From: Actinomycetota bacterium
Lineage (GTDB): Bacteria > Actinomycetota > Actinomycetes > Mycobacteriales > Mycobacteriaceae
Length of the DNA: 49,845 nucleotides
Reading direction: 5' to 3'
Assembly: GCA_018268465.1 (NCBI GenBank)
Contig: JAFDWN010000029.1
Coordinates: forward strand, 1 to 49,845
In this document: piece by piece, positions 1 to 49,845 of the stretch
How positions within the stretch are numbered: the stretch's first letter is position 1
Layout: each line of letters opens with the position of its first letter
Program-made: the position numbers and the translations under genes
Notes under the pieces: model-generated
Told to the model about the DNA's origin: nothing
The model's database searches: none
What the model saw: only the letters and a program-made list of their open reading frames with translations

Positions 1-1083
1 TCGCTGAACACATCCTGGCGATTCTTCGACCACGTACTCCACATCCCTACCGCCAACGGCGAACGGTGGGTGATGTTCGCAGTAGCCGAGCTGGCACTCG
101 TGGTGTGCGGCGCAGGCATGGCCGTGAACGTCCAGCGCACCGGCCACCCCGGCGCGTTCCGGGCACCCGTGTGGGCCATGTGCGCAGCCATGGCATACAT
201 GGCGTGGGCAATGTCAACCACCGACGAAGCCGTCGGACGAATCCTGCTGGGCCCGGTGCTCGGCACCGTCATGCTGCACCTCGGGCTTGGCCTCGAACTA
301 CGGGCCCGCCACCACCAGACCGGCACCGCTGCCCGTATCGGACGTGAACTCCGGGAACGATGCTTGTCGCGGCTGGGCCTCGGCGACGACGACCGCGATG
401 CCGCGCAGCGGTCCCGCGACCGCAAAGCGCACCAGGCTGCAGCACTGTCGCGGCCACGGCGTTGGCCGTGGTCGCGGGCAGCCCGGCTGGAGCGTGCGCT
501 GCTGGCTGCCGGCGTCGCCGATGACGCGGTGATGCGCGAGCGGATGCTGGCGCGGCTGGCTGTCCTCAACCACGCCGGCGAACTGGCCACTCACACCCAA
601 CCGTCGCCATGGACACAGCCCAGCCGGCCGCCGGCATCAGGAACCGACGAGCCCACACCGGACAATCACGGCCACGTCCCGGTAGCTCACCATGACTCTG
701 GTGCTACTGAAGGCGATGAGATCGAGCCTGCGATGTCAGGCGTCGCCGACGGCCACGACACGTCGCTACGAGACGCATCAAACAGCCAGGCCCTCAACAC
801 CGTTCACGCACTCGATGCGACGAAACTGCGCCCAAACGTGTCGGGCAGCAACGAAGAACTGTCGAGCAGCAGCGACGGCTGGGTCGCTGTTGCCGAGACC
901 CTTGTACGTGACAAAGTGACGGTGAAATCGGTCGAACAGACCGCAGATGTCCTGCGCCTATGGGACCAGCGCGTGCCGGTCACCACCATCGCGACCCGCA
1001 CCGGTGTGCACCGCGACACCGTCACGAACATCACCAAGGCAGCAGAAGCACTCATGTCCACTGCCGACCGGATGCGGGCCTGA
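1..1083 (+). CDS. Transfer-type membrane protein with C-terminal HTH (5' partial)
   Basis: The frame is open to the left edge, so the N-terminus is outside the window; 360 residues are visible. Three hydrophobic stretches lie in the first ~100 residues (around VAELALVVCGAGMAV, APVWAMCAAMAYMAW and LLGPVLGTVMLHLGL), followed by a basic cytoplasmic region. The last ~50 residues (TADVLRLWDQRVPVTTIA, then a VHRDTVTNI helix) look like a helix-turn-helix. The membrane part resembles DUF2637/Spd-type proteins encoded by actinobacterial conjugative elements, which are usually linked to plasmid spread. That family assignment is from pattern memory and the exact role is inferred. It heads a run of closely spaced + strand genes. 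Confidence 0.6.
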   Translation, partial: SLNTSWRFFDHVLHIPTANGERWVMFAVAELALVVCGAGMAVNVQRTGHPGAFRAPVWAMCAAMAYMAWAMSTTDEAVGRILLGPVLGTVMLHLGLGLELRARHHQTGTAARIGRELRERCLSRLGLGDDDRDAAQRSRDRKAHQAAALSRPRRWPWSRAARLERALLAAGVADDAVMRERMLARLAVLNHAGELATHTQPSPWTQPSRPPASGTDEPTPDNHGHVPVAHHDSGATEGDEIEPAMSGVADGHDTSLRDASNSQALNTVHALDATKLRPNVSGSNEELSSSSDGWVAVAETLVRDKVTVKSVEQTADVLRLWDQRVPVTTIATRTGVHRDTVTNITKAAEALMSTADRMRA

Positions 1084-1096
1084 GGAATCCGGAAGC

Positions 1097-1303
1097 ATGA
1101 GCCACCCGCCTTCTGAGCCGGCGCGCATCGTCGTACCACGCACGTTGCGGTCAGCATCTGAACGCCGCCTGGCCGCGATCGCCACCCTGCATCAACCCAT
1201 CACGACTATCAGCGATCTGAGTGGCCCGTCGTGCGGACAGTGCGCCGAACGCTGGCCCTGCTCAACAGCCCTCCTTGATGTTGGGGGAGAGAACCATGAA
1301 TGA
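1097..1303 (+). CDS. Small CxxC protein, hypothetical
   Basis: 68 residues starting at ATG 1097, 13 nt after the previous stop, with AGGAA upstream. The C-terminal half has Cys-x2-Cys-x5-Cys (GPSCGQCAERWPC), which suggests a small metal-binding or redox motif. The 3' end overlaps the next start by 8 nt, so the genes are translationally coupled. Function is not recognised. Compact Cys-containing proteins of this kind are common in actinobacterial plasmid and prophage operons. Confidence 0.6.
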   Translation: MSHPPSEPARIVVPRTLRSASERRLAAIATLHQPITTISDLSGPSCGQCAERWPCSTALLDVGGENHE

Positions 1304-2027
1304 AGCCAGAGCCACAGAAACACCGGTGATGATCGCCGATCGGTTCGGCATCGGTCCGGGACGGCATCGCCGACACGCGGTGGACATGACGATCGTCGCC
1401 AAGGCAGAGTCCGTGACGCCCGCCGCCCGTCAGCCCGTGATCTTCGGTTTGTGCGGGGAACGAGTTACCCTGGCCCGAAAGTGGGGCGGTTACGGCGACC
1501 AGAACGCAATGCTCGCGGAGCGACGGTGCGAACAATGCGCATGGATCGTGGCCCTACATCAGGGCACTGTTGAGCATGAAATCGACCGATATTCGCCAGA
1601 TGAACTGCAGCGCAACCTCATCGCGGGCAGAGGCCACGATCCGGACTTACTGACAACACTGCTGCGTGCCGTTCTGGCCACCCACAGCGACGAGCTGGAC
1701 TATGAGCGCCCAGAACCCGGCGTTGTCTCCGAATTGCTCGCGCACTTGTGTCGCCACCGACCGGTCGTGATCGTCTGCGGCGACTGCTGGGATAGCAGCC
1801 CCCAGGTGCACGGCCCCGACATCTCGGTGTGCCCAGACGCGACGGTGGCATGCATGGCATGCACTTTCCTGGCCGGAGCATGGGCGGGGGAGTTCGAAGA
1901 CAGCATAGGCGCAGCGGAATGCGTCGTGCACTCGCCGTGCTCGGTTCTCACCTCCGTCGCCACCCACTTTCACATCGCCTCGACGACGACGACCTCATGC
2001 CAGGAAGCGAATCCCCATGACAGCTGA
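1296..2027 (+). CDS. Cys-rich hypothetical protein, paralogue of the 3223 gene
   Basis: 243 residues from ATG 1296 with GGGGGAGA upstream. Cysteine pairs sit in CEQCAW (middle), CGDCWDS, CPDATVACMAC and a final AECVVHSPCSVL, so one or two zinc ribbons are likely. The same spacing recurs in the 3223-3960 product (CHDCVW, CEECLDF, CPAQTIFCPAC, SECIVEAPCSVL), so the two are paralogues two genes apart. Both also share WI-ALH-GTV near the middle. No enzymatic motif was seen. The role is unknown; a nucleic-acid or protein-binding function is inferred only from the Cys clusters. Confidence 0.7.
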   Translation: MNEARATETPVMIADRFGIGPGRHRRHAVDMTIVAKAESVTPAARQPVIFGLCGERVTLARKWGGYGDQNAMLAERRCEQCAWIVALHQGTVEHEIDRYSPDELQRNLIAGRGHDPDLLTTLLRAVLATHSDELDYERPEPGVVSELLAHLCRHRPVVIVCGDCWDSSPQVHGPDISVCPDATVACMACTFLAGAWAGEFEDSIGAAECVVHSPCSVLTSVATHFHIASTTTTSCQEANPHDS

Positions 2028-2658
2028 GACCACGTGCCTCAACGACCACGAAACCAGCCAGCATGTCGATGTGATGTCCCATCTGCCAATGCTTCTGATC
2101 GGATTGAGGTGGCTGTTCGACACAACTCAGCCAGACACGGCACTGCAACAACACCACGGACAACAGATCGGCTCCGTCGGCAACCGCACCCTGCGGTTCA
2201 TCCCCTCCGGGTGGAACGGCCACGCGATCGTCGTCGTCGACGTGACACACGTCGACGACGGCCAACCGCACCAGCCGCCGCGCAACCCCTTGGCTCCTGG
2301 CGAACTGGCCGCCTTCGCCGACCTCCTCGACAGCATGGGGGAGGACGTCGTGGCGACCTGGAACGGACACCCAGCCATCACCGGAAGCCTGGCACTGGCC
2401 AGACCTGCCCACCCGACGCTGCAAGCCGCCGTGAGCCGCTACACCGCCGGCTGCCAACGCCACGGCGGGAACAGGCTCTGTCCGTGTGACTGGTACGACC
2501 GAGGCCACCGCCACATCGTCAGCATCCAGGATCTGCATCAGGAGGCACTGCAACGCCGAACAACCGCCGACAGTGAACACGATGCCGCGAGAATCCTGAC
2601 TGCCCTGACTGACTGCGCGGCCGCTGCGACTCGACCTCGCCATCGGCAGCCCGCATGA
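2017..2658 (+). CDS. Hypothetical protein
   Basis: 213 residues; ATG 2017 lies 11 nt inside the end of the preceding gene, giving an operon-type overlap. The product is soluble, rich in His and Asp, with a CPCDWY motif near residue 165 and an Arg-rich C-terminus. No family was recognised. Its place in the compact operon and its good codon periodicity argue that it is real. Confidence 0.6.
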   Translation: MTAETTCLNDHETSQHVDVMSHLPMLLIGLRWLFDTTQPDTALQQHHGQQIGSVGNRTLRFIPSGWNGHAIVVVDVTHVDDGQPHQPPRNPLAPGELAAFADLLDSMGEDVVATWNGHPAITGSLALARPAHPTLQAAVSRYTAGCQRHGGNRLCPCDWYDRGHRHIVSIQDLHQEALQRRTTADSEHDAARILTALTDCAAAATRPRHRQPA

Positions 2659-2797
2659 CACAGCGCTCACGGCGCCACGTGCGCCTTCAATCACCGATGT
2701 CGCTCCAGCCTGACGGCGGAATGCGCGCCGGTTCCACTGCACACCAACATGAGCCCGCACTCTGCAAGGCCAGCGGTGTCGCTGCCGGATCCGGATT

Positions 2798-3226
2798 GTG
2801 ACGATGACGTCCGCAAGAGATCGAGACGTACCCAATCACCAGTGCTGCTCTGAGAGTGCCACGGGCAATGGATCTCTGGTCGATCCGTCAGTGAGGCCAC
2901 ACGCTCATTTCGCGTTCGATCATCCACTCAACGCGTTGGACTCGCTGGCCGTAGCCGTCGGTGTTCACCTGGATCGACTCGGGGTGCAGAGATCCGATTG
3001 GCAGCGCGTAGCCAAGGTGGGTGAAGAGGGCGGCGAAGTGGTTGGGGCACTCATCAAGCGAGCCGAAGGCCGATCAGACACCGCGCACCTGCTGGCTGAA
3101 CTCGGCGACGTATTCCTGGCTGCGCTTGCCGCCGCCGACCAACTTGGCGTGACACCGTCGGCGATCATCTCCGCGCGGTGGGCCGATGTATCACAACGAT
3201 CCCAGAGAGCGGAATCACTGACATGA
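2798..3226 (+). CDS. MazG-like nucleotide pyrophosphohydrolase domain protein
   Basis: The last ~90 residues carry KVGEEGGEVVGAL then LAELGDVFLAALAAAD. This is the EExxE...ExxD pattern of the all-alpha MazG/NTP-PPase fold that binds Mg2+ and hydrolyses (d)NTPs. The N-terminal ~35 residues look non-conserved; a GTG at 2891 is an alternative start that would give a ~111-residue protein of more usual size. The stop overlaps the next ATG by 4 nt. MazG-like genes are frequent on phages and plasmids and are thought to adjust nucleotide pools; the specific substrate is unknown. Confidence 0.65.
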   Translation: MTMTSARDRDVPNHQCCSESATGNGSLVDPSVRPHAHFAFDHPLNALDSLAVAVGVHLDRLGVQRSDWQRVAKVGEEGGEVVGALIKRAEGRSDTAHLLAELGDVFLAALAAADQLGVTPSAIISARWADVSQRSQRAESLT

Positions 3227-3960
3227 CCACCGACACCGCACCCGTTCCTCTCCCCGCCGGCGCGCTGCTCTTCGGTGTCTGCGACAACGACGGCCGCCAC
3301 CACATCGTGACCCGGGACTCGGCAACCGATGCCCTCGACATGTCCGCAGATCCCCGCCGGGTACACGCAGTTGCCCTGTGCCGGAGAACAGTTGGCCTCG
3401 CGCCTACGTGGGGTCCATACGACCGCGAAGCGGCCGACCGGTACGGTCGCCCATGCCACGACTGCGTATGGATCCTCGCGCTGCACCGTGGAACCGTCGC
3501 CGACGATCTCGACGTGGCTCGCCCCGACGCCGTCGACGCCGCCGCCATCGCCGCGGCCGGCATCGACCCACACCTCGGGACGAACCTACTGACCGCGATC
3601 GCCGGAGACCCCGCACTGGTCCGGTCCCATCACCGGCTCGCGCCGACACACCAGACGCAGCTCCTCGCCCACGCCCGACGTCACCTGCCGGCCGTCAGTG
3701 TCTGTGAGGAATGTCTGGACTTCGGGATCCACAACGCCCACGACGACACCTCCACATGCCCCGCCCAAACGATCTTCTGCCCGGCCTGCACACCGGCTGC
3801 TGGACAGTGGGCAGGAGAATGGGAAGGAACCCTGCTCTCAGAATGCATCGTCGAAGCACCGTGTTCCGTGCTCACCACGCTGGCGGCGCACTACACAATC
3901 GACACCCATCTCGGACGTCAAACCAGCGATGGGGTCGACGATCGGCGGAGCGACCAGTGA
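3223..3960 (+). CDS. Cys-rich hypothetical protein, paralogue of the 1296 gene
   Basis: 245 residues from ATG 3223 (overlap ATGA with the MazG-like gene). Four Cys clusters (CHDCVW, CEECLDF, CPAQTIFCPAC, SECIVEAPCSVL) match the 1296 product in order and spacing. Residues around AGEWEGTLLSE also match AGEFEDSIGAAE there. Zinc binding is likely; function is unknown. The duplication flanking the 2017 and MazG-like genes suggests expansion within the element. Confidence 0.7.
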   Translation: MTTDTAPVPLPAGALLFGVCDNDGRHHIVTRDSATDALDMSADPRRVHAVALCRRTVGLAPTWGPYDREAADRYGRPCHDCVWILALHRGTVADDLDVARPDAVDAAAIAAAGIDPHLGTNLLTAIAGDPALVRSHHRLAPTHQTQLLAHARRHLPAVSVCEECLDFGIHNAHDDTSTCPAQTIFCPACTPAAGQWAGEWEGTLLSECIVEAPCSVLTTLAAHYTIDTHLGRQTSDGVDDRRSDQ

Positions 3961-4319
3961 CCGTTTACGTCGACGACGCGCGGATCCCAGCGCGCATCGG
4001 TCGCTACGACACCCGATGGTCGCATCTGTTCGCCGACACCCAAGGCGAACTCCATGCCTTCGCTGCCCGACTGGGCCTACAACGGCGGTGGTTTCAAGAC
4101 CCAACCAAAGTGGGCAAGCCCCAGACGAAACCGGGAAGCCGGGCCGCCGAGAACTGGCACTACGACGTCACCGACGCCAAGCGCAAGCAAGCGATTGCGC
4201 TTGGTGCGGTTGAAGTGACCTGGCGAGAAGCGGCCGGCATCATCACCGCGCGTTACGAGCTGAGACGTCAGGAAACCCTCGACGTCCTGGACATCGAGCT
4301 GGGCGCTGCTGGCCACTAA
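3957..4319 (+). CDS. DUF4031 domain protein
   Basis: 120 residues. GTG 3957 overlaps the previous stop (GTGA) and opens with VTVYVDDARIPARIGRY. WSHLFADTQGELHAFAARLGL and the later HYDVTDAKRKQAIALGA are the hallmarks of DUF4031, a small family found in actinobacterial chromosomes, phages and plasmids. The family has no established biochemical role. It is the last gene of the left operon. Confidence 0.85.
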   Translation: MTVYVDDARIPARIGRYDTRWSHLFADTQGELHAFAARLGLQRRWFQDPTKVGKPQTKPGSRAAENWHYDVTDAKRKQAIALGAVEVTWREAAGIITARYELRRQETLDVLDIELGAAGH

Positions 4320-4428
4320 CTGTGCTATCTCATGAGGTTGGTTACGCGGTGATGTCATCACGACGGTGAAGTAGTCGCGGCGCGCGACGTCAGTTGTCCA
4401 AGCGATCGATCTGCGGGACGCTCTATCA

Positions 4429-5535
4429 ATGGACGAGCTATCTGCACCGGCAGTTGACCTTGGCGTGCTCGCCGCAGTGCTGGCACCTTCCGTCAAAACG
4501 CTGAGTTTCGCACCGGTCGATGGCATGCCGATCGTAGGGCCGCGGCGTATATCTGATTCGGCCGAAGTCCGGCGCGCGCACCTTATCTTGGCGAATGCTG
4601 ACGACCCGAGCTGTCGGGTTATCGGCGGATACACCGACGCGCTACTTGTTTTTGCCGACGAAGACGAGGAACTCCTCGACGTGCTCACCACGGTCGGGGA
4701 CCAACTTGACTATCGCGAGCAGGTCGAAGCGTTGGCTGAGCTGGTAGCCGGACCTCTGCGAGCTGATGAGCGGTGGATCAGCGACCCGACCCTCTCTCGC
4801 TCCGTCGCGTTTGTCTTCCTCTTGGACGTCTTCGTTGACCCATTGTTTCGTGGTCACGACTTTGGGCTTGAACTTCTTCGAGGCATGGTGACTGTCGGAT
4901 ACGGCCTGGCCGGCTTCTATGGGAGTGCGATACCCATGGTCATGGGCCATATCTCACCAGGCACACCCGCTGCGATTGCCAGCCATTGGTCAGAAGGTCT
5001 CGGTGCGTCGTTGACCGACTACGGCCTGATGATCCTGAAACCTTGTGCCGATCTGCACGATCTGCCCTTCGAGTCAGGCGAAGTCATCACTCAACGCCAG
5101 CAGGCCGGCTATATCACGATCGATGTCGCTGGCCTGCGCAGACGATTCGCCAGCGGTGACGACACACTCACGCCGTCCAACGACGGGCGGATACCCCCAC
5201 CTCCCCCGATAGGGCCCGAGCCAACAAGCGAAGAGGTCGCTGAACAGTGCGCCGAGGTCGCAGTAAAGGTGGCCGTGGAGGCTGACGCAAGCGTACTCAC
5301 CGACCGAACCGAGGTCGTCACATCTGTGAAATTTCGTCTCTGCACCAAATGCGACCGAGCTACGCCATCTGATGTCATAGCCAGAGCAGCCAGCTATCTC
5401 GACGAGCACCGCGAGCTCGATGTACTGGCGATGAATTGGAGCACCGTGGCGTGCGAACTCGACACAAAGTCGTTAGCGGCCAGGAACTTGCAATTGGATC
5501 TTGTTGTCCGTCAGCGCATCGTCTGGTTGAGCTAG
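4429..5535 (+). CDS. Hypothetical protein with possible GNAT-like N-terminal half
   Basis: 368 residues. Residues ~120-165 (FLLDVFVDPLFRGHDFGLELLRGMVTV) resemble the acetyl-CoA-binding R-G-x-x-x-G helix of GNAT folds, but the match is weak. A linker rich in Pro (IPPPPPIGPEP) near residue 260 separates a C-terminal domain. Codon usage is visibly less GC-biased than in neighbouring genes, which suggests a different origin. It stands alone, with ~110 bp on each side that show no further gene. Function is not recognised. Confidence 0.6.
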   Translation: MDELSAPAVDLGVLAAVLAPSVKTLSFAPVDGMPIVGPRRISDSAEVRRAHLILANADDPSCRVIGGYTDALLVFADEDEELLDVLTTVGDQLDYREQVEALAELVAGPLRADERWISDPTLSRSVAFVFLLDVFVDPLFRGHDFGLELLRGMVTVGYGLAGFYGSAIPMVMGHISPGTPAAIASHWSEGLGASLTDYGLMILKPCADLHDLPFESGEVITQRQQAGYITIDVAGLRRRFASGDDTLTPSNDGRIPPPPPIGPEPTSEEVAEQCAEVAVKVAVEADASVLTDRTEVVTSVKFRLCTKCDRATPSDVIARAASYLDEHRELDVLAMNWSTVACELDTKSLAARNLQLDLVVRQRIVWLS

Positions 5536-5646
5536 CTGTGCTATTCCTTGGGCGACCGCTAGCGCGACGGGGCCCGATGTGGCGAGGTGTGATTCGTGTC
5601 GCCAATGCACCGAGACGCCACAACTAACAGGTGACCACTTGATGAG

Positions 5647-6216
5647 GTGGTCTGGAAGTCCGTTCCCGTCGATGCCACGCTCGGAACTATGCACCAAGGG
5701 TCTGCCTCCAATCGAGGCACTCCGGGAGTCGGCGCCGACGACATAGCCCAGGGGCTCAGATTCGACGCTCGGCTGGCCAAGAGTTTCATCGCGCGCCAAC
5801 GGCGGCTGCGGTTTGCGCCGAGCGATCCGGCGGTCGCCGCGGCCGAAGGTTACCGGTCGTGGTGTGAGACCGCGTGGGTTGCCTTCGTGCACCGCGAACC
5901 CGATACGAACGTGGACTTAGGCGCTGTTGCGCAGCAATGGCGCCTGATGGCCTACGCGTCCGATCTTCGTGACCCCACACGTCGGTTTCAAAAGCGAGAA
6001 TGGCTCACGCTGGTGCTGATGAGTATCGGCGTTGCCGCTATCTTCTTGACGCCGTCGGGCGGTGTCGCCGCAGCCGTAGTGTGCGCCGCCGCTGCTGTCG
6101 TGGTGGCTTACCGGCGAAACCGCGGCGGCACAGAGGTTCTCGTGGTCGGGCCGGACGCATCACCGAGAGCGCAGAGGCGTGCCTTGTGGCATTGGGATTA
6201 CTCCGACTTCCTGTGA
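5647..6216 (+). CDS. Membrane protein, hypothetical
   Basis: 189 residues if translation begins at GTG 5647; ATG 5689 is an alternative and neither has a clear ribosome site. A soluble N-terminal domain (FIARQRRLRFAPSDPAVAAAE, then WCETAWVAF) precedes two adjacent hydrophobic segments around residues 115-150. The next gene starts 33 nt downstream, so the two are probably co-transcribed. The layout recalls small mycobacterial membrane proteins encoded beside DUF4226/ESX-type proteins, but no family is certain. Confidence 0.55.
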   Translation: MVWKSVPVDATLGTMHQGSASNRGTPGVGADDIAQGLRFDARLAKSFIARQRRLRFAPSDPAVAAAEGYRSWCETAWVAFVHREPDTNVDLGAVAQQWRLMAYASDLRDPTRRFQKREWLTLVLMSIGVAAIFLTPSGGVAAAVVCAAAAVVVAYRRNRGGTEVLVVGPDASPRAQRRALWHWDYSDFL

Positions 6217-6249
6217 GGGGCAGGGCACAAGGAACAACCGGGAGGTGTG

Positions 6250-7197
6250 ATGGAGTTCGCCGAACTTGTCGATGCGCAACTGCGCAACGCGCGAGCGCTG
6301 GTCGGCACCGGGAATCCTCCGCAACCGCCGGCTCCTGGCCAGCCTCTGCCACATCCCGAGCCGCCGGCAGGTTGGTCAGGGGTCGCACAACACCGCGCCG
6401 TCGAGCAATCTGGCGATTTGGGGCGCACGCGCAACGTGGTCGACGACGCAAAAGCTCGGGTGCACACCGCGGTTTCGCGTGTCGAGTCCGTCGGACCGCG
6501 GGCGCTTCAACAACTGAACACAGTGGAGTCGGGCTGGGTGCAGGAGCGCGCGGCACTGAGGTCGCAGCGAGGTACACCCGAAGGGATGATCGGCCTGGCC
6601 CAGGCCGGCCAGCAGCGCCTGGCGGAGTCGAGACAGATTGTGTCGAGTGCGGTGGCTGAATATGCCCAGTCCGCTGAGGCGGTGCGTGCGGCGCAGCGTC
6701 AGCTGCCCGGAGGTGTCGCCGCGCCGTTGGCGCATGTCGACCCCAAGCCACCGCCGACACCGACGGAAAGCGACAAGGGCGCCCCGGACCCTGACGATGT
6801 GCGGCCGTATGCCTGCTACCTGGGGTCGAAGGATAATGACCCGGTGAAGATCTGCGGTCCGAAGCCTGCGTTGCATACCTGGTATGTCGAGAATGGGCGG
6901 TTCGTACAGGTCGAGGGTGACAAAGTCACGCCGGATGCCAAGGTGGAAATCTCGGCAGGTCCGGGCGAAATCATGGAGACCAGTATCGATCCGGGAGGCA
7001 ACGTCGGTGAGGTCAAGGTGTGGCTGTCTGGTCCGCCGTCGCCGCAGGACTTCCAGAAGTGGAGCGAAGGCGGCCAGCGCGACGTCAACTTCTGGTGGCC
7101 AAACCCTGATGGGTCGATCGGGGTTGATCGGCGGTGGGGCAACGGCGAGGTGATCTACCAGGGAAGTCTTCCGCCAGGACCGGAGTGGGGCTACTGA
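6250..7197 (+). CDS. DUF4226-like, ESX-associated type hypothetical protein
   Basis: About 315 residues; ATG 6250 is preferred over the abutting GTG 6247, with GGAGG just upstream. Residues ~20-45 are Pro-rich, then ~110 residues form helices (RVHTAVSRVESVGPRALQ, GLAQAGQQRLAESRQIV) resembling mycobacterial DUF4226 proteins. The C-terminal ~120 residues are a beta-rich domain beginning PYACYLGSKDN with two Cys (CYLG, ICGPKP) and aromatic repeats (NFWWPNPDG, RRWGNG). Secretion or T7SS linkage is inferred from the family only. The IS110 copy begins shortly after its stop. Confidence 0.5.
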   Translation: MEFAELVDAQLRNARALVGTGNPPQPPAPGQPLPHPEPPAGWSGVAQHRAVEQSGDLGRTRNVVDDAKARVHTAVSRVESVGPRALQQLNTVESGWVQERAALRSQRGTPEGMIGLAQAGQQRLAESRQIVSSAVAEYAQSAEAVRAAQRQLPGGVAAPLAHVDPKPPPTPTESDKGAPDPDDVRPYACYLGSKDNDPVKICGPKPALHTWYVENGRFVQVEGDKVTPDAKVEISAGPGEIMETSIDPGGNVGEVKVWLSGPPSPQDFQKWSEGGQRDVNFWWPNPDGSIGVDRRWGNGEVIYQGSLPPGPEWGY

Positions 7198-7351
7198 CGA
7201 CAATCCGGACGGTCGGGATCATCATCGCCGCTGTAGACGGTATGGGGGCTAGCTGAGGCCGAAGGCCTCGCGCTGCAAAACGATTCGTGGGTTGCCGGCA
7301 TGGGTGAACACTCGCGCTGGTAGAGCCACATTTGCAGATTGGAGGCCTCCG

Positions 7352-8434
7352 GTGATTGTTCAGGGTACGAGCGTCGGGTTGGACGTGCACGCACTTTCGG
7401 TCGTGGCGCACGCGGTTGATGAGGAAACAGGAAAAGTCGCCCGGGCACGGTTGTGCCCGGATCTCGGCCAGGTCCTGGGCTGGCTGCATCAGCTGCGGGC
7501 GCCGGTGCGGGTGACCTATGAAGCGGGTCCGACCGGGTTCGGGTTGGCGCGGGCGATCACCGAGGCCGGGATGGAATGTCTGGTCGCCGCCCCGTCGAAA
7601 CTGCAGCGCCCCGCCGGGGATCGAGTCAAGACCGATGCCCGCGATGCCGCCCATCTGGCCCGCCTGTTGCGGCTGGGTGAGATCACCGAAGTGCGAGTGC
7701 CCGACCGTGAGACCGAAGCCGTGCGTGATCTGGTGCGTGCCCGGGAAGACGCCCGCGCCGATCTGATGCGGGTTCGGCATCGCCTATCGAAACTGCTTCT
7801 ACGACAAGGGATCGTGTACTACGGTGGCACTCCCTGGACCTGCGTGCACGAGCAATGGTTGCGTCGGCAACGCTTCGACGACGCCCACCTCAAAGCTGCC
7901 TTCGACTACAGCTTCGACGCCGTGCTGGCGGCCAGTGCGGCACGTGATCGCCTCGACGAACAGATCGTCGAAGTCGCCGCCTCACCGCGGTTCGCCGACC
8001 CAGTCAACCGGCTGGGCTGCCTACGCGGCATCTCGGCACTGACCGGGCTGGCGTTGACCGTGGAAATTGGCGACTGGTCGCGGTTCACTGGTTCCTCGAT
8101 CGGCGCCTACGTCGGCCTCGTGCCCTCCGAGCACTCCTCGGGCGGCTCGCGGGTGCAGGGGTCGATCACCAAAGCCGGCAACACCCATGTGCGCCGGCTG
8201 CTGATCGAGTCGGCCTGGCATCACCGCAAGTCCTACAGCACCTCCGGCCCCACACTGCGCGCTCGCTGGGCCAAGGTCGACCCGGCGCTGCGGGCCCGCG
8301 GCCATACCGGCAACCGTCGCCTCAACAAACGCTGGCAGACGTTCACCGAGCGTGGGAAGAACCCACTCGTGGCCAACGTCGCCATCGCCCGCGAACTCGC
8401 CGGCTGGTGCTGGTCACTGGCGACCATGCAATAG
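7352..8434 (+). CDS. IS110 family transposase
   Basis: 360 residues from GTG 7352 with GGAGG 7 nt upstream. The N-terminal RuvC-like DEDD domain begins SVGLDVHALSVVAHAVD and contains KTDARDAAHLARLLRLGE. The C-terminal Tnp20 domain has GCLRGISALTGLALTVEIGD, a GAYVGLVPSEHSSG motif and AGNTHVRRLLIESAW, with the conserved Ser region. Length and order match intact IS110-family enzymes, which use a bridge RNA from the element's non-coding end. The ~150 bp between 7198 and 7351 would hold such an end, but the element termini could not be fixed because IS110 members lack clear inverted repeats. Confidence 0.92.
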   Translation: MIVQGTSVGLDVHALSVVAHAVDEETGKVARARLCPDLGQVLGWLHQLRAPVRVTYEAGPTGFGLARAITEAGMECLVAAPSKLQRPAGDRVKTDARDAAHLARLLRLGEITEVRVPDRETEAVRDLVRAREDARADLMRVRHRLSKLLLRQGIVYYGGTPWTCVHEQWLRRQRFDDAHLKAAFDYSFDAVLAASAARDRLDEQIVEVAASPRFADPVNRLGCLRGISALTGLALTVEIGDWSRFTGSSIGAYVGLVPSEHSSGGSRVQGSITKAGNTHVRRLLIESAWHHRKSYSTSGPTLRARWAKVDPALRARGHTGNRRLNKRWQTFTERGKNPLVANVAIARELAGWCWSLATMQ

Positions 8435-8844
8435 CGCCACTGGCTGTGGACTTGACTGACCGGTCTGATCAAGCGTTGGCGCGGTGAGTGAACCAACCTG
8501 CAGAGAACCTATGAGCCACAATATGATCCAAACGACGGTCATGAGTGACGCTCGACTGTAGACAGCAGTACCGTTCACATCCGAACCATCGTCCTGCGGT
8601 ACCCAACCCGCGCATATCAGCCTGACACCACCGTCGTGAGCAACGACCGCCAGCGCGATCATCGGCCAGTCAAACGAAAGCCGCCCCGGCCGCCCGTCGG
8701 GGCGGCTTTCCCATGCCCACTTGACAAACCTGCCCCCCATATCAGGTTCTCACGGTTCGTGGCACATGGTCGCGGCTGACCTGCGGCTATTCGATCCGTC
8801 TCACGCCGGGGCACCAAGGTTTGTCTCACGAAACGCTTCATTTC
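8435..8844. other. Intergenic stretch: IS110 end, terminator, TGTCTCAC repeats
   Basis: No credible gene here. It holds the presumed right end of the IS110 copy, a strong hairpin at 8676-8710, and two direct GTCTCACG copies at 8798-8805 and 8823-8830. The same octamer recurs at 15.06, 15.89 and 15.98 kb. Confidence 0.5.
8676..8710. terminator. Strong hairpin, terminator-like
   Basis: GAAAGCCGCCCC pairs perfectly with GGGGCGGCTTTC around an 11-nt loop. The flanking A- and T-runs would let it act in either direction, ending transcription from the IS110 side or from the - strand kinase gene at 8845. Confidence 0.7.
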
Positions 8845-9351
8845 CTACGCCGATGGCGGTTTCGGCATGGATGTCTGATCGCGGGCGATGCTGACCAGTG
8901 TGTCCGCGATCTCGGCGACCGGCCCGATTGTGACGATCTCGTGGGTGGCCGCCGCCCGCAGGATTGGCTCGACCTCGGCGAGGTCACGTGCGATTTGGTG
9001 ACGCTGCGCACTGGTCTTGCCGAAGGGATTGGTGGCGCGGCGGGCGATCCGCTCGAACATCACCTCGGCTGGGGCGCTGAGCAACACGACTGCACCGAAC
9101 CGGTGGTAGAAGCGGCCTTGGTTGGCGACAGTGCCCTGGACAAACAGGGCGCCGTGTCGGGGCTGGGTCAGCAGCTCGTCGATGAGGGGTTCACGCCAGA
9201 GGGGCTCGTTCACCGTATGGATCCAGCGGCCGTCGTCGGTGTCGACCGCGGAGTATCCGCGGCGCCCCAGTTCGGTTAGGGCAGTGGTTTTTCCGACGCC
9301 CGACATGCCGGTGATCAGGATCGCGGGGTGTACCCAGGTGCCGGTTCTCAC
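8845..9351 (-). CDS. P-loop NMP/shikimate kinase-like AAA protein
   Basis: 168 residues. The Walker A motif GMSGVGKTTAL sits at residues ~15-25, followed by LTELGRRGYSAVDTDDG. The small size and the LID-like Arg-rich segment (RIARRATNPFGKT) fit small-molecule kinases of the shikimate/gluconate/AAA_18 type; the substrate cannot be told. Its start overlaps the stop of the PIN gene by 4 nt, so it is the second gene of a two-gene - strand operon. Confidence 0.75.
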   Translation of the reverse strand: MRTGTWVHPAILITGMSGVGKTTALTELGRRGYSAVDTDDGRWIHTVNEPLWREPLIDELLTQPRHGALFVQGTVANQGRFYHRFGAVVLLSAPAEVMFERIARRATNPFGKTSAQRHQIARDLAEVEPILRAAATHEIVTIGPVAEIADTLVSIARDQTSMPKPPSA

Positions 9352-9749
9352 GGTCGCAAGATGTCGTCAGGGGACACGGTTTCGACGAATGCGCGGGCCG
9401 CGGCCGCGAGTTTCCTGTCCGTGGTGGCCAGCGCGTCGGCCTGCACCTGGGTCAGCGCGATGTACTCGGCCTGGTAGGTGTCCGGCCAGTTCAACTTGGT
9501 GGCTATTCGCCATGCATGGTCCTGCAGTGATCGGTCGCCGAGGAGCCGGATCCGCAGCCCACGAATATCGTCGAGAACCTTCCGTCCGCTGCGTTCATCG
9601 ATCTCACCGCGGCGCACAGACGCGTAGACAAGGGCAAGCGCCTGCGAGCGCAGCAGAGTGGGAGCCGCCAGGCTGTGCTCCGGTGGAATCTTCGCTCCAC
9701 CAGTGGCAAGGTCGATGGCCACCGGTGCATCGATGACGAATGTGGTCAT
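9348..9749 (-). CDS. PIN-domain (VapC-like) ribonuclease toxin candidate
   Basis: 133 residues from ATG 9749 (MTTFVIDAPVAIDLATGG). The first Asp (VID), a central DRSLQDHAW and the late TYQAEYIALTQ ... LATTDRKLA segment give the acidic pattern of PIN domains, Mg2+-dependent RNases. VapC toxins normally follow a VapB antitoxin. No antitoxin frame could be recognised in the 760 bp upstream, so it may be an orphan or its partner may be degraded. Translational coupling to a P-loop kinase is unusual for vapBC. Confidence 0.7.
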   Translation of the reverse strand: MTTFVIDAPVAIDLATGGAKIPPEHSLAAPTLLRSQALALVYASVRRGEIDERSGRKVLDDIRGLRIRLLGDRSLQDHAWRIATKLNWPDTYQAEYIALTQVQADALATTDRKLAAAARAFVETVSPDDILRP

Positions 9750-10509
9750 ACCATGCACCTTTGCATGGACCGCAGACGGCTGCGGCAACTACCGGCGCGC
9801 CATAATCGACCTCTCGGATTTCGTCGATCCATCCCGGCTCGCGACAGAGTTGAAGATCACGGCCTCCGAGACGCGCCTGACTCAGGCACGCGGATCTCGC
9901 GGTTGGCCCCCAGTTCGGCCGAGTCCCATACGGATGCCAACGCCGCTCCGAGCTGCGCACCTTGGACTGTCAGTTCGCAACCGGTCATCGTTCTTGGTCA
10001 CCAGCTCGGCCGCCGATAGCTGCTGAAGCCGTTCCGAGAGCAGCACCCGTGCTTGCGTATCCGGGGTCTTCAACAGTCCGCGCGTCTCCAACCTTGGCGA
10101 ATCCGCCAGTACTCCAACATCGTCGGTGAGACTTCGCCACGTTGGGGGAGACCCCGCCACACGTTCGGTGAGACCCTACAAGCGACAAGCGAGGTCTACG
10201 CGTGCAGTCACCATCAGCTGTCGATTCTCAAAATTCATGTCATCTGCCAACGCGCTGACCTGCACCGACATCGTGAGTCTCATGGCGTGTCATCTGCATT
10301 CCGTCTCAGGTGCGTGTCATTTTCCCGCGTGTTGGCTCGGGCACAGCTGTGCGACGGTGCAGGTGGAAGCCGATTTGCGGGTTGTGTCGTAGTCGCATGG
10401 TGGCCGTACCGGCGTTTGTCGCCCGCGCGCAGCCGGCCGTTCCGGTCGCGTCACCGCGTTGGGGTGACCGCCGCACACCACAGACAGCCGGCTGTCACCG
10501 GCTATACGG
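9750..10509. other. No confident gene; possible decayed coding region
   Basis: Only fragments are open. On the - strand a 43-residue frame (9857-9988, starting MTGCELTVQG, with VWDSAELGANREIRVP) and an overlapping frame containing ERLQQLSAAELVTKNDD look protein-like but do not join without frameshifts. No ribosome site or family match. The missing antitoxin for the PIN gene could have been here. Confidence 0.4.
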
Positions 10510-10962
10510 TCAGGCGTGCGCGGCGTTGAAGGCCGCGATCACCTCCGCGGGTAGACGTCCTCGGCTGGACGTGTTGTGGCCGTTGCTGTTTGCCCATGCG
10601 CGGATCGCTTTGCGCTGATTGGCAGTCAGCTGCTCGACGGACTTTCGTCCGGCCACCTGGCGGCGGCCTGCTGTCCGGCTGCTCGTGCCGCCGACCGGTT
10701 CGGTGCGGCCAGTCCTCCGCGCCTTCGCGACGGGCGCACCCTGAGCCGGCCCTACGTCGCGCGCCTGTCCGCGCTGCTGCGCGCGTATCGCCGCCTCGAT
10801 GTACTTGGCCATGTCCGCATCGAACCGGGCTGCATTGTTGGGACCGAGTTCGAGCGTGTACGACGTTCCCCGATAGGTGAAATCAACGGTATCGAGCTCA
10901 TCGTCGCCGAGCCTGGTGCCGTCGAGGTCGTCCTCGTAATGCGTCGTCACTACCTTCGCCAT
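10510..10962 (-). CDS. lsr2: Lsr2 nucleoid-associated protein
   Basis: 150 residues from ATG 10962. The N-terminal dimerisation domain is typical: MAKVVTTHYEDDLDGT, then DTVDFTYRGTSYTLELG. After a basic Lys/Arg/Gly-rich linker comes the C-terminal DNA-binding part, here ending QRKAIRAWANSNGHNTSSRGRLPAEVIAAF. The usual minor-groove RGR hook is present as SRGRLP. Lsr2 is the actinobacterial H-NS analogue that silences AT-rich foreign DNA. A copy on an accessory element would be expected to mask or self-silence the element's genes. Length (usually ~112) is increased by the linker. Confidence 0.93.
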   Translation of the reverse strand: MAKVVTTHYEDDLDGTRLGDDELDTVDFTYRGTSYTLELGPNNAARFDADMAKYIEAAIRAQQRGQARDVGPAQGAPVAKARRTGRTEPVGGTSSRTAGRRQVAGRKSVEQLTANQRKAIRAWANSNGHNTSSRGRLPAEVIAAFNAAHA

Positions 10963-11202
10963 CGTCTCATTCCTGATCGGGGTCGCGGTCCCGGTCAGGG
11001 TACCGGCTCCACCACTTCTCAACTCACGAGCTGCCACGATCATGCGTCCGACAAGTGGCCGCGCCAGACCGCGGACATGGTGCCCCTGATTCACCACCCC
11101 ACGCCTTGCCCATTTATCGCACTGAGCCGGTCGCGTACCCGCGCGGGCCCGCCGAGGGCGTCACTACACTGGCGGCAAATCCGCCCGAGCAGGAGGCCGC
11201 TG

Positions 11203-11712
11203 ATGCGGTATGCCGCAATGGCACCGTCAATCCGCACCGAACGCCTGTGCCTGCAGTTGCGTGACGAAGGCGATGCCGAGTGGAATCACGAACTACTCGG
11301 TGAGCACGACGGCGGGACGACCGAGTCGGTGCACAGTATCCGTCTCCGACTGGCCGAGCAGCGAAACCAGATCCGCGACAGGGGTATCGGACTCCTGACG
11401 ATTCGCCGTCGGGCCGACGATGTGCCGATGGGTTACTGCGGGCTCATCGTCGGTCGATGCAGCCTCGACGAGCCCGAGATCGCCTACGAACTGCTGAAAC
11501 GATTCCATGGTCACGGGTATGCGACCGAGGCAGCAAAGGCTGTGATGGCTGCCGCGTTCGCCACGGGGCGCACCCGCATCTGGTCCACCGTGGGGGCGTG
11601 GAACGCGCCGTCGCTGCGCGTCCTGGACAAGGTTGGCTTTGAACGCCACCACGAGACCATCGACGATCGCGGCCGGCCGCTTGTCTACTTGGTACGCCAC
11701 GCTAATCTCTAG
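11203..11712 (+). CDS. GNAT family N-acetyltransferase (RimJ/RimL-like)
   Basis: 169 residues; ATG 11203 has AGGAGG 6 nt upstream. IRTERLCLQLRDEGDAEW is the typical RimJ-like opening, YELLKRFHGHGYATEAAKAVM gives the acetyl-CoA-binding helix (RxxGxG variant FHGHGYA), and WNAPSLRVLDKVGFERH is the terminal motif. It should transfer acetyl from acetyl-CoA to an amine on a protein or small molecule; the substrate is unknown. Monocistronic. Confidence 0.85.
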   Translation: MRYAAMAPSIRTERLCLQLRDEGDAEWNHELLGEHDGGTTESVHSIRLRLAEQRNQIRDRGIGLLTIRRRADDVPMGYCGLIVGRCSLDEPEIAYELLKRFHGHGYATEAAKAVMAAAFATGRTRIWSTVGAWNAPSLRVLDKVGFERHHETIDDRGRPLVYLVRHANL

Positions 11713-11883
11713 GCCGTTCCGGGGGTGTATTCCGCTGTGACTCAGGGTCGTTGGAGTGTTGCCCGTCACTCCGGATGGGGACATCCCAGGTGCGCCAACT
11801 GACCTCCGCACCGTCGGTGCGGGACGGTCGGCGGCAACGGGAGCGAAAGCCACCACAGTGGACCGCGTCTGCTTGACATATTG

Positions 11884-12060
11884 GACGCAACACGGGCGCA
11901 CGTCGACATCCTCGCGGAGGAAATGATGAAGTGGCGCACGGATTTCAGCGGCATCCGTGAGGAACTGCGCGACGACCGGGAGGTGCACCACACCGACAAT
12001 TCAGCGCATCGACCGGCGGATAGCCGGCATCGAACGACGGATCACCGAGGAGTGAAGTGA
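11884..12060 (+). pseudogene. Possible frameshifted small helical protein
   Basis: One + frame reads DILAEEMMKWRTDFSGIREELRD and a second, one base apart, continues IQRIDRRIAGIERRITEE to a stop at about 12058. Together they look like a short coiled-coil protein broken by a frameshift near 11978. Neither half has a good start. The rest of 11713-12154 shows nothing else except the terminator at 12100. Confidence 0.3.
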
Positions 12061-12099
12061 CAGCCCATCGGTGACGCCATAGCCTGACGTTTTCTCCCG

Positions 12100-12138
12100 A
12101 ACCGGCCCGCTCGAGCCAAGTGCTCAGCGGGCCGGTTT
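12100..12138. terminator. Intrinsic terminator-like hairpin
   Basis: AACCGGCCCGCT and AGCGGGCCGGTT form a 12-bp stem closed by a ~14-nt loop, followed on the + strand by TTTCGTCGTC. It lies just past the stop of the - strand membrane protein gene and can serve that gene too. Confidence 0.7.
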
Positions 12139-12154
12139 CGTCGTCGGGCGCCTC

Positions 12155-12868
12155 TCAGAACGGGGTGAAACTCTCGATGCTGACCGTCATCCCGTGCCCG
12201 GTCGCATCATTGAGGAACGTAGTGCCCTCGCTCGTTGGGGTAATCGTCCAGCCGAGAGCGCGGTAAATCGTCCCGTAGTTCAGCGTTGCGTAGTCCGGAT
12301 TCCCAGGATCGCCGACGAGCCATTCCCATCCTCCACGTGCGGCCACACTGACGCCAGAGGCGGGCAGCCCACCGACGTAAGGCATGGGCTTGGTGGATTG
12401 CACGTTGCAGGCGACATCGCCAGCGGTGATTTGGCAGACGGTTTTCCCGGATTTGGTGCTGACCCACACGGATCCGCCCCGAGCGGGTAATGCAACTGGC
12501 GCGGGCGGAAGCTGGCTGTGCGTCGGCGGCGGGGTTGGCGGCTCGATGGCGCTCGGCGGCGGCACAGCGACGACCACCGTTGTAATCGCGGTCGCGGTTG
12601 CCGGCGCAGTAGCGGGCACCGGGTTGTCCTTCCGCAGGTGCATCACCGCCACGACACCCGCTCCAGCGATCACCGCCAGGCTGGCCACAATCGCTGCCAC
12701 GGTGATGCGCCGCGGCGTGAACCGCTGGGTCGGGTATTGCCCATCCCAGCTGTCGTCGAGCGACCACGCTTCGACAGATTCGGTTCCTGCTTCAGCCACG
12801 CCCGAAAGCTCGGTCGGCTCGGCGGTCACCACCTCGGTCGGATCGCTCGCGTCGGCCTCGTCCCCCAT
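12155..12868 (-). CDS. Mycobacterial-type single-pass membrane protein
   Basis: 237 residues. An acidic cytoplasmic N-terminus (~65 residues) precedes one transmembrane helix (ITVAAIVASLAVIAGAGVVAVM), a Pro/Thr/Ala-rich linker with PPTPPPTHS, and a C-terminal extracytoplasmic domain. That domain has two Cys (VCQITAGDVAC), GGWEWLVGD, YATLNYGTIYRALGWTI and NDATGHGM. This combination is a recurrent architecture of mycobacterial conserved membrane proteins and is a main reason for assigning the window to Mycobacterium. Function is unknown; a cell-envelope role is inferred. Confidence 0.75.
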   Translation of the reverse strand: MGDEADASDPTEVVTAEPTELSGVAEAGTESVEAWSLDDSWDGQYPTQRFTPRRITVAAIVASLAVIAGAGVVAVMHLRKDNPVPATAPATATAITTVVVAVPPPSAIEPPTPPPTHSQLPPAPVALPARGGSVWVSTKSGKTVCQITAGDVACNVQSTKPMPYVGGLPASGVSVAARGGWEWLVGDPGNPDYATLNYGTIYRALGWTITPTSEGTTFLNDATGHGMTVSIESFTPF

Positions 12869-12960
12869 GCGCGGGGATCGTAGCTGACCGCACCGACGCG
12901 CGGCCAGGAATCAACGGGCAGCTACTCCACGATGCGCAGCCGTGGGCGCCCACCGTAGGG

Positions 12961-13797
12961 TCAAGCGCTTTCGCAGTCCCGGCGATGGGCCGAGAGCACG
13001 TACCCCACGGCTTCGACGACATCTGGTCCTATCTCGTTCATCGCATCTCCAACCACCAACCACTGCTGCACACCATCTAGGTCGACATACCGAAAAACCT
13101 GTTCGAACGCAAAGACTGGTCTTAGGGTGACCGACGTCTTACCTGGGCGTTTTGGCCTGGCGAACTCGACCCGCGCCAGCACCGATCCCTGTGTCACAAC
13201 TCCTTGGCTGACCGTGGAGACCACCCCGCCAAGAGGCTCTGGATCCACGCTGACGCCACCCATGTCGACTTGGTTATTGGCCACGATGTTGAGCAGCTGG
13301 TGCTTGTCGGTGTTCGACAGGAACTGCAAGATGTGCAGCGGATGCAGCTTGCCGGTGCCAACGGCGTTAAACGGCTGACTGCTTCTGAGTACCTCGAAGA
13401 CCACCGGCCCGTACCAATCCTCGCGCTTCTTCGCCCACGCGGAGTATCGCTTCTCGGTCGAGTGCAGCGGAAACGCCACCTCAGTCGGTCTCGTCTTTTG
13501 GATGTGTTGCGGGGTGATCGCCCACACGGCATGGTCCAGAGCGGCGCGCAGATTGTGGATGAAGTCCCCCATCAGCAAAGCGGACTCGGTGTAATCGAGA
13601 TCCGATTCCAGTACCCACTCCGCCCAGGTCGTGCGCGACGTGTACTCACCGCTGTTATCGCGCCGGCTGTACTCCCGTTCGATCGCCTGCTGCTCCGCGA
13701 GCACATCGCGCAGATGGTCTCGGATCGCGAAACCATGTTCGAGCTTGAGAAATGCCGATCGCCCCAGCAACTCCGTGTCACCGCTCCCGTCCGTCAT
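12961..13797 (-). CDS. HEPN-like hypothetical protein
   Basis: 278 residues. The segment GDFIHNLRAALDHAVWAI and the later HPLHILQFLSNTDKHQLLN are typical of a family of helical HEPN-like proteins of unknown function. Catalytic RNase residues (Rx4-6H) are not evident, so toxicity is not implied. The start codon overlaps the upstream gene's stop by 4 nt (13794-13797), forming a two-gene unit. Confidence 0.55.
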   Translation of the reverse strand: MTDGSGDTELLGRSAFLKLEHGFAIRDHLRDVLAEQQAIEREYSRRDNSGEYTSRTTWAEWVLESDLDYTESALLMGDFIHNLRAALDHAVWAITPQHIQKTRPTEVAFPLHSTEKRYSAWAKKREDWYGPVVFEVLRSSQPFNAVGTGKLHPLHILQFLSNTDKHQLLNIVANNQVDMGGVSVDPEPLGGVVSTVSQGVVTQGSVLARVEFARPKRPGKTSVTLRPVFAFEQVFRYVDLDGVQQWLVVGDAMNEIGPDVVEAVGYVLSAHRRDCESA

Positions 13798-14303
13798 GAG
13801 TTGTCGCCGCTGTCGATGTCATGCTCTTGGGCCAAAAGCACGTCCACGTGAGTTTGCAACCACTGCAGGCCAGCGCCGGAGTTCAGTTCCGGGAGTGCAG
13901 CTTCGAACGTGTCCATGATTTGCCGAAGTGTTTCGGTGACCCGTCTCTCCGTGACTGCCGCATGCATCTCGGTATCGATGCCGGCCGCGTCGTCGCTCAT
14001 GTAGCTACTGATGATTCGAGCGGCCCGGCGGATGTCGCTTCCCGGTGGTTCTGTGACGGCGAGTTCGGCCATGCCTCCTATGTAATCATCGAGCAGCTCG
14101 ATAGCCGCCTCGGTGCGCAACCGCCCAATGAACGAGCGGTTCAACCCGAGAAGCGCCTGTAGCAGTTGTGGCGATCGGCCGGCTTCGTTGGTCTCGGCGA
14201 TGATCGCCGCGATCCCTGCAGCGTCTTCGAGACGTCCGTAACGGATGAGAAGCGCTGCACGCCGGTAATCCCCAAATCCCGCCCCGCTCACCTCTGCGAC
14301 CAT
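13794..14303 (-). CDS. Hypothetical helical protein, partner of HEPN-like gene
   Basis: 169 residues from ATG 14303, preferred because GGAAAGG lies at the right distance; an in-frame ATG at 14339 has none. The product is almost entirely helical and acidic, with LLDDYIGGMAELAVTE, SSYMSDDAAGID and a C-terminal LNSGAGLQWLQTHVDVLLAQE. No family was recognised. Coupled translation with the HEPN-like gene suggests that the two proteins act together. Confidence 0.6.
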   Translation of the reverse strand: MVAEVSGAGFGDYRRAALLIRYGRLEDAAGIAAIIAETNEAGRSPQLLQALLGLNRSFIGRLRTEAAIELLDDYIGGMAELAVTEPPGSDIRRAARIISSYMSDDAAGIDTEMHAAVTERRVTETLRQIMDTFEAALPELNSGAGLQWLQTHVDVLLAQEHDIDSGDNS

Positions 14304-14455
14304 CCCTGTCCTTTCCTCAATCGTTTGCCGGGCCTTCAATCGCTCGGCTCGACACGCCGATACTGCTGATCAGGTCCGACTTGTACACCACTCTGCTGGA
14401 CCCAACCCCCACCAGCGTGCCTTCTCACTGAGACAAGATGTGATGACTCTCGTTT

Positions 14456-14470
14456 AGAAACGAGACAGCG
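14456..14470 (+). repeat. 15-nt direct repeat, copy 1
   Basis: AGAAACGAGACAGCG occurs exactly here and at 15825-15839, bracketing a ~1.37-kb block with one hypothetical gene and one GNAT gene. This copy is part of an inverted CTCGTTTAGAAACGAG and precedes the 14518 gene by ~48 nt, so it may be an operator or a recombination site. Confidence 0.6.
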
Positions 14471-14517
14471 GGCTCAGGCGTTAGCAACGTCCCTGAGTCG
14501 ACCGAAGGAGATCACGT

Positions 14518-14997
14518 ATGAGCATCACGCCCACCCCGCCACTGCGCCTCGGCTACGGCCCCAGCAGCCCCGACCAGGTGATCGCGCACGTGCACTCCGA
14601 TGGACGGATGGCCATCACACTGACCGAGGGCACCTGCCTGCAGGTGCCAGACCTGGACGAGTGGCAGCTTCTGGGCCGCGTACAGATGCGCAGCGACATG
14701 CCAAGCGAGCTCAAGATCAACGTGGTGGCGTACCACCGCCACACCGGACGACTAGCACGCTTTTACATGATCCGACCGAAGCATCCCGATGGGCTTGATC
14801 CGCTGGACTACAGTTCCGATCCCGATAACCTGCCTGGTTATACAGCCTGGAAGCAGCAGTGGGACCAGGAGAACGCCGCCACGCGGTACGAGACCGACAA
14901 GCCGCTGTGGGACTTGGTATCCCGGCTACCCGAGATCACCGACGTGTTCATCGGCACCGTTAAGGATCTGCACAACAGCAACGAGGAGAACGCATGA
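14518..14997 (+). CDS. Hypothetical protein
   Basis: 159 residues from ATG 14518, with GAAGGAG upstream. The product is soluble and beta-rich in the first half (VIAHVHSDGRMAITLTEG), with Trp- and Tyr-rich helices in the second (GYTAWKQQWDQENAATRY). Not recognised. The upstream region carries the inverted CTCGTTT-AGAAACGAG palindrome, a candidate operator. Confidence 0.65.
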   Translation: MSITPTPPLRLGYGPSSPDQVIAHVHSDGRMAITLTEGTCLQVPDLDEWQLLGRVQMRSDMPSELKINVVAYHRHTGRLARFYMIRPKHPDGLDPLDYSSDPDNLPGYTAWKQQWDQENAATRYETDKPLWDLVSRLPEITDVFIGTVKDLHNSNEENA

Positions 14998-15133
14998 CCA
15001 CCAACACTTCAATCAGCTCGACGTCTCAGATCTAGAGATTCGAGGTCGATCAGTTCCTGTCTCACGGAAGCCAACCATCACCCAGCGTTCGGGGAATGTT
15101 TGGCCAGCCGTTGTAAGGGGCCCTGCATCGCGG

Positions 15134-15724
15134 TCATCGAGTTTGTGAGATCACCTGGGCGGCAGGTACTTGGTGGGCCAGCAAGGCGTGCTCGTGCATG
15201 TCGTGCCAGCCGTCGGCGTGCAATGCGGCTTCTCGCCGGATGCCCTCCGCGTGGAACCCGGCTTTGGTCGCGACCCGACACGACGCCGCGTTCGCTATCG
15301 AATGTGCTAACCCGATCCGGTGGAAACCGACTTCGTTGAATGCCCACTGGCACAACGTAAGTACGGCTTGTGAACAGAGGCCGCGTCCACGCCACGCGGG
15401 AACCATCCAGTACGCCACACCCGCCGACCCGTCGTGGAGGTCCACGCCCTTGAGCGATACGCGGCCCATCAAGGAGTCACTGGCGCGATCGACCAACGCC
15501 CAGTTCAATTCCGCCTCCTCTGCCCAGCCAGCCTTCCAGCCGGTGATCCACTGCCGCGCCTCATCCACGGAATTGGAGCGCCGCACATGCCAGCGTTGGA
15601 TCTCTGGGTCATCGAAAGCCTGCACAACGGCCTCGGCGTCAGTCAGCTGCCACGGCCGCAGCACGGCTGTCGTTCCCATGGGCACCGACGGTTGAGGCGT
15701 CCGGCACAACGACCCGGCAGCCAT
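15134..15724 (-). CDS. GNAT family N-acetyltransferase
   Basis: 196 residues from ATG 15724; ATG 15679 is an alternative, but the retained LCRTPQPSVPMGTTAVLRPW opening matches related proteins better. GVAYWMVPAWRGRGLCSQAV supplies the R/Q-x-x-G-x-G/A acetyl-CoA motif, and the ANAASCRVATKAGFHAEGI stretch is the canonical end of RimJ-like enzymes. The substrate is unknown. It lies convergent to the 14518 gene inside the block flanked by the 15-nt direct repeats. Confidence 0.8.
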   Translation of the reverse strand: MAAGSLCRTPQPSVPMGTTAVLRPWQLTDAEAVVQAFDDPEIQRWHVRRSNSVDEARQWITGWKAGWAEEAELNWALVDRASDSLMGRVSLKGVDLHDGSAGVAYWMVPAWRGRGLCSQAVLTLCQWAFNEVGFHRIGLAHSIANAASCRVATKAGFHAEGIRREAALHADGWHDMHEHALLAHQVPAAQVISQTR

Positions 15725-15824
15725 CGCCGGCGGAATCAAACTCGGCACACCCAGCATCATCGCGCTCAGAGCGGTCCAAGACCACCAACAGGCAAGCACG
15801 ATGACCTCGGCGCCTGACTTCTAG

Positions 15825-15839
15825 AGAAACGAGACAGCG
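15825..15839 (+). repeat. 15-nt direct repeat, copy 2
   Basis: Exact second copy of AGAAACGAGACAGCG (see 14456). It sits at the edge of a region dense in TGTCTCAC half-sites. Confidence 0.6.
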
Positions 15840-16060
15840 CCGGGTGGCATACTCTCCTAACGAGTTCTCCCAGGTCGCAACGTCTCATTTCCTGTCTCAC
15901 ATCACATCTTCGGAAATGCTCGAAGCCAATCTGATTCAGACCGCCGAGAGTTCGCAGCGCGATTCAACGCTAGCCGCGTGTCTCACGAATCTGGCGGATC
16001 CGCCATCACTCCGCCATCTGTCGTGAGATTCCGCCAACCTACCGTGAGAACCTACAGCCG
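15840..16060. repeat. Iterated TGTCTCAC region with palindrome
   Basis: No gene. TGTCTCAC occurs at 15893-15900 and 15979-15986, an inverted CGTGAGA at 16022-16028 and again near 16043, plus CGTCTCAT at 15881. A perfect palindrome TGGCGGATCCGCCA lies at 15992-16005, with further CCGCC repeats around it. Such clustered direct and inverted half-sites suggest a protein-binding array (resolvase site, centromere or operator). It lies just downstream of csf3. Confidence 0.5.
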
Positions 16061-16080
16061 CTTGGTCCAGTGCCGTGCGG

Positions 16081-16785
16081 TTACCGCGCCGGGTGGGCTG
16101 CCTCGGTTCTGCTGAACGGGTGCAAGTACGGCGGACGTATCGCGCCTACGCCGACCTCGCCGGTGTCCATGTCGGGCATGAGGCAGCGGAGCGGGACGGT
16201 TCTGCCTAAGACTCCGGGCTCGTGCTCGTGGCCTGCCGACCAGTTGGTGATGTCCGGGGTTTCGGTGACCGTCCATCGGGCCACGACACCTTCGCCGGTG
16301 CCGCGATGCTTCCCGATCGACGGCAATTCGTCGAGCAGCTCGCGGATGCCGTCAGGATCGCCGACGGCATGCCATCTCAGTGTGGTCACGGGGAGGGCGA
16401 TGACGGGAACGGTGCGCTGCAGGTAGCGGCCGGATGTGTCCGACACGACGTTGCCGGTGACGGGGGCGAGTTGCTGAAGCCGCCGGCGGTCGGTGCGTGA
16501 AGTGCGCCAACGGATATCGGGCTCGGCGCTGCCCGGATGCAGATCAGCGAAGGTGGCCATCCAGTGCCAGGCATCGTGGTCGGGGTCGTGGCACCGGGCG
16601 AGGGGAAGCTCGATCGCTTCAGGTTCGAGATCCGGGTTATAGGCCAGGTGGTTGCCGGCGGCGCGGGCCTTCCACTTGCGCCGATGCCACAACACCGACG
16701 ACAGCAACGCATCCAGCGGTACACCCCATGGTCTCGACGTCGCCACCCCGTGTGGTGTGGCGGCAGTCACCAGGAGTGGGATCAT
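16081..16785 (-). CDS. csf3: Type IV-B CRISPR-Cas Csf3 (Cas5 family)
   Basis: 234 residues. It opens MIPLLVTAATPHGVATSRPWG, with PLDALLSSVLWHRR shortly after, as expected for a RAMP-fold subunit. It carries the Gly-rich loop SIGKHRGTGEGVVARWTV near residue 165, typical of Cas5-like Csf3. In type IV complexes Csf3 sits at the crRNA 5' end next to Csf1. The start is 9 nt after the csf2 stop, so it is the last gene of the csf1-cas11-csf2-csf3 operon. Identification rests on gene order plus this motif. Confidence 0.88.
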   Translation of the reverse strand: MIPLLVTAATPHGVATSRPWGVPLDALLSSVLWHRRKWKARAAGNHLAYNPDLEPEAIELPLARCHDPDHDAWHWMATFADLHPGSAEPDIRWRTSRTDRRRLQQLAPVTGNVVSDTSGRYLQRTVPVIALPVTTLRWHAVGDPDGIRELLDELPSIGKHRGTGEGVVARWTVTETPDITNWSAGHEHEPGVLGRTVPLRCLMPDMDTGEVGVGAIRPPYLHPFSRTEAAHPAR

Positions 16786-16794
16786 CGCGTCAGG

Positions 16795-17661
16795 TCAGGT
16801 CAGGTCGGTGAGGGCTTTGATGGCGGCCCGGCGTTTTCTGCGCAATTGGGCGGCCCAGTCGAGGTTCGGAGTTGGTAATTCCCCCCGAAGTGCCGTGGCG
16901 TGAACTGTCGCGCTGATGGCGCCGTGACCGGCGGCGGCGCGGCCGCCGAGGTGACCGCGGTCGGCGAAGGCGGCCAAGACGCTGTTGAAGAAGGCGAGCT
17001 GATAGTCGGTGGCGTGTGAGATCTGCACCCATGACTGCAGGCGGGTGCCGGCGGATAGGGCTTCGAACCCGAACACGCCCAGCGGGCTGTCTCCTTTGGC
17101 CTCGGTGTTCATCACCGGTGGCTCACTGGTGCTGGGCCGGTGATCGGCCAGATGGGTGTAGGACTCGGCGGTCATGCCACGAATGGCCGATGGAAGCGGC
17201 CCTCTGGGTGGTCGGGGCAAGATGTTGGCGAGCTCGGCGACCTCGGGTAGCACTTTGCTCACAGTTAGCAGTCCCGACATGACTCTGCCTGATGCGGCGC
17301 CACCAAAGACCGCGATCTGCGGAATCAACGTCTTCAGCGTGCGTTCCCGGTCATCGGTCATCGGTTTGTCGGTCTTTCCGAGGCGGCCGCCGTTGGTCAT
17401 TAGGTGAGCTGCCGGGATCGGCAGGGACTGTTCGTATTTGAGCACATCGGCGGTGAGATCCTCGCCGATACGGCGCAGTACACCGCGAAAACTGTTGCCC
17501 GACACCACCGGTACCCGGATCATGTCGCCGTCGGGTGTGATGATCTTTTCGCGACGAAACACGCTCACGGTGTCGGCGCGGCCGGAGGAGCGGTTCTGGC
17601 CGTGCACGATCGACGATAAGGCGACGATATCGATGTCGAAGCGGACTGTGTACAGCGTCAT
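16795..17661 (-). CDS. csf2: Type IV-B CRISPR-Cas Csf2 (Cas7 backbone)
   Basis: 288 residues. The RAMP-type N-terminus VRFDIDIVALSSIVHG is followed by RVPVVSGNSFRGVLRRIGED, the highly conserved Cas7-like SGNSFRGxLRR motif, then IAVFGGAASGRVMSGLL. The C-terminal region includes GAISATVHATAL. In type IV effectors Csf2 forms the helical backbone along the RNA; mycobacterial IV-B complexes have been reported as filaments holding heterogeneous RNA. The start overlaps the cas11 stop by 4 nt (17658-17661). Confidence 0.95.
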   Translation of the reverse strand: MTLYTVRFDIDIVALSSIVHGQNRSSGRADTVSVFRREKIITPDGDMIRVPVVSGNSFRGVLRRIGEDLTADVLKYEQSLPIPAAHLMTNGGRLGKTDKPMTDDRERTLKTLIPQIAVFGGAASGRVMSGLLTVSKVLPEVAELANILPRPPRGPLPSAIRGMTAESYTHLADHRPSTSEPPVMNTEAKGDSPLGVFGFEALSAGTRLQSWVQISHATDYQLAFFNSVLAAFADRGHLGGRAAAGHGAISATVHATALRGELPTPNLDWAAQLRRKRRAAIKALTDLT

Positions 17662-18092
17662 TTGGCGCTCCGCCTCGACGAGTTCTTCCGTTGCTCGGAG
17701 ACCGCCTCAGCGATGATCTGCACTCGCAGCAATAGAGCGTGAAGTCGATCGTGGAACGCTGTGATGACTTGAAGGGAGGGTTGGCGCAGCAGCATGGCCA
17801 ATTCGATGCGTCGTTCCTGGTTGCGCGGCGGGTCCGCTTCGAGTTCATGGGCAGCGGCTGACCACCAGTCGTCGAGAGAGTCGCTCTGGTAGGCGGCACG
17901 CAGTACCCGGGAGGGCAGTATGTCGGTCCAGTATGTCGCGCGGTGGTTGGCCACCCAGCTCTTGTCCCAGTTGATGGCGTAGTGCAAGTGCAGCAGCAGC
18001 CGTTCGGCGAGGTCGTCGGCGTCGTCGAGCGTGCCCAGCTCGGGGACTGCCGCCTGCCATATACGCGACGGCGGCAGGTCTTCAGCAGCCAT
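17658..18092 (-). CDS. cas11: Type IV-B CRISPR-Cas small subunit (Cas11)
   Basis: 144 residues, all helical: LDDADDLAERLLLHLHYAINW, WVANHRATYWTDILPSR, then LLRQPSLQVITAFHDRLHALLLRVQ. Size, helical content and position between csf1 and csf2 match the IV-B small subunit that lines the complex belly. Sequence identity in this family is low, so position and length carry the call. It is translationally coupled to csf2. Confidence 0.88.
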   Translation of the reverse strand: MAAEDLPPSRIWQAAVPELGTLDDADDLAERLLLHLHYAINWDKSWVANHRATYWTDILPSRVLRAAYQSDSLDDWWSAAAHELEADPPRNQERRIELAMLLRQPSLQVITAFHDRLHALLLRVQIIAEAVSEQRKNSSRRSAK

Positions 18093-18159
18093 GATCGCAA
18101 CTGTAACGGGAGATCGTCAGCGTTCTCGACAGCCCGTGGGGGACGAGACTAGGGATCCG

Positions 18160-18837
18160 TTAGAGCCGACGTCGCACAGGTTTGGGTCTGTCTCCCGGTA
18201 CGTCGGTGATCTCGCGCGCAGCCGCCCATAACATCGGGGTGGACCGCCACGAGGCGAACTGTACCCAGGCGTTGATGATGCGGGGCCAGTACTCCCGAGT
18301 TTGCCCGGTGATGAGTTTGGCCGGCGGCGCGTCACTCGTTAGCTGGGGCCATGTCGCTCCGACGGTGCCGCGGAGCCACACAAGGTCCGCCAGTCGCGCG
18401 GCGTCACTGGACTCCCAACGCAGAACGAGCTTGTCGATCGCCAGATGTCCCCACTGAGCGGTCGGCAAAAGGTAGCGACGTTTCAGCAGTGCGCGAACCG
18501 GCAGGACTGCGGCGCAGGTGTTGGCGAGCGGACCCGCGGTGAGAATCCCCAGCAGTCCGCGGCCGTCGGCATACTCCGTCACGGCGTGGCGGGTGATGAG
18601 CATTGGGACCTGGGTGGTCGGTAGGCGGTCATAGGCCCAGGCGCACGGCACGCACAATCGGCGCCACCCATACGGCCAGTCCTCGAAGCCGGTGAACTTG
18701 TCGCTGAGGATCCGGGAGGCCGTCACCGTCGGCCCCTCGGAGCCGCAGCGGGCGCAGCGGCCTGGGACAGGCGGGGGTGCATCGACGGAGGGTTTGCCCG
18801 CGATGATCCACGCTGCAGCGGCAGGATCGGTGTACAT
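18160..18837 (-). CDS. csf1: Type IV-B CRISPR-Cas Csf1 (Cas8-like large subunit)
   Basis: 225 residues from ATG 18837; the frame stays open to 18990, but the extra 51 residues are basic and look untranslated. A four-Cys zinc finger, GRCARCGSEG plus RLCVPCAWAYD about 45 residues later, is the diagnostic Csf1 feature. LLTKRR-type basic and Trp-rich segments follow (LLKRRYLLPTAQWGHLAIDK). Csf1 caps the complex in type IV systems. It leads the - strand operon, 67 nt before cas11, and is divergent from the ADP-ribosyltransferase operon. The 266-bp gap between them must hold both promoters. Confidence 0.9.
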   Translation of the reverse strand: MYTDPAAAAWIIAGKPSVDAPPPVPGRCARCGSEGPTVTASRILSDKFTGFEDWPYGWRRLCVPCAWAYDRLPTTQVPMLITRHAVTEYADGRGLLGILTAGPLANTCAAVLPVRALLKRRYLLPTAQWGHLAIDKLVLRWESSDAARLADLVWLRGTVGATWPQLTSDAPPAKLITGQTREYWPRIINAWVQFASWRSTPMLWAAAREITDVPGDRPKPVRRRL

Positions 18838-18979
18838 GCTGACCGCCACGATAAGAGGGTGATCGCTTTCCCGGTATGGCTTACTCTCAGGGGCACGAAA
18901 CAACCGCAGGGGTTGGGAGAGGGTGTCCCAGGGTGGCCTCGGAGCGGCCAGCAATAGCCGACTCCGGGGCCACCTCCTG

Positions 18980-19008
18980 TTTAACGTCACCCGGATCTTC
19001 TCTAGCCT
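18980..19008 (+). promoter_or_regulatory. Candidate promoter for the ART-CysH operon
   Basis: TTTAAC at 18980-18985 and TAGCCT at 19003-19008 are separated by 17 bp, a plausible -35/-10 pair for a mycobacterial housekeeping sigma factor. The transcript would have a ~90-nt leader containing a small ACCGTG...CACGGC hairpin. It is a match by eye only. Confidence 0.4.
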
Positions 19009-19103
19009 GAACGTTATGCACCGTGTTACCCCTGATCACGGCACCTTCCGATGGCGCCGCGACGGGCGTAACCCGGACAATGTAACGCCGGTGACGTGCC
19101 CAG

Positions 19104-20000
19104 GTGGAGCTGGTGGGCGCGAAAACCAATAGACCCAATCGAGAACGGGCACTCGTCGTCGATCCCGAAGCCGGCACGATCGGTGAACGCGAGGTGAAGG
19201 CCGCCCGCGAGATCGCCGCCGAGGTGATGGGGGAGCGGGACTTCCAACGGTTGAGTAACCGCATCACGGATGAGATCCGGGACACCGACACCTCGGCGAC
19301 CCGCGCCGCACGGGATCGTTACCGGTCGACGCCGCGCGATGTCAGTGCTGTTGAATCGCCGCGACTGCGCGGTGAGCTGCCGCCGCCCGGTGACTTCCGC
19401 TCCGCGCTAAGTGGTCGTCAACGCAAACTTCGGTCCGCTGTCAAGAACAAGGTCATGGCGTCTGCCCCGGCATCACAGCACCGGGCCATGGGAGCGATGA
19501 TCACCGATGAGAACCCAGACGAGTGGCGGCGGATCAACCGCGCCCTCCACGCCGGTGCAGGTGATGTGCAGCAGCTCGCTGACGCCGATCGGGCCACCGT
19601 GCAGCGACTCGATCGCACCATCCAGTCTTATGAGCGCCTCAACGACCGGACCCACCGGGTGTATGTCTCTATGCGACTACCTGACACACACCGTGATGTG
19701 ACGAGGCTGGAGGATCTGCCGGCCAATCTGCGACCAGGCTCTCTCGTTGCCTTCGACCAGTTCACGCTGAGCCGGCATAACCTGCACGAGATGGCCGGCC
19801 ACGACAGTTCGCGGTACGTGGTGTTCGAGATCGTCACGAGCCGCGGCATGTACCTCGGTCGCTCGGACAGCGTCGAGGACACAACACATCTGTTGCCGCG
19901 AGGGATGCAGTTCGCGGTGAAGTCCGCCGATTACGCGGTCTATGACAGCGGCGACGGCGGGTTCGGCGACCGTATCGTCGTGCAGTTGAAGGAGTGGTGA
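19104..20000 (+). CDS. Predicted ADP-ribosyltransferase (ART fold)
   Basis: 298 residues from GTG 19104 (GTG 19113 also possible). Residues 1-165 are helical and charged. The C-terminal ~120 residues read as an ART-exoenzyme fold: RVYVSMRLPD (first strand Arg region), LRPGSLVAFDQFTLSRHNL (in place of the usual G-x-x-v...F-S-T-S), GMYLGRSDSVEDTTHLLPRG (the ...E...LLPRGxxF motif) and IVVQLKE. The STS motif is degenerate (TLS), so activity is uncertain. It is followed after 2 nt by a small gene and then cysH, and faces away from csf1. An ART has not, to my knowledge, been described as a type IV-B partner. Confidence 0.6.
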   Translation: MELVGAKTNRPNRERALVVDPEAGTIGEREVKAAREIAAEVMGERDFQRLSNRITDEIRDTDTSATRAARDRYRSTPRDVSAVESPRLRGELPPPGDFRSALSGRQRKLRSAVKNKVMASAPASQHRAMGAMITDENPDEWRRINRALHAGAGDVQQLADADRATVQRLDRTIQSYERLNDRTHRVYVSMRLPDTHRDVTRLEDLPANLRPGSLVAFDQFTLSRHNLHEMAGHDSSRYVVFEIVTSRGMYLGRSDSVEDTTHLLPRGMQFAVKSADYAVYDSGDGGFGDRIVVQLKEW

Positions 20001-20002
20001 CC

Positions 20003-20419
20003 ATGGCGGACACATGGATCGTTCATCCCAACCGGCTAGAGCCCAGCGACGATGAACCCGGGCGCAACGGCCACTACCGGTCGGTGCAGCGTGCACCGAT
20101 CACTGACTCGACCTGTCTTGCCCGAGTTACGTTGCCGCAGCGTTTATCCCGACTCGCAGACGATGGCACGGGCACGATCACTTTCGCAGGGCTGGATTGG
20201 TATTTTGTGGTTGGGGCCGCTCGCATCTTCGCCCGCGAACGCCTCGGCGGCCAGGTGCCGCCCCCCTTCGGATTTCGACGTCAAGGAGTGTGGTGGTGGT
20301 GGGATAACACCACCACGACAGAGTCGATTCTGGAGACGCCCGAGGCCCTGGACTATGTCCGCGAGTACCTCGAAAAGGTATTCCCACGCATGCCCATCGA
20401 ACTTGTCGATCGACGATGA
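20003..20419 (+). CDS. Hypothetical protein between ART and CysH
   Basis: 138 residues from ATG 20003; GAAGGAG overlaps the end of the ART gene. Notable motifs are FAGLDWYFVVGAARIFARE and a Trp run (GVWWWWDNTTTTES), ending with LDYVREYLEKVFPRMPIEL. No known family. The 2-nt gap upstream and 4-nt overlap downstream tie it to both neighbours. An immunity or chaperone role for the ART is a guess from position. Confidence 0.65.
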   Translation: MADTWIVHPNRLEPSDDEPGRNGHYRSVQRAPITDSTCLARVTLPQRLSRLADDGTGTITFAGLDWYFVVGAARIFARERLGGQVPPPFGFRRQGVWWWWDNTTTTESILETPEALDYVREYLEKVFPRMPIELVDRR

Positions 20420-21252
20420 ATACGAGTCCCGGACTGGACATTCAGGCGCTGCGTCGGATCGCTGCCCGAAGGCGAGGGACAGCGACCTACGACCATCTGC
20501 TGCATCGGATTGCCGGGCACCTGGACACCCATGACGGGTTCGTCTCGTGGTCAGGTGGCAAGGACAGCACAGTCGTCGTCGACCTGGCCCGGCAAGTCGA
20601 CCCGAACATTCCCGTCGTGCATTTCGATAGTGGTCTGCAATTCCCGGAGACTGTCCGGTACATCGAGGAGCTGGCGCAGCGGTGGCGACTCAACCTGACC
20701 GTGATCGCAGCCGACCCGGATCTACTGACTTTGCTCATCGCCGGCGGCGGATTCGACCACAAGGCGCCAGACCGAGTACTGCGCGGCAGCCTTGCCGACA
20801 TCATGATCACCAGGCCCGCAGCGGCTGCCCATTCCCGCTTCGGCCGCGGCTCGATGTGGGGTGTTCGCTCGTCGGAGTCTCCCAGCCGGCGCATGCTGTA
20901 CCGAAGCAGGCTGTCGAGGGAAACAACGGCACACCAGGAGTATTCACGCGAAGGGGTCCGCGCGCAGTTCGGAGGCGTGGTGCGCCGCAATGACGGCACA
21001 GTAACCTTCGGGCCGATCTGGGATTGGCAGCGCGGACATGTCTTCGAATACCTCGCCGGCCGTGAAATCCCCGCCAACCCGATGTACGCCAAACTCGCCG
21101 CGTTAGGCATGCCCCCGCACCAGATCCGCGTCGACTCAATCATCGATGCCGCGCTACTTTCCAACGGGCACGTGTCCTGGCTGGCAAAAGGGTGGCCGAC
21201 GTTATTCGACCGTCTCGCCACCGCGTTACCTCGGCTCACTGAGTGGGTGTAG
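20416..21252 (+). CDS. cysH: CysH-like PAPS-reductase family protein of type IV-B CRISPR
   Basis: 278 residues; ATG 20416 overlaps the previous stop. The PP-loop SGGKDSTVVVDLARQ at residues ~40-55 binds the nucleotide. VVHFDSGLQFPETVRYIEEL is the typical second motif of the adenine nucleotide alpha hydrolase/PAPS reductase fold. The catalytic Cys-rich tail (ECGLH) of assimilatory reductases is absent, as in the CRISPR-linked group. CysH-like genes are the accepted hallmark accompanying type IV-B systems; their reaction there is unresolved. Here it is the last gene of a divergent operon rather than in line with csf genes. Confidence 0.92.
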   Translation: MNTSPGLDIQALRRIAARRRGTATYDHLLHRIAGHLDTHDGFVSWSGGKDSTVVVDLARQVDPNIPVVHFDSGLQFPETVRYIEELAQRWRLNLTVIAADPDLLTLLIAGGGFDHKAPDRVLRGSLADIMITRPAAAAHSRFGRGSMWGVRSSESPSRRMLYRSRLSRETTAHQEYSREGVRAQFGGVVRRNDGTVTFGPIWDWQRGHVFEYLAGREIPANPMYAKLAALGMPPHQIRVDSIIDAALLSNGHVSWLAKGWPTLFDRLATALPRLTEWV

Positions 21253-21272
21253 CGGATCACTGACCGGGGCCG

Positions 21273-21311
21273 TACCCTGGCTGATGTATGGGCAGGCCAC
21301 ACGGGCAGGCG
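21273..21311 (+). promoter_or_regulatory. Promoter -10 and 22-nt leader hairpin (subclass B)
   Basis: The -10-like TACCCT (21273-21278) is followed after 11 nt by GGGCAGGCCA-CACG-GGCAGGCG (21290-21311), one of six related hairpins in the window. The PafBC-type TTGTCRGTG box seen at the other copies is not recognisable. The element ends 15 nt before ATG 21327. Confidence 0.6.
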
Positions 21312-21326
21312 CCGAGGGGGAAATGC

Positions 21327-22190
21327 ATGACAACGGAGATGCCTGTCTTCAGTGGTGACGACGGGCGCGAGTACCTCTGGTCGGATCTCCTAGCTCGGCG
21401 ACTCGCACTTGGCCTGCAGACCGAAGAGTCCGCTCGCGCTATGAAGGTCTCCTACGAGGACTACGACGAGGTTGAGGAGGGCGACAAACCGCCCGAACCC
21501 CAGATGATCGAAAGTATTACTGCGATGGAACGATTCGTGGCGCAGGAAACAGATCTCGCCGTCGCCGCAGCCGAGGGAACAGTGGACAAAGTCGTCCAGT
21601 TGATTGCCCTCGCCGGCCAAGACGCCTTCGACCGCATGTACCCACACGCACGGACTCCGTGGGGAACGTCCTACCCATTCACTCTTCAACATGTCGCGAT
21701 CGGGCGCGCCGTCGGCGAGCTAAGCCGGCGCGGCATCGACGTCGAAGTCTACGGTGGCCAACAGGGCGATCGCCGGGTCGACCTGGCCGTCCGCCGGCAA
21801 GCCGTCGGCTTGCTCAAGACAATGGCCGGTGAACTGCTGGGGATCCCTCGCAAGCGGTACTACCGATGGGAGGCCGGCATCAAATGGGCACCCGGACGGG
21901 CAGGTGACCCGGCGGGATCTCCCGTGCCCGCTGGCCTGATCGCCGAGATGCAAGCCCTCGACGACTTCATCGTCATCACCGCCGCAGAGCTTCCGGTCGA
22001 GAACGTCGACGGTGTGAGCGTGGTCTACATGCTTGATGACCAAGCCGACTTCGAGCAGGTCTACCCGGAGGCGCGGACACTGCGCGACCGGATCCCGTAC
22101 CCGCTGCGGATTCACCGTGTCGCTGCAGCGCGACGTGCAAGCTCCCTGGCCTCCGCCGGCCATGACGTTCGCATCGCCGTCGAAGACTGA
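21327..22190 (+). CDS. Protein with two tandem YdiL/Aca2-like HTH domains
   Basis: 287 residues from ATG 21327, with GAGGGGG upstream. Two units of ~135 residues are internally homologous. Each begins with a helix-turn-helix-like stretch (LLARRLALGLQTEESARAM; LKTMAGELLGIPRKRYYRWE) and continues with DAFDRMYPHARTPWGTSYPF or DFEQVYPEARTLRDRIPYPL. Each ends with RGIDVEVY or AGHDVRIAV. The second HTH is closer to the YdiL/DUF1870/Aca2 consensus (LGIPRKRYYRWEAG). DNA binding and autoregulation are inferred. The upstream leader hairpin links it to the regulon at 26.9-46.3 kb. Confidence 0.65.
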   Translation: MTTEMPVFSGDDGREYLWSDLLARRLALGLQTEESARAMKVSYEDYDEVEEGDKPPEPQMIESITAMERFVAQETDLAVAAAEGTVDKVVQLIALAGQDAFDRMYPHARTPWGTSYPFTLQHVAIGRAVGELSRRGIDVEVYGGQQGDRRVDLAVRRQAVGLLKTMAGELLGIPRKRYYRWEAGIKWAPGRAGDPAGSPVPAGLIAEMQALDDFIVITAAELPVENVDGVSVVYMLDDQADFEQVYPEARTLRDRIPYPLRIHRVAAARRASSLASAGHDVRIAVED

Positions 22191-22515
22191 GAATGATTAC
22201 GTCGCGGGCCCGGCCCGGCTCCTCTGGAATCGGTGAGTCAGTACTGCCACGCTGGCACCATCACCGAATCGTCGCAGAATAAGCCGCCAGCTCCGCTGTG
22301 CATCGAGATCGACGAGTTGGCGCAAGTCGCCGTCCCTGCCGGCTCCGCTGAGCCTGCCGATCTGGAAGCCCACAGCCTCCGCCAAATCCTTGAACTCGCC
22401 CGAGCCCACCCGATTCGGATCGTTGCGGCCGGCGGACCGGTCACGCCGGTGCTCTGTAACCGTGAAGACGCAGGGTCACGTGACTTCGACGGCGCGCCAC
22501 GGAAACCACCCGAGC
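22191..22515 (+). other. Gene gap with one doubtful frame
   Basis: A + frame from GTG 22233 reads IEIDELAQVAVPAG and HSLRQILELARAHPIRIV and could encode a ~100-residue protein. However, it runs on through the terminator and into the opposite gene, has no ribosome site, and was not accepted as a gene. Confidence 0.3.
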
Positions 22516-22550
22516 AACAACAAGGGCGGCCCGAACCCGGAACCGCCCCT
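22516..22550 (-). terminator. Intrinsic terminator for the 22582 gene
   Basis: Read on the - strand, GGGCGG and CCGCCC enclose a GC-rich loop and are followed by TTGTTGTTG. It lies ~30 nt after the stop of the 22582-23109 gene. Confidence 0.6.
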
Positions 22551-22581
22551 GTCACATTCACCGTCGAAGTGACGGCCCGAT

Positions 22582-23109
22582 CTACGTCCAGCTCCGTACC
22601 TCGGCGCAGTGCCGTAGGAAGCCGATCGGAACGGTCGGTTGCAGAACGGACGGCTTCCACCCCGTTGCCTCCTGGATGAACCCGCCCTTGTCGCCCCGGC
22701 CCGGCCGCCACAGCTTGTCGGCGACCGGGATACGGTTCCAGTCGATCGGGCTGCCGTCGGCCGTCGACGTCGGCGGATCGAAGCTCGCGTCGTACCGACT
22801 CGGGTTGTCGGCGCCGTACTCACCGAAGGCAGGCGCCCCCTCGATGAACCCGGAACCCCGAACGAACCAACTGATCGTGACGAGGCCGGACACGATCACG
22901 CCACGCTTCTGCAGGTACTTGTCCCATTCCTGGAACAGGTCGTAGGCCGAGATCTCGTCGGGTGTGTACTCGTCGGAAATCGGGTCGCAGTCGGCCTCCC
23001 AGCCCCACCACAGCGGGAAGTCGCGGCGGGTGTAACCGGTGTCCAGTGCCACCACGTTCCAGCGGTTCTCGCCTTCCGTGTACGTGCTGCTCTGTTCTTC
23101 ATCGCTCAT
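22582..23109 (-). CDS. Hypothetical acidic protein
   Basis: 175 residues from ATG 23109. The product is acidic and Trp/Asp-rich (RWNVVALDTGYTRRDFPLWW, EISAYDLFQEWDKYLQ, PSRYDASFDPP, DKLWRPGRGDKGG). No transmembrane or enzymatic motif was seen and no family was recognised. Its start overlaps the end of the decayed protease-like frame upstream, so it may once have been its operon partner. Confidence 0.55.
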   Translation of the reverse strand: MSDEEQSSTYTEGENRWNVVALDTGYTRRDFPLWWGWEADCDPISDEYTPDEISAYDLFQEWDKYLQKRGVIVSGLVTISWFVRGSGFIEGAPAFGEYGADNPSRYDASFDPPTSTADGSPIDWNRIPVADKLWRPGRGDKGGFIQEATGWKPSVLQPTVPIGFLRHCAEVRSWT

Positions 23110-23580
23110 GTCCACATTCTCCCGCGGCTCTGCCCGCCGCCCTGTCACATTCAGCACCACAACCCGCTACGACGATCTGGCTTCCGCTCACGCTCACCGT
23201 CGGGCCGCACGTCACACGCTGTGTGGTCGCCCCACGAAACAGACGGGATCACCAACCCGCACCAGCTCCCTGACGCCCGCCACAGTCAGCACCCCGGCTA
23301 CCGGCCACCCGGCGATACGCGGCGTCGCGGCCGGACCCCAGATCGTCGCACCGTCCATCGCGGTGCCTTCAAGCCAGCTGCGCGCGCTGGTCGCCCGATC
23401 CGCCACGGCAAGCGAGGTGGACCCGCCGCTGTCGTCCGTCGCCAGCCGCATCGTGGTCGGACCCCCACCGTTCAGGCAGTGCCCAACCGTGATGAACCCA
23501 CTGCCGCACCCACCTTCGCGGCGGACGGCGGGACAACGCGGGTGAGGCTCCGCTGGCCCGTTCACCCGGGCTGCGCGCAT
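23099..23580 (-). pseudogene. Trypsin-like (S1-type) protease remnant
   Basis: The frame from 23580 contains GGCGSGFITVGHC (catalytic His in the TAGHC-like motif), TAMDGATIWGP (probable Asp) and RVGDPVCFVGR. It stops at about 23212. One base out of frame, CGPTVSVSGSQIVVAGCGAE continues to 23099, as expected for the end of such a protease, but the catalytic Gly-Asp-Ser-Gly segment is missing. The N-terminus is also absent: the fragment abuts the GHKL gene's 3' end. Confidence 0.45.
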
Positions 23581-25574
23581 TCAAGAGTCTCTGCGGGCCG
23601 GTGCTCGCTGTCCGAAGCGCCCTCTGCCAGTAAACCTTCGGGGATGACATCACCATGATTGCGCCGAAGGTAGTCCCGCGCGTCCTCGAGCGAAGGGTCA
23701 TGCTGCAGGCTCTTCTGGAAGTAGTCGAGCCTGTGTTTGGCGTCGTTGATGATCTGCCCCCAGTCCCGAACCCAGACCCTGACTCGGGCGCCCGGGGCCT
23801 CGGGCAGGTCTGGCTCGAACACCATGCCCTGCTCGCGGCCCCGCTGATTGGCCTCCTGCCGCACGTCATCGTCAATCTCGCTGGTGACGAGCCAGAAGTC
23901 CCACTGTGTTGTGCTGCTGGCGAATCGCGGGTCCTTCGCTACCGCCTTCGCGTACGACTTGATCTGGTTCAGCTCGGTAAGGCTCGCCACCACTTTGGGA
24001 GCCTTCAGCTCGACGACGAGGTGCCTGTTGCGGTCGTGCTCGGTGGCTGCGGCTGATAGCAGGAGGTCGAGGCGACCTACCGTACCGTCGAGGCGCTTGA
24101 CTGGAGTCTTGTCGGCACGATTCTCCCCGAGGAGTTCAAGGTGCCGATCCAGCGCGGCGGTGAGGCCCCGCTCGCTGACCATGAAGTTGTACTGCTCGCC
24201 GAACACCCACAGCTCGCGCTCCAGGATGCGGTGCAGGTGCTCGCGCTCTCCGACCATCTTGTGCGCCTCGGGGTCGAAAACCATCAGGTCGAGGGCGCGC
24301 AGGAACTCCAGGCGGTTGGTGACGTCAGTCGAAGCCCGGATCACCCGCGAGAGCCCGGTGTTGCGCAGGAGCCGGTCGAGCTGCTCTCGCTCTTCCGCGG
24401 GTAGGCCGACGTACTCGTCGAGCAGCGCACCTACGTCGCCCGGGCGTTGCTGGATCGAGTCCTTGAGCAGCCCCAGCGTGAGGCGCTTCTTGCTCTTGTC
24501 CTTGGGGATGTGGCGCCGGATCGACGTCGCGACCACATCGAACGTGGCTCGCTCGACCTTCTCCTCCTCTGAGGCAGGCTCGCCTTCGTATGGGTAGACG
24601 TTGCCGGACTTCCACTCCTCGACAAGCTCACGGCGACGGTCGGCACGTCGGGCATCGAGGTAGTCGCCAAGGATCTGGTCGAGTTCCTTGAGCAGGACGC
24701 CCAGCACGGTCGGCGTCGTCTCCATCCGGGCAACGGGCCACTGGTCGTGATGCTCGGGCATCTCGTCCCAAAGCAGGTAGGCCGAGTAGGTGAAGTCGGG
24801 GCCCGGCGCGGAGTCGAGAGTGTCCACGACGACCGCATCTGCATCGCAGAGGTGGATCGCCCGCTCCTTGGCCTTGACCCACTCGATGATGCGCAGCTTC
24901 GCGTGGTGGAGGGTGCCATCGTGTTCCCACTCGACCGGAAGCATGGTGTCGCGGGCGATGTTGTCGGCGGGCTGGATGCGCTGACCGTCGTAGGTGACCT
25001 CGACCCCGGTATGGGTGATGAGGTAGGGAGCCAGGGTTGTACCGATCCGCTCAGCGGCGGTATCGCGGTCGAGCGGATCTAGGGACTCCTTGCCCTCGCC
25101 GATGAACCGCGTCCCCGTGTCGGCATCGGTCTCGATCGAGTCCGAGACCTCAACGTCTTTGCGGCTGGTTGCCCGGGCTCGGATGACGGTCTGCACCCGT
25201 TTCCCGTCGATGCTGTCGCCGACGGTGTCCCAGGTGGCCTGGGTACCGAGAGCGAAGGCTCGCAAGCGCCCCTGGCCGAAGCGTCCGTGCAGCGGTCGCC
25301 GCTCGCCCTTGCTGCGCAGGGCAGTCCGCTTCCACGAGTTGCCGACCCACTTGAACTCGGTGGCGATGTCTTCCGGCGCCATGCCATGGCCGTCATCGGT
25401 GACCTCGGCTCCTACGACGACGTCGGTCTCGTTCCGATGCAACACCACGTCGACGTGGTGGGCGTCGGCATCGAGGCTGTTCCAGACGAGTTCGATCACG
25501 GCCCTGACCGGGTCGTTCTCGTGGGCGAGCTTCTGGACGTGATCGTCGCCAGCTTCGAGTCGATACGTCTTCAC
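23562..25574 (-). CDS. GHKL/HSP90-like ATPase with nuclease-like C-terminus
   Basis: 670 residues from GTG 25574 (VKTYRLEAGDDHVQK); the longer frame to 25982 has unnatural composition. Bergerat-fold ATP-binding motifs are clear: ELVWNSLDADA (N box, residues ~25), DDGHGM (D-x-G-x-G, ~60) and GRFGQGRLRAFALG (~100). After a helical middle, residues ~500-600 contain LDLLLSAAATEHD and HLVVELKAPKVV, a D...ExK pattern like PD-(D/E)XK nucleases, then QWDFWLVTSEID. GHKL ATPases fused to effector domains are common in phage defence. Anti-phage function is inferred, not shown. Confidence 0.75.
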   Translation of the reverse strand: MKTYRLEAGDDHVQKLAHENDPVRAVIELVWNSLDADAHHVDVVLHRNETDVVVGAEVTDDGHGMAPEDIATEFKWVGNSWKRTALRSKGERRPLHGRFGQGRLRAFALGTQATWDTVGDSIDGKRVQTVIRARATSRKDVEVSDSIETDADTGTRFIGEGKESLDPLDRDTAAERIGTTLAPYLITHTGVEVTYDGQRIQPADNIARDTMLPVEWEHDGTLHHAKLRIIEWVKAKERAIHLCDADAVVVDTLDSAPGPDFTYSAYLLWDEMPEHHDQWPVARMETTPTVLGVLLKELDQILGDYLDARRADRRRELVEEWKSGNVYPYEGEPASEEEKVERATFDVVATSIRRHIPKDKSKKRLTLGLLKDSIQQRPGDVGALLDEYVGLPAEEREQLDRLLRNTGLSRVIRASTDVTNRLEFLRALDLMVFDPEAHKMVGEREHLHRILERELWVFGEQYNFMVSERGLTAALDRHLELLGENRADKTPVKRLDGTVGRLDLLLSAAATEHDRNRHLVVELKAPKVVASLTELNQIKSYAKAVAKDPRFASSTTQWDFWLVTSEIDDDVRQEANQRGREQGMVFEPDLPEAPGARVRVWVRDWGQIINDAKHRLDYFQKSLQHDPSLEDARDYLRRNHGDVIPEGLLAEGASDSEHRPAETLECAQPG

Positions 25575-25854
25575 GCGCGTATCCTGCCAGGCGGCACAGA
25601 CACGCGGGACGAGTACCGAAGTCCGAGCAGAGTGACCCGGTGTCTGACTCCATAGCGGTCCATACCTCGAACGCGGCCTCCACTTCACCGCCGTTCCACT
25701 CGCGCACCGCAGCTCGCAACTCGGTACGCACCGCCGCGCGGCGCTCCTCCGGACGCGAGTGCCAGTGGCACATCCAGCACGAGCACACGCCCCGGCCGGG
25801 AACGAGGTCGGGAAGGTCGCACTCCTGGCCAGCGCAGCCGTGAACGGCGCGCAC
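25393..25854 (-). CDS. Doubtful small Cys/His-rich frame upstream of the GHKL gene
   Basis: From ATG 25854 the frame reads CAGQECDLPDL, CSCWMCHWHSRPEERR and EWNGGEVEAAFEVWTAME, which looks like a zinc-binding protein with real coding character for ~70 residues. It then overlaps the GHKL start and continues unconvincingly to 25393. It may be a truncated or frameshifted gene whose true end is near 25630. No ribosome site is obvious. Confidence 0.3.
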   Translation of the reverse strand: MRAVHGCAGQECDLPDLVPGRGVCSCWMCHWHSRPEERRAAVRTELRAAVREWNGGEVEAAFEVWTAMESDTGSLCSDFGTRPACLCRLAGYAREDVSTRSWRRSRPEARPRERPGQGRDRTRLEQPRCRRPPRRRGVASERDRRRRRSRGHR

Positions 25855-25955
25855 CTGGCGACGACGGCACCGCTAACGCCAACTGGGCTTCGCTCTCGGG
25901 TTTGAGTGGTGGGCCAATTCGTGGAAAAGCACGCAGACGAGCGCATAATCCTGAC

Positions 25956-26290
25956 ATGCAGCTTCGTGACTTTGTGCACCACACGCCTGCCGGCATCCTC
26001 GGGGAGGTCGCCGCGTTGGCACTTCTGGACGGTTGTTCATCGCGGTTGACAGCGGCAACCGGCGAGTCGACGTCTGGGCGTATCCCAATTCTGAAACTGC
26101 GCTTCGGAGGCCGCTGAGCTTGCCTTGAGCTGCAGCCTCGACGAAGACGCGCAGGCGTGCGACCACTATGGGTGCGGCCAATACGTCGACGTCATCCGAC
26201 GGTATCTAGAGAAGTCTCCAGCATGGCATGTGCTGTCTGTGCAAGAAGCGCCTTTGATGGACGACCCGGATACATTGGCCGACCTAAAAT
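25956..26290 (+). pseudogene. Frameshifted hypothetical gene
   Basis: Three + frames carry consecutive protein-like pieces: MQLRDFVHHTPAGILGEVAA from ATG 25956, then FIAVDSGNRRVDVWAYPNSE, then AAELALSCSLDEDAQACDHY leading to EKSPAWHVLSVQEAPLMDD and a stop at 26290. Two frameshifts would join them into a ~105-residue protein. Family unknown. Confidence 0.45.
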
Positions 26291-26460
26291 AGATTGGTGT
26301 AGAGCATGTTTCGCGCGATTGGTGTGGTGGTGGACCCGGAACGCCCGAAACTCAATCCGAAATAGTTGCCACAGGCCTCGGTCAGAGGGCGGCCTGTGCC
26401 TATTCCTTAGCTGCTGCATCCGAAATCGGTCGGGCAGCGCTGTTCGGGGTACGTTCCTCT

Positions 26461-26499
26461 CCACCGCACCCCTCCACCGCACCCCTCCACCGCACCCCC
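26461..26499 (+). repeat. Three tandem copies of a 13-nt unit
   Basis: CCACCGCACCCCT is repeated three times head to tail (last copy with an extra C nearby). It is followed by a terminator-like hairpin and, at ~26561-26610, imperfect CGG triplets. The whole 26400-26850 stretch is gene-free and low in complexity. Confidence 0.75.
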
Positions 26500-26543
26500 T
26501 CCCACCCCCTCCCGACCCGCCGCAGGGGTTGGGAGGGGGTGCG
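26491..26543. terminator. Long GC hairpin, terminator-like
   Basis: CGCACCCCCTCCCA (26491-26504) pairs perfectly over 14 bp with TGGGAGGGGGTGCG (26530-26543) around a 25-nt loop, followed by CTTTCC. It would isolate the downstream operon from read-through. Confidence 0.6.
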
Positions 26544-26865
26544 CTTTCCGCCTGAAACGGAGGCGCGGCGGCGGCGGCGGCAGCGGCGGCGGCGGGTGGC
26601 GGCGGCGGAGATGCGGCGAAGTTTTGGCGGCGGGCGCAACGGCTGCGCTAACAATGCGCGATAAGTGGTGTGCGACAGGATGAGTCGGTACTCAGTGGAG
26701 CGTCACCGGCGCTCTCGGCGCTCCGAAGTCTTGTCAAAGTAGAGGCATAGGCGATTCCTGTCGATCTTCGCGGCATCTCCGTCAGCGGTGGCGGGCGGCT
26801 GCTGTCGTTGTGGCGGTGGCGCGCGCTGTGGGTTTGGCATATCCGGGCGCTTGTTGTACCCAATC

Positions 26866-26921
26866 TTGTCGGTCTCTGTTGTTAGAGTGGGCGGTGTAAG
26901 GGCACGCCAGTGGGGTGGGCC
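26866..26921 (+). promoter_or_regulatory. PafBC-type promoter and leader hairpin of the MoxR operon
   Basis: TTGTCGGTC (26866-26874), 8 bp, then TAGAGT (26883-26888) matches the mycobacterial RecA-independent DNA-damage promoter consensus TTGTCRGTG-N8-TAnnnT. The 22-nt hairpin GGGCACGCCA-GTGG-GGTGGGCC (26900-26921, subclass A) begins 11 nt after the -10 and ends 24 nt before ATG 26946. Confidence 0.75.
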
Positions 26922-26945
26922 TCGTTCACTCAAAGGGATTGTGTG

Positions 26946-28052
26946 ATGGTTGATTTGGCTACGACGGTGACAGTGATTGATGCAGCAGCGCGGGCGGGTG
27001 TGGCGGTGCTTCTGTGGAGCGATCCGGGGACTGGTAAGTCCAGCGTTGTGCGCGCGCTGGCGGCGGCGGATCAGGTTCCGGTGGAGACGCTGATTGGTTC
27101 GCAGCGTGAGCCTGTCGATATCGCCGGGTGGCCGGTGGTGGTTGATGGGGCGGTGCAGACGGTGGCGCTACCGGACTGGGCGAAAACGCTTGTGGACGCA
27201 GGTGGTGGGTATCTGCTGCTGGACGAGTTGACGACGTGCTCTGCGGCTACTCAGGCCGCGATGTTGACGGTGGCGCTCGAGCGAATGGTTGGTCGTCACA
27301 AGTTGCCTGGCGGGGTGCGAATCGTTGCGGCGGCGAATCCGCCGGATCGTTCTGCGGGTGGTGTCGATCTCACCCCGCCGATGGCTAATCGGTTTCTGCA
27401 CATCATGTTTGAGCCGTCCACCGACGAGTGGCTCACGGGGATGCGGGCGGGGTTTCGTACGCTTCCTGCGTCTCGGGCGATTGCCGCCGATGAGTTGCGG
27501 ACAGCCGATGAGGTTGGGGCGGTGTGTGCGTTCATCGAGGCGAGGCCTGAATTGCTGCACCATTACCCGGATACCGACGAGGCGGCGGGGCGGGCGTGGC
27601 CGTCGCGGCGTTCGTGGGACGCTGCGGCGCGGGTGCTGCCGTATTTGCGGGCTGATGACACTGCCAGCGTCACGGCTGCGGTGCTGGGCTTGGTGGGGGA
27701 CGGTGCGGGCAGTGAGTACTTGCAGTGGAGGGCGAGTATGGATTTGCCCGCGGTGGCAGACGTGATCGCGGACCCGTCGATTGTCGACTGGGGGTCGGCC
27801 AGGCCGGATCAGGTGTGGGCCGTGCTGTCGGGTGTGGTCGCGTGGGCGTCGAGCAAAGGCACCACCGATGCGTGGGTGACCGGGTGGGGTCCGCTGGTAG
27901 CAGCGGCGACCAGCGGAGCGCCAGATGTGGCGGGCGCGGCTGCCAGAGCGTTGGCCGTTGCGCGGCCAGCGGGCGCGAAAGTGCCTGCGGCAGCGCGGAA
28001 GTTCAGCGATGTGTTGATCGCGGCGGGACTCGACACCGAGCGTGCAGCATGA
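26946..28052 (+). CDS. MoxR-like AAA+ ATPase
   Basis: 368 residues from ATG 26946, with AAAGGGA upstream. Walker A is in LLWSDPGTGKSSVVRAL (residues ~21-36), Walker B in GGGYLLLDELTTC (~90), then the sensor region GGVRIVAAANPPDRSAGG and the PPMANRFLHI arginine-finger area. The last ~150 residues are helical and Ala-rich. MoxR ATPases work with vWA-domain partners as chaperones or metal-loading remodelers, and the next gene is such a partner (stop overlaps its start, ATGA). The operon is under a DNA-damage-type promoter. Confidence 0.88.
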   Translation: MVDLATTVTVIDAAARAGVAVLLWSDPGTGKSSVVRALAAADQVPVETLIGSQREPVDIAGWPVVVDGAVQTVALPDWAKTLVDAGGGYLLLDELTTCSAATQAAMLTVALERMVGRHKLPGGVRIVAAANPPDRSAGGVDLTPPMANRFLHIMFEPSTDEWLTGMRAGFRTLPASRAIAADELRTADEVGAVCAFIEARPELLHHYPDTDEAAGRAWPSRRSWDAAARVLPYLRADDTASVTAAVLGLVGDGAGSEYLQWRASMDLPAVADVIADPSIVDWGSARPDQVWAVLSGVVAWASSKGTTDAWVTGWGPLVAAATSGAPDVAGAAARALAVARPAGAKVPAAARKFSDVLIAAGLDTERAA

Positions 28053-28208
28053 GTGAGACAGTGCGGGTGCTCACCGCTGATGAGTGGAGGCGGCTGCGGT
28101 TGGCACGTATGGCGGCAGTGGAGGCGATGCCCTACTTCGCGCAGGCGGTGTTCGCGATGGTGCCGGTGGCCATGCCAGGGCTGGGCACGTTCGCGGTGGA
28201 CCGGCATT
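28049..28208 (+). pseudogene. vWA metallopeptidase gene, 5' fragment (split by transposon)
   Basis: Begins at ATG 28049 (MSETVRVLTADEWRRLRLAR) and reads to ...GTFAVDRH before the transposon at 28209. Joined to 39363 across the CGGCATT repeat it continues WRLYIDPAMLGSADGW in the same frame, giving a 420-residue protein. The N-terminal part is the helical start of the VWA-like putative metallopeptidase (DUF2201-type) domain. Confidence 0.88.
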
Positions 28209-28252
28209 TCCCTATTGAATTAGGATGTTGACACAGGTCGAAGGAGAAGAGT

Positions 28253-29818
28253 TTGTCCGACTGGCGGGTGTTCTGGGTTCCACGCGATAGACGATCAAAG
28301 GGTGTGCCGAGTCGTTTGCTGGGTGGGTGGGGCGATCTCGCTGATCGCGAGAACCAAGTTGGGATTATGGCCGGTGATCCAATTTTTCTCGCGCCGGACT
28401 ACAGGGTTGATCGACTACTAGGAGCCTACGGACGATCGATGAAATTCCGTCGATACACGGAGGAGACGCGACGCAACTATGCGACCGACATCAGCCTTCT
28501 GCTGAAGTTTCTTTGGCTGCGACAGACACTTTGGACCGCCGCTGTCGCCAGAGATGTTGAGGACTACGAACACTGGCGGCGGTTCGCTTCGGACAACCCA
28601 TCTCGCGTCGGCGGCTCGAAATGGAACCGCGATTTGGCGGCTTTCGCCAGTCTGTATGAATGGGCCGAGAAGGAAGGACACGTGTCCCGCAATCCACTGG
28701 CGATGAAGCAGATTGTGGGAAGAAACGGCGCGGTGATCATCACCCCAGCGGCAAAGGCAAAAGACGCTCAACGCACAAACGTTCATTGGCTGACGCCGCG
28801 GACGTGGCGCCTATGGATAGACGTGGGCCTTCGGGGACACAATCGCGACGGCCTACCTGAAACGGGCTGGATCGGGCGGTTAGAAGACCGCAACGTGGCG
28901 TTTGTTCGCCTGCTAACGTCATCCGGCCTACGGCGCATGGAAGCAGGATCCCTGCTCACTTTTGAGGTGCCGGTTCAGCATCTGGAAGGCAGCCGTTACT
29001 ACCGCGGCCGTGTGGCCGCGGCGGTCACACGATCCAAGAAGACCCGTACGTTCTATGTCGGTGCGGACGCGGTCGGAGAGATCGACGCCTATATGGAATC
29101 GTCGCGAGCGTGGGCTATTCGCCGCGCGCAACGAAAAGGTGTCTACGCTCGCCTGACCGAGATGCGTCTGGTAACCGAGGTCCACAGACGACCAAATCCA
29201 GTGGTCCGTTGGCGCGACCAGGCAGGCGCTGTCGGTGAGCGCGAACTCCAACACCTCACCGCAAGAGAAAGAATGTCGCTGTTCACTGATGGCCCGAGAG
29301 GACCGGAACCGTTGTGGCTATGGCTGAATGAACGAGGAGTGCCCTTCTTGCCGCACTCCTGGGAAGGTGTGTTCACCACTGCGAACAAGCGATGCCACAA
29401 AGTGTTGACCCCACCGGGCAGAGCTCAGCTCGACCCGTACCAGGTTTTTGCCCCATATGCGACGCCGCACTCTGCACGGCATAGCTTTGCGTTGTACATG
29501 CTGGTGGTGTTGAACACCCTCATGGACGAGAGGTTTGGTCTGACACCGCAGGAACGTCGGGACTACCGTCAGTTGTACGGTGATCCGTGGTTCATGGTTC
29601 AGAACCTTCTCGGTCATGCAGCTCGGGAAACCACGGTGAACTGCTACCTCGCTCCCGTCTCCGATTTACAGCTTCGGGCAATGCTGGCCAGCACTGCGGA
29701 GCCGAGCACGGCACCCATGGCAGAGTTGGATGCAACGTTCGCACGCATAGCGCGGGAATCCATCGGCATCCAAGACTTCGACGACGCATGGACAACCAGT
29801 AGCGGCGGTCCTGCGTGA
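28253..29818 (+). CDS. Tyrosine recombinase, TnpA-like
   Basis: 521 residues from TTG 28253, preceded by AAGGAGAAG. An SAM-like core-binding domain (FRRYTEETRRNYATDISLLL) spans residues ~65-170. The catalytic domain has Arg I in LTSSGLRRMEAGSLL, H-x-x-R in HSARHSFALYML and the final His and Tyr in LLGHAARETTVNCYLAP. All catalytic residues are present. Recombinase of this layout is the first of three in Tn554/RIT-type elements. Its start lies 44 nt from the element's left end, and its stop overlaps the next gene by 4 nt. Confidence 0.9.
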   Translation: MSDWRVFWVPRDRRSKGVPSRLLGGWGDLADRENQVGIMAGDPIFLAPDYRVDRLLGAYGRSMKFRRYTEETRRNYATDISLLLKFLWLRQTLWTAAVARDVEDYEHWRRFASDNPSRVGGSKWNRDLAAFASLYEWAEKEGHVSRNPLAMKQIVGRNGAVIITPAAKAKDAQRTNVHWLTPRTWRLWIDVGLRGHNRDGLPETGWIGRLEDRNVAFVRLLTSSGLRRMEAGSLLTFEVPVQHLEGSRYYRGRVAAAVTRSKKTRTFYVGADAVGEIDAYMESSRAWAIRRAQRKGVYARLTEMRLVTEVHRRPNPVVRWRDQAGAVGERELQHLTARERMSLFTDGPRGPEPLWLWLNERGVPFLPHSWEGVFTTANKRCHKVLTPPGRAQLDPYQVFAPYATPHSARHSFALYMLVVLNTLMDERFGLTPQERRDYRQLYGDPWFMVQNLLGHAARETTVNCYLAPVSDLQLRAMLASTAEPSTAPMAELDATFARIARESIGIQDFDDAWTTSSGGPA

Positions 29819-31557
29819 GTCCGAGAGGTCATCAAGCGGCTCTCCCGACGTCCGATCACCGCCGCCCCGAGTATGTGTCACCGAGCGGCCTCGTGGTCGA
29901 TCACTACAACCGGCAAGGCATCGTAAGAAAGTACGACTTTACGACGCTGCCAGTCGCAGAGCCGATGCAACGTTCGATGGCTGCAGTGTTCGCTGCACGC
30001 TGTGTTCCTCATCTTTGGATGGCCCATTCAAGCTCGTCGACCTATTGGTGGTCGTTGGGCGTCTTCGCCGAGTTCGTGTCGAAGCAACCGCACCCTCCTC
30101 AAGACTTAGACGGTCTCACCGTCAGCGCGATTAAGGGTTGGCGCATTTACTCGCACCGGACCGTCTTCCTCAGAGTCGGTTCGCTTCTCAGCGATGATCT
30201 GAGGTTGCAACGTGGACCGGTAGCCGACGAACTGAAGCGTCGCGTCAATCCGCCAAAGTCCAGCGGAGTTCAGTCTTACTCAGAAGCTGAGTTCGAGGCC
30301 ATCACCAGGATCGCGAAGAAGGACTTTCGATCGGCTTTGCGACGGATCGAATCCAACGCTGCGCATCTGCAGCGGTGGCGCGACGGTAGCTGCGTGGAAG
30401 GTAGCGCCGAGTGGGATCTGGGTGAGTGTTTAGACGTTCTCGCAAGGACCGGCACGCTGCCACGTTATGAGGGCAAGCGGGGCGAGAAATCCTTACTCAA
30501 GCGCTACCGCACCGCCCTGCGACAGTTGGACAACTATACGACGTGGTGCTCGTTACTTTTTCTGACGCGACGCGAGGCCACCTCGCTGGCAGTGCTTTTG
30601 ATGTCCGAGCACGGATGGAACATGTCGGTGATCGACAAGCTGGAAGTTCCGCTGGCCTCTCCAGATCCCGGCCAAGACGGCAATCCGACTTACCGGATTC
30701 CGTTGGAAAAGCCACGCCGAGGAAGCGGTGACCACTTCGAGACACGCAACATCACTGATGACGGATCAGCGTCGCAGGGACGGCTCATTACCCATGCCAT
30801 CCAGGCGACCCGTTTCGCACGAGATTTCGTAGAGACCGCGTCTCCCGGAACCAACCGCCTCATCATCTGGCGAAGCGTGCACGCCAAGCCGGTCCGAGAA
30901 TCAGGCAACCGCGATCGTCAATCACGAGTAGGACCGTTCGGCTTCGGACTGGATACACACGCCGGTATCGCGTGGGGCAAGGCCTTTGGCATTGATGAAT
31001 CGCCGTTTCGCCGCGGACGCCGCACAGTGGTGGCACTCGATCGTCGCGAACCCAGCCAGCACTCTTCGACGACCCACGACCGTGACTACGTCTTGGTCGA
31101 CAAGCGAGTCCAGGCTGAGGCCATCGACACGATTGCCCAAGGAGCTGAGGACGCCGTCAATCATGCCCGGCAAGTCATCTTGATTGCGGAACTTCGCGAT
31201 GAGCCCAGCCCGGATGACGCTCAGACTGCAACAGCTGACTGCAAAAGCTTCAACGACAGTCCCTACCCCGGGGCTGACGGTTGCTGCAGCGCATCATTTC
31301 TCATGTGCCTGGGGTGCACGAACGCACGAATCCATCCGGGACATCACGCCCGGCTTGCTCATCTGCACCACGCTCTGACAAACCTCCGGTCGGTGCTCCC
31401 CACAGACCGTTGGAATGGTGACTGGGGGCCGGCGTTCACGCGCCTTGAAAACCTCAAAGAGCGCCTCGGCGAGGGGGTCTGGAAACTGGCGAAAGTTGAG
31501 CTTAGCGACGAGGACCGCCACGTGATCGGTCACCTTCTGGGCGGGAGCTTGGACTAA
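29815..31557 (+). CDS. Diverged tyrosine recombinase, TnpB-like
   Basis: 580 residues from GTG 29815 (overlap GTGA). LLFLTRREATSLAVLLMSEHG holds a candidate Arg I. RRGRRTVVALDRREPSQHSS with TTHDRDYVLVD holds candidates for Arg II, His and Tyr, compressed compared with the other two. Near the C-terminus, Cys-rich GCCSASFLMCLGCTN suggests zinc binding. Position between two clear recombinases and coupled translation on both sides (stop shares a base with the next ATG) support its role in the trio. Whether it is catalytic is uncertain. Confidence 0.75.
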   Translation: MSPRGHQAALPTSDHRRPEYVSPSGLVVDHYNRQGIVRKYDFTTLPVAEPMQRSMAAVFAARCVPHLWMAHSSSSTYWWSLGVFAEFVSKQPHPPQDLDGLTVSAIKGWRIYSHRTVFLRVGSLLSDDLRLQRGPVADELKRRVNPPKSSGVQSYSEAEFEAITRIAKKDFRSALRRIESNAAHLQRWRDGSCVEGSAEWDLGECLDVLARTGTLPRYEGKRGEKSLLKRYRTALRQLDNYTTWCSLLFLTRREATSLAVLLMSEHGWNMSVIDKLEVPLASPDPGQDGNPTYRIPLEKPRRGSGDHFETRNITDDGSASQGRLITHAIQATRFARDFVETASPGTNRLIIWRSVHAKPVRESGNRDRQSRVGPFGFGLDTHAGIAWGKAFGIDESPFRRGRRTVVALDRREPSQHSSTTHDRDYVLVDKRVQAEAIDTIAQGAEDAVNHARQVILIAELRDEPSPDDAQTATADCKSFNDSPYPGADGCCSASFLMCLGCTNARIHPGHHARLAHLHHALTNLRSVLPTDRWNGDWGPAFTRLENLKERLGEGVWKLAKVELSDEDRHVIGHLLGGSLD

Positions 31558-33683
31558 TGAGCATCACCGACGAGTCCGACCCCTATTTGTTGGCGGCACC
31601 CACACCTGACAGTCCGGTGATCCCGCCATATCGGCTTGGTGCACTCCATGCAGCATCAAACTCACGTTTCGCAGATTCCCTGTGGCCTCTGAGCCCCATG
31701 TCGCAAAATCCAAGTGCCAAGAAGCAAACCATTAACTGGAGCCGATGCGAATCCGCGTCACTACGGGATGAACTCAAACGGGTGGCTTGGAGCATGTTGA
31801 ACGGAGAGCTGCGGCCGACCTTCATGGCTGGCCGACGGATCCGGGCCCGAATCAGCGTGGAGTCCATGTGGAATTCAATTGGCGCCTGGTTCGGCTTGGC
31901 GAGTTGGCTTCACGAACAGGGCATCTCGACCCTCGCCGATTGCACCGGTGAAGTGCTCGGCCTCTACGCGCAGCACCTGCTTCTTGAGGACAACTCGCGC
32001 AATCACGGATTCAAACTGCTAACAGCCCTGACTCGACTTTGGGCATTTGACCAACTTAGCAACGTTCCAATCGGAATCGGACGGCCGCCCTGGGAGGTAG
32101 AAGACATTGACGACTACCTCCCTCCTAAATCTGAGTCCACCGGTGAAAACTCGGCGGAACCCATCTCTGAACGAACTGTGGGACCGCTCCTGATATGGGC
32201 GATGCGGATGATCGATGACTACTCAGATGACATCCTGGCCGCCCGCGATGAACATCAACAGATGGTCGCGTCCATCAAAGCCCGCTCAGCCACCACGACG
32301 GGCCAGGCGGCACTGGCGGCATATCTTGATCCGCTCGTAGCATCTGGGCAGCCCATTCCGGCGACCAAGCAGCATGGGAAGCATGCGGTCGCGCGAACCT
32401 ATTTATCGGGCATCACTGGCGCTTCAGGAAAACAGGTTGACCGATACGCCAGTGTTCATCTTCGGGAAATCGTCTCCCGCCGCCCCGGACCCTGCCCATT
32501 GCTTACGCCGATTACCGGAACCATAGGCGGACGGGCTTGGAGAGAAGCCATTGACTTCAATGAAATTCATGACTTGGTACGCCATCTAGGGACGGCTGCG
32601 TTCATCGTTTGTGCCTACCTCACCGGAATGCGGCCCGGTGAAGTCCTTGGGCTGCGAACTGGATGCTGCCCAGACCCATCATCGGACGATGACGGTACAA
32701 CCAGTCATTACCTGATTCGAGGCCTCGTCTACAAAACAGCACTAGACGAGCATGGCAACCACGACTCGGCCGGCGTCGAGCGGGAAGTTCCCTGGGTCGC
32801 GATCACGCCGGTAGTCAATGCAATCCGTGTCCTTGAACGCATGGTTGCCGACAATGAGTTGCTTTTCGACCATCACACGCACGACGTGCGTATACCGCGG
32901 CCCGGCACGGGATCCATCAAAACTCAGGGGCTCAGGCTCCGGATCAAGGACTTCATTGAATGGGCGAACAATGAGGCAATCCGACTTGATCGATCGGAAG
33001 AACTGATTCCTGATGACCCGCAGGGGACAATCAGCGCGGGCCGCTTCCGGCGTAGCTTGGCATGGCACATCGCGCGACGCCCCAACGGCCTGGTGGCTCT
33101 CGCGATCCAGTACGGGCACCTCCGCACCGCGGTTTCGGGCAACTACGCATCTCGTGCGCGAGGAGGCATCCACGAGCTCATCAACATCGAGACAGCACGC
33201 GCCGTAGCTGACACGGTCGCAGACCTACACGCTGACCTCAATAGCGGCGGGGGCGTATCCGGCCCCGCCGCGCAACGAGCAATCAAGGCTGCTGCCACCG
33301 CACCACGTTTCGCCGGCACCGTCATCACAGCCACTACCGCGCGCAAGCTGCTGGCCAACGAAGACGCCATGTTGTACGACAATCCGCACAGCCTCCTCCT
33401 TTGCCACTACAAACGGGCGCAGGCGCTTTGCCACCGCGACGGTGCCGACAACACACCGCGTCTCGATCACTGCGTTCCAGGCTGTGGCAACACCGTCCGA
33501 ACCGACCACCACGCCGCGAAGCTACGTGAACGCGCCAAACACCTCGACCAACAAGCTAGTCACACCCCCCGCCCATTGGCTGATCGACTGCGCACCAACG
33601 CCAAACGACTTCGCGGCTACGCCGACACCCATGACGCCACACGCATTATTCCGAAGAAGGACTCCGATGACACCGGCAGCTGA
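31557..33683 (+). CDS. Tyrosine recombinase, third of the trio
   Basis: 708 residues from ATG 31557. Arg I lies in AYLTGMRPGEVLGLRTGCC. RFRRSLAWHIARRPNGLVAL contains the H-x-x-R equivalent, and IQYGHLRTAVSGNYASRARGG the last His and Tyr. A C-terminal extension has Cys/His pairs (CHYKRAQALCHRDG, DHCVPGCGNT) typical of the long recombinase in such trios. The 3' end overlaps the TnpC-like gene by 17 nt. Expected to act together with the two upstream proteins in excision and insertion. Confidence 0.88.
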   Translation: MSITDESDPYLLAAPTPDSPVIPPYRLGALHAASNSRFADSLWPLSPMSQNPSAKKQTINWSRCESASLRDELKRVAWSMLNGELRPTFMAGRRIRARISVESMWNSIGAWFGLASWLHEQGISTLADCTGEVLGLYAQHLLLEDNSRNHGFKLLTALTRLWAFDQLSNVPIGIGRPPWEVEDIDDYLPPKSESTGENSAEPISERTVGPLLIWAMRMIDDYSDDILAARDEHQQMVASIKARSATTTGQAALAAYLDPLVASGQPIPATKQHGKHAVARTYLSGITGASGKQVDRYASVHLREIVSRRPGPCPLLTPITGTIGGRAWREAIDFNEIHDLVRHLGTAAFIVCAYLTGMRPGEVLGLRTGCCPDPSSDDDGTTSHYLIRGLVYKTALDEHGNHDSAGVEREVPWVAITPVVNAIRVLERMVADNELLFDHHTHDVRIPRPGTGSIKTQGLRLRIKDFIEWANNEAIRLDRSEELIPDDPQGTISAGRFRRSLAWHIARRPNGLVALAIQYGHLRTAVSGNYASRARGGIHELINIETARAVADTVADLHADLNSGGGVSGPAAQRAIKAAATAPRFAGTVITATTARKLLANEDAMLYDNPHSLLLCHYKRAQALCHRDGADNTPRLDHCVPGCGNTVRTDHHAAKLRERAKHLDQQASHTPRPLADRLRTNAKRLRGYADTHDATRIIPKKDSDDTGS

Positions 33684-34086
33684 CGAACGAGCCCGCATCC
33701 GGGCTGCCATGAAACGCATCCTCAACGGGACACCGACCCGGTCCAACGGCGCACAAACGATCGTCGGTCTGGCCTTGGAGGCCGACGTACCCAGAAATGC
33801 ACTGACGCAACGGCATCTCGACCTAAAGAACGAGTTCTACAGTCTCATCAGCGAAAGCGGGAAACCATCGCCTATCGAGACCACCCTGCGGGCGACCATC
33901 GCCAAGCTCAAGAAGACTATTCACAACAAGAACACCGAACTCGCTCAGCTACGCAACGACGTCCCAGCACTGGTTCGAGCGGTGAACCAGCTCTGCGTCG
34001 AGAACGACGAACTTCGCCGCGCTCTTTCATTACGCAAGAGCGCAGCGCTTGTATCGATCCCGGGAGCGGCAACGCGGGATAGATAA
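33667..34086 (+). CDS. TnpC-like small accessory protein
   Basis: 139 residues from ATG 33667. Residues 1-70 look helix-turn-helix-like (AQTIVGLALEADVPRNALTQ). Residues ~75-120 form a coiled coil (IAKLKKTIHNKNTELAQLRN). This HTH plus coiled-coil layout is that of Tn554 TnpC/DUF6262-type proteins, which aid transposition or orientation choice. It ends the recombinase operon. Confidence 0.75.
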   Translation: MTPAADERARIRAAMKRILNGTPTRSNGAQTIVGLALEADVPRNALTQRHLDLKNEFYSLISESGKPSPIETTLRATIAKLKKTIHNKNTELAQLRNDVPALVRAVNQLCVENDELRRALSLRKSAALVSIPGAATRDR

Positions 34087-34375
34087 CACGCGGCGGGACC
34101 AATGGCCTATCGTCAGGATTGCGGTCGCTGCGATCACCAGACGACCCGAATCGCCAACAACGCAAACAAGACGTCGACACCTCGCCATCCATTGCGGGCA
34201 AACGGCGGAGAATCCAACCTTTCGTCGCAGCAAGCGTTGCGAACCTGGTGGGTTCCGCCGCGGTGGCCGGCCGCACCAACTAGCATCTAGTCGCTGTCAG
34301 CGTGCAGCCTCCGAAGGTTCGACAAGGAGGACGCTGCAGTCCGTGCCCTTGTTCGAACCAGACGTCGGAGAGTTG

Positions 34376-34622
34376 ATGACCACCCCCAGCCCCGACGAAT
34401 CCTTCCGTCAGAATCTGTCAGACCATCTCGCCGGCTTCACTGCGGCCCCTATTCTCTTCGTCGGGTCGGGATTGTCCCGCCGCTACCTGGGCCTGCCCGA
34501 CTGGCCTTCGCTGCTCGAACAGCTCGCCACGCTGACCGACCGCGAATTCAGTTACTACCGCTCTGCAGCCAGCGGCGAGATGCCAGCGATAGCCGAGATG
34601 CTCACCCGGCCACTGCAAGATC
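34376..34622 (+). pseudogene. SIR2-domain defence gene, 5' fragment
   Basis: ATG 34376 follows GGAG; GTG 34343 is an alternative. Residues 20-40 read APILFVGSGLSRRYLGLPDW, the SIR2 NAD+-binding G-x-G-x-S motif, then WPSLLEQLATLTD. IS3 is inserted after codon 82. Joined to 35891 the frame continues to 37239 as a 531-residue protein. Confidence 0.88.
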
Positions 34623-34654
34623 GGGTCTGCTGCACGATCAGGTGACAGTTGCGG

Positions 34655-35530
34655 TCACGCGGCCTGACTGGCCGGTGTGGTCATGATTGCTTCGAATTCG
34701 ATCGGGGTCAACCGCCCGAGACCCGCCTGGCGCCGGCGACGATGATAGGTCCGTTCGATCCAGGTGACGATCGCGATCCGCAGCTCCTCGCGGGTGTCCC
34801 AGCGGCGACGATCGAGCACGTTCTTCTGCAGCAGACTAAAGAAGCTCTCCATGGCCGCGTTGTCGCCGGCTGCGCCGACACGGCCCATCGATCCGACCAT
34901 CTCGAAGCGGCCCAGAGCATGCACGAATCTCCTTGACCTGAACTGAGATCCGCGATCGGAATGCAGAATGCATCCGGCCACCTCGCCGCGGCGTGCCACC
35001 GCGTTGCTCAAGGCCGTGGTCGCTAACCGGGACTTCATTCGGGAGTCGATCGAGTACCCGACGATGCGGTTGGAGTACACGTCCTTGATCGCACACAGAT
35101 AGAGCTTGCCTTCACCGGTGCGATGCTCGGTGATATCGCTGAGCCACAACTGATTTGGACCGCCAGCGGTGAAGTCACGCTCGACAAGATCATCGTGCAC
35201 CGGCGGACCGACCTTGCCGTTCTTGCCGCGTTTCTTACCGAACACACTCCACAATCGATTCTGCGAGCAGATCCGCCAGGCGGTGCGCTCAGCCATCGGC
35301 TCGCCGACATCGCGGGCCTCTTGGACCAGGTAGCGGTACCCGAACTCCGGGTCGTCCTTGTGGGCGTCGAACAGGGCGTTGGCGCGGTAGGCCTCGATCA
35401 TCTCGGCGTCGGTGATCGGCTGGGCCAGCCAGCGGTAGTACGGCTGGCGGGCGAGCTTGAGTACCCGGCACGTCACCGCGACGGGGATCCCTTCGGCGGC
35501 GAGCTCACTTACGAGCGGGTAGATCCTTTT
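34655..35530 (-). CDS. IS3 transposase OrfB (made by -1 frameshift)
   Basis: About 291 residues in the -1 frame relative to orfA, entering at an A4G slip site (35527-35530). The integrase core has Asp in LWLSDITEHRTGEGKLYLC, Asp in CILHSDRGSQFRSRRF and Glu in GDNAAMESFFSLLQ, the DDE triad. The typical C-terminus ERTYHRRRRQAGLGRLTPIE follows. It catalyses strand transfer as the OrfAB fusion. It appears intact. Confidence 0.92.
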   Translation of the reverse strand, partial: KRIYPLVSELAAEGIPVAVTCRVLKLARQPYYRWLAQPITDAEMIEAYRANALFDAHKDDPEFGYRYLVQEARDVGEPMAERTAWRICSQNRLWSVFGKKRGKNGKVGPPVHDDLVERDFTAGGPNQLWLSDITEHRTGEGKLYLCAIKDVYSNRIVGYSIDSRMKSRLATTALSNAVARRGEVAGCILHSDRGSQFRSRRFVHALGRFEMVGSMGRVGAAGDNAAMESFFSLLQKNVLDRRRWDTREELRIAIVTWIERTYHRRRRQAGLGRLTPIEFEAIMTTPASQAA

Positions 35531-35817
35531 CCCGGCAGGTTGGCCTGCGACAGATAGGCCGCCGCGCGGCGCAGGACCTCGTTCTCCTGCTCCAACAACC
35601 GATTCCGGCGACGCAGCTCCCGTAACTCAGCCGAATCGCCGGTGCTCTTGCCGGGCTTGGCACCTTCATCGATATCGGCTTGGCGCATCCACTTGTGCAG
35701 CGTCATCGGGTGCACACCGAAATCAGTGGCGATGTGCTCGATCGTCACGCCGTCGTCGCGGTTGCGGGCCACACGGACGACATCATCGCGGAACTCTCGG
35801 GGGTAGGGCCTGGGCAC
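35509..35817 (-). CDS. IS3 OrfA, helix-turn-helix protein
   Basis: 102 residues from GTG 35817 (VPRPYPREFRDDVVRVARN). An HTH (TIEHIATDFGVHPMTLHKWM) is followed by a leucine-zipper-like helix (ELRRRNRLLEQENEVLRRAA). It binds the IS ends. The 3' end contains the GGAAAAGG slip sequence that leads into orfB. Confidence 0.9.
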   Translation of the reverse strand: MPRPYPREFRDDVVRVARNRDDGVTIEHIATDFGVHPMTLHKWMRQADIDEGAKPGKSTGDSAELRELRRRNRLLEQENEVLRRAAAYLSQANLPGKGSTRS

Positions 35818-35890
35818 ACTGACATCCTTCCAGCTCACCCGTTCCGGGCAAGCCAACTCAGATGTCACCTATTCGTGCAGCAGACCCATC

Positions 35891-37239
35891 GGTTGTGGTC
35901 CGCGCGCGGAAAGACCTTGCGAAGCCGTTATGCCGACCATCTGCACCACCCCGACAGCGCGTTGAAGATCTTTGCCGCCGACCATTTACAGCGACTCGAG
36001 TCCCGCAGCTCGGTCCCCAAAGCGCTGCAGCAGGAGCACGACACTCTCACGAACGCGAAGATCGACGCCGTGATCACCACTAACTATGACGGCCTGCCCG
36101 AACAACTGTTTCCCGACTACCGGACGTTCGTCGGCCAGAACCAGCTGGTGTTCTCCGACCCCACCGGTGTAGCCGAGATCTACAAGATTCACGGGAGCCT
36201 CGCTGACCCGAACAGCCTGGTCATAACCGAATCGGACTACGCCGCGTTTGAGGCCCGCAACGCCTACCTTGCCGCAAAGCTCCTGACGTTCTTCGCCGAG
36301 CATCCAGTCATCTTTATCGGATACTCCATGGGTGATCCCAACGTGCAGTCGATCTTGTCCAGCCTTGCGCGGTGCCTGACTGACGAACACATCTCACTGT
36401 TGCAACACAGGCTGCTTTTCGTGGACTGGAAACCTGGCGAGCCGCATTCGATTGTCGACACCATCATCGGCGCCAATACCCACAATATTCCGGTGCGAGC
36501 GCTAACCGTTCCCGACTTCCAAGCGGTATTCGACGTCCTAGCTGCACTCGACCGCAAGATCCCCGCCCGCACCATCCGCCAGATCAAGGAGAAGCTGTAC
36601 AAGCTCGTACTCGACAGCAAGGCCCGAGATCAGTACATCCACGTCGCCGATTTCGACGACGTGGATCGCGACGACACCGAACTCGTGGTCGGTGTTGGTG
36701 TAATCGCCGAGGTCCAAAAACGCGGCTACAAGATGGTGGCGCGGCAAGACCTGTGCCGCAACGTGATCCATAATGGCTCCGACCTCGAACCAGACACCGT
36801 AGTGAAGATGACATTGCCCGAAATGCTCAGCCGCCCAGGCAATTTTCCGGTCTACAAATACTTGCGGAGCGCAGGGTATCTGGACTCTAGTGGGCACATC
36901 AAGAACGATGAGGACATCGCACCGAGACTACTGAACCGGATCCGTGACACATCGAATCTGCGGCCCAGCTCCAGCATCGCCACCAAGGCCAGAAGGCTGG
37001 CCAAAACTTACAAGACGTTGACCGCGATGATCCAAGCGTGCGACGCCGAGGAAGTCATCGCCCACTTCGGAGCGCTGGCATATTCCGCAATCGATCTCGA
37101 CGTACTCCACACATTCCTTACCGAACACGAGGCCGCACATACCGATGCCAGCGACAAGTTGTCGTCGCCGTACACCAAGGCCGTGTGCATCTACGACCTG
37201 CTGAAATACGGCCCAAAGATCGACTGGAAAGCCTTGTAG
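35891..37239 (+). pseudogene. SIR2-domain defence gene, 3' fragment
   Basis: The continuation begins LWSARGKTLRSRYADHLHHP. SIR2 catalytic-core features are IDAVITTNYDGLPEQLF (the TTNYD motif), EIYKIHGSLADPNSLVIT (the catalytic-type HG) and VIFIGYSMGDPNVQSIL. The last ~250 residues are a helical effector or sensor domain. SIR2 proteins of this layout deplete NAD+ during phage infection. As interrupted, this copy should be inactive unless IS3 excises precisely. Confidence 0.88.
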
Positions 37240-37611
37240 GAGAATCCAAACACATAGCCTAAGAACGGGTTCGGTCAGTATCGCGAGAATTGATCGTCGT
37301 GAGTCGGGATGCTTGTGGCTCGACTCCAGCGTCCTGAACCAGTCGTCGCGAACGAACCAATGATCAGGCGCCGCGTTCCTGGCTCGAACCGGACGGCCGT
37401 ACGCAGAGGTAGGCCTTCTGGACGGTCCGCACGCATAAGAACAGAAATGCCGAGACTCTCAACTACAACCGCGCTTGTCCGCGTAGCGAACCAACTCAGC
37501 GTTAGAAACGATTGACTCCGCTAAGCGCGTTTCAGCACAACCAGGCGCGGCACTGTGCCCTGTCTGCGGCCAGTGCCGTCAACCAGATTTGCCTGTTCGT
37601 CAGACTCCCCA
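37240..37611. other. Convergent intergenic gap in the transposon
   Basis: No gene or clear hairpin terminator seen between the convergent SIR2 and ApeA-like genes. Base composition is more AT-rich than in the flanking element backbone. Confidence 0.4.
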
Positions 37612-39240
37612 TCAGGAATCCGGAGAGAGCACACGCCTCACAATTTCATCTGAAGCATCGAGGAGGCGAAGTAGGTGGCCACGTACAACCCGCTCAAGGA
37701 TGTCCGCCGCCTCAGCCAGAGCGTGCCGGTCATACGTTCTATTCCCGTGCGACAGGTCGTTCCGAACGATCCGGATCGCATCCAACGTCGAAGTAACAGT
37801 TGGGAATTGCGAGCGTACAGACTTGACCAAAGCGCCATCAGTCAACTCCGCCTCTAGATCGATTGGCAACGCCTGGAGCATCTCTCGCAACACTGAATCG
37901 ACCCCCAATGGAGGGCGCTTTGACAGGTGTTTCTTGACAAACTTGAAGACCGTACTTTCGAGGTTGTCCTTGCAGCGAGCGAGCATCGACTCACGCTCGC
38001 TCGCAAACCGTGAATGCCTTTCCTCAGATCGCCTCTCGTAGCCGTAAAGACCTTCTAAGGCCTGGATGAGCAGCAAGAACCGAGCCCGCGGATGTTGGCC
38101 CCGCCCCACAGCGGTGATGTCGTACGTGTTCAGGATGGGATTCTCCGCGACTCGGAGTTCCTGCCATTTGCGAAGCAGTCTCAGGAGCGATTCGCCGTCC
38201 GACGCTAGGCGTATCGCGGAGACATGTTTGTCCTTAAGCGAATTCGTGGAAGCATACGGAGCCTGGCTGATGGAAGCGTTGAAGACTTGGAACTGTCGAC
38301 GTGTGTCACCTTCGATGACTGGAGAGCACGTCAGATGGTTGATATCTACCTTCTCTCCCACCGCCGATGCGACTAGGCCACGAAGCGGAAACACCCATTC
38401 TGTCAGGAATTCGGCGAGTGTCACTGGCTTCGTCAACTCGACTGAAACAACGGGGCTGAACGTCAGGCCGAAGTGATGAAATCCATTGATATCAGCCGAA
38501 ATGTTGTAGTAAACAGACACTTCCGCGCCATCATCGCTCCATTCCTGGAGGCTACCCTTATCGAAGGTAGCGGTGAACTTCGGCTCGTCCTGCTGGTAGA
38601 TGACGCCTCGGGGGAAGGTGATCTCCGCGATCGGACTCTTCCCTACGAACGATTCGAGGTACGGCACTTGGATGACGCCCGAGTCCACCAGTACTGGACC
38701 GTTTCTCGGAGCATCGCGTCCGACGAGAGCTGCCCAGGCGTTGAAGTAGGCGTTCCCCGCCTTGAAGGAGCCCAGGCCCTCACGGGGGTGTTCACCGAAC
38801 ACGGTTAAATGGGCGTCGATCAGCACAACATCGAGATTGCCGTTCATTTCGCCGTGTACCAGCGGATAGTTGAAATGTTGAGGAAAGCCGGCTCCAACTG
38901 ATCCCCCGGTAACAGTCCAGTTCACGGGTGCGGTGCCAAAGACCGTCCCTGCAGGCTGGCGCATTCCCTGCAGGTCGACTTCCCCGGACACGTCCCACAC
39001 TTCGGTGCCCGGCGGCTTCGACAGTGTCCAAGTAGTTCGGTGGGTTCCTGTGTCGATGAGCCCCGACAAAGCGTCTCCAGCCATGCCCTCTCCGATCCCG
39101 CGTAGCAATCCGTTGACCGCAGCATAGAGACCGCCGATCGACAATTGTCGTGCCGCCAACCTATGGTCCTCGGCCCACAGAAGGAAGCGGTGCCGGCTTG
39201 GTGTTTGGATCCGTCCGGCGAGATCCTGGTGCCGAGGCAT
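37612..39240 (-). CDS. ApeA-like HEPN-domain defence protein
   Basis: 542 residues; ATG 39240 has GGGAG 5 nt upstream. The N-terminal ~280 residues form a beta-rich domain (EVWDVSGEVDLQGM, GEMNGNLDVVLIDAHLTVFG, DINGFHHFGLTFSPVVSVEL) as in ApeA N-terminal domains. The C-terminal domain is HEPN: FLLLIQALEGLYGYERRSEE then IRIVRNDLSHGNRTYDR, containing the catalytic R-N-x3-H motif of HEPN RNases. ApeA proteins cause abortive infection by RNA cleavage. It faces the SIR2 gene inside the transposon, so the cargo is two unrelated defence genes. Confidence 0.75.
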   Translation of the reverse strand: MPRHQDLAGRIQTPSRHRFLLWAEDHRLAARQLSIGGLYAAVNGLLRGIGEGMAGDALSGLIDTGTHRTTWTLSKPPGTEVWDVSGEVDLQGMRQPAGTVFGTAPVNWTVTGGSVGAGFPQHFNYPLVHGEMNGNLDVVLIDAHLTVFGEHPREGLGSFKAGNAYFNAWAALVGRDAPRNGPVLVDSGVIQVPYLESFVGKSPIAEITFPRGVIYQQDEPKFTATFDKGSLQEWSDDGAEVSVYYNISADINGFHHFGLTFSPVVSVELTKPVTLAEFLTEWVFPLRGLVASAVGEKVDINHLTCSPVIEGDTRRQFQVFNASISQAPYASTNSLKDKHVSAIRLASDGESLLRLLRKWQELRVAENPILNTYDITAVGRGQHPRARFLLLIQALEGLYGYERRSEERHSRFASERESMLARCKDNLESTVFKFVKKHLSKRPPLGVDSVLREMLQALPIDLEAELTDGALVKSVRSQFPTVTSTLDAIRIVRNDLSHGNRTYDRHALAEAADILERVVRGHLLRLLDASDEIVRRVLSPDS

Positions 39241-39355
39241 AATTCTCCCGCCGCCAGTTTGCGGAGTCCCACGTTTGCTGCCGACGGGCGGAGTGCAAGG
39301 AGCAAGGCCGAATATAGAACCAAAGTTGGGTTCGACACGCTGACTTGACAGGGAA

Positions 39356-40465
39356 CGGCATTGGCGTCTCTATATTGACCCGGCGATGCTCGGTAGCGCC
39401 GATGGGTGGACGATTCCGCAGGCCGGTGCCGTCTTGCTGCATGAGGTCGGGCATCTACTGCGGGAACACGCCGCGCGCGGGGATGCGGTGGACATGCCTG
39501 TGGACCGGGCGATGTGGAACATCGCTGGGGATGCGGAGATTAATGATGACCTGTTGTCGGCTGGCCTAGGATTGCCCAGCGGGGCGGTGACCCCGGCTGG
39601 GATTGGCTGCCAGGACGGGCATGCTGCGGAGGTCTACTACCGCCATCTCGTTCCGCCACAGGCGGCGCGGGCATTTCCGGGAGCCGACCAGGCCGGTGTG
39701 GGCTGTGGTTCCGGGGCCGGTGATACCCCAGTTTCGGGTGAGTTGCCCGCGGAGGCCGACTTGGGCGGTGGGGCCGGATTGTCGAAGGCGGCAGCCGATC
39801 TGGTGCGCGCAGCGGTGGCGCAGGCGGTGCAGACGGCGGCGAACTCGGGCGGTGCGGGGCGAGGCACAGTGCCCGCAGGTGTGCAGCGGTGGGCGGCGGC
39901 GCAGCTTGCCCCTGCGGTTGTGCCGTGGCCGAAGGTATTGCGTGCGGCGGTACGACGCGCTGTCGAGGATCAGGCGGGACAGGTGCATCACTCGTGGCGC
40001 AGGCCGAATCGGCGTGCGATGGGAGGACTGATTCTGCCGACGTTGCGAGCGCCGAAAATTGCGGTCGATCTGATTGTCGACACGTCGGGGTCGATGGGTG
40101 ATGACGACCTGGCGTCGGCATTGTCCGAGACGCGAGGGGTGCTGCGCCAGACTGGTGCGTCGACAGTGCGGGTTACGTGCTGCGATGCTGCGGCGACGAC
40201 ACCACGGCTGGTGCGGTCGATCCGTGAGGTCAACCTGACCGGTGGTGGGGGAACCGATCTTCGGGTGGGCATTGCGGCAGCGTTGGCAGGTCGACCGCGC
40301 GCGGACGTGATCGTGGCGTTCACCGATGGCGGCACCCCGTGGCCGAACCGTCGTCTGCCGGTGCCCCTCATCGTGGCTCTAATCGGGCAGCACGCGGCCA
40401 ACACCGCGCCGGGTTGGGCAAAAACGGTGCGGGTAACCCCGGCCTCGGGATCGGTGGCGGCGTGA
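39356..40465 (+). pseudogene. vWA metallopeptidase gene, 3' fragment
   Basis: Reading from CGGCATT the frame gives RHWRLYIDPAMLGSADG, then VLLHEVGHLLREHAARG (HExxH-like metallopeptidase motif, here HEVGH), MWNIAGDAEINDDLL, and after an Ala/Gly-rich linker a vWA domain with DLIVDTSGSMGDDDLASALS (MIDAS D-x-S-x-S) and VIVAFTDGGTPWP. ATG 39386 could start a shortened protein retaining HEVGH and MIDAS. The normal partner is the MoxR ATPase at 26946, now 11 kb away. Confidence 0.88.
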
Positions 40466-40647
40466 GCACGCGGGGAGGGTTCACGGCGTGGGCAGACACG
40501 GTGCTGGCCGGAACGGGGTGGACTGTTGCGACCGTGCGCGAGGCGGCGCGACGGACCGAGGACGACCGCGCCACGGCGGCGCTGGCCGACGGCTTTGCCG
40601 CTGCGGCACGCGGCGTAGCTGTCGAGCAGGGCGGTGACGTGGGATGA
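40462..40647 (+). CDS. Small hypothetical protein of the MoxR/vWA operon
   Basis: 61 residues. GTG 40462 overlaps the vWA stop (GTGA) and its own stop overlaps the next ATG (ATGA). The product is mostly helical (WADTVLAGTGWTVATVREAA, RATAALADGFAAAARG). Not recognised. The double 4-nt overlap is the main evidence that it is real. Confidence 0.6.
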   Translation: MSTRGGFTAWADTVLAGTGWTVATVREAARRTEDDRATAALADGFAAAARGVAVEQGGDVG

Positions 40648-41870
40648 GTGCGGCCCTGTTCGATCTGGCGCTGCGGGTGTGCGCGCGCGACATGGGTGCG
40701 GCGGTGCCCCGGCTGTTGCACAATCCTGCACCCAGTCGGGAAGTGACCGTGGCGGTGAGCGCCAGGCGAGCCGGAGGGGCGATACGAGTGCAGGCCATCG
40801 GCCCCAACGGGCGTGCCGAAACCGCCAGTGGCGCGGCCGGTTTGGCGGCGATAGCGCGTGCGGCAGGTTGTGCTAACGGTGACTTGGGCGGGGGACCGAG
40901 TGCGGTTGTCGAGGGCGGTGCGTCCCTTCGTTTTCTCGCGATCCTCGCGACTCGGTTCGCGGACCCGGCGCGCTGCGACTCGGTAGCCGTGGCGGCGGGA
41001 TCGGCGTTGGCCGGGTGGTGGGTGGAGCGAGCGGCGCATCCCGGTACGACGGCGGTGGCTGACGTACTGGCCGTGTCGCGGCAGCGGTACGTGCTGGGGG
41101 TGCCACCGGGCGCGGATCATCCGAATCTGTGGCGGCGGGCGTTCGGGGCAGCGGGCGGACTGGCCGGGGCGCACGCGTGGCACCGGGCAGTCACTGCGGG
41201 GCCCGTGCTGCCCGGTTTGGAGCCGACGCGTGAGGACGATGATTGGCTGCTTGGGACATACCAGGATGCATTGAGCAATGGACGGTCGTGGGATGTGCCT
41301 GAGTCGCTGTATCTGGCAGCTGTGCGGCTGCGCAGCCGATGCGACGCGGCGGATGTCTTTGAGGCGGCACTGCTGTGTGACCCACTGTGGCGGGCGCGCG
41401 GGATACTTACCGGCCATGTGTGTACGGGTGACGTAGTGGTGGGCGTGTCCTCGGCAGGTACAGGGCGAGTGATCGTGCACGCCAACCGGTTAGACACACG
41501 GCTACGCGCCGGGACAGCGGTTATCGGCTGGGCGGGTGCCCCGATGGCAGACATGCCGGCTGTGGACGCCCGCTTTAGCGGGGAAGTCGTGACGACCAGC
41601 GTCGAGGACGGCGCGTTAGCGGTGGCCATCGGCGGTCTGCGGCGCAGTGGTTACCGGCCCGCAGCGGGTGAGACCGTCACGGTGATTCCCGCGCCACCCA
41701 GCCCGTCGACTATCCGGTCAGGGCGTCGGGTACTGGCCAGGCTATACCGTCGTCGGTTCTCCTGGCTGTCACAGGGCGTGACACCTACGCCGGTGCGTCG
41801 AGATGTGCCGCTGGCGGTGGTGATCGCCGCAGCCGAAAACGAGGAACACGACAACGAAGGGGATATGTGA
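40644..41870 (+). CDS. Hypothetical protein of the MoxR/vWA operon
   Basis: 408 residues from ATG 40644. The N-terminal ~150 residues are helical and Ala-rich (GSALAGWWVERAAHPGTTAV). The middle has the segment SWDVPESLYLAAVRLRSRCD. The C-terminal ~130 residues are beta-rich with repeated GDVVVGVSSAGTGRVIVHA and TVTVIPAPPSPSTI. In vWA-MoxR ternary systems the third member is a variable client protein; this gene occupies that place. No domain was recognised. Confidence 0.65.
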   Translation: MSAALFDLALRVCARDMGAAVPRLLHNPAPSREVTVAVSARRAGGAIRVQAIGPNGRAETASGAAGLAAIARAAGCANGDLGGGPSAVVEGGASLRFLAILATRFADPARCDSVAVAAGSALAGWWVERAAHPGTTAVADVLAVSRQRYVLGVPPGADHPNLWRRAFGAAGGLAGAHAWHRAVTAGPVLPGLEPTREDDDWLLGTYQDALSNGRSWDVPESLYLAAVRLRSRCDAADVFEAALLCDPLWRARGILTGHVCTGDVVVGVSSAGTGRVIVHANRLDTRLRAGTAVIGWAGAPMADMPAVDARFSGEVVTTSVEDGALAVAIGGLRRSGYRPAAGETVTVIPAPPSPSTIRSGRRVLARLYRRRFSWLSQGVTPTPVRRDVPLAVVIAAAENEEHDNEGDM

Positions 41871-43198
41871 TGCGCACGCTGCCAAAGGATTTCACTAGGC
41901 GCGGCGCTCCGGCGGCTGGTGGTGCGCCGGGGTCGAATGTCCCTGCGGTATCAAGGCCTGCGGTAGTGGAGGCTTGCAATGTCAGCGCGAATTGGCCGGG
42001 TCGAGAGTTGCTCAACGATACGATGCTGGCGCGGGTTCTGCTGGCGGTGTGGAGCGGTGATCCATGTGTGGTGTGCCCAGCAGCGCCGGGAGCCGGGAAG
42101 TCGAGGCTGGTGACGCTGCTGTCAGCGGCGCTGGCGCACCGAGCAGGTCTACGGGTGGCGGTTGCTGCCCAGACGCGTGAGCAGGCTGCTGAATTGGCCA
42201 GGCGGATTGGGGCGGTCAGTGACCGAGCAGCGCTGATCGTGAACAGTAAGTCCAAAGCCACGGCAGCGGAGAGCATTCCGACTGTAACAGGCCGTCACGT
42301 GCGGTGGTCGCATTCTACGGGTGGTGCGATTCTTATTGGCACTGCGGCTCGTTGGCTGTACGTGGACCCGAATGTGGGTGCGGCTGACGTGCTATTGATC
42401 GATGAGGCTTGGCAGGCGACCTATGCGGACGTGGGAGCGCTCGGCGCACTGGCGCGGCAGGTCGTGCTCGTTGGAGATTCGGGTCAGATCGCGCCCGTTG
42501 TGACGGGTTCGACAACACGTTGGAACGGGCAGGCCACTGGGCCGCACCTTCCGGCCCCGGCAGCCTTGCTGGCCGCGCATGGTGCCGCCGTGACGGTGCA
42601 CGAGCTGACTCACTCCTGGCGGTTGGGGCCGCAGACTTGCGCGCTGCTCTCAGAGCACTTCTACCGGGACATGCCGTTCACATCGCGCCGTCCTGTCGAA
42701 TCGATCCTCGATGCCAACGGGATCGAGCTTCCAGAAATCGTCGGCATCTCTGTACCCACCCGACATGGTCCGACCGACCCCAACATGCTCACGGCAGTCG
42801 CTGACCGGGTGCGCGAATTGCTCGGGTATCGCTACTGCCGCTCCGGTCAGTCCACAGTGCTGACCGGCGACGACATTGCGGTGGTCACTCCACACGTCGC
42901 GCAGGCCGGTGCCGTGCGGGCGCTGCTGGCCGATGTTGACGGCGTACTGATCGGCACGAGCAACTCCGTGCAGGGCCTTGAGCGACCAGCAGTGGTGGCG
43001 CTACACCCGATGGCAGGCTACCGCAGTGTCGAGTCGTTCCCGATGGACCCAGGCCGTGCATGCGTGAGCCTGAGCCGCCATCGCGCACACTTGAGCCTGC
43101 TCACCGATCCGGCCACAGAGTCTCTGTTGTGGGAGTCGTCGGACCCGCTGGCGGTCCGCGCGTCTATGGTCCTGTCGGCGCTGAATGGGAGGTCGTGA
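41870..43198 (+). CDS. SF1-like helicase/ATPase of the MoxR/vWA operon
   Basis: 442 residues from ATG 41870 (GTG 41867 abuts it), with GAAGGGG upstream. Walker A is CPAAPGAGKSRLVTLLSAA (residues ~65-80), motif Ia AVAAQTREQAAELARRIGA, Walker B VLLIDEAWQATYADVG, motif III RQVVLVGDSGQIAPVV. Near the C-terminus DDIAVVTPHVAQAGAV and RACVSLSRHRAHLSLLTD correspond to motifs V-VI of AAA_12/UvrD-like SF1 helicases. Likely acts on nucleic acid. Its promoter has been separated by the transposon. Confidence 0.82.
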   Translation: MRTLPKDFTRRGAPAAGGAPGSNVPAVSRPAVVEACNVSANWPGRELLNDTMLARVLLAVWSGDPCVVCPAAPGAGKSRLVTLLSAALAHRAGLRVAVAAQTREQAAELARRIGAVSDRAALIVNSKSKATAAESIPTVTGRHVRWSHSTGGAILIGTAARWLYVDPNVGAADVLLIDEAWQATYADVGALGALARQVVLVGDSGQIAPVVTGSTTRWNGQATGPHLPAPAALLAAHGAAVTVHELTHSWRLGPQTCALLSEHFYRDMPFTSRRPVESILDANGIELPEIVGISVPTRHGPTDPNMLTAVADRVRELLGYRYCRSGQSTVLTGDDIAVVTPHVAQAGAVRALLADVDGVLIGTSNSVQGLERPAVVALHPMAGYRSVESFPMDPGRACVSLSRHRAHLSLLTDPATESLLWESSDPLAVRASMVLSALNGRS

Positions 43199-43333
43199 AA
43201 CCCGGTGTGGTTGATCTGAAATCAGGCCTCACACCCCCCCCCCGCCGCGGGGGTGGGGAGAGGGGGTACTTCTGAGGGTTCTGAGTCGTCGTCGTCGCCG
43301 CCGTTCGACACCCCCCGCCGCTCGACGTCGTGG

Positions 43334-43388
43334 TTGTCGGTGGTCGGCGGTAGTGTGCGAGGTGTCGGGCACGCCACCAGGGTGGGCC
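43334..43388 (+). promoter_or_regulatory. PafBC-type promoter and leader hairpin, 43406 gene
   Basis: TTGTCGGTG (43334-43342), 8 bp, TAGTGT (43351-43356) is an exact fit to the RecA-NDp consensus. The hairpin GGGCACGCCA-CCAG-GGTGGGCC (43367-43388) starts 10 nt after the -10. Confidence 0.8.
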
Positions 43389-43405
43389 TGGGAACGGAGT
43401 GGACA

Positions 43406-43681
43406 GTGGGATCTCTGGATGGTTTCTCCGACGAGGAGTTTCTGGACCGATTCGATGCTGATGAGTGCCTCGACGGGCCGGTGGGTTGCGACGGGCCGGT
43501 TGTGGCCTATCTGGCGCTATCGGGTTCAGGGGCGCGGTATCCGCGGTGCGAGCGGCACCAGCAGGCAAACGTGGAGCGACTGACACCGATCATGGCAGGA
43601 ATTCGCGAGAGGTATCCGGACCATCCGCTGGCTGATTGGGATCCCATGGACTGCGGCGAGAGCTGGTACGAGGACGAGTAG
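43406..43681 (+). CDS. Conserved-type 91-aa hypothetical protein
   Basis: 91 residues from GTG 43406, with GGAG 7 nt upstream; the frame is open further 5' but would run through the promoter. It is acidic (GFSDEEFLDRFDADECLDGP) with Cys/His residues CDGPVVAYLALSG and YPRCERHQQANVER, suggesting a small metal-binding protein. Function is unknown; expression should follow the DNA-damage promoter. Confidence 0.65.
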   Translation: MGSLDGFSDEEFLDRFDADECLDGPVGCDGPVVAYLALSGSGARYPRCERHQQANVERLTPIMAGIRERYPDHPLADWDPMDCGESWYEDE

Positions 43682-43750
43682 GAAGCGTTCGGGGCCTGCG
43701 TCTTTGGGCGTCGCCGAATGTTGCCCCCAAGGGCTGGCTAAACCCTAGCT

Positions 43751-43800
43751 AAACCGCCCCCTCCCAAACCCGCGTGGTTGTAGGGGAGGGGGCGGTTTTG
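43751..43800 (+). terminator. Intrinsic terminator
   Basis: AAACCGCCCCCTCCC (43751-43765) pairs perfectly over 15 bp with GGGAGGGGGCGGTTT (43784-43798), followed by TGATT. It separates the 43406 gene from the DUF3560 unit. Confidence 0.8.
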
Positions 43801-43859
43801 ATTAAGAGCCTACCCAAAGGCAAGGCGGCGGCGCCGCTGCTGAACCGCTGCACTGGCTG

Positions 43860-43915
43860 TTGTCGGTGGCCGCCGGTAGTGTTCGCAATGTTGGGGCACG
43901 CCAAAGGGGTGGGCC
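43860..43915 (+). promoter_or_regulatory. PafBC-type promoter and leader hairpin, DUF3560 gene
   Basis: TTGTCGGTG (43860-43868), 8 bp, TAGTGT (43877-43882). The hairpin GGGCACGCCA-AAGG-GGTGGGCC (43894-43915) starts 11 nt after the -10 and ends 23 nt before ATG 43939. Confidence 0.8.
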
Positions 43916-43938
43916 ACCGAGACTACCAAGGAACTCTC

Positions 43939-44979
43939 ATGTCGAGATTGACGATCACCCATTCACACGCAGACGGCACCTTGATCGAGGGGACTGCTCG
44001 CGGTGACGGTTCGGCCGACATCTTGAAGTCGGTTATTGACCCGTGGACCGGCCGGGCTGGCGCCTGGAGGTGGTCACGAAATCTGGGCAGCTGGTATGTA
44101 GCTCGTTCGCGCGACACCCGTGCAAAAATGCCTTTGATCGAGGCGACTAAATCGGCCCTGGAGACAGCAGGTTTCGAAGTGGCCGTCGAGGTAGACGACA
44201 CTTACCGGGCCGCGGAGGATGTCGAAGCGGATGCAGTGAGACAGCAGGCGCATCGGGTGGACGCGCTCAAGACCAAGGCCGAACGCCGGTCGGCCGCGGC
44301 GGATGCGGCTTGGGAGGCCGAGAAACACGCTCGGGATCTCCTGCCGCCACTGGGACAGCCGATCCTCGTCGGCCATCACTCGGAACGACGCCACCGCAAA
44401 GCAATCGAGCGTGCAGATAATGCGATCCGCAAAGCGTTCGATGCCACGGACGCGGCAGAGGAGACCGCCAGGCGTGCTGCGGCCGCGGCTGGAACGACAG
44501 CCTTCCGGTACAGCCCTTCGGTAATACGCCGCCGTATCGGGCGATTGGAGGCCGAGCTGCGCCGCTTCGAGCGGGCACGCGACGGGCATACCCGGACCTT
44601 GTTCACCGATGGCCGCGGTGTCAAACACGTGGAGACCCAGCCGCCAGCTGTGGGCGACCATCGGGAGCGAGTAGTCGCGGAGATTTCGCGGCTGACCGAC
44701 CAGATTGGCTTCTGGAAAAGGGAACTCGAACAGGCGGCTGAGTCCGGTGCATCCATCTGGGATGCTCACACGGTGATGGTGGGCGATCGTGTCCTGCTCG
44801 GTGTCGGATGGGGAGCTGTCGAGCGCGTCAACGCACGGTCGGTCCGGGTGGCAGGTTGGACGTGGCGTGTTCCATTCGACAAGATCAAACAGGTCGAGAC
44901 GGCCGAGGGGCAGCCTGTCAAGGTGGTCGAGGGCCAGCGCGTTATCACCGCGACCGACCCAGATCAGGATCACGATTAA
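43939..44979 (+). CDS. DUF3560 domain protein
   Basis: 346 residues from ATG 43939, with AAGGAAC upstream. GTLIEGTARGDGSADILKS, LGSWYVARSRDTRA and the helical VGHHSERRHRKAIERADNAI are the signature of DUF3560, found on many actinobacterial plasmids and integrative elements. The middle is a long coiled coil with alternating charge. The C-terminus (VMVGDRVLLGVGWGAVERV) is a small beta domain. Function is not established; the damage-type promoter is a clue. Confidence 0.88.
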   Translation: MSRLTITHSHADGTLIEGTARGDGSADILKSVIDPWTGRAGAWRWSRNLGSWYVARSRDTRAKMPLIEATKSALETAGFEVAVEVDDTYRAAEDVEADAVRQQAHRVDALKTKAERRSAAADAAWEAEKHARDLLPPLGQPILVGHHSERRHRKAIERADNAIRKAFDATDAAEETARRAAAAAGTTAFRYSPSVIRRRIGRLEAELRRFERARDGHTRTLFTDGRGVKHVETQPPAVGDHRERVVAEISRLTDQIGFWKRELEQAAESGASIWDAHTVMVGDRVLLGVGWGAVERVNARSVRVAGWTWRVPFDKIKQVETAEGQPVKVVEGQRVITATDPDQDHD

Positions 44980-45091
44980 ACGAAGGCCGCGATGTCCGTA
45001 TGCCTTGTCGGGACTCACCGATTTCTATGGCGAAGTGCCGGCGGTCGACGAGCATGAGGTGAGGAGGCCGAACTGACCGGCAGAACAGGAA

Positions 45092-45146
45092 CTGTCGGTG
45101 GGGGCCGGTAGGTTGTGGGTGTCCGGGCACGCCATAGGGGTGGGCC
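45092..45146 (+). promoter_or_regulatory. PafBC-type promoter and leader hairpin, DUF4192 gene
   Basis: CTGTCGGTG (45092-45100), 8 bp, TAGGTT (45109-45114). The hairpin GGGCACGCCA-TAGG-GGTGGGCC (45125-45146) starts 10 nt after the -10 and ends 24 nt before ATG 45171. Confidence 0.8.
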
Positions 45147-45170
45147 TAACGTCCCGATTGGGGAATAACC

Positions 45171-46106
45171 ATGAACACAATCAGCACTGTGCCGCAGCTT
45201 ATTTCGGCGATCCCGTCACTAGTTGGCTTCCTACCCGAATACTCGTTGGTCGTCGTGACCTTCGCAGCGGATGAGATCGGCGTGGTGTTGCGGATTGATC
45301 TGTCCGATGCCTCCGCTGGAGTCGACCGGGTGGCTGAGTTGGCCGCTCAGCAGGAGGGCGCGGATACAGCGGTCGCGGTCATCGTCGATGGAGACGGTGC
45401 GTCATGCTCAGCGTGTGCAGGCACCCATCAGCGGCTCGTGGAGACGGTGAGCGACGCGCTGGAAGAGCGGGGCATCATATTGGCCGGCGCATTCGTCGTC
45501 GACTCGATCCGCACCGGCGGACGTTGGCACTGCGCGGACGGCTGCGGTGACCAGGGCGTCCTCGACAACCCCAGTTACGACGCACTGCTCGTTGCAGCCA
45601 AGACTGGGCGACGGATCTATGGGAGCCGCGCGGAGCTGGAAGCTGTAGTGGCTCCTGACATGGCACGCCGTGGCAACCTGGAACCGCTCATGGCCAATGT
45701 CGGGGCATCTACAGATGCCGTCGCGACGGCGATCGCGGCCGCACTACAGCACCGCGAGGGGGTCGATCCCTCAGATCTGGTGCTCGCCGCCATCGCAGGG
45801 GCGACCGACGATCCACGTGCGCGAGATGCCTTCTACGCGCTGGCAGTCTCTGAGGTGGCAGCCCCGATGGAGGATCTGTGGGCGCTGCTGGCGCGAGTGC
45901 TGCCGGGCCGTTGGAGAGTAGCGGCACTCGGACAGCTTGCGTTCTCGGCCTATGTGCGGGGTGACAGTGTGATAGCCGGCATCGCCGTCGATGAAGCGGC
46001 GAGGGAGGGAATCAACCACCCGATGGTGGAGCTGCTCGGCACGGCCCTTGATCACGTGGTGCCGCCTGAAGAGGTGCGCGCCTTGGTCACGGGCCTGGCG
46101 GCATGA
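45171..46106 (+). CDS. DUF4192 domain protein
   Basis: 311 residues from ATG 45171. VPQLISAIPSLVGFLPEYSL then VVVTFAADEIGVVLRIDL is the unmistakable opening of DUF4192, an actinobacterial family common on chromosomes and conjugative elements. Later WALLARVLPGRWRVAALGQL and AYVRGDSVIAGIAVDEAARE complete it, with a CSACAGTH insertion in the middle. No biochemical role is established. Confidence 0.92.
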   Translation: MNTISTVPQLISAIPSLVGFLPEYSLVVVTFAADEIGVVLRIDLSDASAGVDRVAELAAQQEGADTAVAVIVDGDGASCSACAGTHQRLVETVSDALEERGIILAGAFVVDSIRTGGRWHCADGCGDQGVLDNPSYDALLVAAKTGRRIYGSRAELEAVVAPDMARRGNLEPLMANVGASTDAVATAIAAALQHREGVDPSDLVLAAIAGATDDPRARDAFYALAVSEVAAPMEDLWALLARVLPGRWRVAALGQLAFSAYVRGDSVIAGIAVDEAAREGINHPMVELLGTALDHVVPPEEVRALVTGLAA

Positions 46107-46220
46107 CGTCGGCGGGGTGGCCGATCACCGGGGCCACCCCGCACACGTATGCCCAAGAACACTTTGGCAGACGGGTAACCCATTGGCGGGCAGCAGAACT
46201 GAAGGCAACCACCCTATCGA

Positions 46221-46276
46221 ATGTCGGTACCCGCGATTAAGGTGGTTGATGTAGGGGCAGGCCATGTGGGCAGGCC
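46221..46276 (+). promoter_or_regulatory. PafBC-type promoter and leader hairpin (subclass B), 46306 gene
   Basis: ATGTCGGTA (46221-46229), 8 bp, TAAGGT (46238-46243). The hairpin GGGCAGGCCA-TGTG-GGCAGGCC (46255-46276) starts 11 nt after the -10. It and the preceding TGATGTA closely match the copy at 21290. Confidence 0.75.
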
Positions 46277-46305
46277 CGGAATAGCATCCTCGAAAGGTGG
46301 GGAAG

Positions 46306-46944
46306 ATGAGCTGCATGACGGACTTGCTTGACGGAGCAGTGGTTATCGCCGGTGACCAGAAGGGGATCGCGCTGCGCGCGATTGCCGAAGCACTCGGCGT
46401 CACGGCGGGAGACAGTGCCCGTGCCGAGCTTTCGGCTATCGGCTTTAGCGTCGACGATCACCAGGTGCCTGGCGCGCTAGTTGTCAACGGCTTTCGAGGC
46501 GTATTCGACGACACCGTTGAGAAGGTCTTGGCCACGCTGGCACCCTACGCAGACGAAGGAGCCGCCCTGATGTGGGAGGACGACAATGGCAACCGGTGGC
46601 GGCACCTCCTCACTGGCGGCGACATCATCGAACAGTCGCCCGTGGTCCTGTGGCGAGACGCTGGCGATAGGACGACCAGAATTGGAGGCGTCGTAGCCGA
46701 GATGACCGTGGTACGAAACCACGAAAGGTATGAAGCATGGTGGGCCGGTCTACTGCCGCAGCGCGACGACGTCGTGGAGACGATCGAGATGTTGCGCAAG
46801 TCGGAATCAGCCGATCTCGGGTACGCCCTGCACTCACTCATGCTGGATGTAGGGACTGCCCCGAGTTCAGTTGACTCGCGGGGTGTGAATTTCAGGCCGC
46901 GGTTGCGACTGGGGTGTGGAGCAGTTCGAACTCTATCGGGGTGA
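46306..46944 (+). CDS. Hypothetical protein, 3' end replaced by IS3 remnant
   Basis: 212 residues as read from ATG 46306, with AAAGGTGGGG upstream. About the first 185-190 residues are native (AVVIAGDQKGIALRAIAEAL, PYADEGAALMWEDDNGNRW, EAWWAGLLPQRDDVVETIEM). From about 46860-46880 the reading frame enters the end of the IS3 remnant, so the C-terminus (RPRLRLGCGAVRTLSG) is IS-derived. Not recognised. Confidence 0.65.
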   Translation: MSCMTDLLDGAVVIAGDQKGIALRAIAEALGVTAGDSARAELSAIGFSVDDHQVPGALVVNGFRGVFDDTVEKVLATLAPYADEGAALMWEDDNGNRWRHLLTGGDIIEQSPVVLWRDAGDRTTRIGGVVAEMTVVRNHERYEAWWAGLLPQRDDVVETIEMLRKSESADLGYALHSLMLDVGTAPSSVDSRGVNFRPRLRLGCGAVRTLSG

Positions 46945-47190
46945 GTCTGCCGAGTGCGCGTTGCCGGCGGCGTCGGTGGTAGGTCCGCTCGATCCACGAC
47001 ACGATCGCCAGGCGCAGTTCGGCTCGGGTGGACCAGCGTCGCCGGTCGAGCACGTTGCGCTGCAGGAGGGCAAAGAATGACTCCATGGCGGCGTTGTCGC
47101 CACACGCGCCAACTCGGCCCATCGATCCATGTAATCCGTTGTGCGACAGGGAATGGACGAACTTTCGTGACCGAAACTGGCTGCCCCTGA
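46870..47190 (-). mobile_element. IS3 family remnant (orfB 3' end)
   Basis: Encodes on the - strand GSQFRSRKFVHSLSHNG, then GACGDNAAMESFFALLQRNV and ERTYHRRRRQRALGRLTPIE. This is the last third of an OrfB closely related to the IS3 copy at 34.6-35.9 kb but not identical. The 5' part is cut off by the IS110 copy. Outer end uncertain to ~20 bp. Confidence 0.85.
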
Positions 47191-47204
47191 TGCTCTCCTA
47201 AGAG

Positions 47205-48314
47205 TCAAGCGGCGATTCTCCTCGGTTTGGTGTTCGGTGTGATGTGTTCGGTGCCGGGGTTGAGGAGGAAGTAGACCTCGCGGGCGAGGTAGCGCTTGAG
47301 GCAGCGGATGATCTCCATCTTTGAATGCCCCTCGGCGGTCTTCTTCGCTGCGTAGGCCTTTGTCCTCGGATCGAGCCTGAGGCGGCTGATTACGGCGAGG
47401 TGGAGTGCGCGGTTGGCCTGTCGATCGCCGCCCCGGTTGAGCCGATGGCGTTGCGTCATCCCGGATGAGGCGGGCAGTGGGGAGACCCCGCAGAGCATCG
47501 CGAACGCGGCTTCGGACTTCATGCGCTCGGGGTTGTCGCCTGCGGTGACCAGCAGCTGCCCGGCGACTTCGATGCCGATCCCGACGCGTTCGAGCAGGCG
47601 TGGGGCGAGGGACTGGACGATGGGGTTGATCAGGTCGTCGAGATCGACGATCTCGTCGGTGAGCTCGAGATAGCGGCGGCCGAATGACTTCAACGCGACC
47701 CGATAGGCGACAACGGGATCGGTCGCGTTCGAGGCGTCAGGACGCCAGGCAGCGAGATGGCGGATCAGTTGCATTCGGGTGAGGTTGCGGACCTGGTCAC
47801 GGACCTCGTCAGGGGCAGCAACGATCGACATCCGCAGCAGCTGCAACGTGTTGCGGCGTTCGCGGACTGCCTGGGCGCGCGCGACGCGCAGGATTCTGAG
47901 GGCCTCGACCGCTCCGTCCTTGGACTTCGGGATCGTGGTGCGCCGTTCATGGAGTGCGGCGCGGGCGGCGTTGATCGCGTCAAGGTCGTCGTCTTTGCCT
48001 TTCCGGCGACGGTCTGACCGATCCGGCCGGTCGACCTCGAGGACTGTCACGTCGTTCTTCGCGAGATGTCGGGTGAGGCCGGCGCCGTAGGAGCCGGTGC
48101 CCTCGATCCCGATCCGCACCAACTCGCCATGACTGCGCGCCCATGCCAGCAGCGCACGGTAGCCCGCGCGAGTCGTCGAGAAGCTGTGCGTTCCGAGGAC
48201 CGTCCCAGCCTCGTCGACGACCGCGGCGACGTGGATCTCCTTGTGTGTGTCGACGCCGGCGAACACCGAGATTCGCGATTGAGGTTGCTTTCCGGCGTCG
48301 GGAATGATGGTCAT
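47205..48314 (-). CDS. IS110 family transposase (second type)
   Basis: 369 residues from ATG 48314 (MTIIPDAGK; upstream 13 residues unlikely). RuvC-like domain: FAGVDTHKEIHVAAVVDEAG, GTGSYGAGLTRHLAKN, then RRKGKDDDLDAINAARAAL. Tnp20 domain: AFAMLCGVSPLPASSGMTQR and HRLNRGGDRQANRALHLAVI. It differs strongly from the 7352 transposase, so it belongs to another IS110 branch. It is inserted in the IS3 remnant. Appears intact. Confidence 0.93.
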   Translation of the reverse strand: MTIIPDAGKQPQSRISVFAGVDTHKEIHVAAVVDEAGTVLGTHSFSTTRAGYRALLAWARSHGELVRIGIEGTGSYGAGLTRHLAKNDVTVLEVDRPDRSDRRRKGKDDDLDAINAARAALHERRTTIPKSKDGAVEALRILRVARAQAVRERRNTLQLLRMSIVAAPDEVRDQVRNLTRMQLIRHLAAWRPDASNATDPVVAYRVALKSFGRRYLELTDEIVDLDDLINPIVQSLAPRLLERVGIGIEVAGQLLVTAGDNPERMKSEAAFAMLCGVSPLPASSGMTQRHRLNRGGDRQANRALHLAVISRLRLDPRTKAYAAKKTAEGHSKMEIIRCLKRYLAREVYFLLNPGTEHITPNTKPRRIAA

Positions 48315-48781
48315 GTCGTGCTCCGATCTGTTCGCATGAGCGGGGAACGGCACCGCGCACCACCAGACCGGCGGACAAGACAGTGATGAGCACCTGTTGG
48401 CGCAGGCTCTCCTTAGGTCACTCCGGCGGCGAGGCGTGACGCCTCACCGGGCGTTCTCAGGGGACCGACAGATCCGTGGAAAGACAGCAGATGTCGATCA
48501 GAGTGAGAGTCAGGAACCCCTGAGAACACCCGGCACCAGCATCCTTGCGCGTCCATCGGCGTGCGGGTCAGGACCCCCGAGAACACCAGCACGAACAGTC
48601 TCACTATCGAGAAGTTGGACGTCCTGGCTTCTAAGCTCCCCGCCGAGACTACGATCTCGTCACTCATCACGATGGGGTCACGTTGATGGCTGCGTGCAAT
48701 GCTCCGGTGAGGTAGCCCGCGGAAGCACCGACACCTTTGTCCGCGACGTGCTGAGAGGTGGTTCTAAGGCATGGCGATAGG
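48315..48781. other. IS110 upstream end and short repeats
   Basis: No gene. It should contain the IS110 non-coding end (bridge-RNA side). Three copies of a CCCCTGAGAACACC-like word occur: one inverted (48449-48466) and two direct (48513-48533, 48571-48587), the direct ones sharing GTCAGGA upstream. Confidence 0.5.
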
Positions 48782-49718
48782 TCAGGAACGGCGTCGCTCC
48801 CTGCGCAGGAGGGAGCGCAGAGTCTCGGCGTTCGCGTAGCCGACCCGTAGCGCGATCTCGGCGGAGGTGAGGTCCGTGGTTGCTGAGAGGTGGCGAGCTC
48901 GTTCGAAGCCGTTGGACGAAGCCGAGCGGAGTGAGGTTGAGCGCCGCACGGACTCGTCGTTCGAGGGTGCGTCGGCTGGTGCCGAGCGACTGCGCGACGA
49001 AGGCGACGTTGAACGGTTCGTCCAGGCGGGCGCGCACGAAGCGTTCGAACTCGACGACGATCGGGTCCTCGTGCCGGAGATGTTCGTAGGCGACGAAGGC
49101 CGCCTGCGACGGGCGCTCGTCGATGAGGAGGAGCTTGGCGACATGTTGGGCCAGGTCGGGGCTGATCGATCGCACGAGTGAGAGCGCGAGGTCGATGTGG
49201 GCGAAGGCGGCGCCGGCGGTGACGAGGTTCCCGTCGGCCACGACCATGGTGTCGAGATCGAGGGCGACGGTCGGATAGCGCTTCCGGAACTCCGGCCCCA
49301 GGAACCAGCTGGTCGTGGCCCGCCGATGATGCATCCGTCCAGTCTCGGCGACAGCGAACACGCCGGTGCACGCCGCGGCGATCCGGGTGGTCGCCTCGTC
49401 GAGGCGCCCGAGCGAGGCGATGACCGAACGAGCATCTCGGCTCTGGAGGACGTCGTTGGTAGCGGCGGCCGTAAGGGTTCCAAGCGCAGGGACGACGACC
49501 ACGTCGAACTCTCCGGACTCCGACAGCGGCTGGTCCACCGACAGGGTCATCGATGCCGTCGTGGTCACTCGCCGTTTCGGTCCGAGGATGGCCAGTTCGA
49601 TCGGGTCGATCCGCGGGTCGACATCGCCGCGGACTCCGTCGGCCACCCGCACGATGTCGATGATCGACGCGATAGCCGAACCGAAGCAGCCGTCGATCGC
49701 GATCAGTCCGATACGCAT
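48782..49718 (-). pseudogene. GlxA-type AraC family regulator, frameshifted
   Basis: From ATG 49718 (MRIGLIAIDGCFGSAIASI) a DJ-1/PfpI-like domain (FDVVVVPALGTL, RIAAACTGVFAVAETG) runs to residue ~190. The AraC DNA-binding domain follows with FNVAFVAQSLGTSRRTLERR and LTPLGFVQRL. Just after this, at about 48905, the frame shifts: ERARHLSATTDLTSAEIALR and VGYANAETLRSLLRRE follow in another frame, ending at 48782. One indel separates the two HTHs, so either the gene is dead or the base is a sequencing error. Confidence 0.82.
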
Positions 49719-49845
49719 GACGTAAACAATAGCAATACTGCCGTATACGCCACTCCCCACCGGCCCTCGCTCCGCATGGGTTCGCGGGTGTTCCGCGACC
49801 CCATGCGGACATCGACTCGGGCTAGTCGGTGTCGATGCAGGCGCG

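Follow-up and report, generated by a model that had tools for sequence, protein, structure and literature searches.

PafBC is a known regulator of DNA repair. Mycobacterial promoters that depend on PafBC (the RecA/LexA-independent P1 promoters) conform to the consensus tTGTCRgtg-8nt-TannnT (PMC5656591, cited in part); PafBC itself is activated by single-stranded DNA and is able to use gaps, with local single-stranded DNA considered more plausible (PMC11804915, cited in part). Plasmids offer likenesses of other kinds. In the Bacillus pLS20 family, establishment gene regulatory sequences (EGeRS) likewise place one conserved upstream sequence before several plasmid operons, with conserved secondary structure considered and variable gene content; EGeRS1 spans 420-751 bp and lacks a regular promoter, and EGeRS2 relies on a plasmid repressor (PMC8708921, cited in part). 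The Frpo/ssi leading-region promoters likewise put hairpins before plasmid genes that are possibly expressed early after entry (PMC11541004, cited in part), and type IV-B CRISPR-Cas systems (PMC7937560, cited in part) share with the locus described here the genes for Csf2, Cas11 and CysH.

The window, a stretch of 49,845 nucleotides from a member of the Mycobacteriaceae, differs from each of these. Its promoters have the same box, 8-nt spacer and -10 element as chromosomal P1 promoters but are plasmid-borne, occur in sets and are each joined to a structured leader. Unlike the EGeRS, the repeated unit is a short host-activator promoter with a 23-nt hairpin, and unlike in Frpo/ssi, the hairpin lies in the transcript rather than in the promoter, and both plasmid strands are used. 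The type IV-B locus (in comparison with structure 7jhy, Csf2 at 3.6e-111 and Cas11 at 9e-42; cysH, PF01507; Csf3 weak) adjoins the regulon as a neighbor, and a direct link is putative. In two genera, plasmids have taken up sets of the PafBC promoter and joined it to an RNA leader; in the titles and abstract openings searched, a body that excludes preprints and most subscription papers, we found no plasmid PafBC regulon or leader of this kind.

Promoters and structured leaders

All five promoters proposed in the first-pass annotation, at 26866..26888 (ahead of the MoxR gene), 43334..43356, 43860..43882, 45092..45114 and 46221..46243, match the PafBC consensus exactly, in agreement with the published form, and all lie on the plus strand. 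They are the only matches to HTGTCGGTV-N8-TANNNT in the window (mean of 0.01 and maximum of 1 in 100 dinucleotide shuffles); the 6.88-Mb genome contains 21, five of them on the contig of the window, compared to four for the reversed pattern. The whole contig measures 49,845 bases. The fixed 8-bp spacer, also proposed previously, is strict both in the window and in 588 kb of plasmid-region DNA. There, 88 of the 287 copies of TGTCGGT have TANNNT after them at N9 (V+N8); 53 of the 88 are the sites used to choose these regions and 35 are independent of that choice. At other spacings, TANNNT is found once at N12, twice at N13 and never at N3-N8, N10, N11, N14 or N15. The identity of the five as PafBC-type promoters is well supported, and they are probably active as such.

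The earlier description of the unit as a promoter holds only in part, because it missed the structured 5' leader that belongs to it. An exact copy of a 22-nt block, GGGCANGCCANNNGGGNNGGCC, which that description does not mention, follows each of the five promoters and forms a hairpin with a stem of at most 9 bp, 10-11 nt past the end of the -10 element and near the expected transcript start. These hairpins occupy the plus strand at 26900..26922 (CM R1, 35.2 bits), 43367..43389 (34.2 bits), 43894..43916 (25.9 bits), 45125..45147 (35.0 bits) and 46255..46277 (28.9 bits). A sixth copy with one mismatch (21290..21312, plus strand) has a -10-like TACCCT but no PafBC box ahead of it and is absent from the CM matches at E 0.5; a seventh, with two mismatches, is found on the minus strand at 34490. 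Thus, six genes of the window begin with the same kind of leader, and five of these also have a consensus PafBC promoter. At the gathering score, Rfam gave no match in the window, where the leader has no known Rfam family.

Across plasmid regions from 12 of the 396 congeneric genomes and one plasmid record, the hairpin is present by sequence at 82 of the 88 promoters, 53 of which were found through the hairpin; among the other, independent 35, it is present at 29. Four of the six promoters that lack the hairpin sequence are followed by a similar hairpin with altered pairs, as read by eye. The stem covaries, with 30 double-change cells compared to 9.0 +/- 2.3 in shuffled alignments and 1-4 in slid controls. 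On the coding strand, 36 G-U pairs face only 3 A-C pairs, an excess indicating that selection acts on RNA. The mismatch positions 5 and 19 are unpaired in 52 of 57 cases, with A and G there each at 90% or more. A simple pairing score, in contrast, barely separates leaders from shuffles (among 77 leaders, 7/8 in 38 compared to 23.4 expected, and 8 in 4 compared to 2.5), which counts against the explanation favored below. The existence of the hairpin is well supported, and its function is putative.

Gene content and recurrence

The first promoter had been assigned to a MoxR/vWA/helicase operon. The MoxR-type AAA ATPase gene (26946..28052; weak PF07726/PF07728/PF20030 matches; PHROG 1297 ATPase, 1.8e-52) is indeed there, but the operon is not intact: an 11.1-kb insertion (28207..39344), which is missing from contig C2 of genome G230 in a blastn comparison and carries genes for tyrosine recombinases, IS3, SIR2 and ApeA/HEPN, lies inside the vWA gene. 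The first part of the latter occupies 28049..28231 (in the frame of ORF 27725-28231) and the remainder, from ~39345, corresponds to a DUF2201 metallopeptidase/vWA-like protein (39386..40465; PF13203, PF09967); a helicase-like AAA protein is encoded at 41867..43198 (PF13604, PF13087). The further genes encode a 91-aa protein with no assigned function (43406..43681; PHROG 6230, unknown, 2.5e-21), a DUF3560 protein (43939..44979; PF12083, 9e-24) and a DUF4192 protein (45171..46106; PF13830, 1e-62), for which the predicted structure model has a pLDDT of 67.6. For the hypothetical gene assigned to the fifth promoter (46306..46944), the promoter stands, whereas similarity to the homologue ends at 46851, as judged by comparison with the same G230 contig and homologues, and the product has 212 aa compared to 294-295 aa. 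The sixth leader precedes an HTH protein gene (21327..22190; PF01381, 1.1e-4), the homologues of which keep the hairpin. This gene lacks a PafBC box in the window, but in genome G282 its homologue carries TGACGGT, a box with a single mismatch, at the correct spacing, so that absence of the box applies to the window and, by eye, to the remaining HTH homologues. The genes listed here with coordinates are on the plus strand. A candidate second promoter motif, TGGGCCTAA, was rejected because in L229 and L244 it forms the terminal part of cysH.

Within the genus, the boxes recur as plasmid-borne sets. Units of promoter and leader (hereinafter, modules) were searched for as composite sites, of which 53 were found in 12 of the 396 congeneric genomes, with none for the reversed control, and two independent records, L348 and L349, contain nine CM matches of at least 20.9 bits. 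The bare leader pattern is unspecific (23 stretches in viral contigs and at least 120 in genome contigs); promoter and leader together occur, outside the genome of the window and among the matches listed, in L081, L109, L135, L143 and L181, all from Mycobacterium. When 298 genomes of the order were searched with the leader CM under stricter filters, only G000 and G246 were retrieved. Gordonia carries 18 exact promoters on four plasmids, all at N9 and in the same layout, with a different hairpin sequence; this form was found via the promoter rather than via the leader CM. Across plasmids, the modules precede genes for DpdA-like (PF23859, 2e-121), clamp-like, methyltransferase, ligase and DUF3846 proteins. 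DUF4192-encoding plasmids in Rhodococcus, M. gordonae and M. fortuitum have no promoter-leader pair, so that the genes do not require it. A viral origin was considered and rejected: 13 viral stretches fit a loose composite pattern but their sequences showed no full module, the tighter pattern gave no match in viral contigs, and no relatives of DUF4192 or the 91-aa protein were detected among these contigs.

Host sensor and interpretation of the proposed regulon

The host has a PafB orthologue and, judging from two adjacent WYL genes, apparently encodes both PafB and PafC; the protein that was compared matches PDB chains 7p5x, 9fnd/9fne and 6sj9, the last being named PafBC. Another 16 boxes are present in the genome, and at the five where the downstream genes were checked, all five precede a DNA-repair or exonuclease gene (recA, radA, uvrA, uvrB, and a gene for a DEDD exonuclease/UvrC-like protein). 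The chromosomal PafBC targets of the host lack the leader hairpin.

A VirB4-like ATPase is encoded on seven module contigs, with one match weak; in the genome of the window, it is on contig C4, not C21. Nine of the 12 genomes encode the TrwC relaxase, in no case on a module contig, and PF03432 is found in none of the 12, so that for these two families the relaxase of a mycobacterial conjugative plasmid is missing from the module contigs. MOB-suite calls pMYC1 and most records non-mobilizable, and the only Pfam matches of ten large pMYC1 proteins are of the AAA_10 and FtsK types. A zincin is found in 9 of the 13 plasmid sets; its identity as ArdC is not supported, with no Pfam or PDB match, nothing relevant in NCBIfam and a PHROG anti-restriction match of only 0.015. 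The VirB4-like ATPase speaks for the explanation favored below; the relaxase, MOB-suite and ArdC results, along with the DUF4192 plasmids that lack the pair, count against it.

With moderate confidence, we favor a plasmid-borne regulon that is read by the host sensor PafBC and subject to RNA-level control through the leader. Single-stranded DNA would activate the host PafBC, which would direct RNA polymerase to the plasmid promoters after damage and, we suggest, also during single-strand plasmid entry or gap filling. The previously proposed damage-induced programme on a mobile element is borne out for the PafBC promoters in plasmid sets; damage is one reading of their purpose and plasmid entry is another because PafBC responds to single-stranded DNA. 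The common hairpin on most messages suggests one coordinated programme for either occasion. DNA-modification, clamp-like and other DNA-handling proteins made at such a moment could constitute an establishment programme, the role that we infer for the plasmid set. The hairpin would act as RNA, either by protecting the 5' end or, with greater likelihood, as the site for a plasmid-encoded RNA-binding factor tuning all members jointly; the HTH gene, which has the hairpin behind a promoter of another kind, would share this RNA-level control independently of PafBC. A bolder version, which we consider rather unlikely, casts PafBC as an entry alarm of actinobacterial plasmids, set off by incoming or gapped plasmid DNA, and the hairpin as a lineage-specific 5' tag read by this factor, perhaps the guide-less Csf complex, with the plasmid steering its entry genes post-transcriptionally.

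A plain DNA-damage regulon, in which host damage promoters serve survival, have no role in entry and the hairpin merely protects the 5' end of the message, is conceivable but doubtful. The consensus and spacing equal those of the host repair promoters, and a hairpin a few nucleotides from the expected 5' end would suit simple protection; however, the gene content leans toward DNA modification and unknown plasmid proteins, the host targets lack the leader, and protection alone does not explain why the A.G mismatch is constant while paired positions vary. That the block instead serves as a double-stranded operator close to where transcription starts, with the HTH protein or another plasmid repressor binding to it, seems improbable: the block does lie just downstream of the promoter and the set includes an HTH gene, yet pairing is kept while the paired sequence varies, and tolerance of G-U but not A-C on the coding strand is unexpected for a DNA palindrome. 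Least plausible is an Frpo-like promoter, in which the folded single strand itself is the promoter. The plasmid setting and hairpins ahead of possible establishment genes recall Frpo (PMC11541004), but here the box and -10 element are upstream of the hairpin, not within it, and modules lie on both strands of one plasmid, which would keep part of them off the transferred strand.

That the hairpin is a loading or recognition element of the neighboring type IV-B Csf complex, for which no guide RNA is known, with the tagged messages as its partners, we also consider a slim prospect. Csf2 and Cas11 of the window both match 7jhy, the structure of type IV-B, the published complex contained heterogeneous RNA (PMC7937560), and Csf2 is encoded in 11 of the 12 composite genomes compared to 8 of the 384 others, three of which also have modules. 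Nevertheless, Rhodococcus pBD2 and pREL1 and M. intracellulare AH16 encode Csf2 with no module within ~20 kb, and a plasmid backbone in common accounts for the association.

Should PafBC signal the entry of a plasmid, a damage sensor of the host would also serve as the switch for establishment, and DUF4192, DUF3560 and DUF3846 would acquire a context that can be tested. The covarying stem with its fixed A.G mismatch provides a handle for a search for the partner, with the type IV-B complex among the candidates.

A second hairpin containing the ribosome-binding site, unclear in most of the five leaders of the window, is found in 47 of 66 leaders compared to 14.0 in shuffles.

PafBC promoters and their leader

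The five PafBC promoters reported in the first-pass annotation, at 26866, 43334, 43860, 45092 and 46221, are correctly positioned and are the only exact matches to the pattern in the window (0.01 expected). The pattern used is HTGTCGGTV-N8-TANNNT, and the promoters agree with the published PafBC consensus (PMC5656591). The genome contains 21 matches, five of them on the window contig (49,845 bases in all). Genes behind five of the 16 other boxes were checked, namely, recA (L020), radA (L003), uvrA (L007), uvrB (L002) and a DEDD exonuclease/UvrC-like gene (L016). The host genome also encodes two adjacent WYL proteins, one of which matches PafBC chains in the PDB. "PafBC promoter" is a sound reading of the sequence, as a predicted promoter.

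Alignment of the five upstream regions revealed a conserved block, GGGCANGCCANNNGGGNNGGCC, 3' of the -10 element. The block is exact behind all five promoters and occurs once more at 21290 with one mismatch; no other exact copy exists in the whole genome. Two further copies of the leader in this genome are G000:C9:118273-118312, which looks like a decayed remnant, and G000:C4:51886-51926, with the box TGTCGGC.

In 588 kb of plasmid regions and NZ_CP122997.1, we identified 88 exact promoters, of which 82 are followed by the block as recognized by sequence; because 53 sites had been found via the block, a fairer estimate counts only the other 35, of which 29 have it. By eye, four of the six promoters without the block (L226+7065, L232+7787, L241+7512, L243+5987) are followed by an altered sequence with a like fold, and two (L235+17596, L235-19999) by neither block nor like hairpin. 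The 77 distinct promoter-defined leaders, minus the latter two, were reduced to 57 under 85% identity. RNAalifold predicted the hairpin unaided. In the 8-pair stem, 91.7% of the cells pair, and 30 cells are altered on both sides, compared with 9.0 +/- 2.3 in shuffles and 1-4 in slid controls. G-U combinations are far more numerous than A-C on the coding strand (36 to 3 over seven pairs, 41 to 5 over all eight); because the rows are related, the p-value should not be taken literally. Leaders and shuffles are hardly told apart by a crude pairing score; the judgment that the leader is an RNA hairpin rests on covariation.

In 52 of the 57 leaders, positions 5 and 19 do not pair, and A and G, respectively, are at least 90% conserved there; in pCBMA213_1 (L351) these positions are, by eye, G and A. 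Given that the mismatch is constant while the stem varies, a site for a binding partner is favored over mere protection as the probable function of the leader. Among the 73 leaders whose hairpin is detected by a simple pattern, 65 start it 10 or 11 nt past the -10 element, which would place it near the RNA 5' end, assuming a typical distance between promoter and transcript start. A second, weaker hairpin with a ribosome-binding site follows the first in 47 of 66 leaders of relatives, compared with 14.0 in shuffles.

The leader also precedes the HTH gene (21327..22190, plus strand), and a hairpin lies upstream of its homologs in L259, L348, L242, L229, L244 and, by eye, L246 and L355. No correctly spaced box was found before this gene in the window or, by eye, before the homologs except in L229 (TGACGGT, one mismatch). 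The leader is therefore independent of the PafBC promoter, although L229 blurs the line.

PafBC is activated by ssDNA and can use gaps, and its authors consider local ssDNA sources more plausible; the term "conjugation" is absent from the searchable text (PMC11804915). We suggest that a plasmid that enters single-stranded and is then filled in would expose ssDNA beside its own promoters and could thereby activate PafBC.

Module plasmids and the genes behind the module

Promoter and block were sought together in 396 genomes of the genus, yielding 12 positive genomes with 53 sites (summed from the table) and none in the reversed control. The sites are clustered, up to eight per contig (G230:C2), in both orientations. 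Plasmid pMYC1 of M. adipatum (252,568 bp, circular) encompasses a type VII secretion locus along with genes for a VirB4-like ATPase and an FtsK-like protein. The VirB4-like homolog is found on module contigs G034:C2, G164:C2, G278:C3, G230:C3, G230:C2, G282:C2 and, weakly, G206:C2; in the window's genome, on G000:C4, which also carries a further leader copy; and in the remaining module genomes, on contigs other than the module ones. The window contig and C4 may belong to one plasmid, kin to G230:C2. Across the 12 genomes, TrwC relaxase is on no module contig, and PF03432 was detected in none.

First genes were called by script at 107 of 108 sites (80 exact and 14 one-mismatch boxes with leader, 8 exact boxes without leader by the same test, and 6 leaders without box) and grouped into families with Pfam labels. 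Counted over 13 plasmid sets, these are DUF4192 (10), zincin (9), an uncharacterized family with weak DUF3846 similarity (8), a DnaN-like protein and a second uncharacterized family (7 each), MoxR, a 91-aa and a 51-aa family (6 each), DpdA-like and HATPase (5 each), methyltransferase/helicase, DUF3560 and HTH (3 each), and DNA ligase (one). The DnaN-like label is mixed, the best PHROG match being a "RusA-like" family and the second a processivity factor; the Gordonia counterpart is a clear DnaN homolog. The families suggest functions in modifying and handling DNA, not in repair alone.

The DpdA-like gene (L225, minus strand from 7359, with homologs in five plasmid sets; PF23859, 2e-121) belongs to a family of 7-deazaguanine DNA modification. 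From L311 1502 (G030:C67:18767), box and leader are directly followed by a strong G+C-rich hairpin; the stretch inspected has no obvious start of a gene, and the site may specify a small damage-induced RNA.

Leaders in other lineages

A covariance model built from the 57 leaders was run with stricter filters over 148 genomes of the genus, matching in G000 (5), G030 (13), G034 (13) and G059 (1, without a PafBC-type promoter upstream), and over 298 genomes of the order, matching in G000 and G246 only. Eight plasmid records picked by DUF4192, outside the training set, served as an independent test: L349 gave five matches and L348 four (20.9-46.8 bits), L355 (M. abscessus) three (16.1-20.8 bits), L352 one (22.6 bits, no box seen), and L350, L351, L353 and L354 none. 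In L350 (M. paragordonae) and in Gordonia L351 and L353, PafBC-type boxes (one position off consensus in L351) precede hairpins of different sequence. Together, four Gordonia plasmids carry 18 exact promoters with one spacing throughout. The hairpins are similar within one plasmid and different between lineages. Such a hairpin is missing at the single boxes of Rhodococcus L354 and L358 and the TGTCAGT box of M. fortuitum L352; Rhodococcus L359 and M. gordonae L360 have no box. DUF4192 lies ahead of mobF by about 1.8 kb in L358 and 5.8 kb in L354.

The type IV-B locus and rearrangements of the window

A type IV-B CRISPR-like locus spans 16081-21252, with Csf3-like, Csf2, Cas11 and a 276-aa protein encoded on the minus strand and two uncharacterized genes and cysH on the plus strand; the same arrangement is seen in several module plasmids. 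Csf2 homologs were detected in 19 of the 396 genomes, comprising 11 of the 12 genomes with promoter and block versus 8 of the 384 others. Among these eight, G176, G286 and G290 contain true modules, G294 has ambiguous matches, and G083, G189, G228 and G342 contain none. In PLSDB, 67 records match Csf2 (40 listed). Ten of the 11 mycobacterial records were examined (all but AP023334), and nine have modules, two of these judged by equating the record with a module contig; AH16 has none in 40.8 kb. Modules are present in all four Gordonia records. Three of the 47 Rhodococcus records were examined: pBD2 and pREL1 lack a module in about 40 kb, and in pRHL3 a single PafBC-type promoter (L367 23654), two genes ahead of a DUF3846 gene, is followed by an unrelated hairpin. 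We attribute the association to a shared backbone and consider a functional link conceivable but unlikely.

The proposed MoxR/vWA/helicase operon holds as a gene order in NZ_CP122997.1, L349 and L350, where MoxR and vWA are adjacent and the helicase follows; in the window, it is interrupted by an insertion within the vWA gene (28207-39344, compared with G230:C2, 90-97% identical). Similarity of the fifth gene to G230:C2 stops at 46851, inside the gene. The insertion carries three tyrosine-recombinase-like or associated genes, an IS3 element, a SIR2-like gene and an ApeA/HEPN-like gene, a possible defense cargo. The minus strand at 23562-25982 encodes an 806-aa HATPase protein resembling MutL and restriction enzymes of the BbrUII/HgiDII family.
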